Origin: Pseudeuparius sepicola
Taxonomy: Eukaryota; Arthropoda; Insecta; Coleoptera; Anthribidae
Assembly: GCA_963920635.1 (NCBI GenBank)
Contig: OY987308.1
Coordinates: forward strand, 6,390,225-6,454,224
Direction: 5' to 3'
DNA length: 64,000 bases
Shown: positions 1 through 64,000 of the stretch, piece by piece
Position numbering within the stretch: the first letter of the stretch is position 1
How the letters are laid out: every line of letters starts with the position of its first letter
Notes under the pieces: generated by a model
Database searches by the model: none
What the model was told of the DNA's origin: nothing
What the model saw: only the letters and a program-made list of their open reading frames with translations
Made by a program: the position numbers and the translations under genes

Positions 1-187
1 CTATGTCTATGTGTTCGCCATGGATCTCTAGCTCAACTTCCAGTTTTATAGCATTAAGTCGGGTTTCTGGGATTCGGTTATTTCTTAGAATATTTCGATA
101 CTGATCTGACACTCTTTGTTCAGACATTTGCATGTGTGGAAACTCTCTGCAGAACTCGGCATGCAGTTGCTGTCGGTAGCCGATCAT
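1..187 (-). CDS. Partial ORF, probable N-terminal part of an R4-clade element
   Basis: A 62-codon reading frame starts at an ATG at 187 and runs off the left edge of the window. It is basic and rich in Arg, Gln and Glu, with the segments GYRQQLHAEF and SEQRVSDQYRNIL. This pattern (a short aligned segment followed by EQRVxDQ and an Arg/Asn-rich stretch) is what I remember from the region upstream of reverse transcriptase in R4/R2-like retrotransposons. A TGA lies just upstream in frame, and a splice-acceptor-like TTTTTTACAG precedes it near 213. No catalytic motif is visible, so the assignment rests on family memory and on the R4 copies that follow. Confidence 0.35.
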   Translation of the reverse strand, partial: MIGYRQQLHAEFCREFPHMQMSEQRVSDQYRNILRNNRIPETRLNAIKLEVELEIHGEHIDI

Positions 188-371
188 CTCTTGTCCTCAG
201 TTTTTCACCCTGTAAAAAATAAGCATATGTGATTTATCATGGACCCAGTACATTTCATACGTCGTCGTCGAAACATCGCCTGAGTGAACGCTGGCTGAAG
301 TTCCCGCGCAGCACCTTCGGTGGGTGGAACCCTAGTTCTTGTTTGGCTCCCCTGTTGTTGATGTTCGTGTT

Positions 372-569
372 GTTATTATTACTATTCGACTTAGCCAAAA
401 GGCATTCGCACTCCCTCTACGGGGAACATTCACTCAGATCCCGGGTATCTCGAATACCATAAGGATCTGGCTCGGACGAGATCCTTTCCATGTAATCGGT
501 CCTTACGTGACATGGATGTTGTTGGATGTTCTTACATTCCCCATGAATTTTCCGACAGTTCTGGCTGTC
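372..569 (-). mobile_element. R4/Dong-like non-LTR element, 3' end only (minus copy)
   Basis: This is the reverse complement of the last codons and 3' UTR seen in the plus copies that follow (compare 700-890). It includes the AAAAGGCATTCGCACTCCC block and ends in a short degenerate TTATTATTACTA tract. It is about 200 bp and several percent diverged. It abuts a plus copy at 570, forming a head-to-head inverted pair. Confidence 0.8.
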
Positions 570-885
570 TGGAGAACGTTCAGACGGTTCCAATCATCGT
601 GTCAACAAATGGTGTTATACTAAAAAGTTTGCTGAGAAACATCAAAGAGCTGGGTCTAACTGAAAATCTTTACAGGTTCATGCAGAAAGCGGTACTACTT
701 GCGACAGCCCGAACCGTCAGGAAATTCATAAGGAATGCAGGAACGTCCAACAACATCAATGTCACCTAAGGCCCGATAACATGGCAAGGGTCTCGTCCGA
801 GCCAGATCCTTATGGTATCCGGGATACCCGGGATCTGAGTGAATGTTCCCCGTAGAGGGAGTGCGAATGCCTTTTGGCTAAGTCG

Positions 886-923
<38 letters not shown>
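570..923 (+). mobile_element. R4/Dong-like non-LTR element, 3' end copy with (TAA)n tail
   Basis: This copy holds the last 66 or so codons of the ORF (stop at 767-769), a 115-bp 3' UTR and a (TAA)n tail at 887-923. The coding remnant matches the C-terminus of the copy at 924-2135. Its 5' end is truncated at 570, where it meets an inverted copy. Confidence 0.8.
887..923 (+). repeat. (TAA)n tract at R4 3' junction
   Basis: About twelve TAA units end one R4-like copy, and the next truncated copy starts immediately after. Dong/R4-clade elements are known to insert into TAA repeats, so the tract is both the tail of one copy and the target of the next. Confidence 0.9.
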
Positions 924-2278
924 GTGCGAACTGATCTTAACAGCAGGAATTTGTTTAAGGCCCTGAACACGTATGCGTGCTCTGTACTCAGCTATTCGTT
1001 CGGAATAGTGAATTGGACCAACACGGACATCAACAACCTGCAACGAAAAGTTAGGACACTACTGACAAAAGCTCATAAACATCATCCCCGTAGCGCCGTA
1101 GAAAGAACAACTCTGCCACGTCAACTAGGAGGAAGAGGATTGGCAGATCTCAGCAAGCAATTGGACCAACAAATATTAAATCTGCGTAATTATTTCTACA
1201 GGCAGGCCAACAGCTCCACACTACATAGGGCTATATGCGGAGCAGACGTCTCAACACCGCTACGTCTGACGGAACACGAGCGTCAAAATCACCACCGAAC
1301 CGACAACGATAAACTACAGAGGTGGTTGGGGAAGCCGCTGCACGGGAGACATCCTAATGAGGTTAACCAGGAACATGTCGACAAGTTAGCGTCGAACTAT
1401 TGGCTGACCTCGGGACGAATGTTCCCCGAGACGGAAGGCTTCCTACTGGCCATACAAGATCAGGTTATACCAACTCGCAACTACCTAAAATTCATTGTAG
1501 GAGATGCATCGGTAGTGGATGACAGATGCAGATACGGGTGCCCAACTTCAGAAACAATCCAGCACATAACAGGAGGATGTCAGATGTTCGCATCAACGGA
1601 ATATAAGGAACGACACGATTCGGTTGCCAAGATCTTGCACCGGGAACTGGCGGAAAAGCTGCTGCTTGTGCAGACAGAAAGGGTCCCATATTACAACTAC
1701 ACACCTGAGCCTGTTCTTGAGAACAGCAACTACAAGATGTACTGGGATCGTACAGTTCTGACTGATCAACGAGTTGCCCATAACAGACCGGACCTTATAA
1801 TAGTTGATAAAATTTCTAGGAAGACAACTCTGATTGATGTGGCCATCCCGAACAACAACAACCTGCGTGTGAAGCAAGTCGAGAAGATCGCGAAGTACAG
1901 AGACTTAGAAGAACGAATTAGAAGGCAATGGGAAATGGAGAACGTCCAGACGATTCCAATCATCATGTCAACAACTGGTGTTATACCAAAAAGTTTGCTG
2001 AGAAACATCAAGGAGCTGAATCTAACTGATAGTCTTTACAGGTCCATGCAGAAAGCGGTACTACTTGCGACAGCCCGAACCGTCAGGAAATTCATGGGGA
2101 ATGCAGGATCGTCCAAGAACATCAATGTCACCTAGGGCCCGATAACATGGCAAGGGTCTCGTCCGAGCCAGATCCTTTTGGTATCCGGGATGCCCGGGAT
2201 CTGAGTGAATGTTCCCCGTAGAGGGAGTGCGAATGCCTTTTGGCTAAGTCGATATAATAATAATAATAATAATAATAA
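923..2278 (+). mobile_element. R4/Dong-like non-LTR element, 5'-truncated, longest C-terminal copy
   Basis: The copy starts inside the reverse transcriptase thumb region directly after the (TAA)n tract. It runs through the zinc knuckle and endonuclease to a stop at 2133-2135, then a 3' UTR of about 118 bp and a (TAA)n tail at 2254-2278. The coding part is undamaged over 403 codons, which suggests a recent insertion. Confidence 0.9.
924..2135 (+). CDS. R4-clade retrotransposon polyprotein, C-terminal 403 codons (CCHC plus restriction-like endonuclease)
   Basis: This open frame has no start of its own (it opens with GTG at the truncation point). It begins in the region after the YMDD palm (RTDLNSRNLFKALNTYACSV) and carries a knuckle C-x3-C-x7-H-x4-C (CRYGCPTSETIQHITGGC) near residue 195, as in R2/R4 proteins. 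After this comes a restriction-like endonuclease core, RPDLIIVD followed by TTLIDVAIP near residues 285-310, with the PD...D arrangement of the nuclease. The nuclease nicks the target DNA to prime reverse transcription. The rest is basic and ends NINVT. The reverse transcriptase half is missing here but is present in the minus copy at 10707-12462. Confidence 0.85.
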   Translation: MRTDLNSRNLFKALNTYACSVLSYSFGIVNWTNTDINNLQRKVRTLLTKAHKHHPRSAVERTTLPRQLGGRGLADLSKQLDQQILNLRNYFYRQANSSTLHRAICGADVSTPLRLTEHERQNHHRTDNDKLQRWLGKPLHGRHPNEVNQEHVDKLASNYWLTSGRMFPETEGFLLAIQDQVIPTRNYLKFIVGDASVVDDRCRYGCPTSETIQHITGGCQMFASTEYKERHDSVAKILHRELAEKLLLVQTERVPYYNYTPEPVLENSNYKMYWDRTVLTDQRVAHNRPDLIIVDKISRKTTLIDVAIPNNNNLRVKQVEKIAKYRDLEERIRRQWEMENVQTIPIIMSTTGVIPKSLLRNIKELNLTDSLYRSMQKAVLLATARTVRKFMGNAGSSKNINVT

Positions 2279-2733
2279 GGAAGACAACTCTGATTGATGT
2301 GGCCATCCCGAACAACAACAACCTGCGTGTGAAGCAAGTCGAGAAGATCGCGAAGTACAGAGACTTAGAAGAACGAATTAGAAGGCAATGGGAAATGGAG
2401 AACGTCCAGACGATTCCAATCATCATGTCAACAACTGGTGTTATACCAAAAAGTTTGCTGAGAAACATCAAGGAGCTGAATCTAACTGATAGTCTTTACA
2501 GGTCCATGCAGAAAGCGGTACTACTTGCGACAGCCCGAACCGTCAGGAAATTCATGGGGAATGCAGGATCGTCGAAGAACATCAATGTCACCTAGGGCCC
2601 GATAACATGGCAAGGGTCTCGTCCGAGCCAGATCCTTTTGGTATCCGGGATGCCCGGGATCTGAGTGAATGTTCCCCGTAGAGGGAGTGCGAATGCCTTT
2701 TGGCTAAGTCGATATAATAATAATAATAATAGT
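2279..2733 (+). mobile_element. R4/Dong-like non-LTR element, short 5'-truncated copy
   Basis: The copy begins inside the endonuclease core (ATTCT-TTGATGTGG region) directly after a (TAA)n tract. It codes for the last 105 or so residues to a stop at 2593-2595, then the same 3' UTR and a (TAA)n tail at 2714-2732. It is nearly identical to the matching part of the preceding copy, including the same NAGSSKNINVT terminus, so the two are closely related. Confidence 0.88.
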
Positions 2734-3675
2734 AACTACAGAAGTGGTTGGAGAAGCCGCTGCACGGGAGGCATCCTAATGAGGTTAACCAGGAACATGT
2801 CGACAAGTTAGCGTCGAACTATTGGCTGACCTCGGGACGAATGTTCCCCGAGACGGAAGGCTTTTTACTGGCCATACAAGATCAGGTTATACCAACTCGC
2901 AACTACCTAAAATTCATTGTAGGAGATGCATCGGTAGTGGATGACAGATGCAGATACGGGTGCCCAACTTCAGAAACAATCCAGCACATAACAGGAGGAT
3001 GTCAGATGTTCGCATCAACGGAATATAAGGAACGACACGATTCGGTTGCCAAGATCTTGCACCAGGAACTGGCGGAAAAGCTGCTGCTTGTGCAGGCAGA
3101 GAAGGTCCCATATTACAACTACACACCTGAGCCTGTTCTTGAGAACAGCAACTACAAGATGTACTGGGATCGTACAGTTCTGACAGATCAACGAGTTGCC
3201 CATAACAGACCGGACCTTATAATAGTTGATAAAATTTCTAGGCAGACAACTCTGATTGATGTGGCCATCCCGAACAACAACAACCTGCGTGTGAAGCAAG
3301 TCGAGAAGATCGCGAAGTACAGAGATTTAGAAGAACGAATTAGAAGGCAATGGGAAATGGAGAACATCCAGACGATTCCAATCATCATGTCAACAACTGG
3401 TGTTATACCAAAAAGTTTGCTGAGAAACATCAAGGAGCTGGGTCTAACTGATAGTCTTTACAGGTCCATGCAGAAAGCGGTACTACTTGCGACAGCCCGA
3501 ACCGTCAGGAAATTCATGGGGAATGCAGGATCATCCAACAACATCAATGTCACCTAAGGCCCGATAACATGGCAAGGGTCTCGTCCGAGCCAGATCCTTT
3601 TGGGATACACGGGATCTGAGTGAATGTTCCCCGTAGAGGGAGTGCGAATGCCTTTTGGCTAAGTCGAGATAATAG
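2734..3675 (+). mobile_element. R4/Dong-like non-LTR element, 5'-truncated copy
   Basis: The copy starts at the LQKWLEKPLHGRHP segment right after the TAA tract. It codes to a stop at 3555-3557 and ends with the 3' UTR and a degenerate GATAATAGTAAT tail near 3668. The coding part (about 274 codons, including the CCHC knuckle and endonuclease) is open. A short deletion in the 3' UTR (TTTTGGGATACACGGG at 3598) sets it apart from the other copies. Confidence 0.88.
2748..3557 (+). CDS. R4-clade polyprotein, C-terminal 269 codons
   Basis: This is an open frame with the same order as the longer copy: knuckle CRYGCP...HITGGC near residue 65-85, endonuclease core RPDLIIVD...TTLIDVAIP near 155-180, and a basic C-terminus ending NAGSSNNINVT. 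Differences from its neighbour are scattered substitutions (for example KVPYYNY for RVPYYNY), consistent with independent insertion of related source copies. It lacks a native start and reverse transcriptase, so it cannot act alone. Confidence 0.8.
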   Translation: MEKPLHGRHPNEVNQEHVDKLASNYWLTSGRMFPETEGFLLAIQDQVIPTRNYLKFIVGDASVVDDRCRYGCPTSETIQHITGGCQMFASTEYKERHDSVAKILHQELAEKLLLVQAEKVPYYNYTPEPVLENSNYKMYWDRTVLTDQRVAHNRPDLIIVDKISRQTTLIDVAIPNNNNLRVKQVEKIAKYRDLEERIRRQWEMENIQTIPIIMSTTGVIPKSLLRNIKELGLTDSLYRSMQKAVLLATARTVRKFMGNAGSSNNINVT

Positions 3676-3676
3676 T

Positions 3677-4237
3677 AATACAACTGAGAATCGGGAAATT
3701 CAAGTGCCTGGATCACAACAAGAAGCCGAGATGGCGGGACGAACAACTGAGAATCGGGAATCAGTTAACGAAGAACACTTTGAAAGCCTAGACACACAGC
3801 TGAGAAGGGCAGTATTGCGATACGACGGCACAGACCCATCGAGCAGACCATCGCTACCAAGATTGAATTCTTCCAGGAAGCTTGCAATCATGCTCGATAT
3901 TATGAACACCAGAATTGTACCTAACTATGTTTCAGTAACACCAACATTAGAACATATGCACATGTTAATCTACTGTGCCGCAACGGCAATCATCACTGCA
4001 ATGGGATACAAGATCCGGACGGCTCAAGAGTTAAATCGTGCAAGACCAGAACCACGAATGGCTCAATGGGAGATGCGACTAAATCGGAGGATCGAGAGTC
4101 TAAGTAAAGACATAGGACAAGTAACGGAATATATCAGAGGAGTTAGAACAAGCAAGATTCAGAGGGCGGTGCAGGCAATAATGAGCCGCACCCAAATGCC
4201 TTCTCAGCGTGAACCCGCGAACGTCACTGCTCAATAA
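3677..4237 (+). pseudogene. R4-clade polyprotein N-terminal region, interrupted
   Basis: The frame codes for a Thr/Arg-rich N-terminus, then a conserved block PRLNSSRKLAIMLDIMNTRI, a short Leu/Ile/Ala-rich helix (IYCAATAIITAMGY) and the basic segment MAQWEMRLNRRIESLSKDIG. The same block opens the minus copy at 12462. A TAA at 4235-4237 stops it where the minus copy reads through (TAQQCLDTL). After this the frame is lost: the YMDD box at about 4388 is followed at once by a stop (GATGACTAA). The segment is a relic. Confidence 0.7.
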
Positions 4238-4723
4238 TGTCTTGATACATTAAAACAAAAACTTTCTGTTTTCGCAGGGCGTCTGAGAAGATACAAGGCT
4301 AGTACAACAGGAAACGAGACAACAAACTTTTTGAACGATCAGATCAGAAACAACGCAGAACCGATCAAGTTGAATCACCTGCTATATATGGATGACTAAA
4401 AACTGATGGCCGCACCCATCGCGCAAATGTTTAAAATTGTAGAGGAGTTCTCCAGGAATATCAGAATGCAGTTTGGACTGGACAAGTGCCGCACCCTTAA
4501 CATCGTCGGGGGAAGACTCGAACAAGGCGCACACGAGATGCAGGATGGCCAGGAGATCGAAACAATGAGCATACAAGTATCTCGGGATGAAACAAGCTCA
4601 AAGGATAGTCCATCAAACAATGAAGACCGATTTAACGAAGGAATTCATCAAGAGAGTAAGACAAGTAGTGCGAACTGATCTTAAACAGCAGGAATTTGTT
4701 TAAGGCCCTAAACACGTATGTGT

Positions 4724-4727
4724 GCTC
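4724..4727. other. Target-site duplication GCTC of Gypsy-1, left
   Basis: GCTC at 4724-4727 is repeated at 10495-10498. In uninterrupted R4 copies this position reads GTGCTCTGTACTCAG, so the 4-bp duplication marks the Gypsy insertion inside the R4 copy. Confidence 0.75.
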
Positions 4728-4927
4728 TGTAGTGGAATCAAACAGGTTGGTTGTCGATGTCACATCTTTATTCTATGAATGCTTCAATTCGTCTCCTCCA
4801 ATATACAATTGTTATAGTTACCTACTTTAGTGTCATACATTCTAAACTGCTGCCTAGCTATATTTATGTTTAAACTAATAAATAAAAGAACGATATGGAT
4901 AATGATAATGATAATTATAAGAAGGCA
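4728..4927 (-). repeat. 3' LTR of Gypsy-1
   Basis: This 200-bp segment is nearly identical to 10302-10489, with the block TAGTGGAATCAAACAGG at the left and TATAAGAAGGCA at the right. It contains AATAAA-type signals. Read on the minus strand it begins TGCCTTC and ends CCACTACA, next to a polypurine tract on its inner side. Confidence 0.9.
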
Positions 4928-4942
4928 ACCTTTCCCCTTTCG
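4928..4942 (-). other. Polypurine tract of Gypsy-1
   Basis: Read on the minus strand, CGAAAGGGGAAAGGT directly precedes the 3' LTR. This is the usual plus-strand primer of LTR retrotransposons and fixes the inner LTR edge. Confidence 0.75.
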
Positions 4943-5143
4943 AAAAGTTTGCTTAATATATATTCCTATTTAACCCAATAAATATATTATGTTATGAATA
5001 TTATACCCTATGTTTGTAATATTATATAACTTAATTAAATATAATTATTATTGCAAGTATAAATACATAATACACTATTTCCTAACTAAGAACTTATATA
5101 TAAAAAAAATTTTCTTCTTTCTTTTTAGAAAATAAGCAAGCAA

Positions 5144-6160
5144 TTAGTCACCTTTTTTGTACAATTTCAGTCTGCTGTTGTGAACAGTTTGTTCTAAGTT
5201 TTGGTTTAGAATAGTTGAATTTACACCATTTTGCTTTATGATTTTAAATGGACCTTTATAGGGGCTATCTAATTTATATTGAAAACCTCTTTTTAATAAC
5301 ACCAAATCTCCAATGCGAAAGTTTGAAGGATTAACTTTTTCGTCGTAATTTGACTTAGACTTTGTTTTAGCGTTGTTGTGTAGCTCCTGAATTCTCTTAT
5401 GTGCTTCATTTAGTTTATATTTTAATTCATCTGCGTAATTATCAGTGTTATATACAGGGTTAGACGTACTGTAAATATCATTTGGTAAGTTTGGAATTTT
5501 TCCAAATACTAGTTCATAAGGAGAGTAGTTCGTTACCGAATGAGGAGTTGTGTTATAGGCAAAAACGAAGTATTGTAAAAATGTGTCCCAATTTGAGCCA
5601 TTTGAGTATGTGATTAAATATTCGTTTAGAACTCTGTGATTTCTCTCTAAGCTACCTAAAGTTTCATGATGAAAAGCAGTTGAAGTGCTATGCTTTATAT
5701 CTAGTGACTTATTAATTAATTTTTGAGTTTCTTTTATGTATTCTGTGCCTAGATCTGTTTTCAAAATTTTTGGAATTCCAAATTTTAACATATAGTCTTC
5801 AAATAACGCTTTGGCTATGCTTTTAGAGTGTTTACTTTCTAAAGGTATAGCTTGAATGAATTTAGTTAGATTGCATTGTATAGTTAAGATGTAACGGTTA
5901 TTGTTTTCTGTGATTTTTAATGGTCCTACTGTGTCTACTGAGATATTTTCAAAACTAGTCGACGGAGTTTCTATAATGACCAACGGTTCAATTGTGTGTC
6001 TAGTGACCTTATTTTTATGACATTTCTCGCAATTAGATATGAACTTTTTTACCATTTTTGACATATTCTTCCATATATATTTTTGTTTTAATTTATTAAT
6101 TGTTCTCTTCACACCGGTGTGTCCTCCCAATAAAGAATTATGGTATTTTTCTATGCGCAC
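5144..6160 (-). CDS. Gypsy-1 integrase domain of pol
   Basis: An open frame of 338 codons covers a full integrase. The N-terminal H2C2 zinc site reads HNSLLGGHTG...CEKCHKNK (residues about 7-50). The catalytic core has D in ISVDTVGPL (about 75), D in KTDLGTEYI (about 136) and E in SLERNHRVL (about 170). A C-terminal SH3-like/basic tail ends RLKLYKKGD. The enzyme would join reverse-transcribed DNA to the chromosome. It was originally the end of the Pol polyprotein and is now separated from RNase H by a broken linker (6161-6490). Confidence 0.85.
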   Translation of the reverse strand: MRIEKYHNSLLGGHTGVKRTINKLKQKYIWKNMSKMVKKFISNCEKCHKNKVTRHTIEPLVIIETPSTSFENISVDTVGPLKITENNNRYILTIQCNLTKFIQAIPLESKHSKSIAKALFEDYMLKFGIPKILKTDLGTEYIKETQKLINKSLDIKHSTSTAFHHETLGSLERNHRVLNEYLITYSNGSNWDTFLQYFVFAYNTTPHSVTNYSPYELVFGKIPNLPNDIYSTSNPVYNTDNYADELKYKLNEAHKRIQELHNNAKTKSKSNYDEKVNPSNFRIGDLVLLKRGFQYKLDSPYKGPFKIIKQNGVNSTILNQNLEQTVHNSRLKLYKKGD

Positions 6161-6490
6161 ATTTTGTAATTTTTTTTATTCTACCTTAATTGGGGGTTCA
6201 TATAACAAAAAAAATAATTCCGGAGTCGTATTTTTTATATATTTCATTATACATTTCTTTGAAAGTCATGACTTCTAAATAAGCAAATATATTGTCTTTT
6301 AACGAAAGTGCTGGCTTTTTAAAATTCATCGCTACAAGTTTCTCCAGAACAGTACCTAAGTTTTGTTCCAGATTATCGCTCAGTAGTGTAATTTTAACAT
6401 TTTTCTCTTCTATTTCAATATTATTTTTAAATTTATTTTGATAGTTAGCGCGCTTGTCAATATTGAATTTTAGTTTCCCTAATTTTGTAA

Positions 6491-8347
6491 TTAGGTTGTT
6501 TGTATTTTGTGATCAGGCTGTTGGCTTGGTATGTCTAGTGACTTTTGATTGTCATTTGAACCGATAATATCGTTTTTTGCCATAGAGCGAGTTGTCACTG
6601 CTACAGTTGTTGGTATTAGTGCTTTTAACATATCTGAATCTACTCGAATTCTTGATAAAGCATCTGCATTAGTATTGGCTGAGCCTGGTTTGTACTGTGT
6701 TTCAAAATCATAATCCTGTAATTCTAAGCGTATTCGCGTCAATTTTGAAGAAGGATTTTTGTGGCTGAATAAACCGACTAAAGGTCTGTGATCTATTATC
6801 ACAATGAATTTTCTTACAAAAGGATAAGGGCGGAAATAAGTGATTCCCCAGAAAATTGCTAAAATTTCTTTTTCTATCACAGGTTTATTTAATTCGTGTT
6901 TCGTTAAGGATCTGCTAGCATATGCGATGGGTCTATCATCGCCAATCATGCCTTGGGATAAAACGCAACCTAAAGCGAAATTTGATGCATCAGTAGTTAG
7001 AATAAAAGTTTTTTGAAAATCCGGATACTGTAAAATAGGAGGTTCAATAAGTTTTTGTTTTAAATTTATAAAAGAATTGCTGCAGATGACCAAACAAACG
7101 GTTTGTTTTTCTTTAATAACTGGTTCAGTGGGTATGCTATGCTTGCAAATTCTTGGATGAACCTACGGTAATAGTTCATGAATGCAATAAAGCGTCTTAC
7201 ATCATCGGCGTTTTGCGGTGTTGGGTAATTGTTTATGGCTTCGTATTTTTTTGGGTCAGGCAAAATGCCTTTATCAGAGATTAAATGACCTAGATATATT
7301 ACTTCTTTCTGTAAAAAAATATATTTTAACGGATTAAGTTTCAAATTGTATTTTCGACATCGTTCAAAAACCTTTGTCAAATTATTGTTGTGATGCATTA
7401 GGCTGCATCCGAAAACGATGATGTCATCTACATATAAGAAAGCGTCTGCGCCAGTCCGGCCATAGCTATGCTAATCATTCTGGAAAAACTATTTGTTGAA
7501 ATATTAAGACCAAAAGGAAGTCTTTTAAAATGATAATGACCTGAGTCAGATGAGAAGGCTGTGAGAGGGCGAGATTTTTTTCTAACTCTATCTGGTGGAA
7601 TGAACTTGCCAAATCTAAAGTACTGAAATATTTCGCTCTACCTAGTTGATCAAGAATATCTTCTATACGGGGCAATGGAAATTTATCTGTTACTATTTTT
7701 TTGGTTAGTTGTCTAAAATCTACCACCAATCTCCATTTTTTATTTTCGTCCTCCGATTTCTTTTTTTACTATTAACAATGGTGAATTATATGAATTTATG
7801 GAGGGTTCGATAATGTCATCGCGTAATAACTGTGAAACTTGATTTTTTATTTCTTCCTTCTGGGAATGGGGCAATCTGTAATTTTTTATAAAAACTGGAT
7901 TTTCGTCAAGCAATGAAATTTTTTGTTTGTAGAAATTGTTTGCCGGAAGTTTATCACCTTCCAAATAAAATATGTCGTTATAATTCATGCAAATATCTAG
8001 AATAGTTTTGTTAGCCTTATTGTCCTCACCTTGTAATCGTATGTTGATCTGTGCGCGACGTCTTGCGCACTACTTGTGTCAGTAATAACACATATTTCAT
8101 AATTTGCAAAGGGTTCCATACCCACGCTAAAATTATTATCGATAATTACATCTTCACTGGTTGTGTATACCAAGAAAACATGAGGGATGCCCTTACTAGG
8201 TACTAGAGTGTTACTTAAAAATACACCTGGGGTTATTTCTTTATTGAGAATTATACTATCTTCGCTAATGTGTTTATTTAAGGCTTGGATTGATTTAGTT
8301 CGCGCTGGGATAGTTATTTTGTCGGCGAGCGGTAATTTTGTTTTCAT
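6491..8347 (-). pseudogene. Gypsy-1 pol: protease-RT linker, reverse transcriptase and RNase H, frameshifted
   Basis: The coding remnants lie in at least four consecutive frames. 8347-7997 and 7988-7740 cover the linker and the fingers (SQLLRDDIIEPS). 7729-7475 has VVDFRQLTKK and PLPRIEDILDQLGRAKYFSTLDL. The YVDD box lies near 7426-7437 outside any long frame. 7398-7066 carries the palm/thumb segment YLGHLISDKGILPD. 7093-6491 carries RNase H with TTDASNFALGCVLSQ and ends with the ADALSRI signature. Frames break near 7735, 7475 and 7080, so no full Pol can be made. Confidence 0.85.
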
Positions 8348-8533
8348 GGCGAGTGTTACTTGAGTATTATTCGTATGTATAGTGAATGACCAAGTAAGAT
8401 AGTCAATAAAACAAGTATAATTTATTAAAAAATCTCTACCTATTATGCCATCTGTAAGAATAGGAAAGTTATCGTCTATTGTTGCAGTGAGACCTAAAGT
8501 GTAAAGTTTGTGAGGAGTTATACCACCTATTTT

Positions 8534-9946
8534 TCATTTTTCTCCAGGGAAATATTTTTGTGATTTGTTTACTATGCCAACTTTGCAAAGACTTACATCG
8601 GCTAATAAGTCTATTAAGAAAGATGTGATTTTACCTGTCATTTCAAAGTAAATATTCACTACTGTTGCCGACTGATTCAGTGGAAGTTGGCTCAGCTCGT
8701 TTCCCGGATTTGAATCGTTCCTTTCAATAAAGCGAATATTTTGATGTCTCCTATACCTGTTGTATCTGAAATTACGATTTCCGCGATAAGATTGATTGAG
8801 ATTACCTCTAAAATTATTTCTGCCGCGAGCTATGTTACCATTGTACGAACCGCTAGGTACGCTGCTTTGTCCTCTAAACTGGTACTGTCCATGTCCGCGA
8901 TAATTTCCTCTAAAATTTCCTGAGTACCTATTATTTCTTCCCCTTATGTTATATTGTCGATTTATACGGTAAACGTTATTTTGCGAAGGACTTTGAGAAC
9001 ATTCTGCATCTAGGACGATTTCCACAGCTTCAGTGAAACTTTGGGGTCTAGAGGCCAACACGACTGTTTTTATTTCCCTATTCAGACCTGCTTTGAAACA
9101 ATTAAAAGCATGTTGATCGTTTAGTTGAATTATTGGCTCTCGGGCACTGCTACTTTGAGAGTTCTGACTAACTATGTTTAAATCACTAATGAGAGATTCT
9201 ATTTCGGAGGCATAAATTGAGATACATTTTTCTGCTTGTTTGGTTTTACTTAGTTCGGATTGAATTGATGCTAAAGTTTTTCGTGGCTTAAATCGATCAG
9301 TGAGGTAGGTCTTAAGTTCTGTGAATTTTTTAGGTGTAGTTATAATAGAATTTTTTGCTTTACCTTTTAGTTTGTTTTTCAAAATAAATTGGAGTAATGA
9401 ATTTTTGTTAGTTTCGTCCTTAAGGGAATCATGATAATATTCTGCAGTGTCTAAAAAATCAATATCTTTGTCAGCTTCCCCTGAAAATTTTGTTACGAGT
9501 TGAGTTGCTGTTTTAAAATCAAAATCCATTTTAGTGACTCTTAAAGCTATGTTGTGACAATTTTCTGAATCTAAACTACTGAAACTATCTAAATTGTCGT
9601 CCTGCTGGACTTTGCTTGCTTGTTGACTAATTATTCTAATTCTTTCTTGCAAAAGCTTATCTAAGATATTAAAATACTTGTTTATAGATTCAATATAACC
9701 CTTAGCTTCTACAATATCCTTTTCCTCAACTTTAACTAAATTAAATCTCCTTTTAATTTTTATTAACTCGTCTTTGAATGAATCTACCTTGTTTTGTCTT
9801 CTTCGCGTAGCTGCTGCTCCTCGCCTGGAAACTGGGTCCTTCATTAAATTGCGGTGAAAAACTCTGATTTCCTCTAGGAGGTGTCGGAATTCAGTTGTGG
9901 CCATGCAAAGTAGCTCCCACGTTGCGGACTGGCGGCCTTGCGCCAC
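8534..9946 (-). CDS. Gypsy-1 gag-like protein running into the protease start
   Basis: A 470-codon frame codes for a charged helical gag core (about residues 100-330, with KFSGEADKDIDFLDTAEYY) and an Arg/Gly-rich nucleic-acid-binding tail (repeated RGN, YRG and FRG, about 345-410) in place of a CCHC knuckle. It then enters the aspartic protease (ITSFLIDLLADVSLCKVG, about 448). The family's DTG(A) triad reads D-L-L here, so the protease site is mutated. A stop follows soon after. It is the structural particle protein by position and composition. Confidence 0.75.
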   Translation of the reverse strand: MAQGRQSATWELLCMATTEFRHLLEEIRVFHRNLMKDPVSRRGAAATRRRQNKVDSFKDELIKIKRRFNLVKVEEKDIVEAKGYIESINKYFNILDKLLQERIRIISQQASKVQQDDNLDSFSSLDSENCHNIALRVTKMDFDFKTATQLVTKFSGEADKDIDFLDTAEYYHDSLKDETNKNSLLQFILKNKLKGKAKNSIITTPKKFTELKTYLTDRFKPRKTLASIQSELSKTKQAEKCISIYASEIESLISDLNIVSQNSQSSSAREPIIQLNDQHAFNCFKAGLNREIKTVVLASRPQSFTEAVEIVLDAECSQSPSQNNVYRINRQYNIRGRNNRYSGNFRGNYRGHGQYQFRGQSSVPSGSYNGNIARGRNNFRGNLNQSYRGNRNFRYNRYRRHQNIRFIERNDSNPGNELSQLPLNQSATVVNIYFEMTGKITSFLIDLLADVSLCKVGIVNKSQKYFPGEK

Positions 9947-10239
9947 ACTAGAGACCGTTCCCTCGTTGCTGGTTCCCGGTTTTGGGACGGCCAGTTGTTG
10001 ACTGCTCTCTCTTGTTTTTCTTTTAGACTTGCTCCATAATTCTTCCGACCTTTCTTCGAATCTTTTCCTCTATAGCTTTCACGCACTTCAATTATTATAA
10101 CTGCCAATAGCAATACTAGGAGGCTCAATATGTCCTTTGTGGTGAATTTGGTGAAAGATTCTGTTGTTGCCGAGGTGCCGCCGCTGTTCCCTGACTGTAT
10201 TACAACAGTTTCTTCTTTTGATTGATTTTTCCCCATTTC
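9874..10239 (-). CDS. Gypsy-1 leader ORF with myristoylation-type N-terminus and a membrane segment
   Basis: The first gene after the 5' LTR starts at an ATG giving MGKNQSKEE, which fits an N-myristoylation signal (Gly2, Ser6). A Thr/Ser-rich stretch follows, then a hydrophobic segment (DILSLLVLLLAVIII) and a basic tail. It overlaps the gag frame by about 70 nt in another frame, so it may be the original start of gag separated by a frameshift, or a separate short ORF. An alternative ATG lies 18 nt upstream (MSRQRHE). Role unknown; membrane targeting of gag is an inference. Confidence 0.5.
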   Translation of the reverse strand, partial: EMGKNQSKEETVVIQSGNSGGTSATTESFTKFTTKDILSLLVLLLAVIIIEVRESYRGKDSKKGRKNYGASLKEKQERAVNNWPSQNREPATRERSLVWRKAASPQRGSYFAWPQLNSDTS

Positions 10240-10301
10240 ATGTCGTTGTCTGCTCAATTTTTTTTATTATTTCTAGTACAGTTGAAAAGGCAGGGTCGTC
10301 A

Positions 10302-10494
10302 TGTAGTGGAATCAAACAGGTTGGTTGTCGATGTCACATCTTTATTCTATGAATGCTTCAATTCGTCTCCTCCAATATACAATTGTTATAGTTACCTACT
10401 TTAGTGTCCTACATTCTAAACTGCTGCCTAGCTATATTTATGTTTAAACTAATAAATAAAATAACGATAATGATAATTATAAGAAGGCACTACA
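10302..10494 (-). repeat. 5' LTR of Gypsy-1
   Basis: This is the partner of 4728-4927, 12 bp shorter through one indel in the ATAATGATAAT stretch. Its outer end reads GGCACTACA and then GCTC. The extra CTACA makes perfect inverted ends TGTAGTG/CACTACA; the other LTR lacks it, so the true terminus is uncertain by 5 bp. Confidence 0.85.
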
Positions 10495-10704
10495 GCTCTG
10501 TCCTCAGTTATTCGTTCGGAATGGTGAATTGGACCAACACGGACATCAACAACCTGCAGCGAAAAATTAGGACACTACTGACATAAGCTCATAAACATCA
10601 TCCCTGTAGCGCCGTAGAAAGAACAACTTTGCCACGTCAACTAGAAGGAAGAGGATTGGCAGACCTCAACAAGAAATTGGACCAACAAATATTAAATCTG
10701 CGTA
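10495..10704 (+). mobile_element. R4/Dong-like copy, remainder after the Gypsy insertion
   Basis: This segment resumes with GCTCTGTCCTCAGTTATTCG and codes for the same SYSFGMVNWTNTDINNLQRK stretch as the other copies. It carries a stop (ACATAAGCTC) near 10580, and after LDQQILNLRN near 10704 it switches abruptly to a minus copy. With 3676-4727 it forms one interrupted copy. Confidence 0.8.
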
Positions 10705-10706
10705 AT

Positions 10707-12462
10707 TCCTGCTTCTTCCTGCCTCTTCCTCCTAGTTGACGTGGCAGAGTAGTTCTTTCTACGGCGCTACGGGGATGATGTTTATGAGCTTTTGTCAGTA
10801 GTGTCCTAACTTTTCGCTGCAGGTTGTTGATGTCCGTGTTGGTCCAATTCACTATTCCAAACGAATAGCTGAGTACAGAGCACGCATACGTGTTCAGGGC
10901 CTTAAACAAATTCCTGCTGTTAAGATCAGTTCGCACTACTTGTCTTGCTCTCTTGATGAATTCATTCCTTAAATCGATCTTCATTGTTCGATGGTCTATC
11001 CTTTGAGCTTGTTTCATCCCGAGATACTTGTATGTATCTCTCCTGGCCATCCTGCATCTCGTGTGCGCCTTGTTCGAACTTTCCCCGGACGATGTTAAGG
11101 GTGCGGCACTTGTCCAGTCCAAACTGCATTCCGATGTCCCTGGAGAACTCCTCTACAATTTTAAGCATTTGCGTTACTTGGTTTTTGGTTGCGGCCATCA
11201 GTTTTAAATCATCCATATATAATAGGTGATTCAACTTGATCGCTTCTGCGTTGTTGCTTTTGATAGCGAAGCCGTATTTTGTAGAGTTCAACCGATGTGA
11301 TAGAGGGTTCATCGCCATGCAGAACCACAGTGGACTGAGTGAATCTCCTTGGAAAATCCCTCTTCGGATGTTGATTGTGTCGGTCTCGATGTTGCTGCTT
11401 GCGGTTCTGAGTTGTATCTTAGTGCGCCAGGTTGTCATAACGTGTTCTAAAAAGGAAACTGTATGATGATCTATTTTATACAGCTTTAAGATACCTGTTA
11501 GCCAGTCGTGAGGTACGGAATCAAATGCTTTTTTGTAGTCCACATAAGCCATGTAGAGGTTTCGTTGCTTGGAATGAGCCTGGTTGCAGATGACAGAGTC
11601 TATGATGAGTTGCTCTTTGCATCCCATTGCGCCCTTCGAGCAGCCCTTCTGCTGCATTGCCATGATGTTGTTCCGCTCGCAGTGAGCATATATTCGCTGC
11701 GTAAGGCAAGAAGTGATTATCTTGTACAGCGTAGGCAAGCAGGTTATTGGGCGGCACTTGGCAGGGTTATCCGTATTCCGCTGGTCTTTTGGTAACAAGT
11801 AGGTGGCACCCTGTGTAAGAAACAATGGCATTTTTAGTGGATCGAGCAAGACTTCATTAATTAAGGTAGTTATTTGTTCATGCGTGCACCACAACTTCTT
11901 AATCCAATAATTTTGGAGATGATCTGGACCTGGTGCCTTCCAGTTGTGGGAATTCCTGATGACATTGGAGACCTCATCGGTTGTGAATTGCTCGTGTTGC
12001 ATCTGGCTATAGTTCCGGCCCATCTCGCGTTCTTTACTGATCCAGCTTGCACTGACATTGTATGGACCTGGTGTGGCAAGCTGATTTCTCCAGAAACCGT
12101 CGACCTGTTCTCTGCTAGGGCAACTCGTATTTGTGGCATCGGCGCTAGAATTCAAAGTACGGTAGAAAACTTTTTCTGATCGTTCAAAAAGTTTGTTGTC
12201 TCGTTTCCTGCTGTTACTAGCCTTGTATCTCCTCAGACGCCCTGCGAAAACAGAAAGTTTTTGTTTTAATGTATCAAGACATTGTTGAGCAGTGATGTTC
12301 GCGGGGTCACGCTGAGAATGCATTTGGGTGCGGCTTATTATTGCCTGCACCGCCCTCTGGATCTTTCTAGTTCTAACTCCTCTGATATATTCCGTTACTT
12401 GTCCTATGTCTTTACGGAGACTCTCGATCTTCCGATTTAGTCGCGTCTCCCATTGAGCCATT
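10707..12462 (-). mobile_element. R4/Dong-like element with reverse transcriptase (minus copy)
   Basis: This is the most informative copy for the reverse transcriptase. On the minus strand it begins right after a (TAA)n tract at 12479-12461 with MAQWETRLNRK. It runs through the whole RT to the PRQLGGRGRK segment near 10725, where it abuts the plus copy. The 3' part with knuckle, endonuclease and UTR is missing. Confidence 0.88.
10962..12462 (-). CDS. R4-clade reverse transcriptase region
   Basis: The open frame reads from the N-terminal basic segment (MAQWETRLNRK) through a linker and into RT. Fingers: NWKAPGPDHLQNYWIKK. Palm A: AYVDYKKAFDSVPH (catalytic Asp). Motif B: RRGIFQGDSLSPLWF. Motif C: YMDDLKL, with the two catalytic Asp. 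Thumb region: GMQFGLDKCRTLNI. The frame shifts after MQDGQE (about 11040), and coding continues in the next frame to about 10725 with YKYLGMKQAQ and VVRTDLNSRNLF. It copies element RNA at a nicked target; with the C-terminal part seen elsewhere the family has one long ORF. One frameshift makes this copy defective. Confidence 0.85.
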
Positions 12463-12479
12463 ATTATTATTATTATTAT
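12461..12479 (-). repeat. (TAA)n tract joining two minus R4 copies
   Basis: Six TAA units on the minus strand separate the 3' end of the copy at 12480-14054 from the start of the copy at 12462. This is the same arrangement as in the plus array. Confidence 0.85.
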
Positions 12480-14054
12480 CAGATCCCGGGTATCCCGGAT
12501 ACCATAAGGATCTGGCTCGGACGAGACCCTTGCCATGTTATCGGGCCTTAGGTGACATTGATGTTGTTGGACGCTCCTGCACTCCCCATGTACTTCCTGA
12601 CGGTTCGGGCTGTCGCAAGTAGTACCGCTTTCTGCATGGACCTGTAAAGATTATCAGTTAGACCCAGCTCTTTGATGTTTCTCAGCAAACTTTTTGGTAT
12701 GACACCAGTTGTTGACACGATGATTGGAATCGTCTGGACGTTGTACATTTCCCATTGCCTTCTAATTCGTTCTTCTAAGTCTCTGTACTTCGCGATCTTC
12801 TCGACTTGCTTCACACGCAGGTTGTTGTTGTTCGGGATGGCCACATCAATCAGAGTTGTCTTCCTAGAAATTTTATCAACTATTATAAGGTTCGGTCTGT
12901 TATGGGCAACTCGTTGATCTGTCAGAACTGTACGATCTCAATACATCTTTTAGTTGCTGTTCTCAAGAACAGGCTCCGGTGTGTAGCTTTAATATGGGTG
13001 CAAATATGGTGCAAGATCTTGGCAACTGAATCGTGTAGTTCCTTATATTCCGTTGATGCGAACATCTGACATCCTCCTGTTATGTGCTGGATTGTTTCTG
13101 AAGTTGGGCACCCGTATCTGCATCTGTCATCCACTACCGATGCATCTCCTACAATGAATTTTAGGTAGTTGCGAGTTGGTATAACCTGATCTTGTATGGC
13201 CAGTAAGAAGCCTTCCGTCTCGGGGAACATTCGTCCCGAGGTCAGCCAATAGTACGACGCTAACTTGTCGACATGTTCCTAGTTAACCTCATCAGGATGC
13301 CTCCCGTGCAGCGGCTTCTCTAACCACCTCTAACCACGCAGATTTAATATTTGTTGGTCCAATTGCTTGCTGAGGTCTGCCAATCCTCTTCCTTCTTGTT
13401 GACGTGGCAGAGTTGTTCTTTCTTCGGCGCTACGGGGATGATGTTTATGAGCTTTTGTCCGTAGTGTCCTAACTTTTCGTTGCAAGTTGTTGATGTCCGT
13501 GTTGGTCCAATTCACTATTCCGAAGGAATAGCTGAGTACAGAGCACGCATACGTGTTTAGGACCTTAAACAAATCGCTGCTGTTAAGATCAGTTCGCACT
13601 ACTTGTCTTACTCTCTTGATGAATTCGTTATTTAAATCGGTCTTCATTGTTCGATGGTCTATCCTTTGAGCTTGTTTCATCCCGAGATACTTGTATGTAT
13701 CTCCCATGCTCATTGCTTCGATCTCCTGGCCGTCCTGCATCTCGTGTGCGCCTTGTTCGAGCTTTCCCCGGGCGATGTTAAGGGTGCGGCACTTGTCCAG
13801 TACAAACTGCATTCCGATGTCCCTGGAGAACTCTACAATTTTAAGCATTTGCGTTAGTTAGTTTTTGGTTGCGGCCATCAGTTTTAAATCATCCATATAT
13901 AATAGGTGATTCAATTTGATCGCTTCTGCGTTGTTGCTTTTGATAGCGAAGCCGTATTTTGTAGAGTTCAACCGATGTGATAGAGGATTCATCGCCATGC
14001 AGAACCACAGAGGACTGAGTGAATCTCCTTGGAAAATCCCTCTTCGGATGTTGA
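12480..14054 (-). mobile_element. R4/Dong-like element with internal deletion and short 3' UTR (minus copy)
   Basis: On the minus strand the copy starts after a (TAA)n tract (14073-14055) within the RT (INIRRGIFQGD) and passes the YMDD box near 13905. A gap of about 57 codons, relative to the 923-2278 copy, joins LDQQILNLR directly to the region before GKPLHGRHP near 13335. It then runs through knuckle, endonuclease and stop to a 3' UTR. The UTR ends at GGGATCTGA, about 60 nt earlier than in other copies, yet still runs into TAA repeats. Confidence 0.85.
12548..13848 (-). pseudogene. R4-clade polyprotein fragments (RT thumb to endonuclease)
   Basis: Coding remnants in three frames. 13848-13330 covers MLKIVEFSRDIGMQF to LDQQILNLRG. 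13230-12922 carries MFPETEGFLLAIQDQ and the CRYGCP...HITGGC knuckle. 12844-12548 carries the endonuclease tail (LRVKQVEKIAKYRDLEERI) to NINVT. An insertion-type disruption near 12935-13010 replaces part of the endonuclease core, so the nuclease is not intact. Confidence 0.75.
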
Positions 14055-14073
14055 TTATTATTATTATTATTAA
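14055..14073 (-). repeat. (TAA)n tract at the edge of the R4 array
   Basis: TTATTATTATTATTATTAA marks the 5' truncation point of the last minus R4 copy and the right edge of the whole array. Confidence 0.8.
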
Positions 14074-14130
14074 TTGTTCTGATTACATAGTTTTAAGTTA
14101 GTTATATAGCTGTGCTTTCTTTTGTGAAAA

Positions 14131-15306
14131 ATGGCCGAAATGAGAGCTAATCAGCATGTTCGATTGTACGATATTTACAAGACCATTAATCCTTTTGCTG
14201 TCTCATATGAAACATATCGCAACATTTTTAATAAACATTTCAACATCAGTCTCGGTTATCCGTGTTCTGATACTTGCAGTACCTACGACAACTTCACAGC
14301 TGAGGTAAAGGTTCTTCAGACGAAACTGAATGTAGGACATGATACATCTGCCCAAAAGAAAATAGAGGATAAGATAAAAAAAAGTACAACGGAGAAGCAA
14401 TTACACAAAGCTAAAGCTGAGGTGTTCTATGAGAGAAAAAAGAAAGCCCGAAAAACGGCAATGACGAATGTTGAAAAAATGAAGCTAACGCTATGGACTT
14501 TCAAAAAAATTTACCTACTCTTAATATTCCGAGTCATGGCGTGTATTATAGAAGACAACTGACTTTAAACTAATATTCATGTATTGTCAACAAGAAGTCA
14601 GTTTAGCTTTATCCTGAAACCATAGGAGGAAAGGGCTTGAAGTCGTATCATTTCATCTTTATTCCGCTTCATGGAATAGTACGTTCCCTCCACATATTCT
14701 GTGATTCATGTGGTAAACAGAAACTTTACCGTGTTCCGCTATCTTCATTATGTCGTTATTGTTACGAAGAGACTAGACACAATTGAAGTAACGTGTTTCC
14801 AATAACAGGACACTCCTACATGGAGTGCGATCGAGATTTGGGCGTGATCAATCAGAAAATTAGAACTGAACTTCCGGAAGACTAGTACAGAGAAATTAGA
14901 TCGTGCAGAGTAAAACCCAATCCATTCAATGTCATGGAAGTTAACCAATCACTTATACGAAACTGGTCTCAAATGTTGGACACCATTTACGTGAAAAAAC
15001 CACCATATAAATATATAAAAAGATGATATGACCATACCAAAACTAGTTGATATTAAGTGTGCGCAGATTAGAAAGGGGTCACGAAGGCTTTATTATAAAG
15101 GAGAACTTGAAGAATCTACTTTAAAGAATCTTGTATTTTAAAGCCGAAATTTTAACTCGAACTACCTCCAAAAATATCATCTAATAGAGGTGTCAACACA
15201 AAAAAGAAAGACGTTAACATTAAAGACTTGTTAATCCTCCGAGAATGTTGCAATTTTTTGCAGATTTGCCCAGTTCAGAAAATAATGACGACTTAGGAAA
15301 ATCGTG
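14131..15306 (+). pseudogene. Decayed member of an insect-expanded family (DUF7869-like), copy A
   Basis: A 143-codon ATG frame (MAEMRANQHV) codes for the conserved segments YETYRNIFNKHFNISLGYP and a helical Lys-rich stretch KAKAEVFYERKKKARKTA. After a frame change, decayed pieces of the downstream domain can be read: FQKNLPTLNIPSHGVYYRRQL near 14495, CDSCG near 14705, HSYMECDRDLGVINQKI near 14815 and CRVKPNPFN near 14910. This order matches a multi-copy insect family with a metal-dependent nuclease- or transposase-like domain often labelled DUF7869; I name it from memory. A pogo-like element cuts it at 15308. Confidence 0.6.
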
Positions 15307-15308
15307 TA
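15307..15308. other. TA target duplication, left
   Basis: TA at 15307-15308 and again at 18385-18386 flank the inverted terminal repeats, as for Tc1/mariner/pogo insertions. Confidence 0.85.
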
Positions 15309-15328
15309 GGGTCATTGTGGTAACAGTG
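15309..15328 (+). repeat. Left terminal inverted repeat of the pogo-like element
   Basis: GGGTCATTGTGGTAACAGTG at the left pairs exactly with the reverse complement at 18365-18384. Just inside it, ACAGTGAATC/ACAGTGGATC motifs recur. Confidence 0.92.
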
Positions 15329-15689
15329 AATCAGGTGGCTACAGTGGATCAGCGGCCATTTTTTAAAAGGAAGCGACCTATTGTTATCTTCTCTGTCTTA
15401 AGACGTTATATGTCCGATGCCCCGTTGCTTGCTTTAGTATTCATTTAACAAGCTAGTGGTGCAGACGTTTTGCGGAGTGAAATAGGTTTTACGTGTCCAG
15501 AATTTTATTTCGAAAGTAAGTTTTCTGTTTGTTTGGTAGCCATAGTACCTAAAATAAACTATTTATTATATTGCTATCATAAAGGAGTGCTTGTAAGCTA
15601 CATATTTTCGTATCGGACCAAATAAAAGCTATTATTGAGAAGAGGTGAAAGTTAATTTAATTAAACCGAGTCAAGATAGTACACAGTGA

Positions 15690-15740
15690 ACCAACGGTCT
15701 TAAGTACACAGTGAATCGCGATTCACTGTGTACCTAGGAT
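15690..15740. repeat. Subterminal CACAGTGAATC motifs, including a palindrome
   Basis: ACACAGTGAACC and ACACAGTGAATCGCG-ATTCACTGTGTACC lie upstream of the transposase gene. Similar copies lie at 18140-18205 (ATTCAGTGTGTAC, TGAATCACTGTTG, ACACAGTGAATC). They look like repeated transposase binding sites. Confidence 0.6.
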
Positions 15741-15840
15741 CATTGATACATAATTAACAGTGTACCTAACTAAATCTTTTAATTTAAAATGGAATGGAAA
15801 TGGCTTTGAACCCTACAATGTTGTTGTTTTATTTTACAGT

Positions 15841-17879
15841 ATGCCTCGTAAACAACTGCAAAGAAAAATTGGCAAACACTCTAAAGAAGATATGGAACAA
15901 GCATTACATCATATTAGAAATGGTACTAGTATTCGCCAAGTGTCCAGAGATACTGGCATAGCTTTTGCGACGATTCGACGCTATTATGAGAAATTCAAAA
16001 GTGCAAATTACTCTATTGAAAATGTGCCTAACTATGACATTAATAAAATTTTTACTGACGAACAAGAAACCGCCTTAAAGGAATATTACAAACATTGTGC
16101 CTTACTATTTTATGGACTGACTACAACTGATTGCCGACATGTGGCATATGAGATGGCCAAGATGAATAATGTAAAAATGCCAAAATCGTGGCAAATAAAT
16201 AAATTGGCAGGGATAGATTGGCTTAAATCCTTTCGCAGAAGACATCGACCTGTCTCTGAGAAAGCCAGAGCCATGCAGTCTGGCGAGAGCTACGGCCTTC
16301 AACAAGGCCAATGTTAAGACATTTTTTGATAATTTAGAAAGAAATCCAGCTTTCTCAGATGGGACTAGAATCTATAACCTGGACGAAACTTCAACTACGA
16401 CCGTACAAAGACCTCAAAAAGTTTTAGGACCAAAAGGCCGTAAAAATTTAGGAAAAGTAACGAGTGGGGCAAAGGGAACACTCGTTACTACCTGTTGCAT
16501 AGTCAATGCTAGCGGTCAAGCTTTGCCGCCAGCGTTAGTGTTTCCCCGAAAAAAATTTAAGTTGCACATGATAAAAGGAACTACTTCAGGGTCGCTGGGA
16601 TTGGCCGCACCAACGGGCTGGATGAACAGCGACATATTCGTGGATGTCATGAACCATTTTATTAAGCATTCAAACAGCTCGCCAGAGAATCCTAGCATTT
16701 TGATTATGGACAACCATGAGTCCCACCTATCCATAGAAGCCTTGAACAGAGCAAAGTCTTCTGGAGTGACTGTAATTACACTCCATCCTCATACATCAGC
16801 AAAATTGCAGCCTTTAGATGTTGGAATATTTGCCCCATTCAAATGGTACTACAATAGTGCCATTGACTCGTGGTTACTGCATCATCCCGGCCAACCGATC
16901 AGTATTTACGATATAGGTGAGATTGTGGGCATTGCTTTTTTGAAAGCTATGACACCAATAAATATTATCAATGCTTTCAAAAAAACCGGAATTTATCCGT
17001 TTGACCGAGATGTCTTCACAGAACAAGACTATCTGCCAAGTTCGGTGACTGACCGTCCTTCTCCTGAATGCGAAGTAAGGGTTAATTCTCCGCCTGGTAT
17101 TCTAGCCCCTTTTAAGCCAGATACTAACACTCAACTTTCTGATAATGAAGGAGATTTTGCCGAGCCAATTGCTTCTACATCCAGTTGTACAAATTTGCGA
17201 ACTGGTAAACCAGTTTCTGATCCCTTGCTCAGAAAATCAGTAGTTCCCTCTAATAGTCAACTTGTAACACCATTTGAGTTTAGAGAGCCAATTAAAGCAG
17301 GGCCCCGGAAGAATAAAAGAAAGCCAAGAAAGCTTGGTCGTAGTTTTATTGCTACAGACACCCGAAAAAACAGAAATTGAGACTGAAAAACTGTCAGCAA
17401 AGAGACGAAAGACTTAAAAAGAATCACATGTTAGAAAGGTACTGCAGGATTCGGAATCAGAAGACGAAAGTGAAATAGTGCTTCAAGATAGTGACAACGA
17501 TGATGACTGGTGGGAAGATGAAGATGAAGAGAATGGGGAGCCCTTAACAAATGCAATGTTGATACAGAATGTTCTAAATAGGCAACCCCAAGAGGGAGAT
17601 TTTGTGATTGTTCTATTTTCTGGCAAAAGGCAAAATGTTTTTTACATCGCAAAAATTATAAAGCTCAGAAACAAAGACTTCGAATATTATGCCAGTTTTT
17701 TGAGGTTAAAAAATAATTCGGCCGACTTATTTCACTTTCCTATTGTTCCTGACTTGTCATACGTTAACGAAGATGATATAAAAATGATATTACCAAAACC
17801 TCGTGTTTGTGGTAGCACCATAAGGCAGCAATCCTATTTGCAATTTGCTGTCAATTTTTCAGAATTAAATATTCGCTGA
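15841..17879 (+). pseudogene. pogo/Tigger-like transposase with two frameshifts and one stop
   Basis: The start is ATG 15841, just after a TTTTACAG acceptor-like sequence. The N-terminus (15841-16300) has a helix-turn-helix of the Psq/CENP-B type (TSIRQVSRDTGIAFATIRRYYEK). A frameshift near 16235-16315 moves to the frame with the DDE_1 catalytic domain: first Asp in IYNLDETS (about 16380), second in IMDNHESH (about 16710) and third in LQPLDVGIFAPF (about 16820). A second frameshift near 17360 and a TAA near 17416 precede an acidic C-terminus (DSDNDDDWWEDEDEE) with a folded tail (17478-17879). The catalytic residues remain, but the frame is broken. Confidence 0.85.
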
Positions 17880-18364
17880 AACTAATTTATATCGTTCTAT
17901 ATATGTAACACTGATTATTTAAAGTCTGAATAATGGTTGTGACTAGAATTCGTTTTTGTTTTTTACTATAAGTCTGTTTGATAGCTGTGAGAAGAATTTA
18001 TTGTTTTAGTTTTATTTTTTAAATAAAGTCTTCGAATAATCCTGCATCCGACTTTATTCAGCAAATTTGACGAGAGCAGTTCAAAGTTCATCCTTAGAAT
18101 AGTAGAATAGATTTTTATTTAAACCTATTGGCTTTTTAAGACACGATTCAGTGTGTACTCGAAGGTGAATCACTGTTGACACTACCTGGTACACAGTGAA
18201 TCAGCAAATGATTTTTTTAAAAATGTCAAATATTTGGAAGCTGTCAAAAAAATTCGAATATTACTGACAATAAAATTCAGACATCAATCGTACTGAAGTA
18301 TTATGCTTGTTTCCAGAATTATATCTGCAATTAGTTCCGAAATAATAATGAAAAAAAAATGATC

Positions 18365-18384
18365 CACTGTTACCACAATGACCC
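18365..18384 (-). repeat. Right terminal inverted repeat of the pogo-like element
   Basis: CACTGTTACCACAATGACCC is the exact reverse complement of the left end and is followed by the TA duplication. Confidence 0.92.
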
Positions 18385-18386
18385 TA

Positions 18387-18450
18387 CTGAATTTTAGATT
18401 ATCATGATATTTACTTAAAAAAAATTTTACTTTAAGTTGTTATTCTAGTT
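18387..18450 (+). pseudogene. 3' tail of DUF7869-like copy A, after the pogo insertion
   Basis: CTGAATTTTAGATTATCATG and TTACTTTAAGTTGTTATTCTAG match the end of the other copy at 21136-21195, so this is the downstream piece of copy A. Confidence 0.55.
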
Positions 18451-18461
18451 AATTTTAGGAG

Positions 18462-19340
18462 ATAGAGGATAAAGTCAAAAAAATTATAACGGAGAACCGA
18501 TTACACAAAGCTAAAGCTGAGGTGTTCTATAAGAGAAAGAAGAAAGCTCGAAAAACGGCAATGGCAAATGTTGAAATTGACGCTATCGCTGTGGACTTTT
18601 AAAAAAATTTAGCTACTCTTAATATTCCGAGTCACTTTAAACTAATATTCATGTATACAAGAAGTCATTTTAGCCTTATCCTGAAACCATAGGAGGAAAG
18701 GGCTTGAAGTCGTATCATTTCTTCATCATTTCATCTTTGTTCTGCTTCATGGAAGAGTACGTTCCCTCCACATATTCTGTGATTCATGTGGAGGTGAAAA
18801 CAAAAATTTTACCGTATTCCGCTGGCTTCATTATGTCGTTAATGTTACGAAGAGACTAGACACAATTGAAGTAACGTTTCCAATAACAGGACACTCCTAC
18901 ATGGAGTGCGATCGAGATATGGGCGTGATCAATCAGAAAATTAGAGCTGAACTTCCGGAAGACTGGTACAGAGAAATTAGATCATGCAGAGTAAAACCCA
19001 ATCCATTCAATGTCTTGGAAGTTGACCAATCACAAACTGGTCTCAATCAAGACCAATCCGAGAGCTAAGAATATCAAATGTTCATCCACGACTGCTGAGT
19101 TGCAGCTTCCAGAGAGGGAGTTTATTTTACCACCAAATTTATACACCGGTAAGTTTGCTTTACAACTTAATCGCTTTCGCTTTTTTATGCATTATTCCTT
19201 TTACAGATTCAATAAAAATATTGCAGGAGAAATTCATAGATCTGCTCTATCTGAGCAAGTTCTGCACCCCTGAAAATGCCAGGTCAGTTTACAAAGACTT
19301 ACCCCATAACCAACAACCAGCAAAAAGGAAATAGAAAAAA
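18462..19340 (+). pseudogene. Decayed DUF7869-like copy B with a retained intron
   Basis: The segment repeats the middle of copy A: ATAGAGGATAAAG..., KAKAEVFYKRKKKARKTAM near 18505, the ICDSCG-like region near 18775 and HSYMECDRDMGVINQKI near 18890. It then has CRVKPNPFNVLEV (18985). Further on, FILPPNLYTG (about 19120-19147) meets GTAAGTTTGC and, after TTTTACAG (19199-19206), coding resumes with a C-terminal segment (LSKFCTPENARSVYKDLP). Donor and acceptor are well formed, so an intron of about 59 bp is likely. Frames are broken elsewhere. Confidence 0.5.
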
Positions 19341-19379
19341 GATAAGGGGTATTTTTCATTATATAAATATGGGACATTT

Positions 19380-19900
19380 CGCTTTTTTCCGTGTTAAGAA
19401 TGTTTTTTTTTTTTTCATTTAATAAAGTATATTTTTTTGTTTCGAAGTTTTTTAAAATTAATATCCATCAAATATTATACAAAACAGTATATAGCACAAA
19501 CAGATACCAAATTATTCAAATTATACTATGCTAGTAAGTGCTCTAAAGTGCAAAATTTGATTTTTCAAAACGACACTTTATGGACATTTCGCCTTTCTTA
19601 CGTGGATTCTTTAAATGTTTTCAAAAAATAACCTAAAAACAAAGAGCAGTTATTTTTTATTACGACAAATTGCATTTTGCTAATAAACAAATATTTTTAA
19701 ATAAGTAAGAATATGCCAATAATTAATAGTGAAAATGAATATAATGATAATATTGTGAATCAAGGAACCATAATAGCAACCAATATTTCTGCATACCTTG
19801 GGCAATTAAAGAAATGGGTTAATAACATCTTTTCTACGAAGAAACTCCAATTATCATCCTAATCTTACTGACCAACGAGGTAAAAAAGATAGTAACAAAA
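19380..19900. other. AT-rich stretch without a gene
   Basis: I see no coding potential here. Two diverged segments share GGACATTTCGC(C/T)TTT followed by a CGTG and TTTAAATG-type text (about 19371 and 19580), suggesting an old tandem duplication. Homopolymer T and A runs are common. Confidence 0.4.
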
Positions 19901-19959
19901 TGAAGGAGATAGGTGAAAAAAAGTTACAATAATATAAAACTCACATTGAATCTTATTAT

Positions 19960-21190
19960 CTACAGGTATCACACTATAATCAAGTCCACGCCCTTAACCG
20001 GAGGTATCTTCCATCTGATATTATAATTCAGCACCTGCATAAATATTATAATACCAAAAATAATCCCGTGTCCTACGAAACTTACAGAAAAATAATGAAA
20101 GAAAATATGGGATTTTCTACGCATACACAGGATGATTGTGGATAATGTTCAATCACTAAAAAATTTTTTTAACGAATCGGAAAGTATCTGTAATCCTTGT
20201 GAAAAATATAAACTACACAAAAAGCGCTACACAGTTGTTAGAAAAATGTATGATGAAGACGTCACTGACAACAGTGACAAAGTCACAGAAGTGTATTAAA
20301 AATTCTTCCTTCATCAGTAGGCTCGTTGTATTCCATAAAACATTCGCTAACTTAAAATAAAAGAAATAATTAAATTTAATCTTTGGACTGAAGCAATAAT
20401 GGGAAGAAATGCTCCAGATGTTGCGTCAGCGTACTATAACGTCATTACCAAATTCGATGCTGACAAAACATGTAACAATTCAACAATAAGGTTTGTAACA
20501 GATTTTTCTGTAAATTCCAAGAAACCCGTTACAACGTTTTATTTCAATCCAGACAGGATTCTTTGGGTCGACAATTGCTCGGCTCAAAACAAAAACTGGA
20601 TTTTATTTATTGCTTGTCTAACTTTTGTTAATAAAATTTGGGGAACTGAGTTGTAACGTTTAAATATTTTGAGCCGGGCCACAGTTTCGTGAAACCATTT
20701 ATGGTCAAATTGGACGAAAATGGAATAAAGCCAAGGAAATGTTATATTTTGAGGACATAGAAAACTTAATAAACAATCAAATAAAAAAAATGTAGTATTA
20801 TTACTCATGCCTTAGATCAGATGATTTTAGATGTTTTGAAAATGGATGTTTACACAGGAAAAAATATAATAGTACCATACCAAAACTAGTTGATATTAAG
20901 TGTGCCCAGTTTAGAAAGTGGTCACGAAAACTTTATTATAATGACCTTAAAGAATCTGACTTTAAAGAAGCGTGTATTTTAAAGCTGAAATTTAAACTAG
21001 AACTAGAGGTGTCAACGCAAAAAAGAAAGACGTTATTGTTAAAGACTTGTTACCATATATACCAGAAAGCGAATTTTTTTGGCAAGATTTGCCCAGTTCA
21101 GAAGGGAATGACGATTTAGGAAAATCATGTACTGAATTTTAGATTATTTTGATTCACCTAAAAAAATTTCTTACTTTAAGTTTTTATTCT
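19960..21190 (+). pseudogene. Decayed DUF7869-like copy C
   Basis: The pieces in order are: HALNRRYLPSDIIIQHLHKYY and NNPVSYETYRKIMKENMGF (about 19990-20115); an open 85-codon piece at 20399-20656 with the signature WVDNCSAQNKN (the family's DSCGGQNKN-type motif) after FYFNPDRI; a FEPGHSFVKP segment near 20670 after a stop; and the tail PYQN...VPSLESGHENFII. The 3' end (TTTAGATTATTTTG...TTTTTATTCTAG) matches copy A. Several stops and shifts. Confidence 0.5.
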
Positions 21191-21674
21191 AGTTTCTTTT
21201 TAGTTTAATCAATTCAAATTGGAATTTTATTTTCTTCTTCTTTGTTTGGTTGTTTATTTATATATGTTCCTTTTAAAATTTCCATAACAAGTAATAAATA
21301 TGTTTAACTTCGTTACATTTACAGTTTAATATAAAAGTTTTTTCATTTGGTCCACTTACTATTTAATATTTTTTGTTAGTCAAAAAGTGGCAGGGAAGAG
21401 AGTAGCGCTACATACTAAGGGTGTCTTTTTACCACTTACTATATTTTTGTAAGTCAAAAAGAGCAGCAAAGATAGTAACTATGGGTTTACTCTCGAATTA
21501 ACGATATTAGTAACTCTAAAATTTCGAATATCTCTTTTATTTCTAGAGTAAGCCAATTTTTAATGCAAATTCAGAAATATATAAAAAAATCAGATTTGTT
21601 AAATTTTAAACGCTTGTACTGGAAAATAGTAAAATTTTGAGTTACTAAGTTTTACTATTACACGACAGATTGGT

Positions 21675-21970
21675 ACAATGGCAAAGAAAAACCTTTGTAA
21701 ACACAAAAAAATGCAAGTTCGTGCGGTTGGCCAAAATATTGTTATGGTTCATAATTGCACATGTTTGACACCTGACGAGTAATAGATGCAATTATTTACT
21801 AATATTTGGGCGAATTAGATTATGAAGGCAAAAATTTTGCAAAATAGATGCCACGAAGATAAATCAGGCAGTGAGGAAGCTAAAAAGGACTTGGGAAAAT
21901 CTGATCCAGAAATATTTCATAGTGTTCGTATTTACGGCGTGGCTACACGTCTAACAAAAGTAGAACGCTA
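21675..21970 (+). pseudogene. Possible N-terminal remnant of a DUF7869-like gene
   Basis: ATGGCAAAGAAAAACC opens a short frame, MAKKNLCKHKKMQV...HNCTCLTPDE. A continuation in other frames reads like MQLFTNIW and DYEGKNFAK. Cys-rich starts followed by a helical F-x-x-x-W segment are seen at the N-terminus of this family. It is weak, and no downstream exon can be joined. Confidence 0.3.
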
Positions 21971-22560
21971 AGAGACCTACTCGTCTGCACAACAAACGCT
22001 ACCAAGGCGAAGGAGATATTAGACCTATCGGTCGCGGAAGGCCGAGCTGTGTAGTTGAGCGTGGTGTGTGCTGTGCTGAGACTTGACGTCACCAGTAAAG
22101 CGAAAGCGACTAAACCTACTTATTTGGCGTATTTGTAGAAGAAATAGTAGCGTTGACATGTAGTGGAAATACTGCGTCTCGCATTTTGGTAGCACCTAGG
22201 CGAATCTAGGGGTCAATTTTCTGTACCTATACTCAGTAATATCCTAAAGCAGATGTTAAAGGACGGAAAAGTACCAACAAAGAAAGCCCCTAGGGGCAGA
22301 GGAAGACCACCGGCACGGACCTTTACCATTTACCGCTCTACAAGTTCGACAAGTTTGAGCAGCGATACCAGTAGTTAAGCAAAGCGGGCATCAGGACAGT
22401 GACGTCACGGCCTCGGCCGCTACGTGGCAGATGTTTATTTCCGACAGGTGAGGACTTGCATTTTGACCTGGCGTGACCCCCGGGAGGTTATTAACCTTTT
22501 CCGACAGGTGCGGACTTGCATTTTGACCTGACGTAACCCCGGACGGGACTTGACCTCGAT
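21970..22560. other. Gene-free region with a tandem duplication at the left edge of the viral element
   Basis: No gene is seen. Locally it is GC-richer than the surroundings. A unit containing CCGACAGGTG(A/C)GGACTTGC and ATTTTGACCTG is duplicated at 22440-22470 and 22500-22530 (60-bp period), and the AGGTTATTAA motif follows each. The left inverted repeat of the Maverick element is not recognisable here. Confidence 0.5.
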
Positions 22561-22618
22561 AGGTTATTAAGAATTGTTATGACATGTTCAGCTCCCCCTC
22601 TCTACCACTAGGTTAGGA

Positions 22619-22653
22619 TATAAGGTGGTCCGTTCTAGCTGGAGAACTCAGTT
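22619..22653 (+). promoter_or_regulatory. TATA plus TCAGTT initiator for the OB-like gene
   Basis: TATAAG starts at 22619 and the arthropod initiator TCAGTT lies at 22648-22653 with A at 22650, 31 bp downstream. The first ATG after it is 22673, which decides the start of that gene. Confidence 0.75.
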
Positions 22654-22672
22654 TAGTTTGAAAGCAGACAAC

Positions 22673-22984
22673 ATGGATCTACAAGCAATCAACAAGTTGA
22701 CGTGCCTCAATCGGAAATCCAGCATCAAGTTGGCGGAATTACCGCAAGATTTGCCATTGAAAATATATTCAGGCAAGCTGGTGAAGACAAAATTCGGGGA
22801 ATGCGTCTTACTGGAATTGGAGGAGAATGTTGTATTCCTACCGCAGAGAGTCACGGTAGCATTCAAGCCACACTTGGAGGATTTCTCATTTGAAAGATAT
22901 TCCCTCGTGTTTAAGGGACAACTCAACACTGGAAAACTTCACCCGGGAAATCAGTTTGAGATTGTAGAAAATAAAAATATTTAA
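22673..22984 (+). CDS. Small conserved Maverick protein, OB-like, left copy
   Basis: A 103-residue protein starts at ATG 22673 (an upstream in-frame ATG at 22625 lies before the predicted transcription start). The core reads LKIYSGKLVKTKFGECVLLELEENVVFLPQRVT, predicted as five short beta strands, followed by a helix and more strands. A second member of the same family is encoded on the minus strand at 31739-32056. I recall such proteins in many insect Mavericks. The beta pattern with TKFG and FLP(Q/R)R suggests an OB fold, so single-stranded DNA binding is a reasonable but unproven guess. Intact. Confidence 0.65.
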   Translation: MDLQAINKLTCLNRKSSIKLAELPQDLPLKIYSGKLVKTKFGECVLLELEENVVFLPQRVTVAFKPHLEDFSFERYSLVFKGQLNTGKLHPGNQFEIVENKNI

Positions 22985-23061
22985 ACGAAAAAAAATTTTT
23001 TTAATTATCCAACCTAAACCAACTAATATGATAAATATTAATAATAGGAACTACAGGAAAA

Positions 23062-23098
23062 TATAAATACATGATATTTATAGAGAATCGACTTCAGT
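23062..23098 (+). promoter_or_regulatory. TATA plus TCAGT initiator for the PLA2 gene
   Basis: TATAAATA at 23062-23069, TCAGT at 23094-23098 (A at 23096, 34 bp away), and the ATG at 23102 only six bases after the start site. Confidence 0.7.
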
Positions 23099-23101
23099 CT
23101 A

Positions 23102-23500
23102 ATGTTATCATTCACTGGAGAAGGGTTATTTAACTCGTTAATAAATAAATTACCAATTGAGTTCCACATTCCCGGATATCAATATTGTGGACCTGGTACT
23201 AGACTAGAAAAAAGATTAGCAAGGGGTGACAGTGGAATTAATAGATTAGATACTTTATGTAAAAAACACGATATATTCTACTCAAAAACCGGGTTGCTGG
23301 AAGATCGACATAAAGCTGACTTGGAATTGGAAAATCAAGCTTGGGAAAGAGTTAAAAGCAAAAACGCAAAATTAAGTGAAAAAGCTGCTGCTTGGTTTGT
23401 AACAACGGCAATGAAAGCTAAACGGAAGTTAGGTATGGGTCTAAAAAAGCGTCCCAATTCATTCAGGCGAGATATAGTACGAAAAGTTGAAAATCGTTGA
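23102..23500 (+). CDS. Parvovirus-type phospholipase A2 domain protein
   Basis: A 132-residue protein. Residues 25-33 (GYQYCGPGT) form the calcium-binding loop with the YxGxG pattern. CKKHDIFY (53-60) carries the catalytic His56-Asp57 pair, and KADLELEN (71-78) supplies the second Asp. The remainder is a basic helical tail (KAKRKLGMGLKKRP). The domain is the one found in parvovirus VP1 and in adintovirus virions, where it helps the particle cross endosomal membranes. All key residues are present and the frame is open. The stop overlaps the start of the next frame. Confidence 0.85.
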   Translation: MLSFTGEGLFNSLINKLPIEFHIPGYQYCGPGTRLEKRLARGDSGINRLDTLCKKHDIFYSKTGLLEDRHKADLELENQAWERVKSKNAKLSEKAAAWFVTTAMKAKRKLGMGLKKRPNSFRRDIVRKVENR

Positions 23501-24273
23501 AAAAATCATTTAACAACAATCAGCTGAATAACGTTAACAATATTAAAAATACAACATTAGCTGCCATCAAAGCTGCACGACTAGCTGTTAAAAGAGTGGG
23601 AGGAAAAAGAAAGGTGCGAATACCAAGAATTATCCCATTTCAGCACAAAACCGGTGGGTTTCTACCGTTGATTCCAATCCTAGCTCCATTGGGAGGTCTT
23701 GGATCGGTAGCTGGAGGTGCTAGTGCTGTTGCTAAAACTATAATCGATGCCAAAAATGCTCAAAAAAAGATGGTTGAAGAAAAACGACATAATCGAGCAA
23801 TAGAAGCTATTGGAAAAAAAGGATCAGGTCTTTATATGCGAAAAAATAATCGTGGTGGATTTGGTTTGTTTTTTTTTTTCAAAAAAAACTTAGTTCAAAA
23901 ACTTCCTCTAAAGCTTCCTAATAGACCATTAACTGATGTTGACCTAAATAAATTTGCTAGAAAAATAAAAGTGCCGCAGTTTAAAGGTATATTTATGAGA
24001 GACACGCTTCCAAAAACAAAACCAAATGCAAATGAGTCTGCAATTATAAATTTAGATATTCAAAGCAATAAGGGAACACACTGGGTAGCATATATAAAAA
24101 AGAATAATTTTGTACAGTATTTTGATAGTTTTGGTAACTTAAAACCACCTATAGAACTTATTCGTTACTTAGGTAAGGGGGTTAAGATTTTATACAACGA
24201 GTCCTATCAAAAATTTAATGAAATAAATTGTGGTCACCTGTGCCTCGCATTTCTCTATAAAAAGCAGAGGTAA
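23497..24273 (+). CDS. Core-peptide-like region fused to an adenain-like cysteine protease
   Basis: An open frame of 258 codons. The first half is basic then Gly/Ala-rich (GGKRKVRIPRIIPF, ILAPLGGLGSVAGGASAVAK) and ends KKGSGLYMRKNNRGGFGLF, like small core or membrane-lytic virion peptides. The second half is the protease: PLTDVDLNKFARKIKVPQF, then THWVAYI (catalytic His), QYFDSFG (Asp) and NCGHLCLAF (Cys). It would cleave capsid precursors. The frame has no ATG until codon 92 (23770) and opens at the PLA2 stop, so translation needs a shift from the PLA2 frame, an upstream splice or an internal start. A 13-T run near 23867 is a weak point. Confidence 0.75.
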   Translation: MKKSFNNNQLNNVNNIKNTTLAAIKAARLAVKRVGGKRKVRIPRIIPFQHKTGGFLPLIPILAPLGGLGSVAGGASAVAKTIIDAKNAQKKMVEEKRHNRAIEAIGKKGSGLYMRKNNRGGFGLFFFFKKNLVQKLPLKLPNRPLTDVDLNKFARKIKVPQFKGIFMRDTLPKTKPNANESAIINLDIQSNKGTHWVAYIKKNNFVQYFDSFGNLKPPIELIRYLGKGVKILYNESYQKFNEINCGHLCLAFLYKKQR

Positions 24274-24291
24274 GCTTAGAGTCAACTCAGT
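24256..24291 (+). promoter_or_regulatory. TATA plus TCAGT initiator for the minor capsid gene
   Basis: TATAAAAAGC at 24256 lies inside the end of the protease gene. TCAGT at 24287-24291 has A at 24289, 33 bp from the TATA box, and the ATG is at 24293. The transcript would have a four-base leader. Confidence 0.75.
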
Positions 24292-24292
24292 C

Positions 24293-25000
24293 ATGTCACT
24301 GATATTCACCCTACATGGTTTCACTTCAACGCTAAGTATTGACTTTAATAATACAATATATTTAGATTCTGATGTTCAGTATGGTCTAGCATTGTTAGGA
24401 TTTCATTCATACAATACTATTCCGAATATTGAGGCGCCTAATAACAAATTTTATGTTTTCAATGAAAACAATGAACGAAAACTTATAGAAATTCCTACTG
24501 GGTCATATGAAATTAGTGCTATAGAAAGACAAATATTGAAATCTTTGAAAAAGTTAGATAACAATCCAAATATATTTTCATTGAAAGCTAACAATAGTAC
24601 GCTTCAGTGTGAAATTTATAGTGATCAATACACCATTGATTTTCAGCAGGATTCAATAGGAAAATTGTTAGGTTTCTCTAACCGCTTACTACAATCAAAG
24701 AAACTTCACATATCAGATTTACCTGTAAGCATTGTTAAAGTTAGAACGATTCATATAGATAGTAATATAACGGCTGGAGCATACTATAATAATAAACCAT
24801 CGCATACTATTTACGAATTTGCTGTGGGGACCGACCCCGGTTACGCGATAGACGAAACTCCAAGAAATTTGCTATACGTACCCGTTACCAAGCGTGAAAT
24901 TAATAATTTATCATTATCAATTTTTGATCAAAATTCCCACTTGGTAAATTTCAGAGGTGAAGAAATAATTGTAAGATTAGAATTAAAAAAGTTTTTATAA
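24293..25000 (+). CDS. Penton-like minor capsid protein (single jelly roll)
   Basis: A 235-residue protein from ATG 24293 (MSLIFTLHG), chosen because a TATA/initiator pair sits just upstream of it. It is beta-rich: TSTLSIDFNNTIYLD, YGLALLGFHSYNTIPNI, then a helical insert (ISAIERQILKSLKKL) and FQQDSIGKLLGFSNRLL, ending with LVNFRGEEIIVRLELK. This matches the minor capsid (penton) proteins of insect Mavericks, which sit at the vertices. Position between protease and major capsid supports it. Intact. Confidence 0.75.
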   Translation: MSLIFTLHGFTSTLSIDFNNTIYLDSDVQYGLALLGFHSYNTIPNIEAPNNKFYVFNENNERKLIEIPTGSYEISAIERQILKSLKKLDNNPNIFSLKANNSTLQCEIYSDQYTIDFQQDSIGKLLGFSNRLLQSKKLHISDLPVSIVKVRTIHIDSNITAGAYYNNKPSHTIYEFAVGTDPGYAIDETPRNLLYVPVTKREINNLSLSIFDQNSHLVNFRGEEIIVRLELKKFL

Positions 25001-25001
25001 A

Positions 25002-25214
25002 ATGGGTCTAGTTTTTGATGACGCTAGATATCAACCGTATAAAAGGAGATCACAATATTCTCAAAAATCACTCCCTCAAAGGTCTCATAAGTGTGAACCT
25101 CGTGAGAAGAATCTTATACCTACACCTGAAAATCTAAAGTTTTTAAAATCTCTTGGGTACGATGTCGTTAACACCTCAAGTGTTCGACGTGTATCGCTCA
25201 CCAAAATTCGATGA
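25002..25214 (+). CDS. Short conserved virion-module protein
   Basis: A 70-residue frame starts one base after the minor capsid stop and overlaps the major capsid start. It is basic and Ser/Gln-rich, and ends in LIPTPENLKFLKSLGYDV. A C-terminal motif of the form T-x-E-N-x-x-F-L-x-S-L-G is something I remember from the same place in other insect Mavericks, so it is probably a real small protein. No function known. The major capsid promoter lies inside it. Confidence 0.5.
   Translation: MGLVFDDARYQPYKRRSQYSQKSLPQRSHKCEPREKNLIPTPENLKFLKSLGYDVVNTSSVRRVSLTKIR
25038..25072 (+). promoter_or_regulatory. TATA plus TCACT initiator for the major capsid gene
   Basis: TATAAAAGG at 25038-25046 and TCACT at 25068-25072 (A at 25070, 32 bp). 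The 92-base leader has no ATG before 25162, so the first start on that transcript is the capsid start. Confidence 0.6.
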
Positions 25215-26394
25215 ATCAATTCAACGATTGGAGACACGTACCTATTACCCATTTGTTAAGTCTTTTATGAATAATGATATAGTGGAAATAACTATCAATC
25301 AAGGTGATGCCTGGCTATTAATGTACGATGCCGCGATATTTATTAAAGGAAAAATAGAGAAAACAGGGGGAGCAGGTACTTTCAGCCTTGTCAATAATGG
25401 TGCTGCTTTTTTCTTTGAATCTATATCTTATGAACTGAATGGTAAAGAAATTGATGCTGTTAGAGATCCTGGTATCATGAGTTCAATTAGAGCATATTTG
25501 TGTTACACTCCTAATGATCATAAACATATGATGACTTCGAGTTGGACCTGTCCAGAAAAATTTTCTGTTTTGAATAAGGATGATTCGTTCAGCTTAAGAA
25601 TCCCTCTTAAGCACTTATTTGGTATTTTTAATGACTATCAATATGCTATTTGCGGTAAGCAAACCATAAGACTCATAAGATCTCGAAATGATGCCAACTG
25701 TTTGCTATTAAAAGAAACTCCAGGAATAATCCCAGAATTAACTGCAGAACTAACCATTAGCAGTATCGAGCTGAAGGTAAAGCATATTCAACCCAATGAC
25801 ATGATTAGACTGGATCTGTTGAAAGCAATCAAAAGCAATAAACCTATTTTAATTCCGTTTCGTAAATGGGAATTACACGAATTACCAAATCTCACCGAAA
25901 ATGCCACTAGAGAAATATGGTCGGTGAAAACATCTACAGCAGTCGAGAGTCCGAGATTTGCTATAGTTGGATTTCAGACAGATCGTAAAGAGAACTCAAA
26001 AGAAGATCCTACACAGTTCGATCGTATAGATATCTCGGACGTTAGGTTAATCTTAAACGGTAATTATTATCCATTTGAACGGTTAAGGCAAGATTTCAAT
26101 AAGGATTATGTAGAATCATACAATAATTATACTGATTTTCATCCAAGTTTTATGAATACTCGAGATAAGCGTCCTATTCTCAGTTACAAAGACTTTAAAG
26201 AACATGCAACTCTTTTTGTTATCGATTGTTCCAAAAGAAACGAGTCCGTAAAAACCAGCACGGTTGACGTAAAGTTAGATATCGAGAGCACCAAAGGATT
26301 TCCAGCTAAAACTAGAGTTTATTGTATTATTATTCATGATTGTATACTAGAATATTTACCGTTGAGCGAAACTGTTAGAAATATAATGATTTAA
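25162..26394 (+). CDS. Major capsid protein (double jelly roll, hexon-like)
   Basis: A 410-residue protein from ATG 25162. The N-terminus reads LTPQVFDVYRSPKFDESI. Two beta-rich halves follow: one around INQGDAWLLMYDAAIFIKGKI and AFFFESISYELNGKEID, the second around RFAIVGFQTDRKENS, DRIDISDVRLILNGNYYPF and PILSYKDFKEHATLFVIDCS, closing with TRVYCIIIHDCILEYLP. This arrangement and many of these segments are those of Maverick/adintovirus major capsid proteins, which build the icosahedral shell. Length is near the usual value for insect Mavericks. Intact, with no stop or shift. Confidence 0.85.
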   Translation: MSLTPQVFDVYRSPKFDESIQRLETRTYYPFVKSFMNNDIVEITINQGDAWLLMYDAAIFIKGKIEKTGGAGTFSLVNNGAAFFFESISYELNGKEIDAVRDPGIMSSIRAYLCYTPNDHKHMMTSSWTCPEKFSVLNKDDSFSLRIPLKHLFGIFNDYQYAICGKQTIRLIRSRNDANCLLLKETPGIIPELTAELTISSIELKVKHIQPNDMIRLDLLKAIKSNKPILIPFRKWELHELPNLTENATREIWSVKTSTAVESPRFAIVGFQTDRKENSKEDPTQFDRIDISDVRLILNGNYYPFERLRQDFNKDYVESYNNYTDFHPSFMNTRDKRPILSYKDFKEHATLFVIDCSKRNESVKTSTVDVKLDIESTKGFPAKTRVYCIIIHDCILEYLPLSETVRNIMI

Positions 26395-26433
26395 ATAACA
26401 AACCCCCTCTCCTTTGCTTAACTATCAATTGGA

Positions 26434-26467
26434 TATAAAAACGTATCGGTTAGTGAAGAAAACCATT
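26434..26467 (+). promoter_or_regulatory. TATA plus initiator for the 158-residue protein
   Basis: TATAAAAACG at 26434 and the pyrimidine-rich initiator CCATTC with A at 26464 (30 bp). ATG 26497 is the first start downstream. Confidence 0.55.
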
Positions 26468-26496
26468 CTCTGTAAAAGTATAGATAAAACGTAACC

Positions 26497-26973
26497 ATGA
26501 AAATTGCAGTTATTGACATTCAAGGCTTCATGGTGGAAAATGAATTCCATCCTAAAGAGCTGACAATTAAAATTAACGAACAAATATTACACGTATTATT
26601 AAAACTGTTCAGAGATTTTAATTCACTTAGTAAATTCGGTAAAAGACATGTTAGAAATCTTGAAAAAAATCGTTTAGGAATTAAATATTCCAGTGGATAT
26701 GTGGACTATAGTGAATTACCCAAAATAGTAGAAAATATTTTGTTCAACGTCAATTCAGTCTACGTTAAAGGTGATCAAAAGGCAAGATTTTTACGTAATG
26801 TTATCGACAAGAAAATAGTTGATGTTGGAGATCTTCAGAACAATTGGATTCAAGTACCAAAGTTTGAGAAGGAGATACCATCATGCTTGTGTCACACAGA
26901 ACATAAGAAATGGTTATGCAGTTTAAGTAATTGTGAAAAACTATATAGTTGGCTACAAACATTTTTACCATAA
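26497..26973 (+). CDS. Conserved Maverick-associated protein, function unknown
   Basis: A 158-residue protein starting MKIAVIDIQGFMVENEFHPKE. A beta strand ending in DIQGF, followed later by VKGDQKARFLRNVI and a C-terminal Cys/His cluster (CLCHTEHKKWLCSLSNCEKLYSWL), is a pattern I recall in proteins encoded next to Maverick capsid genes in insects. The opening resembles the first strand of RNase-H-like folds and the Cys/His residues could bind zinc, but neither is shown. It follows the major capsid gene by about 100 bp and has its own promoter. Intact. Confidence 0.5.
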   Translation: MKIAVIDIQGFMVENEFHPKELTIKINEQILHVLLKLFRDFNSLSKFGKRHVRNLEKNRLGIKYSSGYVDYSELPKIVENILFNVNSVYVKGDQKARFLRNVIDKKIVDVGDLQNNWIQVPKFEKEIPSCLCHTEHKKWLCSLSNCEKLYSWLQTFLP

Positions 26974-27073
26974 TATATTATGTTAGTTTAATCTGTAATG
27001 TAGTATAAAAATAATTAAATTTTTAATAATACTTAGTTGTTTATTTTAATTACCCCCTCCAAATACATATAGA

Positions 27074-27108
27074 TATAAATTACAAAATCTTAACAAATAT
27101 CCTACAGT
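27074..27108 (+). promoter_or_regulatory. TATA plus ACAGT initiator for the membrane protein gene
   Basis: TATAAATT at 27074 and CAGTTT with A at 27106 (32 bp), then ATG 27119 after a 13-base leader. Confidence 0.6.
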
Positions 27109-27118
27109 TTTATTCAAG

Positions 27119-27583
27119 ATGTTGTTAAAAGCAGAATACATTTTTTTGCATGCTATAATTAACAACGTGTTCTATATTTATAAACCAACCTATGTAGACG
27201 AATTTGCAATTTGTGTGGATAAACATCCTATAAAATGGATTCCTTTTATACCTGTACCTGATACTAAGGATATTGTAATGGTAAATCTACCTACAAGTTT
27301 TGCATACTACAAAATTAGAATGACATTTAAAAATCGAACAATTGCTGATACACAATGGTTAATCCATTGCTCAAAAATCTATAACAAAACTAATCTAACA
27401 TCTAATAATACACAAGGAACTCAGCAAGGATCTCAACGGTGTATGGGAGAAGTGAACCTGCTGTACATGATCTACTTTATAACAACATGTTCATCGTTAT
27501 TAGTCGTGAAATTGCTTATTAAACTTATTCAGAGAGTACTTAGTGAACGAAAATGGTATACAACAATATTAAGAAAAAACTAA
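27119..27583 (+). CDS. Predicted single-pass membrane protein of the viral element
   Basis: A 154-residue protein. The central part is a hydrophilic beta-rich domain with possible N-glycosylation sites (NRT, NKT, NLT). A hydrophobic segment at about 114-138 (LLYMIYFITTCSSLLVVKLLI) is followed by a basic tail. The N-terminal stretch YIFLHAIINNVFYIY is also hydrophobic and might be a signal. No family recognised. It has its own TATA/initiator pair. Intact; role in the virion envelope or host membrane is speculation. Confidence 0.45.
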   Translation: MLLKAEYIFLHAIINNVFYIYKPTYVDEFAICVDKHPIKWIPFIPVPDTKDIVMVNLPTSFAYYKIRMTFKNRTIADTQWLIHCSKIYNKTNLTSNNTQGTQQGSQRCMGEVNLLYMIYFITTCSSLLVVKLLIKLIQRVLSERKWYTTILRKN

Positions 27584-27774
27584 AATCAAAATCTGTCATT
27601 GTATCGTACGTATTAAATAAAAAGTTAAAAATATATCAAGTATTTCATTTACACCCTATCTATAATTTCTATAATCTGTTGCAGAGCAACATTTTTATCT
27701 TATTCAAGTTAGAAGAGCAAAGTATGATGATATTTATTGACGGTGGTTTTAGAGTATTAAACGCTAAAAAGTAG
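27553..27774 (+). CDS. Small basic ORF overlapping the membrane protein gene
   Basis: A 73-residue ATG frame overlaps the previous gene by 31 nt. It is Lys/Tyr/Phe-rich (MVYNNIKKKLKSKSV...IDGGFRVLNAKK). No family recognised. It could be chance in AT-rich DNA; kept because its start lies at the end of a real gene and its coding-like strand agrees with the neighbours. Confidence 0.25.
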   Translation: MVYNNIKKKLKSKSVIVSYVLNKKLKIYQVFHLHPIYNFYNLLQSNIFILFKLEEQSMMIFIDGGFRVLNAKK

Positions 27775-27783
27775 TATACTTAC

Positions 27784-28137
27784 CTGTAAAGTTATCTTTC
27801 ATGATTGTTTTAACACTATCTTTATACTTAGCACTTCTCAACATTTTTATGTTGCAATTTTTTGTAGTAGGTAAATTGGGAGAAAAATAAAAATTAATAA
27901 CATAAATTTGATGATACATGTATATTAAAATAAAAATTAAAACAAGAGTTAACATAAAAGTAAGACTAAAAATAGGAATACAGATTAAAATAAAAATAAA
28001 ATACAAATATAAACTAACTATATACAAATGTTAAGAAGTCATGTTAAGTCAAGTTACGTTAGTCAAGTTACGTTAAGTCAAGTCAATGCCTATTCTAAAG
28101 CAAAAAGAGGTAATGTGCAGTTGACCCGAGAACTAAG
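27784..28137. other. AT-rich spacer with short GTCAAGTTACGTTA repeats
   Basis: No gene. It is very AT-rich (runs of TAAAATAAAAA) up to 28030, then AAGTCAAGTTACGTTA-type motifs are repeated at 28040-28085. It separates plus-strand virion genes from the minus-strand gene that ends at 28138. Confidence 0.45.
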
Positions 28138-29058
28138 TTATTTTGTTCTTATCCTCTGCAAAAGTTTAGTAGTTAATAATTCATCTCTTTGAATTTTTTC
28201 TTGTCGTTTTAATAACATTTTTTTCCGTTTCTCTAATTGAACCTGTTGTTTCTCTATTTGAATTAGTTCCCGGGTCAACTGTACATTATCTCTTTTAGAC
28301 TTAGAATTTGCTCTCCTCAAGAAGTTTGTCGTATTCATCAGATATTGGCTTACACTAATATCCTCTTTCATAACATCCACCTGAAACTCATCTCCTCTAT
28401 CATCCATTGGGTCAATAGTCTGACTCACCGACAGTAAACTGAGGTCATCGTCAGAGTCGTCATTGTCATTGTCATGTGTTTGGTCGTAGCAACTCGCCAA
28501 CACCTTGCCCTTTCCCTTGCCCTTTCCGTATCCCGAAGGACCAGGTTGTGGCTCCGCGACGACGGTAGTGGCAGCAGGGATACGTCGCAGACTAAGGGAT
28601 GGTCGTGTCCTGGGCGGCTTCGCGGGAGCGGCGTGACGCTGCTTCTGAGGCTGCAAAGCTTCTAGCGGACCTAGAAGACTCCGGCAACAACAGAGATGGG
28701 CTTCCAGCGATACTCCTGGTGAGCTTAGACGGTCCCGGTAGCAATAGGGCTGGGCTTTTGGTGGAGCACCTAGCGGAGCTGGAGGGACCCGGCGATGTGA
28801 CGTCAACGGAACTGACCGGGCTGTATGCTTGATCCGGACGCCACTGCGAGGCTTCCTGATCATTCATAATCTCCCCCAAATTCATTCCAGGCGGCTGTAA
28901 AATAAAATTATATTTCATATAACTGAAAAACTTCTACTTAAATACACTTTTTAGAAGCTCCTACTTCCTAAACTACTCTCATAAAACAAAAAAATTAAAA
29001 AAATACTTACAATCACTAATTGATCCAGGATGTTAATTTTGTTGTTTCCAAAATCCAT
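28138..29058 (-). pseudogene. Spliced Ser/Pro-rich gene with coiled-coil C-terminus, frame disrupted
   Basis: On the minus strand, ATG at 29058 opens a 48-nt first exon (MDFGNNKINILDQLVI) ending at a GTAAGT donor (29010). An acceptor TTTTACAG lies at 28902-28895, and the second exon continues in frame with PPGMNLGEIMNDQEAS. It is Ser/Pro/Ala-rich to a stop at 28592. A well-formed continuation exists only in another frame from about 28560 down: PQPGPSGYGKGKGKGK, an acidic stretch, then a Lys/Gln/Glu coiled coil to 28138. Either a frameshift or a second intron joins them. GC content is far above the surroundings, so a host origin is possible. No family recognised. Confidence 0.45.
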
Positions 29059-29211
29059 TGTGGTCACAGAGTACAAAAGCACAAAAACAAACGAAAACAC
29101 AATCACGCAAGCTCGCAGACACAAAGGTACAAGTCGTATAGGAGGTGATGTTCAATAAACACTGAAGAAATAAACAAATAGTGAATTATTATATTGAAAC
29201 AAACTGCATTG

Positions 29212-29396
29212 TCCACAATTTGTATAGGTAGGGGATTCCTTCCTATACAGCTTATTCTCAGAGTTCATCAACACAGGCGTAGAGTTACTTCCTGCAGTAT
29301 CCACAATTTGTATAGGTATACGATTGCATCCTGTGCTATATGATAACTGCTTACTCGCAGAGTTCATTAACACAGGCATAGGGTTACTTCCTGAGA
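29212..29396. repeat. Imperfect 88-bp tandem duplication
   Basis: TCCACAATTTGTATAGGTA begins at 29212 and again at 29300, and both copies end with AACACAGGC(G/A)TAG...TTACTTCCTG. It is noncoding, between the Ser/Pro-rich gene and the IAP gene. Confidence 0.7.
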
Positions 29397-29460
29397 ACTG
29401 ATGAGTCTACAAAAGAGAATGCAATCTTGCATTCACACGAACAATAGAACCATGAAGTAT

Positions 29461-29676
29461 GATACCGGAAACGTGTAATCCGACACTGGAGTATCAAATT
29501 ACATTCGATTGAAACCCGACACCCGAAACGTGTAATCTGCCACTGGGATATCAAATTACATTCGATTGAAACCCGACACCGGAAACATGTAATCTGACAC
29601 CGGTGTATCAAATTACATTCGATTGAAATCCGACACCGGAAACGTGTAATCTGACACTGGGATATCAAATTACATA
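29461..29676. repeat. 57-bp minisatellite, four units
   Basis: Units start at 29461, 29518, 29575 and 29632, each with GA(C/T)AC(C/A)CGGAAACGTGTAATC and ATCAAATTACATTCGATTG. The period is a multiple of three, so a long open frame with 19-residue repeats exists on the minus strand, but there is no other sign of a gene. Confidence 0.8.
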
Positions 29677-29808
29677 GCTTTAATTTCCCCTGGGTTGATC
29701 ACGAGTACAAATTGATCTTTTATTTTTGATAAAACCCCCAGAGCGAAGCTTCGAAAATTTATTTTTATACTACATTACAGATTAAAATAACACACATATA
29801 TATTATAT

Positions 29809-30336
29809 TTACGGTAGAAATGCTCGCACCCTATTGGTTACAATTTGTCTACACAACGGACATGTTTCTATCGATGGTGAACACTTCATACAAAATACTA
29901 GATGTCCACAAGGTATCATCGGGATTTCTATATTATTTTCGTAACAGATTTTACATAACATGTTACTCATATACTCAGTTTCTGGAGTAGGTTTGGTGAT
30001 ATATACATTTTCTGGAGCAGGCTTAGAGAAAAAACTTTCATCTTCTGTAACGGCATTAGGACGAATTTCGATACCGTAAACTTCACTATCTCCACGATTT
30101 GTGATAAATGGACAATTCGGACTCCAACTTCTGTGGTCTTGCATAGGGTCATCATCAACCTTCCATTGGTAACCCTCGATGAAGCAATAGGGACATTGTA
30201 CTGTATCATCGGAGCTCGTATAAAAAAAGCCTGCCTCCGCCAGGTTTCTCGTTGCCTTAAACACATGCTCTTGCGGCCAATTTTCGAACGATTTTAGTCT
30301 ATTATCAAATTTTTTATATTCCGAAATTAATTCCAT
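29809..30336 (-). CDS. iap: Inhibitor of apoptosis: single BIR plus C-terminal RING
   Basis: A 175-residue protein. The BIR domain (about 20-75) reads RNLAEAGFFYTSSDDTVQCPYC...DDPMQDHRSWSPNCPF, with the zinc ligands C-x2-C, H and C in place. The RING finger (about 132-168) has CKICYENN, PCGHLVFCMKC and CPLCR. The protein would bind caspases or their activators through BIR and act as an E3 ubiquitin ligase through RING. The single-BIR layout is shorter than the two-BIR IAPs of insects and baculoviruses. It lies within the viral element between repeats and the replication genes. Intact; probably a captured host or viral gene. Confidence 0.85.
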   Translation of the reverse strand: MELISEYKKFDNRLKSFENWPQEHVFKATRNLAEAGFFYTSSDDTVQCPYCFIEGYQWKVDDDPMQDHRSWSPNCPFITNRGDSEVYGIEIRPNAVTEDESFFSKPAPENVYITKPTPETEYMSNMLCKICYENNIEIPMIPCGHLVFCMKCSPSIETCPLCRQIVTNRVRAFLP

Positions 30337-30815
30337 TTCTGTACGTAAGAAACCAACTGCTAGATTTTTATGTCTATTATATCAATTTATATCAAAATCG
30401 AAGAGTGGGGACTTAAAATGACCTGAAATAACCTTGACCGTATTTTGAAAACGGATTAATATTCTATAGAAATTCCATAAAGTTGACGATGCTCTAAATC
30501 TGTTAATCAAGCAGAATATATTTTACGTTGTAAGGGGGAATTGACTAAAAAGGTATGAATTTAGATGGATATCATTCAGTTAACCAATAAAATGAATTCA
30601 GCACTACAGAAGGAATGAAGAGACGAAGTCATGGAAGCAGGACGAGGAAAATAATAAAGCAGCAATAGAAATGGAGAAGAAGAAAGTAAAGCAGGGTTAC
30701 TGGGACGCATGGGGGAACGACGATGAACCAACAAACATGAGTTCAGTACTGCAGCGATAATGGAAGAGACGTGGTTATGGAAGCAAGACGAGGATAATAA
30801 TAAAAAATAATAGAA
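30337..30815. other. Region upstream of IAP with a tandem duplication
   Basis: TATAAATTGATATAATA-type promoter sequence for the IAP gene lies at about 30370-30390 (minus strand). From 30594 to 30735 a segment (AGAGACG...GGAAGCAGGACGAGGA, AATGGAGAAG, GGGTTACTGGGACGCATGGGG) is repeated with changes at 30741-30860, where it leads into the small ORF at 30816. Confidence 0.45.
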
Positions 30816-31034
30816 ATGGAGAAGGAAAAGGAAGAGCAGGATTACTGGAATGCATGGGGAAAAGATGGTGAAACAATGTATCGACCACAACTCGATGAAA
30901 AAAATATAATAAGGTTTCCTGCAAAAAGAAGTAAGAGTGAAAAAAGGGCCTTTCGTGATCGTGAACGTGTTCGAATGGCAAAGTTCGTTGATAGTAAATA
31001 TCATAACAATAAAAATATTGTTTTTTTTAATTAA
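30816..31034 (+). CDS. Small charged ORF with YWNAWG motif
   Basis: A 72-residue ATG frame: an acidic/basic start (MEKEKEEQDYWNAWGKDGETMYRPQLDE), then a basic stretch (FPAKRSKSEKRAFRDRERVRMAKFVDS). An upstream tandem copy at 30670-30735 reads MEKKKVKQGYWDAWGNDDE, so the segment was duplicated and the first copy degenerated. A helix followed by YW-x-AWG-x-x-G is something I recall in small proteins of related elements, without a function. Low certainty. Confidence 0.35.
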   Translation: MEKEKEEQDYWNAWGKDGETMYRPQLDEKNIIRFPAKRSKSEKRAFRDRERVRMAKFVDSKYHNNKNIVFFN

Positions 31035-31738
31035 TAAATGATCTATGCAAACTTAATTCTAACATTTTTATTTTACTCCCTTTTACCCATTTACAAATAA
31101 AATAACCAAGTTTAAATAAAGTTGTAAAAATAATGTGAAGAATGCAACAGCTCACTAGTTGTAAAACACATAAAAGATAATATTACCTACCGATATATTA
31201 TTAATATATGTTTATTCACCATCATACTAACAAAAAACATATAATAAAACAAAAGTATTCAGAACAAATAAACAGGATAAGCATAAAAATTTGTTTGATT
31301 CACTCGTTACCAAAAATAATAATTATAATAATCATGATATTCTCAAATTTGAATTAATCATAGTTAGCAATAATTACTAACAATAGGTGAGACAGTCAAA
31401 TATTTTTAATTGAAATTTAGTATGCACAAATAAGGTTTCAAAAGTTTTATAATCAATTATATCATTAATCATTTACTAATTATGTTTATCGCATTAAAAT
31501 TCTCATTTCAAATTCATTGTATATTTTTTAGATGATAAGGTAAATTAAAATAGGTACTTTCATTTATTTTTTTATTATAATTTTTGCATTAACAATAATC
31601 CTTAATCTAATTTAATATTATCAACTTTCTTATTTAATTCATATAATATAATTTCAAATTTTAATTCTTGTAAAGATTTTATATACATTTCTAATTTTCT
31701 TCTATAGTAGAGTCTATTCGACCTCCTTTTGGATTCCG
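31035..31738. other. AT-rich intergenic stretch, nothing recognised
   Basis: About 700 bp with very low GC, no long frame and no clear repeat. Both neighbours point away or end here. Confidence 0.5.
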
Positions 31739-32056
31739 TTAGAGTAATTCGTAAGATGAAAATTCTATGTTGGTTGTTCTACCTGGTGCTGGTCCAAGAC
31801 TTGCCAAAAAAAATGTTTCTCCACTTTCGATCTTCTTGTTTATTTCTGCGATACGTTGGGGGGTAAATTCTTCAGTAAATCTACGTGGTAACAAAGTACG
31901 GAACTCCAACAATTCTACTAACACTTTCTCTCCAAACCTTGTATGGATTTTACTAAAAGATGATATTCTATACTTTTCTCCAATTTCCATATCTCGCACA
32001 CTTACGAACTTCTTCACTAATAAATTCTTGTTTAAATAACTTAGGAATGAGTTCAT
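31739..32056 (-). CDS. Small conserved Maverick protein, OB-like, right copy
   Basis: The probable start is the ATG at 32056 (MNSFLSYLNKNLL); an in-frame ATG at 32119 would add 21 hydrophobic residues. The core GEKYRISSFSKIHTRFGEKVLVELLEFRTLLPRRFT aligns with the protein at 22673 (KIYSGKLVKTKFGECVLLEL...FLPQRVT). It is followed by a helix (PQRIAEINKKIESG) and TFFLASLGPAPGR. Same fold guess: OB-like, possibly binding single-stranded DNA. It is divergent from the DNA polymerase gene with under 140 bp between starts, so a shared bidirectional promoter is likely. Intact. Confidence 0.65.
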   Translation of the reverse strand: MNSFLSYLNKNLLVKKFVSVRDMEIGEKYRISSFSKIHTRFGEKVLVELLEFRTLLPRRFTEEFTPQRIAEINKKIESGETFFLASLGPAPGRTTNIEFSSYELL

Positions 32057-32194
32057 GTTTTTAATAAGTATAGTGTTCAACAATAGTGGCATACTAATAA
32101 ATTTCAGAAACACCGTCACTGAATTTATAGTACCGCAAATAGGTGGCGTTTACATTTCCGAGAGATATACATCACGGTATAGATCAACTTAGAA

Positions 32195-35100
32195 ATGTCT
32201 GACGAAGCTTCTGACGTGAGTGACAACATTATCAACGTTTGTGAAAAAGGGTTTAGACTTTTTCGAAGAAATACAAATCAACGAACTATAGAGTATTGGA
32301 AAAAGATAATAAACGCAAACATTAAGTTAATTCGTAGGGCATTAAAGAAGAAAATTTACAATCATGGTACCTTAATAAAATTGGAGACAAATTTAGGACA
32401 TCTAATTAGGTTCAGAACTTATTTGAAAGCATATAGACACGAGGGGGCAGGTAAAGGTAGGATAGAAAATAGAAATGACCGGGTAAAATGGGAGGATACA
32501 AAATCGGTGTTTCAAAGTCGCATTCGCTCAGCCATTATAGTAAACTTAAAACACAAAGATATCCTACAATTTTTTAATGATGCTTTTTTCTTATTCAAAA
32601 ACCGTATCAGCAGAATCCTAAAAACTCTTAGAATTATTAAAGTTAACACAGTGTTTTGTGGTGAATTTATTAAAAAAATAGGAGAAGATGAAGTGTTAGA
32701 AAATAAATATTTTAATACGAAAAACGAAATAATTGATCAAAGTACAGAGCTTAAAAAATGGTTTCAAAACTGTGTTATAGATAAAATCTTAAACAAACTA
32801 GAATCTTTTCAGGAAAGAGATTCCGGTTGGGCTTTACATAAAATTTTGAGCTTGGAAATCAATATCAACAAAATTGAAGTAGGAAACGGTGGTAAGTCTT
32901 ATATTAAGCTTCCGGAATCCATAGCAGCTAAGCGAGCGTGCGTAAATGTTAAAAATAATGATGATCTTTGTTTCTTATGGGCTGTAGTTTCCACTCTATA
33001 CACCCCTCATGGAAAAAAGGTACCGTCCCGCACTTCTTCATATCCACACCCTTCGACGGTATTAAATTTAAGGGGCTTGAAATTTCCCTTAACTTTAAAT
33101 CAAATTCCAAAATTTGAAAAATTAAATAATATATCTGTAAATGTGTACATATTAGATCTACTAAAACACGATCAGTCTGCAACGTTTATTACTTCACCTG
33201 GGCGAATTACAAAAAGTAAAATGCAAAAACATGTAAATCTCCTTTTAATTCAAGATAAATATTTTCCAAAAATTAATGATCATGAAGCTGTTCCTATCGA
33301 TGAGTCAATAGTAGACATTCACTACCATTATTGTTGGATTAAAGATTTATCTAGGTTGATTTCAAGGCAAACAAATAAACATAAAGGTAAAATGTTTATA
33401 TGTGACAGGTGTCTTAATTATTATTCTTCTCAAGAAAAGCTCGACGAACATATAAGCTACTGTCAAGATATAAATAATTGTAAAATATCCTTCCCTAAAG
33501 GTAAATATATCGAGTTCAAAAATTATGTTCATAGAGAAAAAGTACCCTTTGTTATTTTATCGGATTTTGAATCCATTCTGAAACCCTACAATGACCCACA
33601 AATAATGACTAAAACAGCTAGATATCAAAAACATGAAGCTTTTAGTGCTGAATATTATTTTAAATGTAGTTACGATAACACATTATCTTTTTACAAAAGT
33701 TACCGCGGAGCTGATTGTATGACTTGGTTTGCAGATCAGCTAGATGAAATTGCAAATTTAGTTTCATCGAAATTAAAAAACATCGAACCGATGAAAGAAG
33801 CTGTCAATCTAAAAGAATCAACACCGACATGTCATATTTGTGAAAGATAATTTAACCCTATTGATATAATTGTACGTGATCATTGTCATCTAACATCTCA
33901 TTTCAGAGGTTATGCGCACCAATCATGTAATTTAAATTATAGAAATTCATTTGTAGTACCGATTGTATTTCATAATCTCAGTGGGTACGACAGTCATTTT
34001 ATTATTAGAGATCTATCTAAAAGACACAACACAACTTTGCTTCCAATTAATAAGGAAAAATACATTAGTTTTACTATTTTTAATAATAACACAAACGTCA
34101 AATTTCGATTCATTGACTCGTTTAGATTCTTAGGTTTCTCCCTAGACACCCTAGCCTCGTCTCTCAATAGTGAAGACTTTGTTAATACTCGTAAAGAATT
34201 TTGTGGTATATCTCAAGATAGATTTAAACTGCTAACCAAGAAAGGTGTATTTTGCTATGATTACATCGATAACTTAGATAAATTGACTGAAAATTCTTTA
34301 CCTTCCATAGAACAGTTTTATAATAAATTAAATGATATTGGGATCGATGAAGATGCTTATAGACATGCTCAATTAGTTTGGGACACATTTGAAATACAAA
34401 ATTTAGGACTGACATCATGTTACTTACAGATATTTTTGAAAATTTCAGAAATAACTGTCTAAAAAATTATGGTTTAGATCCAGCTTGGTACTATACTCTC
34501 CCAGGTTTTACCTGGGATTGCATGCTTAAATGTACAGGTTGTAAGTTAGAAACCTTTCAAGATATCGATATTTTCATGTTTTTCGAAAAGGGTATACGGG
34601 GTGGTATAAGTCAGTGCTGCAATCGATTTTCACAAGCGAATAATAAATATATGAATAACTATGATCCTAGTGAACCTTCCAAGTACTTATTATACCTAGA
34701 TGTTAACAACTTGTACTTTTGGGCGATGTGTAAACACCTTCCTTACGGTGGGTTTCAATGGGTAGATACAACTATTGACGTTACCACTATTCCAGATGAT
34801 GCTCGCGAGGGATATATTTTAGAGGTTGATTTAGACTACCCTGAATACTTACATGATTTGCATAGAGATTTACCTTTTTGTGCCGAACATGGTGTACCGC
34901 CAAATTCAAAATTATCTAAACTTATGGCAACCCTATATCCGAAAGAAAAATATGTCATACATATCTCTGCGAAATGGTTTAGTCTTAAATAAAATTTATA
35001 GGGTTTTGAAATTTGAACAGGCTGCATGGTTAGCACCTTATATTAAATTTAATACACAGTTAAGAGCAAAGGCAACATTTGATTTTGAAAAAACTATAAT

Positions 35101-35906
35101 TAAACTGATGAATAACGCAGTTTACGGAAAGACTATGGAAAATATTCGAAAGCATAGAATCGTTAAATTAGTTAGGAAATGGAATGGGAGATACGGAGCA
35201 AAGAATCTAATTGCTAGCCCAGTTTTTAAAAGCAGATTAATATTTGATGAAGACTTAATAGCTATTGAACTAAATAAAACTGAAATAGTATTTAATAAGC
35301 CTTTGTATATAGGTATGGCAATTCTCGATATTTATAAAACTTGTGTATACGAATTTCATTATGATTATATGCTTCCAAAATTTTCATCGGAAACTTGTAA
35401 ACTACTTTATACAGATACGGATAGTTTGATTTACGAAGTAAAATGTAACGATGTCTATGGTGAGACTATCAAAAGTGATTTACATCGTTTTGATACCAGC
35501 GACTACCCAATTGACAATAGATATAATATTCCACTAACAAATAAGAGTGCCAGGCTTGATGAAAGACGAACTTAATGGTACTGTTATGACTCATTTCGTT
35601 GGTCTCAGATCTAAAATGTATACGTATTTGATTGAGGGGGAGAAAAAATGTGTTAAAAAATCAAAAGGAATTAAACATAGTGTTATTAAAAATCATATAA
35701 CATTTGATGATTATGTGAATTGTTTATTTAAGAAGAAGGAAAAGACTGCCACCCAATGCTCTATCCGTTCGTTTGCTCACAACGTGTTTAGCATAAAACA
35801 AACTAAGATTGCTCTCAGCCCTTTTGACGATAAACGATATTTGGTAAATAATGTTGTCACTCTACCTTGGGGTCATAAAGATATAATGGATGCTGTACCA
35901 GTATAG
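32195..35906 (+). pseudogene. polB: Protein-primed DNA polymerase B, broken by one stop and three frameshifts
   Basis: The gene starts at ATG 32195. The N-terminal half includes the conserved ACVNVKNNDDLCFLWAVVS segment (about 250) and a Cys/His finger (CDRCLNYYSSQEKLDEHISYC). The exonuclease begins with VILSDFESI. The polymerase palm has YLDVNNLYFWAM (motif A), KLMNNAVYGK (motif B, about 35103-35132) and YTDTDSL (motif C, about 35411). A TAA at 33848-33850 interrupts an otherwise continuous frame. A small deletion with frameshift lies near 34410, a second shift near 34960 and a third near 35550. The enzyme would copy the linear genome from a terminal protein. Not functional as it stands. Confidence 0.9.
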
Positions 35907-35993
35907 ATTTCACATGTACTTATGATATATGTAATGTATTTATTTAGGTAAGAATAAATAAAAGTCATATTAACTTTAATATTGTTTTATTTC

Positions 35994-36677
35994 TTAAACC
36001 CTTCTTCTATACAAATCCGTTAAAACAAATTCTTTATCAAAAGAGAGAAGCTCGAATATACAATATGTTTCAATACTAAACGATAAGTTACATACAGACA
36101 TTACAATATCTACAGGATCCATAACATAATTACATTTTCTTAGCAACTTATTAACTTGATCTAAAATATTATGATAATGTTCAAGATAGTTACATTTTAG
36201 CAATAAGTTGATCTTTAAACTAATACTCTCGTCAATGGTGAGTAGCTCCAATACTTCGTTTTCGGTGAAATAATGACAGTCATCATTCTTACAGAGTATA
36301 ACCATCTTGAGGTTGTTAAAACCCAGCATTGTTCTCAATTCCAGGTTGGAGCCGAACTTCATTGATGACTGTGCAATATCAGGATTAAAGAGATATTGTT
36401 CTGCGAGTTTATTTAATTGTAGTATAAACTCATTCCATTCAAAGCGGTCCATAGAAATCATACCTTGTGTTAGTTCATGTACAATTTTGACTGCTGGTCG
36501 GAAGAAGCGTACGGGACTCAACCCACAATGAACCGTAAACAAATTCTCTGGTTTTATCACAAATCGTGTACTTAAGAGCATGTGCTTTTCATTTCGAATA
36601 GCCTCTTCATAAAGCTCTAGGATTCGATTAATTTCATTGTTTTCTTCACTTCTTGTGCTGTATCCAGAGTCACTCAT
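35994..36677 (-). CDS. Uncharacterised viral-element protein, 227 residues
   Basis: The protein starts MSDSGYSTRSEENNEINR and has a conserved-looking block FVIKPENLFTVHCGLSPVRFFRPAVKIVHELT...MISMDRFEWNEFILQLNKL near 40-95. The rest is helical with several Cys. The pattern V-K-I-x-H...-I-S-(M/L)-x-x-x-E-W resembles the core of PC4-like single-stranded DNA-binding domains, but the likeness is short and I would not assign it. It lies between polymerase and integrase, convergent with the polymerase. Intact. Confidence 0.45.
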   Translation of the reverse strand: MSDSGYSTRSEENNEINRILELYEEAIRNEKHMLLSTRFVIKPENLFTVHCGLSPVRFFRPAVKIVHELTQGMISMDRFEWNEFILQLNKLAEQYLFNPDIAQSSMKFGSNLELRTMLGFNNLKMVILCKNDDCHYFTENEVLELLTIDESISLKINLLLKCNYLEHYHNILDQVNKLLRKCNYVMDPVDIVMSVCNLSFSIETYCIFELLSFDKEFVLTDLYRRRV

Positions 36678-36707
36678 CTTCGAATTTTGATTTACACAAC
36701 CAACAAC

Positions 36708-37649
36708 TCACAGAACGTTTGTGGCACTTATCCATGAGTCGTGTGTTTTATCTAGACCAAGCCAGCGCACCAACACTTTTCCCCCCCTCCTACGTAGTAC
36801 CCTCTCTACTAAGTAAATATCTGGATCTGCCGTTTTTTTTAATTCCTCTGTATAGAATCCTCCTTTTATAATATTTCCTCTTACATCTTCGAGTACATAT
36901 GTTACCGGATTAGTTATTTGTATTTTAATAATTTTAAAGACTTCTGTCGTCCAGTTAGGAATATAATCCTTTTCAAAAATATGTTTAGCTTTACTAATTC
37001 TCACCATATCACCCACATTAAATTTTGGTTTGCTAAAAATCTTTAAGTGACTATAAACAGTTTTAAGTAAATGACTTTCGGTACTCTTATTTACATTCTT
37101 AGGCTTCATATGTATAGTACGATGTCTCCTATTATTATATTCGTCGACTATTGAAAGTAACATATCAATCCATTTATATTTACCATTCAAACTAAAATAT
37201 TTGAACATTTGCTCTTTCAGGGTGCGTATAACCCTCTCCACAATTGCAGCTTTTTTAATACTAAATGAACTATAATGATTTATATTAAATTGTTTCATGA
37301 GTTTCTTAAAATGCGTATTGTAAAATTCCTTTCCTAGGTCAGTTTGTAGATTTCGAGGTTGTCGTTTGTGAGATCTTTTCAGAATATTTGTAAAAGCTTT
37401 CGTAACCTCTTCCCCAGACTTTGATTTCAGCGGTTCGCACCAAACGTATTTTGAAAAACAATCAATTACTATCAATATGAATTTAAAATTTTTATTAACT
37501 GTCGCATACTGATCCATTTGCGCAAGATCAGCTTGCCAGAGATCGTCTAATCCTTTGATAATAGTTCGCCGGCGAGAATAATTTTTTCTAGCCGGTGTAT
37601 GTAGTTCCTTAACCAACTTAATTTTTTCTTTACTGTGCTGTGTTTTCAT
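36708..37649 (-). CDS. Retrovirus-type integrase with C-terminal chromodomain
   Basis: A 313-residue protein. The rve core has the first Asp in LWQADLAQMD (about 38), the second in LQTDLGKEF (about 104) and the Glu in AIVERVIRTLK (about 138). A DNA-binding SH3-like region (FNVGDMVRISK) follows. The chromodomain at about 280-313 reads YLVERVLRRRGGKVLVRWLGL...HDSWI. It would insert the linear viral DNA into host chromatin, with the chromodomain reading histone marks. All catalytic residues are present and the frame is open. Maverick/adintovirus integrases have this architecture. Confidence 0.9.
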   Translation of the reverse strand: MKTQHSKEKIKLVKELHTPARKNYSRRRTIIKGLDDLWQADLAQMDQYATVNKNFKFILIVIDCFSKYVWCEPLKSKSGEEVTKAFTNILKRSHKRQPRNLQTDLGKEFYNTHFKKLMKQFNINHYSSFSIKKAAIVERVIRTLKEQMFKYFSLNGKYKWIDMLLSIVDEYNNRRHRTIHMKPKNVNKSTESHLLKTVYSHLKIFSKPKFNVGDMVRISKAKHIFEKDYIPNWTTEVFKIIKIQITNPVTYVLEDVRGNIIKGGFYTEELKKTADPDIYLVERVLRRRGGKVLVRWLGLDKTHDSWISATNVL

Positions 37650-37700
37650 TATTATATTTGTAAAATGGTTTTAGATTATCAATTTTATTCGATAGTTCCA

Positions 37701-38018
37701 CTATCTTTTTATCTTTCTCTTCGATACACAATTGAGTGTATTTTCATGTACCGTTGCAGTAGTTATTTTATGTAACTGTCTGTGAATATAATCGAAAATT
37801 TTGGTTCTTATTTCATTAACAGTTTGATCAACATATCGCTTGTTTGTTGCGTCACTATTTTCGTTTGGAGTTTGAAGATTACTAATCTTCAAATTCTTTA
37901 CATCTATATTACCATTCGGAGTAAACTCGAAAATAGTGTTACTTGTATGGATCGATGAAGATAAATGTGATGAATAAATTTTAGAATTAGAATATTGTCC
38001 AAACTTATTGACACTCAT
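37701..38018 (-). CDS. Fibre-like protein with tail-fibre type motif
   Basis: A 105-residue protein. After an N-terminal MSVNKFGQYSNSKIYSS, it has IDVKNLKISNLQTPNENS and then DATNKRYVDQTV. The combination I-x-N-(V/L)-x-x-P-x-x-x-x-D-A-x-N-K-x-Y-V-D is typical of trimeric tail-fibre and attachment proteins of phages and of fibre-like proteins in Mavericks. A short heptad-like helix (VNEIRTKIFDYIHRQL) follows. Probably a trimeric attachment fibre stalk. It shares the strand of the integrase and ATPase genes. Short compared with complete fibres. Confidence 0.6.
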   Translation of the reverse strand: MSVNKFGQYSNSKIYSSHLSSSIHTSNTIFEFTPNGNIDVKNLKISNLQTPNENSDATNKRYVDQTVNEIRTKIFDYIHRQLHKITTATVHENTLNCVSKRKIKR

Positions 38019-38059
38019 AGTGGATATGATGATAATTTTAGCTCGCCCTTATATTTATA

Positions 38060-39115
38060 TTAGCGAATAATGTTAGCTTCTGTTAACTCATTGATAATAG
38101 CAACAATTTCATTATCGTGAGAGGTGTTTCCAGCTTGTTTAGAGGCTACAAGGAGCCTTAATCTATCTATCAACTCATTTACATCATCCCAATAAACGAA
38201 TTCTATAGGCTTTTTATTGTAGGTAAGGTTCATGCCGGTACCACATGCCGTCGATTGTGAACGTGTTTTAGGTTTAGGTATTTCAGTTTCTTGTTCACCT
38301 CTAACTAGAGGCTTGATAATATCACTATATTTAAATCGATTTGAACCTTTTAATTTACCCGCTGAGTTGAGGTGGACACTAGTTAAAGTTAAAATCTTTT
38401 TATAATTTTTTCTGTCTTCAAGGTTGCACTGTGGATCATCATAAAAAATTAAATTGTAAAGTCCTTCTGTACCCGGAAACCGATACAACCCATCAACGAG
38501 TATGTCTCCTGTAGGCTTATCAAAGTCAATAAATTTTCTTCCCAGTATCCATTTTGATTTAGAAGCATCGTAAACAGGTCCGTATACCTTATCAATTTTA
38601 GATGACTTGTCCCCATGTTCACGGATATATGGTCTTAGTATTTCCGGATAAGATTCTAGGTATTCGTCTATAACATCCTGAGGGTAGTTCGACATATCAT
38701 TATCATCATCTTCTTCAAAAACGTTATCAGGATTGGGTTCATTAGAATTTTCCCAATGACTCTAGGGTAGTGTAAACGATCCCTGTAATTTATTAATGCC
38801 CAACTTCAGCACATCAAGCTTTTTGTTGATTCTATCTTCAATTCCATCTTGTATTAATTTTGTTTGTTTATCTAAATCAATATTATCATCCTCATCTTCT
38901 TCTTTAGGTTCTAGTTTGATATCATTTTCATTCTTGGATTTTATCATTTTTTCTAAAGATTTTGTTACTGGCTTAAAAACTTTCTCGAGCGACTCATCTT
39001 CTTCAAGTCTCCCTAATTTTAACGCAGTATATTTTTTTCTAATCGAGCGTGTGAGTTCTCTAATTTTCTTCGCGCGTTGCGCATTTGCAATTTGATCTTG
39101 CGATGTTAGCGGCAT
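38060..39115 (-). pseudogene. DUF8207-like Maverick protein with one in-frame stop
   Basis: One 352-codon frame runs from ATG 39115 to 38060 and is broken only by TAG at 38764-38762. The N-terminal part is a coiled coil (RSIRKKYTALKLGRLEEDESLEKVFKPVTKSL) followed by acidic residues. The C-terminal part has KVYGPVYDASKSKWILGRKFIDFD and DILVDGLYRFPGTEGLYNLIF, then KYKKIL-type and KYSDIIKPL segments. This is the pattern of the insect DUF8207 family found beside Maverick genes (name from memory). Function unknown; perhaps structural. Confidence 0.7.
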
Positions 39116-39142
39116 CTTTCCAAATTAACTTATGACACTAAC

Positions 39143-39830
39143 TTACAGCTTTATATACTTATCGAAACCACTTCTATACCGTCCGGTATTCAACCCAAAA
39201 TCCTTAACGATTACTAATGTTCCGTAAGAATCACTCCAACATCGATGACACAAATCCTTAAATTGTTCATAAGTTAAATCTGGAGTTACATGCTCGTCAT
39301 ATACATGTCTTAAATTGATATCGTCTTGCTTAAAAAGCACAATCATGTTGCAGTTATCTCGTATCAACTGTTTAGGTATCTTTGAATAGGTTTGACAAAG
39401 ATATGTTACATCAATACTTTTGTGACGACCCATTGAATAGAATTCTCGTATTTTATCTTGCTTGTCGCAAGCTACATCGTCAAAAATAAAAACAGAATTT
39501 TCCAGAGGCTCCGATGGATCAATAACATCATCGTTAGCTTTGAATGGAAAATATTTAATTTTATCACCAACCTTTTCTAAGACATTTTGTTTTGTTGGAA
39601 TAGCGATTTACTGTATACATATATATTCTCAAATTTAAGACCATTTTCACTGAATATAAGACTGAGAAGGGCATTGGTTTTACCACAGTTACTCGGTCCG
39701 CAAAAAATTGCTCTAATAGAATTTGGAAGTAGTTCACCATGTTTAGATTTTTGGTGATGTCCTGCATCTGCAATATCCAAATTTTCAATGGGTAAAGTCC
39801 TTTGCTGTTGTTGAAATCACATTTTAATGA
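39143..39830 (-). pseudogene. Genome-packaging ATPase (FtsK/HerA-like), frameshifted
   Basis: The N-terminal part carries the Walker A motif CGPSNCGKTNALL (39660-39705) in the frame IENLDIADAGHHQ. After SLFQQNK near 39590 the frame shifts. The continuation has the Walker B segment SVFIFDDVACDKQDK, the sensor-like REFYSMGRHKSID and TYLCQTYSKIPKQLIRDN, then the C-terminal RYRSGFDKYIKL. The N-terminal ATG is followed directly by TGA (near 39817), so the start also looks damaged. It would power DNA entry into the capsid. Order and motifs match Maverick ATPases. Confidence 0.82.
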
Positions 39831-40035
39831 TGTTTGAAGTCACTGTATACATACGTACCTATTTATACTATCTTTTTATGGTGGGGGTTTAACTTACCGC
39901 TTTTTAATAATCAAACTGTGAAGTTCATACTTACGTAAGCAAATATTATACTAACTAGTGGGGGCAAGATTGGAGGGAGCAGCCGCATAGATCTATATAT
40001 ACGGCAGACAAATTTAATACAATAGTAAAGTAATA

Positions 40036-40443
40036 ATGGATTTCATTAAAATTGAAGTAGATGCATACGTTGCTTCTCAAAAAGTGTACAACCGTTCCTG
40101 TAGTGGTGAAAAATTAATATAGTTGCTTGGTAAACCAGATTTTATAATACCGAATGAAAGCTTCACAGAAGTTGCTGAAGGAGCATGTAGTGTTGCGGAG
40201 TGTTGCCTAATGTTGGAAAAGAAGCGAAAAATTGATAATTATATTAAAATCATAATCAACATTTGTGATCAAGAAAATATTGAAGAAATGAATTTTACCA
40301 CAGTCGAAAAGCTTATGAAGGATCATTGCCTGGAAGATACCATTGCATATAAAGTACACGTTTTTAGTTTAATATCAAATTTTAATCTATACAATTTGGA
40401 GGACTCTTATCTACGAAGGCGTAGAAGGGCCACTTTTCTTTAA
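40036..40443 (+). pseudogene. Small viral-element gene ending in the terminal repeat, one nonsense codon
   Basis: ATG 40036 opens MDFIKIEVDAYVASQKVYNRS and stops at TAG 40120. The same frame continues from 40123 to 40443 with PNESFTEVAEGACSVAECCLML and a helical stretch, ending RRRRRATFL. The last 10 codons lie inside the terminal inverted repeat. A TATATATACGG box at 39994 lies 42 bp upstream. No family recognised. Confidence 0.5.
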
Positions 40444-41057
40444 AATATTTTCTTCGCCTTTAATTTGGTGATATAACACGAAATTAATATTTATTTCATG
40501 ATATAAAGCGAAATTATATTTAATTTCGAGATAATTAACGCAAAATTAAATAAAGCTTCGTGATATAACGCGAAATTATATTTTACTCCGAGTTATAAGG
40601 CGAAATTATATTTAATTTCGTGATAATTAACGCAAAATTAAATATCGCTTCGTGATATAACGCGAAATTATATTTTACTCCGAGTTATAAGGCGAAATTA
40701 TATTTAATTTCGTGATAATTAACGCAAAATTAAATATCGCTTCGTGATATAACGCGAAATTATATTTAATTACGTGAAATTAACGCGAAATTAAATATTG
40801 CTTCTTGATATAACGCGAAATTATATTTTATTTGGAGTTATAACGCGAAATTATATTTAATTTCGAGATAATTAACGGGAAATTAAATATGTATTCGGAG
40901 ATACTGCTAACTGTCGTCTATTCTGTTGGTGTTGGCGACGTTCGCGTTTGTTTCGCTCATTAAACTTCAGTATATTACCTATTTGTAGTTGTGTACTACT
41001 CCGAAAAACTGGAAAATAGGTAAGAAGTGCCAATATTATCAATATACCATTAGGGCT
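40412..41057 (+). repeat. Right terminal inverted repeat of the Maverick element
   Basis: This 646-bp segment is the reverse complement of 55171-55572, apart from extra internal repeat units here. The outer 150 bp (AATATACCATTAGGGCT end, ACCTATTTGTAGTTGTG, TTAAACTTCAGTATATTACC) match closely. The inner part is built of AT-rich motifs (below). Confidence 0.85.
40460..40890 (+). repeat. Tandem GATATAACGCGAAATTATATTTAATTTCG-type motifs within the TIR
   Basis: Units combine GATATAACGCGAAATTATA, TTTAATTTCGTGATAATTAACGC and AAAATTAAATA, and a higher-order unit of about 95 bp is repeated near 40556-40830. The AATTTCG/CGAAATT pairs can fold back. The other TIR copy has fewer units. Confidence 0.75.
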
Positions 41058-41743
41058 TATATTATTTATGTCGAAGCTGCGATCAACGATAAAAGCGGCA
41101 ATAACCATAACAACGCAGGCTTGTCAACCAATAGCCTGAAGTTACCTTCGCGTTGCTCTCGTTTATCGTAACTCCGACATAAACGCAGCAATAATTGATC
41201 ATTTATAGTAGATGCGTGTTCTGATGAACTTCATTCGTCAGAACTTGTTGGTCGCGTACCTAAATTTTTATGGTATGGCCATATGTGCCCACCACTGTTG
41301 CCAACCTGAGCGTTACCTATGAGGTCGTAGCAACAGTTAAAAAAGTATTGTACTTTAGTGAACATGCCGAACTTTATCTGAGGCGATTATAGAAATTCTT
41401 AGTTTAATTAATTAATTTTGATAATAAATTACAAACCTACGATATAGTTAGGGGAATATCGAATATATTATATTTAATTCACCCACAAATCACAGTTCAT
41501 GTTACGTTTAAAATAAAGCAAAACCACAACAAAACACCTCATTTTAAAAACTTATCTACAGTTATTTTCAGTTCTTATTATAATTGTATTTATATAAATG
41601 CTTAGGTGAATAAAACTCGCTACCACAGACGGACGCCTACGTCAGACGGTAATCTCTCTCTAACTCATCAATATTCGATTCGTTGGTCAGAGACAGCCTC
41701 TGATAACCTTAACAAGTATACTTACCGCAGATATAGTACACCC
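41058..41743. other. Flank right of the Maverick, no gene
   Basis: Host-like DNA with an imperfect inverted pair (TTATGTCGAAGCTGCGATC...GATAAAAGC at 41065 and GTTTATCGTAACTCCGACATAAACGC at 41160). No coding potential. Confidence 0.35.
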
Positions 41744-41779
41744 TATACGGAGCTGCGGATCTACGATCTACAGGTCAGA

Positions 41780-41840
41780 GTGGCGTTGGTTTAGTGTTGA
41801 AGGTCGCGAGTTCAAATCTCAAGTCAAAAGTGTTTTTTTT
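41780..41840 (+). other. tRNA-like SINE fragment
   Basis: An A-box-like GTGGCGTTGGTTTAG at about 41791, a B-box GAGTTCAAATCTC at about 41810 and a T8 run at 41833. Too short and imperfect for a real tRNA; it fits a tRNA-derived SINE. Confidence 0.4.
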
Positions 41841-43040
41841 ATTTCTATGTTTGGAGCGTACCCTGTCTTCTAGGATGTTCCTTTACTTTCAAAAAGTAAC
41901 TATTGTAACTTGTACATTTTTGTCATTTTTTCCAGTAACTAGTTACATTTCTAATCTTCTGAAGTAACTGGTTACTGCAGAGGTAACTAGGTACTTTTTG
42001 AAAGTAACTTTACTAGCACTGCCATCTACAACCACCCAACCGTACTAGTCCGTAGATCGACTGGGAGCTGTATTATCGGGTAATCTCCACTATGTGTCCG
42101 TGTCCAGCCTAACCTCTATGTTTATACTGCAAAGCTGCAATAAACAAAATAAGTATAGTTCTTGTTGTGTACCGCGCGACTTAAATTCAGTGAACGCAGA
42201 TACTGGTTTTTAAAAAGATTTATTTTTCTCAAAAGGTACAATCTACAATAGATGTGAACCGTGAAATGGCTATGTCGAGACTGAATACACAAGAACGGGT
42301 GAAAACATAAAAAGTAACATTACTGCTGACAAAGGTGTTACATTACAATTATTACAAGAACTGCTTGTTTAACAAGTGTTTTCTAGTTGGCGTTGATATA
42401 ACTCGCGCGTTGCATTTTGGGTAAGTAGTTAATTATCAATAGTCTGTGAATTCATCGAAAACTAGCCATACATACAAACATAAATATGCTGCGACCTGAA
42501 TTGTAGATACCGTCGTCGAATAATTCCATGGAAGTGGGGAAAATATGGCTACGCTATACCTAGCTTATTTTATGTATGTGCCAAATAAATTATTGGCATT
42601 AAAGCATACCTATACAGGGTTTCCCAGAAGTATTGGGAGATATTTGAAGAACGGTTAGTTCGGTCAAAAAAAGACTAAAATGTTCTATCAAAAAATTTCG
42701 TAAGACCCTTTTTTTCGAAACTTTTCATGCTTTAAAGTCAATCCCTGGATAAGGTTTTTCCATAATATCTTCGAAACAGTGGAATCAATTTTAATTTTAA
42801 CTTGGACAGTATACCCAGTACATAAAGACTGATAATATAAAATTATAGCAACATTTCAATCTCGTTTTGGAAACCCCTAACATTCAATGCCCGGAAACTT
42901 TGATACGACCTTTTTTTTCAATTGCAATTATTCACAACCAAAAAAATGAACGGTTTTCAAGGAAAAACACTTATCTACTAGAAAATAATAGGTAGTAAAA
43001 CAAATCTTACTGACACTTTATGTTCTATGTGAGCACCGTT
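41841..43040. other. Gene-free region
   Basis: No coding sequence. A CTATACAGGGTTTCCC at 42610 resembles the TACAGGGTGTTCC termini of the MITE at 45152 and may begin another, incomplete element. Confidence 0.35.
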
Positions 43041-44623
43041 CAAGGATGGTGTAATAGACAGTATAGTCCGATCCCTATACTTGCAATGTTGCCAATCGCC
43101 GCCGTAGAGTGACGTCACCGCTTGCCTCGCGGCTGGGCTCACGCGTTATACTCGTATAAATGAATGTATTTTGTACATGTGGTTATAATACCCATATTCC
43201 AATTAACACTACAGATTATTGGTTTAAAAAATACTAAATTATTATTTATTATTGATAGTAAAAATAAGTTAATAGGAATATTTCTCAGATAGATACACAG
43301 AGTGTCTACACACATTATAATATACAAATCCACAAAATCTTTATTTTTGGAGATAATCGCCTGAACTTTTTTGTTTAAAAGGCCTTCAAAAACCGCTTCT
43401 TGTGACCTTCCTACCATTTTTAAAATGCAAATCCAGGGCCAGCTACGATTTTCTTTATACCCCCCGATTTTCACGAACACCATTTAGCGATTTTTTATTT
43501 GAAATCTGACCCCACAGCGTTAATCAGGACACCCAAAAACCTCCAATTACCAAATTTGAACAAAAAATATATAGGGAGTTCTATTCTGCAGGGTGCCAAA
43601 GTTGGACGAAATAGGAATTTTAAATGTGTCTGGCCAGTTGAATGTTCCATGGAATTACTTAGAAACAGTTGAATGGTCAACAGGCACACTTAAAGTGTTG
43701 ATGTGAAAAATCCAATACAATATTATACAGGATGTTTCTGGGGTATCTCAAAATGTAGAATAAGTATTTTTAAACTTTGAAATTGTTGAAAAAATGCTAA
43801 TAAACCCAAAGTGATTTTTCTTTATGGTACAAAATATCAAAACATCTAAAAAATGTCTAACATTATTGGACCCTTCTCAGCGTGCTCTGGACCCCGATAT
43901 AGTTAAAAAAAATATCCTACATTTTGAGTGCATCTAGAAATAATAAATTTCCTGTATATTATTGTTTTGGATTTTGAATGGTCCTGTCGACCATTCAACT
44001 ATTTCGAAGTAATTCCATTGCACACCTGGACCCGCCATATGCCCTTAAAATCTCTATTTTGACCAATTTTGGCACCCGGCAGAATGGAATTCCCTGTAAA
44101 TTTTTTGTTCAAATTTGGTATCTGGAGGTTTTTGGGTGTACTGGTTAACGCTGTGGGGGGACAGATTTTAATTAAAAAAATCGCTAATGGTGTTCGTGAA
44201 AATCTGGGAGAATAAAGAAAATCGCAGCCGGCCCTGGATTTCCATTTTGAAAATGGTAGGAAGGTCACAAGAAGAAATTTTTGAGGGGTCTTTAAAAAAA
44301 GGTCAGGCGATTATCTCCAAAATTAAGATTTCATGGATTTGTGTACCTATATGTTTGAAAGTAGACATTCTGTATATCTATCTGAGAACTATTATTCCTA
44401 TTAACTTAATTTTACTATCAATGATAAATAATAGTATATTTTAAACCAATAATCTGTAGTGTTAATTGGAATATGGGCATTATAACTACATGTACGAAAT
44501 ACATTCATTTATACGAGTATAACGCGTGAGCCCAGCCGCGAAGTCCGCGGTGACGTCATTGCGCCAATCAGAGCTGGAGAACTTTTGCGCGGATCGGACT
44601 ATCCTGTGTATTACACCATCCTT
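43041..44623. mobile_element. Foldback/long-TIR MITE, 1.6 kb
   Basis: Arms of roughly 650-670 bp face each other: CAAGGATGGTGTAATA at 43041 pairs with TATTACACCATCCTTG at 44623, and the pairing runs inward through ACGCGTTATACTCGTATAAATGAATG/its complement and the GAACACCATTTAGCG block. The centre is about 270 bp. GAGCACCGTT before and GAGCACGGTT after it look like a 10-bp duplication with one change. No transposase. Long TIRs and a 9-10-bp duplication point to Mutator-like elements. Confidence 0.75.
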
Positions 44624-44633
44624 GAGCACGGTT

Positions 44634-45015
44634 AACATCAATACATTTGCGTAAGCAGTGAATCAAGGTCATACGGTTGGCAACACTGGTACTGGTGCCC
44701 AGTGCCCACGCTGTACAGCACCCTATAATAATACAGGGGCACCGAAAAATCATTCATGGCCTTATGCACCATCGCAGCCAATCCTGGCTTAACTTCCAAA
44801 CCATTGCTACAACGATCGTTGTCAAGCAATCAAACCAATCAAACACGACGGTGCATACGGCCATTAGTGATTTTCTGCGTCATATATTTAATTTTCATTG
44901 TCAAATTCTTTATTTCGGTTAGCAATTTTTTTTCAATTTATTGCTCTAGTGCTGCTGGACATCTTGCAATGCCTCGTATTATTATAGGGATTTATTATCT
45001 TGGGATTTTTCAGAA
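44634..45015. other. Upstream region of the SAM-HECT gene
   Basis: No open frame of note. It ends with a splice-acceptor-like GGGATTTTTCAG directly before the ATG at 45016, so a noncoding 5' exon may lie upstream. Confidence 0.35.
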
Positions 45016-45151
45016 ATGGAAGAGGAGTTTGAAAAATATTTAATATCTAGAGATGCAGTTTCATCAGAAGGCCTAGAAGAAATGAAGTCCGAGAAGGTAA
45101 GATTTTGGATTAATCTTACCTATCTAAATTTTCTGTAAATTGAATTCTTAT

Positions 45152-46011
45152 ACAGGGTGTTCCAGCGGAAACGTAACAGGCTCTATAACGGCCGGGATTT
45201 TTTTTTTGAAAAACGCAAAAGAGGTCGAATTTGTTTGACAGGGGGACATCTTTTGATATAAAATTGATAGATCTATCTGCATCCCCCTGATCTGGGGTTG
45301 AACCACTTCAAAGAATTTAAATGGGAAGAGGGTTCATGTCGCACACCTTTGGAAACGTCTGTTAATTCTCTATAAACCTGCATCAGATTTTCGAAAATCG
45401 ATCGACTTTTCAAAAAGATACAGCGTGTAAAATGCAAAACATTGTTTTTGTTAAATTGTTAAATAATTAAGCCAAAAGTTGTGTAAACCATTAATTGTAA
45501 CAAATGGTACGTATTGAACGATGTAGGAACTAAAATTCCCTCTCTAAAACAATTGCAGGCTGCCTATTAAATTCGTGGATCCTTTTTCTCATCGAGTGTG
45601 TTAAAAAAATTAACAAAAAATCTAACAGTCAGATTATAAACAAGAAGTTGTCCTTTTTATCGCTTACGGCTTCCGACCACCACTTTAATTGTTTAAGAAT
45701 ACCAGCCAATAATAATTGAAAATGAATGTTTTGCGTTTTATACGCTATATGTTTTTGAAATATCTATCGATTTTTGATTTGATGCATGTGTATAGAGAAT
45801 TGAGAGAAGTTTTCAAAGGTGTGCGACATGAACCCCCTTCCCATTTAATTTTTTTTAGGCGTTTAACCCCCGCTCAGGGGGTTGCAGATAGATTTATCAA
45901 TTTTATGCCAAAAGATGTCCCCCTGCCAAACAAAATCGACCCCTTTTTGGGTTTTTCAAAAAAAATCCTGGCCGTTATGGAGCCTTGTTACGGTTCCGCT
46001 GGAACACCCTA
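45152..46011. mobile_element. Long-TIR MITE in the intron of the SAM-HECT gene
   Basis: ACAGGGTGTTCCAGCGGAA at the left pairs with TTCCGCTGGAACACCCT at the right. Inner parts also pair: GGGGGACATCTTTTG with its complement, CCCCCTGATCTGGGG with CCCCCGCTCAGGGGG, and GGGTTCATGTCGCACACC with GGTGTGCGACATGAACCC. Arms are about 210-250 bp and the element about 860 bp. No coding content. Confidence 0.8.
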
Positions 46012-46323
46012 CCTCCCTAATATTATATAAGTACTCTTCAGAATCGAAGTTTATAATCCAGCCTCCAAAAATAAATGTGTATGGAGTAGTTGTTAAAATA
46101 TAGTAAATCACTGTGTACTTTGATCATATTCACTTGGATGCTACATGCGCATAGCCCAGTACAAGAGATCCAACTGTTGTTGATATAGTTGATTTCACGA
46201 ATTTTGACGTCTGTAGGCATTGCGATAACGCAAATTGCATTGCTGACCATTGCTACGTAGGCGGCCAAAGTTGTGAAATCAACTATACAAGGTGATGCCT
46301 GGCCGATCTCAGGCGGCCACTCC

Positions 46324-46416
46324 TTCCCAGATAGATAGATAGCTAGATAGAATGTCTGCATCATAACATGAGATAATATTGAAATAGGATAAATAGATTG
46401 ATAGATAGATATAAAG

Positions 46417-46467
<51 letters not shown>
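46324..46467. repeat. (GATA)n microsatellite, interrupted
   Basis: Runs of GATA at 46324-46350 and 46397-46467, with the longest run about 40 bp at 46425-46467. It lies in the intron of the SAM-HECT gene. Confidence 0.9.
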
Positions 46468-48646
46468 AGTGACGTTCAAGTGTATTTGAGCCAAGTACTT
46501 TTGGACCGTGTCAACCTAGCTTAGAAAAGAATTGTATAATTTCTCGAAAATATTAGCCTGATCTGTCAGGAGATAAAAACAATAGGGGTTTTTAAAAATG
46601 TACCGATAGATACCGCACTGCACCGGAAGTTTTCGAAAATTAAATCGGGTTATTTTACATGACGGGACTGTCAAATATATCTACCGGTAAATGATTAATG
46701 TACCAGCGGTATCTACGGGTATAATTTTCGAAAGCTCCTAATATAAACAGTTTTTTAATTGATATGATTTTTATGATTGAATCCACAAAGCCAATCACAA
46801 GTGCAGAAATTGTGCATTGATGGAAACTGATTCGTTTAAAAACTTGCCCTTATAATTAACACTCTAAATAATTTTCAGATTGACATGGCGGCTGTACTGG
46901 CTATGACAGAAGATCAATTAAAAAAGTATATCCCTAAATACGGAGATAGGACTTCTGCATTAAGCTTCTGCCGAAGAAATGGTACCGGAAGCAGTTCCAG
47001 CACCAATCAAATAACTTTAAGTTTAATCGAAAAATTGAAAAGAGGGCAAGAAGATCTACTGGAAAAAGACACCAAAAAAGCAAAAGCCGACATTTCGCTA
47101 CAGAATGGACAAGCAGGAAGAAAAGGTCGGCCACCAGCGGAGAAACGAAAAATCCATATTGGATGGATTTTGAATGGTACTCCCGTACGCCAAAGACGAA
47201 GAAATTACCATTGAAAAAACGGCTACAAAAAATGATATACTAAGAAGAGCCCTTGACCTCTTTTTTCCAGAAGGTGTGTCTGCACAAGGTAAACTTGACC
47301 AGTTTACATACGACCTTCTAGATTTTAAAGAAAATGAATTTGATGAAAAGCTCACTGTAGGAGAAATATATGAAATCACCAAATTAAACGTACTGCGCTT
47401 TTATTTGGCAACAACTGAGATTATTGAAAAAAATAATGGAAATGCGTTGAGTGAAAGAGGAGCAGAAGCTACTACTATAGTGCCTGAAAATAATAGCAAT
47501 ATAGATTTTAACAGTGACAGTATTTTGGGCGAATTTCTTATACAAGTAGTCCCTGCCAATGATGGCGAGAATAACATACATCAGCTATTTGATTTGTCCG
47601 ATAATATCTTTGCTGATATAGATCAAAGCTCAACAAGCTATACAGAACCAACTATATCCAGCAGACAAAAAATTACTGTACATAGAGGACATATTTTTAA
47701 CGAATTAACAGAACATTTTATTGGGCTTGAAAGTTATAATGCCCTTGTAGAAATTGAGGTAATTGGGTCAAATGGACAGGTCGAAATAGCCGTTGATGCA
47801 GGGGGAGTGCTTAAAGATGCTCTAAGCGAATATTGGGACTCTTTTTATAATGTATTATGCGAGGGTACTTCATGTAAGGTTCCGGAAGTCAACCATTTGT
47901 ATGGAGAAACGAAATGGAAAGCTATTGCCAAGATTTTATTAATTGGATACCAACAAGTAAAATATTTTCCTACAAAATTACCGAGACCTTTGACTGAATA
48001 TGTAATTTTTGGAAGTATATCTTCCGATTTAACAGAAGCCTATTTCAATATTATTTCATGTTATGATGCAGACATTTTAAAAAAGGCTATTCTCGACTTC
48101 AATGACGTAGATTTTGATGATTTAATAGAAGTTCTCGATAACATTGAATGTAAGAAAAATGTAAATGCTGATAACATCAAAGAAGTTTTATGTGATCTCG
48201 CCCACGCAACTATAATTCAGAAACCGATGTATATAATAAAGTGTTGGAAAGAGATCTTAGAACATAAATTTACACAAAACGATTTAAAAACCATTTACGA
48301 AGCTAGAAAGGTCACAACAAAAAAGATTATAGATATACTACAGGTATCAGAAGAAATTCTTACAGCCGGCAAAGAAAAAACCATGCGGTTTCTCAAAAGG
48401 TTTCTTAGGGAGGTTGATCTGGAAATATTACCAAAATTTTTAAGGTTTTGTACAGGAGCCGATATCATCACCTGTGAAAATATATTCATAGAATTTAATG
48501 AACTAAAGGGAGCATTTAGAAGACCTACAGCGCATACCTGTAACAACATTTTAGTAATACCTACAACCTATGATTCATACAGAGAATTCAAATTTGAACT
48601 GAATAATGTGCTTCAGTCTAATATGTGGACAATGGACATTGTTTAA

Positions 48647-49370
48647 ATGTATTCCATGTATAGAGTTTTAACAGTTATTATGTTAAGTTACCTACTGTTT
48701 ATTAGAATGTTATTTTTAGAATTTTTATTGCGTTTTTTAACACTGTGTAGCTCCTGTAAGTGTAGTTATAAGTAAATATATATATTTTTATGGATTATAG
48801 CAGTTTTATTTTTTAAATATATACCTACTGCCAGGTTTATATACGATGTTAGAAGCATACGCATTGATATAAATAACATACAACATTTGTTTACGCTTAT
48901 AACTAAGACTCGTGTATAAACCAGGCATAAAATAATTAAACGACTTTCTAGAAGCTTTTTACATTGCCGCTTGTATTTATAAATAATGGATAAAAGTATT
49001 CATAATGTTCCATCTCGTAACGTCAAGCACGGCAACTGCGGGCTGTATGACACTAGGTAGGTACTCAAATTATTTGACAAAAATTATCTTAAGATTTCTT
49101 AAAAAAGTATATAGGTAGGTAATGTGTTCTAACATTTTCATAGGTTTTTTATGAACTAAAAAAAAAATATAAAACAAAACATGTTTTAAATGGCTGTTTA
49201 TTCAATAGAAACTAAACACCTAAATCAAATTACAACATGGAATTACCTATTACTTACAGGATAACTTGAGATATACTTACCTTTTAGCTACTATAGATAG
49301 ATGATAAAGTGCAGTGGAAATAATTGTTATACCTTTCATATTAGCTGGCACGCAAATACTTAGCGCTGCC
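48647..49370. other. 3' flank of the SAM-HECT gene, no further gene
   Basis: AT-rich, with AGTAAATATATATAT-like sequence that may serve as poly(A) signal near 48770. Nothing else supported. Confidence 0.4.
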
Positions 49371-49760
49371 GGCTGAAGTGGCTCCCGATGGCATTTAAAC
49401 ATTACCTACATGTATTTGGCACCTGGGCCGTTTCGTGAATGTTTCCATGTGATCCGTATCGTTCTTTTTATGTTCTATGCGCAAAATAGCGGTCCTCGAA
49501 ACGAGTAGTAAAAGAAGGAACATCTTAGAAGACGCGGATACATCCCAAACGTGAAAATAAAAATTAAAAAAATGTTGACGTGAGAATCGATCGGGGACTT
49601 TCCGCGTAGAAACCTGTGAGGCGGTACCCCTGAGCCATCGACGCTATGCCAAATATCCTCGCGGGACACTACTTTACTCTACTGGCCAATAGGAAATGGC
49701 CCAGGTGCCAAATGCATGTACGGAATGTTTAAATGCCTCCCGGTGCTCAGTATCTCAGCC
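49371..49760. mobile_element. Small inverted-repeat element carrying a tRNA-like sequence
   Basis: GGCTGAAGTGGCTCCCGATG...CATTTAAACATT...TTTGGCACCTGGG at 49371-49430 pairs with its complement at 49695-49760. Between the arms lies a tRNA-like sequence on the minus strand. Confidence 0.65.
49575..49652 (-). other. tRNA-like sequence
   Basis: On the minus strand GGCATAGCGTCGATGGCTCAGGGGTACC provides an A-box and CCCGATCGATTCTCA a B-box-like segment, spaced as in a tRNA. The stems do not close well, so it is a SINE or tRNA pseudogene. Confidence 0.4.
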
Positions 49761-50879
49761 TCCATCTACGCCACTGACATGTAATTATAATCTCCTCGGC
49801 AAATTTCAATAAAATCAGTTGATACAATATCCAGAATAAATTTCAAAAATATTATTTCACCTGACTAGCACCTAAATATATAGTCTGTATAGTGGAAACG
49901 CATAGAGTTGTTGCAGCCATAGTTTTTGACGCAAATCAAAAGCCGACGACACACTGGAGAAATTTGTTTCATGAAACATGTTTCATCAGTGGGACATCGG
50001 CCACATACAGTGACAGAACGTTGAATATATTTTTGTTAAATTGGGCATATTTGAAAACCATGTGTATGCCAAATTGCTACAAGTTTCATATTTCATGAAA
50101 CTTTTTTCTCCAGTATGTCGTCGGGCTTAAATAAACGAAGATCTGTATCTGCGGTAACAATGTGATTCACTCTGAAAAGCCCTGTATATTGTCTTCATCT
50201 ACAATTTTGATAACACACCATATATTTTGGTCCTGAGAAATATATAAAGCTGTACTGCGTCATAAGGATCATTATTATCTGACTTGTAATTATTTTCCGA
50301 CATAATTTTCTGGCAGAATTCATCTATTTCTTCATCGCACGAATTTTCCAGAAATGTACATTCTTCTTCCAAGCAATTAATTATATTTTGGCCAAGACGA
50401 ACAATACAGTTTTCAGTACCATACAAATTAGGTGCCTCGAACATTAAAATTGGTCTTCCTATGGGCTATCTACAATTTCGGGTGCTTCGTATTTTATGTG
50501 TGTTCCATTCCAATGACACTTCATCGAGCTCATCCTAAAATAAGGATACCTAAATTGGACGGACGGTGCACAGAATGTTTTCAAAAATAATATCACAAAA
50601 ATAAAATTATTTAGGATCATATTAATCATGAATATTGTATACAGTGCGAATTGCAGTGTGAATAAGACATGTAAAGTTTTTTTGCTTTACACTTTTTTGA
50701 TATGATAAATAAACGGGTAAAAAATGGTGTCTGACAAATAGTCATTTTCTTGCGGTAAGTTGTTTAGTGTGCTAGAAAGTAATTCCGTTGAGCATTTCCT
50801 ACCTCATTTAATAACAATACTGATGACTGATGATGATAGACTACTCGAATCGAACGCATGCTGAAGTAGTTGCGATATT

Positions 50880-51500
50880 TCGGGTAGCTCTTCTACATCT
50901 ACCTCCGATTTCTCAAGGAACAATCAGGAAAATTGAAAAAATATATTAGAGGACTATACAGGGCACGAAGGAAAATTTTAAAAAGGAAACATTTTTTCCG
51001 TAGATGAAGACACCAAATTAAAGGTTTTGCTTTCATTTCTAGAATGTCCAAGTAAGTAGTTTTAGACAAATTGCCCTAGAAAATAATGTTAGCCAGAACT
51101 TAGTCATGAGAACATTAGATAGGTACATCTACATCAAGAGAAAATGCAATTCTAGAAAGTTATACCAATGCAAGAATTAACTGATGAGGTCCCTAACCGA
51201 AGAATACAATTCTGAAAAAAAGTGATGCTAAGATTATACACTATAACTTGATTTTAACAAAAATATTTTTTTCGCACGAATCCGCCTTTACCCTCAACGG
51301 ACAAGTAAACCACCCAAATTGTCGTTATTGGTCTACGGAAAATCCATATCGGATGAGAGAGATGCATACCTACACGAAGACCCCAGAAAGTTAACGTTTG
51401 GGCTGGTATAAGAAACGCCATTTTTCTTCAAAGAAAACGTTAATGGAAGAAATTATCTTCACTTAATTAATTAGAAGTTATGTAATTAAGCGTGGTCGCC
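50880..51500 (+). pseudogene. Decayed mariner/Tc-like transposase fragment in the intron
   Basis: Readable pieces are RQIALENNVSQNLVMRTLDR near 51075 (helix-turn-helix-like) and, after frame changes, SHESAFTLNGQVNHPNCRYWSTENPYRM near 51275-51365, then TFGLV and FFFKENVNGRNYL. This is the pattern of mariner-like DDE proteins (FTLNG, CRYWS-x-x-NP). Many stops. It lies on the strand opposite to the host gene. Confidence 0.55.
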
Positions 51501-52178
51501 ATTTACTTATAAGACTACATAGCGTTATTTAAAATAAAATTTTGTTTTCCTCCTATCTTAACCCTAAAAAATAAAAGATGCAAGATGAGTAAAACCGCTT
51601 ATTATTTATGTAATTCAAATACTTAATGAGAAACAGCTAGAAGCATTTCTGTAGGTACCAAAATATTGCTAAGCCAGCTGTGCAGCAATGCTGGCTGACT
51701 TTTTGTTAGGCACCATACTTTACCTCATTATTTATCTTATCAAAGAAGTGTAAAGCAAAATATAAGTCAAATAGTTACTAAGATACGACTCTTCGAAGAT
51801 TTTTCCAAAAAGTGCAAATTTTAAATTTTTTCTGAGTTGAATACCGGCAAAATGACGTGTTTCACATTGAGAGTCATCAGAAAGGCCATCAGCATTGAGG
51901 GGAAGGGGGAGGAACCTCTTTATCCTATTAGCTGACTTGGGTTCCCATAAATGGGCAATATTTACCTACAGATATACTATTATCTTCAAAGAGCTGCTTC
52001 TTAGTAAGTAGCAAATTTAATACGCTTTAAAATATGTGCGTAAAAATCGTTCTTTTTTTCGAGTTAGCACAGGGTTCTCAATGTTGTAAATCTGAATTTA
52101 TACTACCAATACAGGTCAAAAAACACTAGCAAAGAAACACGTAAAAACACTATTTATTGAATGTAAGTGCATGCCTTT
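51501..52178. other. Intron or spacer without a gene
   Basis: No coding potential beyond the mariner remnant. Part of the large intron of the minus-strand integrase-core gene. Confidence 0.4.
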
Positions 52179-53287
52179 TTAAATGTAAAGTTTGACTGGG
52201 CTAGTACGTTTCGGGTTGAATATATTTCTTACCTGAATGATTTTTAGGAAACAAAACTGAATTAACGATTTGTCCAAAAATGTTCCATTGAATAGTCCTC
52301 CATCTCTCAAGATTTCAAACAAATTGATCCAATATTGGGCGTTATGTTTTCGTAAAATTGACCACCAAGATTCAATTCTTTGGTTAGCTGTGCTTTTCCC
52401 GTAAATAAATGCTGGCTTGCCATTTCGTTCAGTATCAAAAAGTTGCTTCAAGGATGTTTGCATCTTTTCTACAGTTCCGTTTTCTGTGCCCATATCACTT
52501 CGAATTGTTTCTGGACATCCTCCGAACTTCTTCATTGCTTCCAGATAATATCCTGGATTATTGGATGTAGATCCAACACGCAACCATACAATATATCTTG
52601 AAAAACCGTCAATTCATCCATTAATACATATTCCATATGGTTTTAGTTTGTCATATGAGTCCATATGCCAAACAGAATTAGGACCCCTGTTACTATACTG
52701 TCTTCTTTGTAACCTCTTTCGTTTTCTTGTGTCAACTCCATGAGGATCCAGTAATTTTAATATTTCTCGTACTATGTTTTGTGTGACTGTAAAACCGTGC
52801 TGGATACACTTTAAATGCATCCATCTATAGCCATGCATCTGTCCAGACTTGTTAAGTTGTTCATAGATAAAGTTTGCTACACTTTCAAGACCCGAAAAAT
52901 GGTTTCTTCTAAATAGATTTAGTTTGCGCAGAATACGCTTTAATGTTCTGGGGCTTATGGTGATATTATGAACCGATTTAATTATAGGAATAATTTCTTT
53001 TTGGTGCAAACCAAGAGAAAAGTAATTAGTTACAAGTACTTCTGTTGAATCCATTACCTACAAAAAATATTATAATTTTAACATGTACCTAAGTACATGA
53101 TATTAACTATCCGTGATATGCACCAAAAAATGTTGTTGTTTTTTGCAAAACTCGATTACAATTGAGATAAGGGTTTTTAAAGGAATAGTCTTAACATTGT
53201 TTTTTTTTACTAGAACTTTCGAAGGAATGGACCAATTTCGTTTAAATTCGGCACAGGTTACTAAAACCTGCTCTTGCATGGGTGTCG

Positions 53288-54545
53288 GACCACTTGCGAC
53301 CGGCCCACTTGCGCTCCGGGCACAGAAAATCTACTACGATTTTCTGTGCTCAAAAAAATTTACTACAATAGATTTTCTGTGCTCCGGGTTAAGATCAACC
53401 CATTTGCGCCCGTGTTATTTTTACCCATTTTCTGCGGGAGCATTTGCGCCCTTCATCATAAATGTAGGTACCTACCTAATATGCTGTTTTTTTTTAGATG
53501 CACATATATATAATAAATGCAAGAAACAGTACAAAAAAAGCTATTTATAGGTATAATATAAATATACAATTTTGTGGTAAAACAACATGAGAACGATAAT
53601 AATATGTATACCTAAACAATATTTTATTTTTTTAACATTTAAAGAATGTTGTCGATAAATATAATAGATACCAGTGAAGTGCTTCACTTTTTAATATATT
53701 AATAAGTTAAAAGCCGCGGTGGCCGAGTGCGTACAGTCGTCGCACCAAACTCGGCATCTGACTAGAAGGGCCGGGTTCGAATCCTGGCATCGCGTATAGC
53801 GTTTTTTTTCTTTTCAGAAAAACACCGTATGCGGCTTAGAGCAGTTGATAAATGTGGTTCCATAGTATTGTTTATTAATAATAGTACTTGTGAGATTCAC
53901 TGATTATCATACAGTGCAGTAAGGGTTACTACGGTTTTCTGGGGTTTTCCGTAGTACTTGAACGAATGTTGCCCTACTTACAACGTAAGAGAAAGACGGC
54001 CCCAGATGCAAAGGCAATGAATGCTGAATAATAGTAATTGCTCCCCTCCCTCGCACAAGCATTAATTTGCTTCTGGGGTACCTTAGGGTATTGTGAGGGT
54101 GAGAATCATTATTATTATTATTATTATTATAGTTCAAAAAGATTTGGTTTTTGTTTGGTTAACTTATTAAGTCTGTTATGCCATCCTCCCACGCAGTTAG
54201 TGGTCCTATCTTCATCACCCACACTAAACAAGTCTACCACGACATTTTTCAGCTTTGTCTTTTGTGCAGGTCCAAGTTTTACTATCACCTTTAACAATTT
54301 TAATTCGGTATCGGTAGCCATTCAATGCACAAGGCTTACCTTTCGTAGTCTCAATAATTTTTAGCTTTTCTTCCATTCTGAATCAAACTTACAGAGATAT
54401 CTACTCTTTGCAAAAGTAAAAGATTTCTTGCTAATCCCCTCTAATGAGGGGCGCAAATGCTCCGGCCGAAATCAGTTAAAGATAACAGGAGTGCAAGTGG
54501 GTCGAATTTTAACCAGAGCGCAAGTGGACCGGGCGCAAGTGGGTC
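53288..54545. mobile_element. Inverted-repeat element with GCGCAAGTGG arms
   Basis: GACCACTTGCGACCGGCCCAC at the left pairs with GGACCGGGCGCAAGTGGGTC at the right. The inner arm edge GAGCATTTGCGCCC (53438-) pairs with GGGCGCAAATGCTCC (54447-). The left arm has gained a palindromic CACAGAAAATC...GATTTTCTGTGC insert. Inside are a tRNA-like sequence and, on the minus strand at about 54127-54321, a short frame with NCVGGWHNRLNKLTKQKPN, like the C-terminal GWH segment of MULE transposases. A Mutator-like origin is plausible. Confidence 0.6.
53713..53794 (+). other. tRNA-like sequence (Ser/Leu type boxes)
   Basis: CGCGGTG at 53715 can pair with CATCGCG at 53788-53794. An A-box TGGCCGAGTGCG and a B-box GGGTTCGAATCC are present, and a T8 run follows at 53802. 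The anticodon arm is not convincing, so I call it a tRNA-derived repeat rather than a working tRNA. Confidence 0.5.
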
Positions 54546-55170
54546 TATTCCCTCGTATGACAAAAACCAACCATGTTTTGGAAATTTTCAACACCTGTAT
54601 GTCGAAAACGAATCATTTTTCGATAAACAATTATAGAAAAAAAAATGTTTATTTTGACGAGATCTACCACACACTTAGTTTTTGTAATGTTCTCAGCAAC
54701 TTCACTTAGCGCCCAAGGAGCTAAGTAACGTGCATCGATACAGAAAATTGTAAATATCTCGAAAACGATCACTTCCAGTGTTGTCGAGTAAGTGTCCCTT
54801 TTTTAATTGAAAATGGTGTGAAAATGAGGTTTTTTCATGAAAATTGACAAAAGTTTACTACTGTCAAAGAAGCTGGGACAATCTTAAATAATGACAAGGT
54901 ACGTACGCAGCGCCCTTTAGGTGCTACATAAAAATTAATACGAAATTATGATTTCCCACCTCAAAATACCCCCGGATACCAAATTTTGTGCACAGAACTT
55001 ATTTTTTGCAAAGGTTTTTTAAAAAAAACGAAAAAAAAATTCAATTTTAAGACCCCGTTTCTCCGAAATGAAGCATTTTCGGACACAAGTTTATATAAGT
55101 TTTTTTTCCTTAAAATTGTGTCAGGAATACGTCGTTTCAATATTTTAACGTACTATGTTACACCCTGTAT
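54546..55170. other. Gene-free region left of the second Maverick end
   Basis: AT-rich with no coding potential. It ends with ACACCCTGTAT just before the terminal repeat, a sequence shared with MITE ends elsewhere in the window. Confidence 0.35.
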
Positions 55171-55572
55171 AGGCCCTAATGGTATATTGATAATAATGGC
55201 ACTTCTTACCTATTTTCCAGTCTTCCGGAGTAGTTCACAACTACAAATAGGTAATATACTGAAGTTTAATTAGCGAAACAAACGAGAACGTCGCCAACGC
55301 CAACAAAACAGACGCCAGTTAGCAGTATCTCCGAATACATATTTAATTTCCTGTTAATTATCACGAAATTAAATATAAGTTCGCCTTATATCTCGGAGTA
55401 AAATATAATTTCGCGTTATATCACGAAGCTTTATTTAATTTTGCGTTAATTATCTCGAAATTAAATATAATTTCGCTTTATATCATGAAATAAATATTAA
55501 TTTCGTGTTATATCACCAAATTAAAGGCGAAGAAAATATTTTAAAGAAAAGTGGCCCTTCTACGCCTTCGTA
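55171..55572 (-). repeat. Left terminal inverted repeat of a second Maverick copy
   Basis: Starting AGGCCCTAATGGTATATTG, it is the reverse complement of 40412-41057 with fewer internal units and some substitutions. The coding-side sequence AAAGTGGCCCTTCTACGCC lies at its right, so the element it belongs to extends rightward. Confidence 0.85.
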
Positions 55573-55915
55573 CTTATCCAGTGAAAAACTTAATAAAAAA
55601 CTACAAGGGATTGGAAGATTGCTGTGATGCTTTTATATGTCAAGCTGCCTACTTAGCGAAACATAAAATTTAAAAATATTTGTTGAAGCTTTAACTGCTA
55701 TGAAATTATTATATAAGTTTCAACCATCTAAAAACAAAAATCATTTAAGAATCTTGAATTGGTTGGAAGAAAACGTAAGAAAATATAAGGCAAACCCAAA
55801 AGCTCTTTTAGGATGGGATTGTGGACCAGACTCCGGTCACTGGCCATCTACCAAAGTGAAGGATTATAAGAAGACAATTTTGTTCTTATCAACTCTCACA
55901 GATAAATAAACATTA
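55573..55915 (+). pseudogene. Truncated remnant of the second Maverick copy
   Basis: After the repeat comes a short frame from ATG 55700 to 55909 (MKLLYKFQPSKNKNHLRILNWLEENVRKY...LGWDCGPDSGHWPS), with related upstream codons in frame (LKIFVEALTA). It does not match any gene of the first element. It is probably the first gene at the left end of this virus type. The element is cut off before 55966 by a minisatellite and Gypsy sequence. Confidence 0.45.
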
Positions 55916-55965
55916 TTAACGTAAATATATTGTTTTATTTTCAACATTCACTTTTCTGAAGTTTC

Positions 55966-56318
55966 GTTGACTTTTCGTCAACGTTTCGTTGACGTTCCGT
56001 CGACGTTCGTTGACGTTTCGTTAACGTTTCGTCGACGCTTCGTCGACGTTTCGTCGACGTCCGTCAACGTTTCGTCGACGTTCGTCGACGTTTCGTCGAC
56101 GTTTCGTCGACGTTTCGTCGACGTTCGTCGACGTTTCGTTGACGTTTCGTTAACGTTTCGTCGACGTTTCGTCCAAGCGTTGACGTTTGGTTGACGTTTC
56201 GTCGACGTTCGTCGACGTTTGGTCGACGTTTCGTCGACGTTCGTCGACGTTTCGTCCACGTTTCGTCGACGTTTCGTTGACGTTTCGTTGACGCCTTCGT
56301 TAACGTTTCATCGACGCT
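55966..56318. repeat. CpG-rich minisatellite, 11-bp unit CGTTTCGTCGA
   Basis: About 32 units of 11 bp (sometimes 10) with variants CGTTTCGTTGA and CGTTCGTCGA. It contains many GTCGAC palindromes and no stop in some frames on both strands, which creates spurious open frames. The composition is unlike the AT-rich flanks. Confidence 0.92.
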
Positions 56319-56329
56319 AGTAACAGATT

Positions 56330-56700
56330 TAGGTCAGACCGTAGATATTTCTAACGTTATTAAAATTAAAGGCATCACTGAGGGACTTACTAGTTCGCTG
56401 GGTACTACGAAAACAAATATTTTGATTCATGGACATAAAATAAATCAACTTTTTCACGTAGTTAATGAAGATTTTCCGATACCCGGAGATGTTATTCTAG
56501 GGAGAGATTTCTTAGTAAAATATAAGGCTACCATAGATTACTTAACTTGGACGTTAACTAGAAGATCTAAAGGTAAAAATCATACTATACCTGTTGCTAG
56601 TAGCCCCGAGGAAAATGTCATATGCATCCCTCCTAGATGCGAAGTAATTAGACAAATAGAGTGCTTACAGAAACACACAAGATTTCTTAGTACTAAATAA
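56330..56700 (+). pseudogene. Gypsy-2 protease C-terminal part and linker
   Basis: The frame reads ISNVIKIKGITEGL, NILIHGHKINQLFHVV and GDVILGRDFLVKYKATID, the typical end of a Gypsy aspartic protease (ILGRDFL). It then shifts frame near 56675, where the next frame resumes with LVLNKELQPGVFLG. The active-site triad would lie upstream and is lost. Confidence 0.65.
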
Positions 56701-58270
56701 AGAACTACAACCAGGTGTTTTTCTAGGTAGAGCGATAGTTTCAAGCAAAAACCCATTAGTTAAAATAATCAATACAACATTCAAAAATGTGACACTAACA
56801 ATTACAAACCTTGACACAGTTGAACTTAATCAGTTCGATATCTACAATATTAAAATAGAATCTCAGGATCGTAATTCGCAACTATTAAATCAACTGAATG
56901 GCGACATTCCGATACAAGTAAAAGGAGATGTATTACAGTTGTGTAAAGAATTCTCTGATATTCTTGCCTTAAAATCTGACAAAGTAACTGCAAATAATTT
57001 TTATACTCAGAAATTAAAATTATGTGACAACAACCCCGTTTATAGGAAAAATTACAGAACGCCAATGGCTCAAAAAGAAGAAATAAATAAACAAGTAAAA
57101 AAGTTGCTATCTGATGATATTATAGAACCGTCAGTCGCGGACTATAATAGCACAGTGTTATTAGTGCCAAAAAAGTCTACCAACGGCCAAAAGGCCTGGA
57201 GGCTTGTTGTCGATTTTAGGCAATTAAATAAGAAGCTTATTGCTGACAAATTTCCTCTTCCACGAATAGATGACATCTTAGATCAACTAGGAAGAGCTAA
57301 ATGGTTTTCTGTAATTGATCTAATATCAGGATTTCATCAAATAGAATTGGACGAATGCTCTCGAAATATAACATCTTTTAGCGTCGACGCGGGATCATTT
57401 CGATTCAAACGATTACCTTTCGGTCTATCAGTAAGTCCCAACAGCTTCCAACGCATGATGTCTATGGCGTTTGCAGGCATAACACCTGAAAAAGCATTTT
57501 TATACATGGACGATTTACACCACTTAAATAATTTACGAAAAGTTTTTGAAACATGCCGAAAGTACAATCTAAAATTAAATCCTGGGAAATGTAATTTCTT
57601 TAGAAAAGAGGTAACGTATCTAGGTCAGAAAATAACAGACAAAGGCATTTTACCAGACGACTCAAAATACGATATCATCAACAGATACCCGACACCACAA
57701 ACATCGGACGAGGTCAGACGATTTGTCGCATTCTGCAATTTCTATTGTAGGTTCATTCCACACTTTGCTTCGGTTACTCAACCTTTAAATAGATTAGTCA
57801 GGAAAAATTCTGTTTTTATTTGGTCAAAGGAATGTCAACAGTCTTTCGAAATTTTAAAAGAGGCTTTAAAAAGCTCAAGAATTCTACAATATCCGGATTT
57901 TTCGAAAAAATTTATTCTTACGACAGTTGCGTCAAATGATGCTTGTGGAGCCGTACTATCACAAAACTTCAATGGACAAGAATTACCCATTTCCTATGCA
58001 TCCCGTACTTTTACAAAAGGAGAATCGCATAAACCTACAATTCTTAAGGAATTAACTGCCATTCGATGGGCTATTCAGTATTTTCGCTGTTATTTATACG
58101 GACAACAATTTTTAGTAAAAACAGATCACAGGCCTTTAGTTTATCTTTTTTCAATAAAGGATCCCTCGTCTAAACTAACAAGAATACGGTTAGATTTAGA
58201 AGAATTTAATTTGAAATAGAGTATATCAAAGGTAAAGATAACGTAAGCGCAGATGCTCTGTCAAGAATAA
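56700..58270 (+). pseudogene. Gypsy-2 reverse transcriptase and RNase H
   Basis: A mostly open frame (56789-58219). RT: KKLLSDDIIEPSVADYNS, WRLVVDFRQLNKKL, PLPRIDDILDQLGRAKWFSVIDL, FRFKRLPFGLSVSPNSFQ and FLYMDD. Directly after YMDD about eight residues are missing compared with Gypsy-1 (which reads DDIIVFGCSLMHH). The thumb YLGQKITDKGILPD and RNase H (TTVASNDACGAVLSQ, KTDHRPLVYLFS) follow. The first RNase H Asp position reads V (TTVAS for TTDAS). A one-base shift near 58213 leads to YIKGKDNVSADALSRI. Confidence 0.85.
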
Positions 58271-58542
58271 GTATTGACAATTTGAAACATAGAAGCTGAC
58301 GCTTCTCAAATACTTGCAATTACTAGATCAGCGTCAAAATCAATACAACAAGAAAAAGGTAAAACTATCACAGACACACCTACACAACCTAGAGTATACG
58401 AAACTATAAATAATTATGAGGTAATAAAGTTACCCTTTGTGAAAACTGAAATAAAAAAAAATACATTGAAATAAAAATCTGTCATAAAAGAAAAATAAGC
58501 GCGCAAAGTATACTTCCAATCGTCAATGGTAATTTTGCATTA

Positions 58543-59763
58543 GTGCCAATATTATCTAAGCTCGAAAAAATGGCTGATGATCAAAAGTATACTACAGTAA
58601 GAATAAATTTAGATGACAGTATATTTACTCGGTGTAAAATTGGCGAGATTAAACAAGTAGGAAACAAAGTTCTTAACAAGTTGTCAATTGTTCTATATAA
58701 CCCACGAAAATTGGTTACAAACAAGGAAAATAAAATGAAACTAATTGAAAAATTTCATGATGACCCCGCTTTAGGAGGTCACTGTGGTCAAAAAAGACTG
58801 CTCAAAAAGCTAAAGACATTTTATAGGTGGAAGCAAATGTCACGAGATGTTGCTAAATACATTAGTAAATGTCATAAATGTCAAGTAAACAAAGCGCAGG
58901 CAAGGCACATCGAACCAATGACTCTGACGTCCACCCCTCAAAACGCTTTCGATATTGTTTGCATTGACACGATAGGACCATTTCAAAAATCAAATCAAGG
59001 GAACGTATATGCGGTAACTATACAGTGTGAGCTATCTAAATACGTGGTTATTGCTCCAGTATCCAATAAAGAAGCGACCACAGTGGCTAAAGCAATCTTC
59101 GAAAATTTTATTCTCATATACAGTCCCATGAAGGAAGTAAGAACTGATATGGGCACGGAATACAGAAATGAGCTTTTTACAAATCTTGCGAGATTGTTAA
59201 ATATAAAACATAAATTGTCTACACCATATCATAGCCAAACGATAGGAGGGTGCGAGCGGAACCATCGCGTCCTTAACGAATTTTTACGTATATACACTAA
59301 CAAAGTACAGTCAGACTGGGATAACTGGTTGAGATACTTTGCTTTTTGTTATAACACTACCCCCAGCACGTATCACAATTATACACCTTTCGAACTCGTT
59401 TTTGCAAAACAAGCAAATCTTCCTGAAATAATGAATGATTCACGGGTAGACCCCTTGTACAATACTGATGCTTATCATCAGGAAGTCAAATATAGATTCC
59501 AGTTAGCACAAAAAAGGGCTAGAGAATTTCTCGATAAAGCAAAAGGTGAGCGCAAAGTTAAACTTTATAGTAAAGCGAAAGAAATGAAACTTAATCCAGG
59601 TGATTTGGTACTAATAACTAACGAAGATCGCCACAAACTAGATTCGTGGTTTGACGGTCCATTTTCCGTTATCTCAGACCAAGGTCCTAATTGTGTCATC
59701 AGAGATAATAAAGGAAAGCAGTCCCTTATACATAAAAACCGCGTAAGGAAATACATTAAGTAA
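58543..59763 (+). CDS. Gypsy-2 integrase domain
   Basis: An open frame of 406 codons (no ATG at its left edge; first ATG at 58570, MADDQKYTTV). The zinc site reads HDDPALGGHCG...CHKCQVNK. The core Asp/Asp/Glu lie in CIDTIGPF, RTDMGTEYRNE and GGCERNHRVLNEF. The C-terminal module is PGDLVLITNEDRHKLDSWFDGPF, ending RVRKYIK. All catalytic residues are present. Same role as in Gypsy-1, and about half identical to it by eye in the core. Confidence 0.85.
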   Translation: MPILSKLEKMADDQKYTTVRINLDDSIFTRCKIGEIKQVGNKVLNKLSIVLYNPRKLVTNKENKMKLIEKFHDDPALGGHCGQKRLLKKLKTFYRWKQMSRDVAKYISKCHKCQVNKAQARHIEPMTLTSTPQNAFDIVCIDTIGPFQKSNQGNVYAVTIQCELSKYVVIAPVSNKEATTVAKAIFENFILIYSPMKEVRTDMGTEYRNELFTNLARLLNIKHKLSTPYHSQTIGGCERNHRVLNEFLRIYTNKVQSDWDNWLRYFAFCYNTTPSTYHNYTPFELVFAKQANLPEIMNDSRVDPLYNTDAYHQEVKYRFQLAQKRAREFLDKAKGERKVKLYSKAKEMKLNPGDLVLITNEDRHKLDSWFDGPFSVISDQGPNCVIRDNKGKQSLIHKNRVRKYIK

Positions 59764-59993
59764 TAGGATATAGACAATAGTAGACAGGCCTGTCGACATT
59801 AGGTCCAATGCTTAGTTTTAGCTAGTATTAATACATTGCTCATAAATCGTAATTATAAGTGCAAGAACATAAAGCAATATTAAGTATAATCAACTTCATA
59901 AATATACCACTACTTTTTGTATAACTTATCTTATCAAAAAAAATGTCCTTTACAAGTGGCCATAGTAAAGGCCATTTTTCTCGAAAAGGGAGG

Positions 59994-60202
59994 TGTAAGG
60001 TATATTACCCCCTAGTTACATTCGACCCACTTAATAGCGCTAGCTCAGTAAGTTGCAACAAATATGTAGTTATTAGCTGATGTAGTATTATTGTGTTATG
60101 GGTTACCTATTAGGCGACGGATTGTAAATCAAGGTATTCAATAAATGTAAGTCAAATGGAAAACATGTATCATTGAACCTGCTCAAACTATTTAGATGAT
60201 AC
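59994..60202 (+). repeat. 3' LTR of Gypsy-2 (end uncertain)
   Basis: TGTAAGGTATATTACC follows the polypurine tract. AATAAATG at about 60140 is a probable poly(A) signal. No second copy exists in the window to fix its end. Confidence 0.5.
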
Positions 60203-60510
60203 ACCGCGATATTTGGAAAATCTTGGCATGACAGTTAGTAGACGAACATTTACGATGAAGAGCTGAGAATAATCGGATACCACGTACCATCAGATTTCGC
60301 CTTAGAGAAATGTTGCGTTTCCTACATGAGGAAGAGGTACCCGCTCCACAAACCCAAACCAATTGAAGACGCTGCTTTTATTGTACTGACAAAAAGGTAG
60401 ACCTACAAGATTTAGCTGCGCAAACCGTATAAAACCTACTTGTTTGGAACATGCCAACTACATGTGTAATGACTGTTTTGCTGATGAAAGTGACAAAGAT
60501 TGATGTTAAT
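60203..60510 (+). pseudogene. piggyBac-like transposase, C-terminal remnant
   Basis: Frame pieces include IRFRLREMLRFL near 60290, then RRCFYCTDKKVD near 60368 and, after a shift, KPTCLEHANYMCNDCF (60430-60480). A CxxC pair followed by a C-x-x-x-H...C-x-x-C cluster at the end of the protein is the Cys-rich tail of piggyBac transposases. No catalytic domain remains. Confidence 0.5.
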
Positions 60511-63500
60511 TTAGTTAGCCATTTTTTTTATTTAACTTAGTAGTTCTATTTTTGTTTTTTAAAATCTTAGGTTTTATTGGTTTATGTGTTTGAAATTCAC
60601 GTGTTTTTTGCAATTAAAAAATTGTAAATACGATGTTGAGTTTTGTTTCTAATTAATACTTTTCCGAACCTTTTTGATGATTGATTTACCTAAAAAATGT
60701 GAAAATATACTCATATTGGATGTCATTATACATTTTCATTAAGACTGATTTAGTTATACATAGTTTTCGTCCTTTTTTTAAAGAAAAAATAAATGCGGAC
60801 TGCGAGTCCGATGTTATTACTTACGTCAAATAAATATCTGTTAGTAGCGGAAGGTTAAGGTCTGGTCTGTCGTTTCTAGGTAAGGTTTTTGGCGGTATGA
60901 AATAAACACCCGGTTTTAGTTTGTGTAAATGCACCATTTTGTCTGCTTCAACACTGTTGCTGTGAACCTCTCTGTGATATCAATTAAACACCGTTCCTGA
61001 AGCATCTGTGTCTCACTGGAGGCTCGCTCCTCTTAAGCAAACCAAAAGAACCCCTGAGAAGAAAGTTTCTTCGCATCATTTTATAGGTTTTGTAAATAAT
61101 GTATATTGTATAGGTGTATTTATTGTAATAAATTATTTTATACGTATATATTTTTACGTATATATTTTATATATCTACTTAAAATGAAACAATCGACGAA
61201 CTGCTATATAAAACTCAGACTCACGAAAGCAAATTCGCTCTACGACGAATTCCAAACTATTGTAGCATTTGAAAATAACGCTACATCTGAATCGTTATTT
61301 TTATTTGAAATATGGTACGCAGCGACATCTATGGAGGAGGTACCGAGCCTATAGCCGTGAGTTCAAGAAGCGAGATTTTCGTAGTTCCGTCCACGTGCCG
61401 TGGTTAAGGTAGCTAATTCCTATCGCCTAACGCACCAGGTCAAGTCGTTTATTTTTATTTATTATTAGATCGTCATCCGTAGAGTAGTAACTCTTTTATT
61501 TCATTTCCATTTGGCTTGTTGTGTATGTCAGTTGTGTTTCTGTCCAAGTTGGTATTTTGTTTGAGGAGATTGATACGGAAATTCATTCAAACTGGTAGTT
61601 ACCCAAGTAATTTCGATAAGTTGTTAATAGAGGCTTTAGGAAACCAGGTGTTCCGGAGAAGGAGAGTGTCAAATCCCTCTTTCGACTGCCGATCGTCGTG
61701 CTGACTATCTAAGAGAATTTGCGAGGTTTTCGTCGGAGCACAAAGTGAAATTAAACGCGGATCTGAAGTGAATAATTCTCGGCAATGAAGCTAGTTTAAT
61801 AACACCACGCAATCTTCACCGATTAGCCTCTCTCAGTGCCGTCTTTATAGCAAATTTCTCGCCGGTACACTTTGCAGCGTAGGTAAGCCCCTCCATTTTG
61901 TAGTTTTTTATACGCCTAAGTCCAATTCCCAACTTTCAGGCATTTTCTCAACATCGATAGACGTTATATCTTTGGATTACTGCCGTATACCTGTTTTTCT
62001 CCAAACAGAAAAACTCCAGACGTATCTTCTGCCGAATTTTCTACAAGTTGCCGTTTCTTTCTTATGTGAAAAAACTCACAGGAAGTGGTAAGTTTTTTTG
62101 TAAATATGTTATAGTCCTTTTGCACAAATAGGGATAATTTTTAGGGTTTTTTTGAGTACCTATTTCGCTTATATTGGTGGTTGGTGCCTGATCTATTTGG
62201 AGGACACCACACACACCTACAGGGTGGACCACAACTACTTGCACGTGAGAGGTGATCACGTGATTTGTCTCCTGTCTGCAGCAAGCAGAGCCAGAACGTT
62301 TAACGCTGGATAAGCACGCCTGGAAACAGATAAGTCTACCCAAACTATTTTCGCTGAGCCTAGTATTAAATAAGTTCTACTTTGACTACCTACTACTAGT
62401 GCCAATAATCAGTTTAGGTTACCTTAACTACCCAAGTTATGTCTAAGACTAGATAACCATATCTAGCTACCTACATTTGGCATAAAAACTATCTAGTTGC
62501 CTGAAATAAGTTATATATGTATATGCTGAACTAGCCTGCTTTAAAGAGCACCATTTTTACATCCAATAGGTTATGTACTTTGGTAATAAACATTGTAAAT
62601 TTTAGAATATAAATTTAACAAAAGTGGTTATCTAAACTTAAAGTTTCGAAACTTAATAGTTAATACCACCTCAATTATTAGGGATAACAAATATCATATC
62701 TAGTTAGTAAAGTGCATACCTACAGAACCTTTTTGTTCACTATTTTGGTTTTTTACTTTTTTCTTGTATATAGTGTAAATATATTAGGTATAAGTGTCGT
62801 CAGTGTTTCATTGTTTGCAATATTGCCAGGTAAAAACAAGTAACAGTTTTCCATCCCATTTTCTCGGTTTTCCAGCTCTCCGAGATCGCTTTTAAAGACA
62901 TAATAAAAGAGCTACGTGGCGTCCAAAATATTTTCCTTCAACTGAGCCTCATAACAACTAACAACAAACCTCCTTACCCACGAACCCTGCTCTCTAACCA
63001 CCCCAAAGCTGCCGTTCGCATGTGTGCAACAACAAAAAGTTCTACACTCAAATGGCGCCGCAAGGTGTAGGGCCCGACTCCAAATAGTGCTGCAACACTC
63101 AAATGACATTCCGTCACTGAGGCCCGAGGTTTTTGAGGCTTTATCATAACTAATTTTTTTGATACCCTGGCAGTGTTGTAATCAATTTTTTGACACTGAG
63201 TATACCCACTATAATAGGCAAATATCTATCTACTTATCTAGGTTCAACGTTCTGGCAGAAATTACCTATACTTGAATACCTATTACCTAACCAAGGTTTT
63301 TTCTAACGAAATTACCTATAAGGAATTATCTCTTACCTAACTTGTTTCTTTAATTAATTACCATAATTTATGTTGAAATTTTAAAAGACCTTAACTGTAA
63401 TTAATGACGAAATTTATCCCGAAGCCGAAAACTAACTTATCTTTAGCTTTGAAAATAAAAATTTCGAAAGCAATTTTTTTAATTAAAAAATTTTACTAGA

Positions 63501-63740
63501 AAAAAACTCACTTCTTTACCCGAAAAGATTTTTGGGGAACCCGAAAGTTTTTATACGGTTATCTATAAAGTAGGTATCTAATACGAATTTGAATTTCTCT
63601 CGGAATATATCTATGATTTTTTTCCTCGACCTTGAATTTATTCGTTTGAAATACGATATGGACTTTGATACTTTTCGCTTGTTTTTGTACCTAGCTGTAT
63701 TAAGGCAAATTTATCTGCGATTTGGAAGAAACTTTTTGTA
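60511..63740. other. Long gene-free stretch
   Basis: I find no coding sequence, no paired terminal repeats and no RNA gene. It is AT-rich with several AAATAAA motifs near 60830-60910, and a CT-rich patch (TAACCACCCCAAAGCTGCC) near 63000. Frames here are short and lack family features. Confidence 0.4.
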
Positions 63741-63741
63741 T

Positions 63742-63822
63742 ATACAGGGCGATGTTTTCCTAGTGGTTAAAGTGGACAACCTACAAGACATTTCAAAAAC
63801 TTAAGTTCAAATCTTTTGGAGA
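63742..63822 (+). other. tRNA-like SINE fragment
   Basis: CCTAGTGGTTAAAGTGG (A-box-like, 63759) and AAGTTCAAATCTTTT (B-box, about 63804) are spaced as in tRNA-derived repeats, preceded by a TACAGGG sequence. No closed acceptor stem. Confidence 0.35.
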
Positions 63823-64000
63823 TTAATTTAGTGAAGTTTTCGATCTTCAATATCTTATAACTTTATTTCAAGCACTACTTTGTACTTTCTACCCTTGCGT
63901 TCGTTGTTTCTACCCTTGCGGTCGTTATTACCTTTGCGTTTGTTGTGACTTTAGCGTAAGTCGTGATTTGACAAATTGGGAGTAAAAAAAATTTTTTTGC

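What the first reader, a model, noticed from the sequence alone, without database searches (positions are those of the whole stretch)
22561..41057. Nearly complete adintovirus-type Maverick with a full virion gene set
One block holds PolB, retroviral integrase with chromodomain, packaging ATPase, adenain-like protease, two jelly-roll capsid proteins, PLA2, fibre-like and DUF8207-like proteins, and an IAP. Polintons/adintoviruses are established as virus-like integrating elements. This one keeps intact capsid genes, which suggests recent virion formation or selection.
Basis: partly seen in the sequence, partly recalled or inferred. Interest (0 to 1): 0.9.

Follow-up and report, generated by a model that had tools for sequence, protein, structure and literature searches.

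The report
Decaying Maverick provirus with broken polymerase
This is one old, damaged copy of a virus-like Maverick transposon that sits in many places in its host's genome; its capsid genes are still readable, but its polymerase and packaging genes are broken and one end is gone, so it is a fossil of a burst of insertions and not a working virus.

Summary
The genes are real, but the reading needs correction. Sister copies in the same 769-Mb genome show one Polinton/Maverick element of about 20 kb, with 648-bp inverted repeats starting AGT and 6-bp target duplications in 9 of 10 copies examined. In the window it starts at 22370. The Maverick resumes at 55573 and is cut off at 56334, its right repeat lost. 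Major capsid gene (Pfam double jelly-roll, E=8.5e-74), PLA2, integrase and IAP are open; the penton is supported by position only. PolB is in five pieces and the ATPase is frameshifted. At least 69 capsid-gene copies of this family exist, plus 33 of a second. In 21 capsid genes, changes private to one copy look near neutral (50 replacement, 17 silent, 2 stop); the 3 shared ones are all silent. So selection acted mainly before insertion. Unexpected: a gene cassette at about 28.1-29.1 kb is a diverged version in 2 of 4 sisters. Verdict: a well-documented new member of a known kind.

The parts
22370..23017 (.). left terminal inverted repeat, starts AGTAGTTAAGC
   Evidence: similarity to 10 of 10 sister copies starts here; 648-bp TIR, 97% between the two ends in the three sister copies checked
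22673..22984 (+). small ORF (103 aa) lying inside the TIR; paralogue of 31739-32095
   Evidence: blastp E=2e-7 between the two
23102..23500 (+). phospholipase A2-like protein
   Evidence: PF08398 E=4.4e-10
23497..24273 (+). protease candidate with an N-terminal glycine-rich hydrophobic part; His-Asp-Gln-Cys in the order expected of adenain (order recalled)
   Evidence: no Pfam match; best solved-structure match S273R protease E=0.12, not significant; residue positions; frame continuous with PLA2 in 2 of 10 sisters
24293..25000 (+). penton (minor capsid) candidate, 235 aa
   Evidence: position immediately upstream of MCP, as in PMC4028283; same open stretch in 8 of 10 sisters; no profile match; model pLDDT 34
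25162..26394 (+). major capsid protein, 410 aa
   Evidence: PF21738 DJR-like E=8.5e-74
26497..26973 (+). conserved ORF of unknown function
   Evidence: homologue in second-family copies L105 and L106, 68-73% over the parts fetched
27119..27583 (+). conserved ORF of unknown function
   Evidence: homologue in L105 and L106, 41-43%
28091..29146 (-). variable gene cassette (acidic / coiled-coil protein, apparent intron near 28.9 kb by reading; split in two frames here)
   Evidence: 2 of 4 sisters carry a version 37-38% identical in protein, with 97-98% identity from 29146 on
29461..29675 (.). 57-bp tandem repeat
29809..30336 (-). IAP: one BIR and a RING, 175 aa
   Evidence: Pfam, solved IAP structures; open and 98-99% in 4 of 4 sisters
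31739..32095 (-). small ORF, paralogue of the TIR ORF
   Evidence: 98% in L102, 47% in L105
32195..35906 (+). PolB, broken: one in-frame stop and three frame changes
   Evidence: five pieces contiguous and colinear with an uninterrupted 1286-aa PolB in L001/L011
35994..36677 (-). ORF of unknown function, 227 aa
   Evidence: no Pfam match
36708..37649 (-). integrase (rve, D-62-D-33-E) with weak C-terminal chromodomain
   Evidence: 60 same-family copies
37701..38018 (-). fibre-like protein
   Evidence: weak PHROGs tail-fibre matches, best 2.3e-4
38060..38695 (-).
   Evidence: open; no Pfam match at E<=0.1
38762..39115 (-). ORF of unknown function
   Evidence: open; only an insignificant Pfam match (0.032)
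39143..39830 (-). packaging ATPase, frame changed between Walker A and Walker B (motifs recalled)
   Evidence: Pox_A32 E=3e-5; frames; 242-aa open stretch in 8 of 10 sisters
40123..40411 (+). right-arm ORF of the Maverick, interrupted by the insertion
   Evidence: an open frame on each side of the insertion, translated apart
40406..40411 (.). target-site duplication CTTATC, left copy
   Evidence: single in 10 of 10 sisters (6-bp overlap of aligned blocks)
40412..55572 (.). inserted IS3EU-type transposon, 15,161 bp, TA..TA termini, inverted repeats 40412-41061 / 55168-55572
   Evidence: criteria; site empty in 10 of 10 sisters
47174..48646 (+). HECT-type ubiquitin ligase ORF inside the insert
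   Evidence: PF00632 E=1.3e-8
52179..53057 (-). DDE transposase of the insert, split by an in-frame stop
   Evidence: PF24764 E=1.1e-13 for 52179-52613; ORFs
55573..55578 (.). target-site duplication CTTATC, right copy
55573..56334 (.). Maverick right arm resumes (11-bp minisatellite 55961-56316); cut off about 640 bp before the terminus
56335..59763 (+). gypsy-type retroelement, apparently without its 5' part, where the right TIR should be
   Evidence: RVT_1, RNase H, integrase; right TIR not found to 17.7 kb downstream at E<=1e-3

Best explanation
The window holds one decayed copy of a Polinton/Maverick element (adintovirus-like gene set). Shown: inverted repeats, 6-bp target duplications, an rve integrase with its catalytic triad, a double jelly-roll capsid gene, many copies, and breaks in PolB that mostly differ from copy to copy. 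Inferred: a replication-competent source copied its linear genome by protein-primed synthesis with PolB, packaged it with the FtsK-type ATPase into icosahedral particles, and entered chromosomes through the integrase joining the AGT..ACT ends. Several dozen insertions of this family came from near-identical sources in a short time (69 capsid-gene copies were found, a few of them local duplicates); each has since decayed largely on its own. This copy lost PolB and ATPase function, took an IS3EU-type transposon in its right arm, and lost its right end, probably by a deletion that joined it to a gypsy fragment. As it stands it should not be able to replicate or package itself.
For: TIR of 648 bp in the 3 sister copies checked and 6-bp TSD in 9 of 10; left end identical in 10 of 10; capsid and integrase genes linked in 44 of 69 copies; PolB broken in 11 of 11 copies examined, window included, with 27 of 30 gap events confined to one row; 69 of 72 classified two-state sites in 21 capsid genes private to one copy; capsid pN/pS 0.11 within 8 family-2 copies, and between families dN 0.154 with silent differences too many to correct; empty IS3EU site in 10 of 10 sisters.
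Against: No virion, transcript or excised form was examined. Left and right TIRs differ by 2.4% within a copy but by 0.5-0.8% among rights or lefts, so the ends were not equalised before insertion as simple panhandle replication might predict. 24 of 69 capsid copies have no integrase match within 30 kb. Two single-base PolB differences are each shared by three of the ten sisters, so not every difference is private. No break in the 8.2 kb of other counted window genes is fewer than the 5.4 expected from the PolB rate (P=0.004; compare P=0.005), though genes were chosen because they were open and two doubtful cases (variable gene, PLA2/protease split) were not counted as breaks.
Confidence: 0.9

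Rival explanations
1. Selection still keeps the capsid genes of inserted copies (co-option by the host, for example for antiviral defence), which is why they are open here.
For: MCP is full-length without a stop in 49 of 69 copies against 0.44 expected from the PolB break rate; INT is full-length and open in 35 of 60, or 47 of 60 if 12 open copies that match only to about residue 300 are counted, against 0.53; pN/pS within the family is 0.52, below 1.
Against: Private capsid changes are 50 replacement to 17 silent plus 2 stops, close to the 3.62:1 of random change; the genome search scores only the best candidates, so open copies are probably over-represented; full-length MCP copies with stops are common (12 of 61). 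The odds were raised from 0.08 to 0.1 on recounting INT.
Confidence: 0.1
2. Mavericks here spread purely as transposons; capsid genes serve no particle.
For: Copies are genomic; no extracellular form was looked for; PMC8097293 (abstract in the listing) says particles of Mavericks have not been observed.
Against: The capsid gene is under strong purifying selection between families and within family 2, and the shared changes in family 1 are all silent (3 of 3); an intracellular role for capsids is possible but less simple.
Confidence: 0.25
3. Two different elements lie side by side: a capsid block on the left and a PolB/integrase block on the right.
For: A high-GC gene lies between them, the integrase side runs on the other strand, and two related small ORFs exist, one in each block.
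Against: 44 of 69 capsid copies have the integrase at a consistent distance and strand; the middle region is shared by 4 of 4 sisters.
Confidence: 0.01
4. The broken frames are assembly errors and the copy is intact.
For: Only one assembly was seen; single-base breaks cannot be checked without reads.
Against: Frame changes do not sit in unusually long homopolymers; sisters have their own breaks, including gaps of 292 and 1418 bases; a 15-kb insertion and a lost end are not base-calling errors.
Confidence: 0.03

Closest known systems
Polinton/Maverick elements
   Same: AGT..ACT TIRs (recalled as typical), 6-bp TSD, PolB, rve integrase, protease candidate, packaging ATPase, DJR capsid with a penton candidate just upstream, about 20 kb in five of six sisters measured
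   Different: This copy is decayed; the family carries an IAP and an exchanged gene cassette
Sf Maverick 1 and 2 of Spodoptera frugiperda cells (PMC5803895, passages read)
   Same: two lineages in one genome, PLA2-bearing capsid-like protein, integrase with C-terminal chromodomain, PolB, ATPase, protease
   Different: reported there to lack the DJR (PY) capsid protein, which is present here; no IAP is mentioned in the passages read
Adintoviruses, including Drosophila-associated adintoviruses 1-3 (PMC8363768, PMC11071296, passages read)
   Same: PolB, integrase, capsid, protease candidate, FtsK-type ATPase
IS3EU/GingerRoot DNA transposons (PMC10045372, passages read)
   Same: the inserted 15.2-kb element has TA..TA termini, 6-bp TSD and an rve-like transposase
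   Different: a HECT ORF lies inside; whether it is part of the transposon was not tested

Membership tests
Polinton/Maverick | terminal inverted repeats with 6-bp target duplication | tested here: met
   sister copies: terminal motif at both ends in 10 of 10, TSD in 9 of 10; the window copy itself keeps only the left TIR
Polinton/Maverick | type B DNA polymerase of the organellar/viral class | tested here: met
   PF03175 3.8e-10 in one piece; colinear with L001 PolB; broken here
Polinton/Maverick | retroviral-type integrase | tested here: met
   PF00665 9.7e-12; solved retroviral integrases, best 1.4e-4
Polinton/Maverick | FtsK/A32-type packaging ATPase | tested here: met
   PF04665 3e-5; frameshifted here
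Polinton/Maverick | adenovirus-type protease | tested here: inconclusive
   no profile match; residue order only
Polinton/Maverick | double jelly-roll major capsid protein | tested here: met
   PF21738 8.5e-74
Polinton/Maverick | single jelly-roll penton | tested here: inconclusive
   position and length only; no profile; model pLDDT 34
Adintovirus (definition in PMC11071296) | PolB with N-terminal OTU-like domain | not tested
   Pfam reported none in the first PolB piece; no structure run was left for it
Adintovirus (definition in PMC11071296) | hexon recognisable by BLASTp against the references | not testable with these tools
   references not held; protein database off
Adintovirus (definition in PMC11071296) | integrase with C-terminal chromodomain | tested here: inconclusive
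   PF00385 E=0.0016 at residues 289-319, below Pfam's cut-off
IS3EU (inserted element) | TA..TA termini and 6-bp TSD | tested here: met
   criteria from PMC10045372
IS3EU (inserted element) | transposase in the IS3EU/GingerRoot clade | not tested
   PF24764 integrase-core match only; no tree

The most novel reading that the evidence does not exclude
The family records a short burst of germline insertions by a replication-competent, capsid-using virus: PolB apparently open in the source, capsid gene constrained before insertion and near neutral afterwards, and accessory genes exchanged between lineages by recombination (a cassette at 28.1-29.1 kb in two versions within copies otherwise about 98% identical where compared; an IAP in 4 of 4 sisters of this family but not found in the one second-family copy whose middle region was covered). 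If so, one genome offers a before/after-insertion test of whether Mavericks spread as viruses.
Probability: 0.4. Interest if true: 0.65.

Novelty: new member of a known kind. Interest (0 to 1): 0.45.

Why it matters
Whether Mavericks make virions in animals is an open question (PMC8097293's abstract, seen in a listing, says particles have not been observed). Here one genome holds many copies of one family in near-star relation, so mutations from before and after insertion can be told apart; the capsid gene shows clear constraint only before. The cassette exchange and the IAP suggest gene traffic and host-cell manipulation of a viral kind. The case also shows how a nested transposon's repeats can be mistaken for a Maverick end.

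Tried and rejected
Two-element hypothesis: rejected. First guess that 40412-41061 was the Maverick TIR, and a search for its partner near 22 kb: nothing clearly above shuffled background. Ongoing selection on inserted capsid genes: not supported by private changes, though open fractions are somewhat above expectation. Second family as donor of the divergent cassette: no support in the two second-family stretches looked at, one of which covers the whole middle region; the only match is 27% over 138 residues, to the window-type version from L101.

Single-sequence structure models of MCP and penton had pLDDT 33 and 34 and were not searched further. IMG/VR scans gave one real relative (L001/L011, the same contig) and otherwise chance loci: L002-L010, L013-L020; L020 looked promising and read as a phage. 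L012 from genome contigs was a chance 30-residue match. MCP, integrase and one PolB piece as single queries found nothing in IMG/VR; A2 found nothing in genome contigs; a PLA2 pattern found nothing. The PolB open-frame tally over the whole genome did not complete. The host was not identified. The DUF8207 name could not be confirmed.
Full report
WHAT WAS CLAIMED AND WHAT IS THERE. Profile searches confirm the core genes: double jelly-roll major capsid protein (PF21738, E=8.5e-74), PLA2 (4.4e-10) and an IAP with BIR and RING (5.5e-23, 1.4e-12); an rve integrase (9.7e-12) with a weak chromodomain (0.0016, below Pfam's cut-off) and a DNA_pol_B_2 match in one PolB piece (3.8e-10); an A32-type packaging ATPase (3e-5). 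The capsid block has an open stretch of 415 aa where 200 Markov controls reach at most 164. The protease and penton are weaker: no profile matches. The penton rests on its place immediately upstream of the capsid gene, which PMC4028283 (passages read) describes for some Polintons, one gene further away being commoner there; the protease rests on the order of His, Asp, Gln and Cys (order recalled; positions) and an insignificant match to a solved viral protease (E=0.12). Structure models without an alignment were uninformative.

ONE ELEMENT. The window lies in a 769-Mb genome of 16 contigs. The integrase has 126 matching rows there: 60 copies of its own family (one of them in two rows) and 65 rows at 71-75% identity that fall into more than one group by length; this is a lower bound, because 125 of 5063 candidates were scored. 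The capsid protein has 103 rows: 69 copies of its own family (one in two rows) and 33 rows at 76-77%, with 102 of 2337 candidates scored. Of the 69, 44 have an integrase on the opposite strand 7.2-15.7 kb downstream, one more has it at 23 kb, and 24 have none within 30 kb. So the capsid block and the PolB/integrase block belong together. A few copies are local duplicates (close neighbours with the same score or sharing one integrase), so insertions are fewer than copies.

ITS TRUE ENDS. Terminal stretches of 10 sister copies show that similarity starts at window position 22370 in all 10, with the same start AGTAGTTAAGC and different flanks. The other end carries the inverse of that start in 10 of 10. 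In the three copies checked the repeats align over 648 bp at 97%; 9 of the 10 copies have identical 6-bp flanks. Six sisters measured span 20.0-22.1 kb. These are the ends expected of a Polinton (AGT termini recalled; 6-bp TSD stated in PMC10045372). A small ORF (22673-22984), related to another at 31739-32095, lies inside the repeat.

THE RIGHT END IN THE WINDOW. PMC10045372 (passages read) gives TA..TA termini and usually 6-bp duplications for IS3EU; an rve-like transposase split by a stop lies at 52179-53057. In 10 of 10 sisters the sequences at 40411 and 55573 are contiguous, overlapping by six bases: the empty site. The Maverick then runs on to 56334, where all 10 sisters continue for about 640 bp to the terminus, but the window enters a gypsy-type element. 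The missing repeat was not found in the rest of the window or the next 10 kb. The window copy thus has a left end and no right end.

WHAT IS BROKEN. PolB lies in five open pieces, contiguous and colinear with an uninterrupted 1286-aa PolB of a metagenomic contig: one in-frame stop and three frame changes. The ATPase changes frame between its Walker A and B motifs; 8 of 10 sisters have a 242-aa open stretch there. The PLA2 and protease frames form one stretch (399 aa) in 2 of 10 sisters and not in the other 8 or in the window, so it is unclear which state is normal. The variable gene near 28.5 kb is split in two frames here. The frame changes do not sit in unusually long homopolymers.

TIMING AND SELECTION. 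In the 10 sisters sampled PolB is broken every time, with at least 1 to 5 breaks and a longest open stretch of 1035 aa. Of 30 gap events in the alignment, 27 occur in one of 11 rows and one is an extra base in one row; the other two are single-base differences each shared by three sisters, not by the window. So the copies were probably inserted with an open PolB and decayed largely separately. At the observed rate (27 breaks counted in 11 copies, 0.66 per kb per copy) one expects the integrase open in 0.53 and the capsid gene in 0.44 of copies. Observed are 49 of 69 for the capsid gene, and 35 of 60 for the integrase, or 47 of 60 if 12 open copies that match only to about residue 300 are counted; the scoring of best candidates favours open copies, so this excess is not strong evidence of selection, but it does not rule it out. 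Among 21 capsid genes (the window and 20 of the other 60 full-length copies, taken at intervals down the ranking; the two most diverged full-length copies were not among them), changes seen in one copy are 50 replacement, 17 silent and 2 stop; changes seen in more than one copy are 0 replacement and 3 silent (Fisher P=0.02); random change would give 3.62 to 1; two complex and one multi-state position were set aside. In 8 of the 33 second-family rows the private changes are 7 replacement to 5 silent and the shared ones 9 to 30 (Fisher P=0.03). So the gene was constrained before insertion and little or not since. Pairwise pN/pS is 0.52 within this family and 0.11 within family 2; between families dN is 0.154 and silent differences were too many to correct. 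The private changes amount to about 0.27% per copy; with a recalled insect rate near 3e-9 per site and generation that is roughly one million generations, a rough figure.

TWO FURTHER POINTS. The left and right repeats differ by 2.4% within copies, while lefts differ by 0.8% and rights by 0.5% among copies (10 sisters; the window's left repeat was added to the lefts); 5 of 711 columns are fixed different. The ends kept separate identities through the burst. And the cassette around 28.1-29.1 kb differs: two of four sisters have the window's type (91-96% in the aligned protein part), two have another version (37-38% in protein, mostly 61-75% in DNA bins with one bin at 44%), while sequence from 29146 on is 97-99% identical where aligned in all four, apart from the variable 57-bp repeats; the other side of the cassette was not fetched, but the capsid genes of these two copies are 98% identical to the window's. 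Recombination with a diverged relative is the simplest account. The IAP is open and 98-99% identical in 4 of 4 sisters and was not found in a second-family copy covered from the 26.5-kb gene to PolB (L105).

COMPARISON. The element meets the tested defining features of Polintons/Mavericks (ends, TSD, PolB, integrase, ATPase, DJR capsid); protease and penton are inconclusive. For adintoviruses, as defined in PMC11071296 (passages read), the chromodomain is weak and two features could not be tested. The closest described case seen is the pair of Mavericks in Spodoptera cells (PMC5803895, passages read), with PLA2 protein and chromodomain integrase but reported without the DJR capsid protein. Open capsid genes are common: PMC4028283 reports full-length MCP in 46 of 72 Polintons, and PMC10328495 (passages read) mentions 12 intact insect Mavericks. 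One search found no paper in the library holding both 'adintovir' and 'inhibitor of apoptosis'; PMC11071296 speaks of anti-apoptotic homologues in other words, so no priority is claimed.

Noticed in passing
window 28091-29146; L103, L104: Gene cassette present in two strongly diverged versions in sister copies that are otherwise about 98% identical where compared; a sign of recombination between element lineages.
   Followed up: partly
window 369-14056: Dense inverted and direct repeats (85-99%) around gypsy-type gag, RT and integrase ORFs on the minus strand.
   Followed up: no
window 47174-48646: HECT-domain ORF inside the IS3EU-type element, with an overlapping ORF at 46840-47214 that has no Pfam match; possibly transposon cargo.
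   Followed up: no
window 43110-44558 and 45154-46010: Two fold-back inverted repeats of 0.3-0.6 kb arms nested in the IS3EU-type element.
   Followed up: no
window 15754-17879: Pogo/Tigger-like DDE_1 transposase (PF03184, E=1.1e-17).
   Followed up: no
window 18685-19068: DUF7869 fragment (7e-7), part of another repeat family; 14362-14952 repeats at 18462-19033 (86%).
   Followed up: no
own genome, second family (for example L061-L068): A second Maverick family, 76-77% in capsid protein, with many identically scoring open copies: a possibly younger burst. Integrase rows at 71-75% suggest more than one further group.
   Followed up: partly
integrase rows: At least 12 open same-family integrase copies match only to about residue 300 and so end differently in the chromodomain region; shared variant or repeated lesion not resolved.
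   Followed up: no
L028 (C1:60546957-60554956): Right arm of one sister copy duplicated in tandem (about 2.2 kb unit).
   Followed up: no
L011 (IMGVR_UViG_3300028392_002905): Metagenomic contig with a Polinton-type PolB and integrase next to a capsid-like gene with no tblastn match to this MCP.
   Followed up: partly
window 22673-22984: A gene lies inside the terminal repeat, so complete copies should carry it twice.
   Followed up: no
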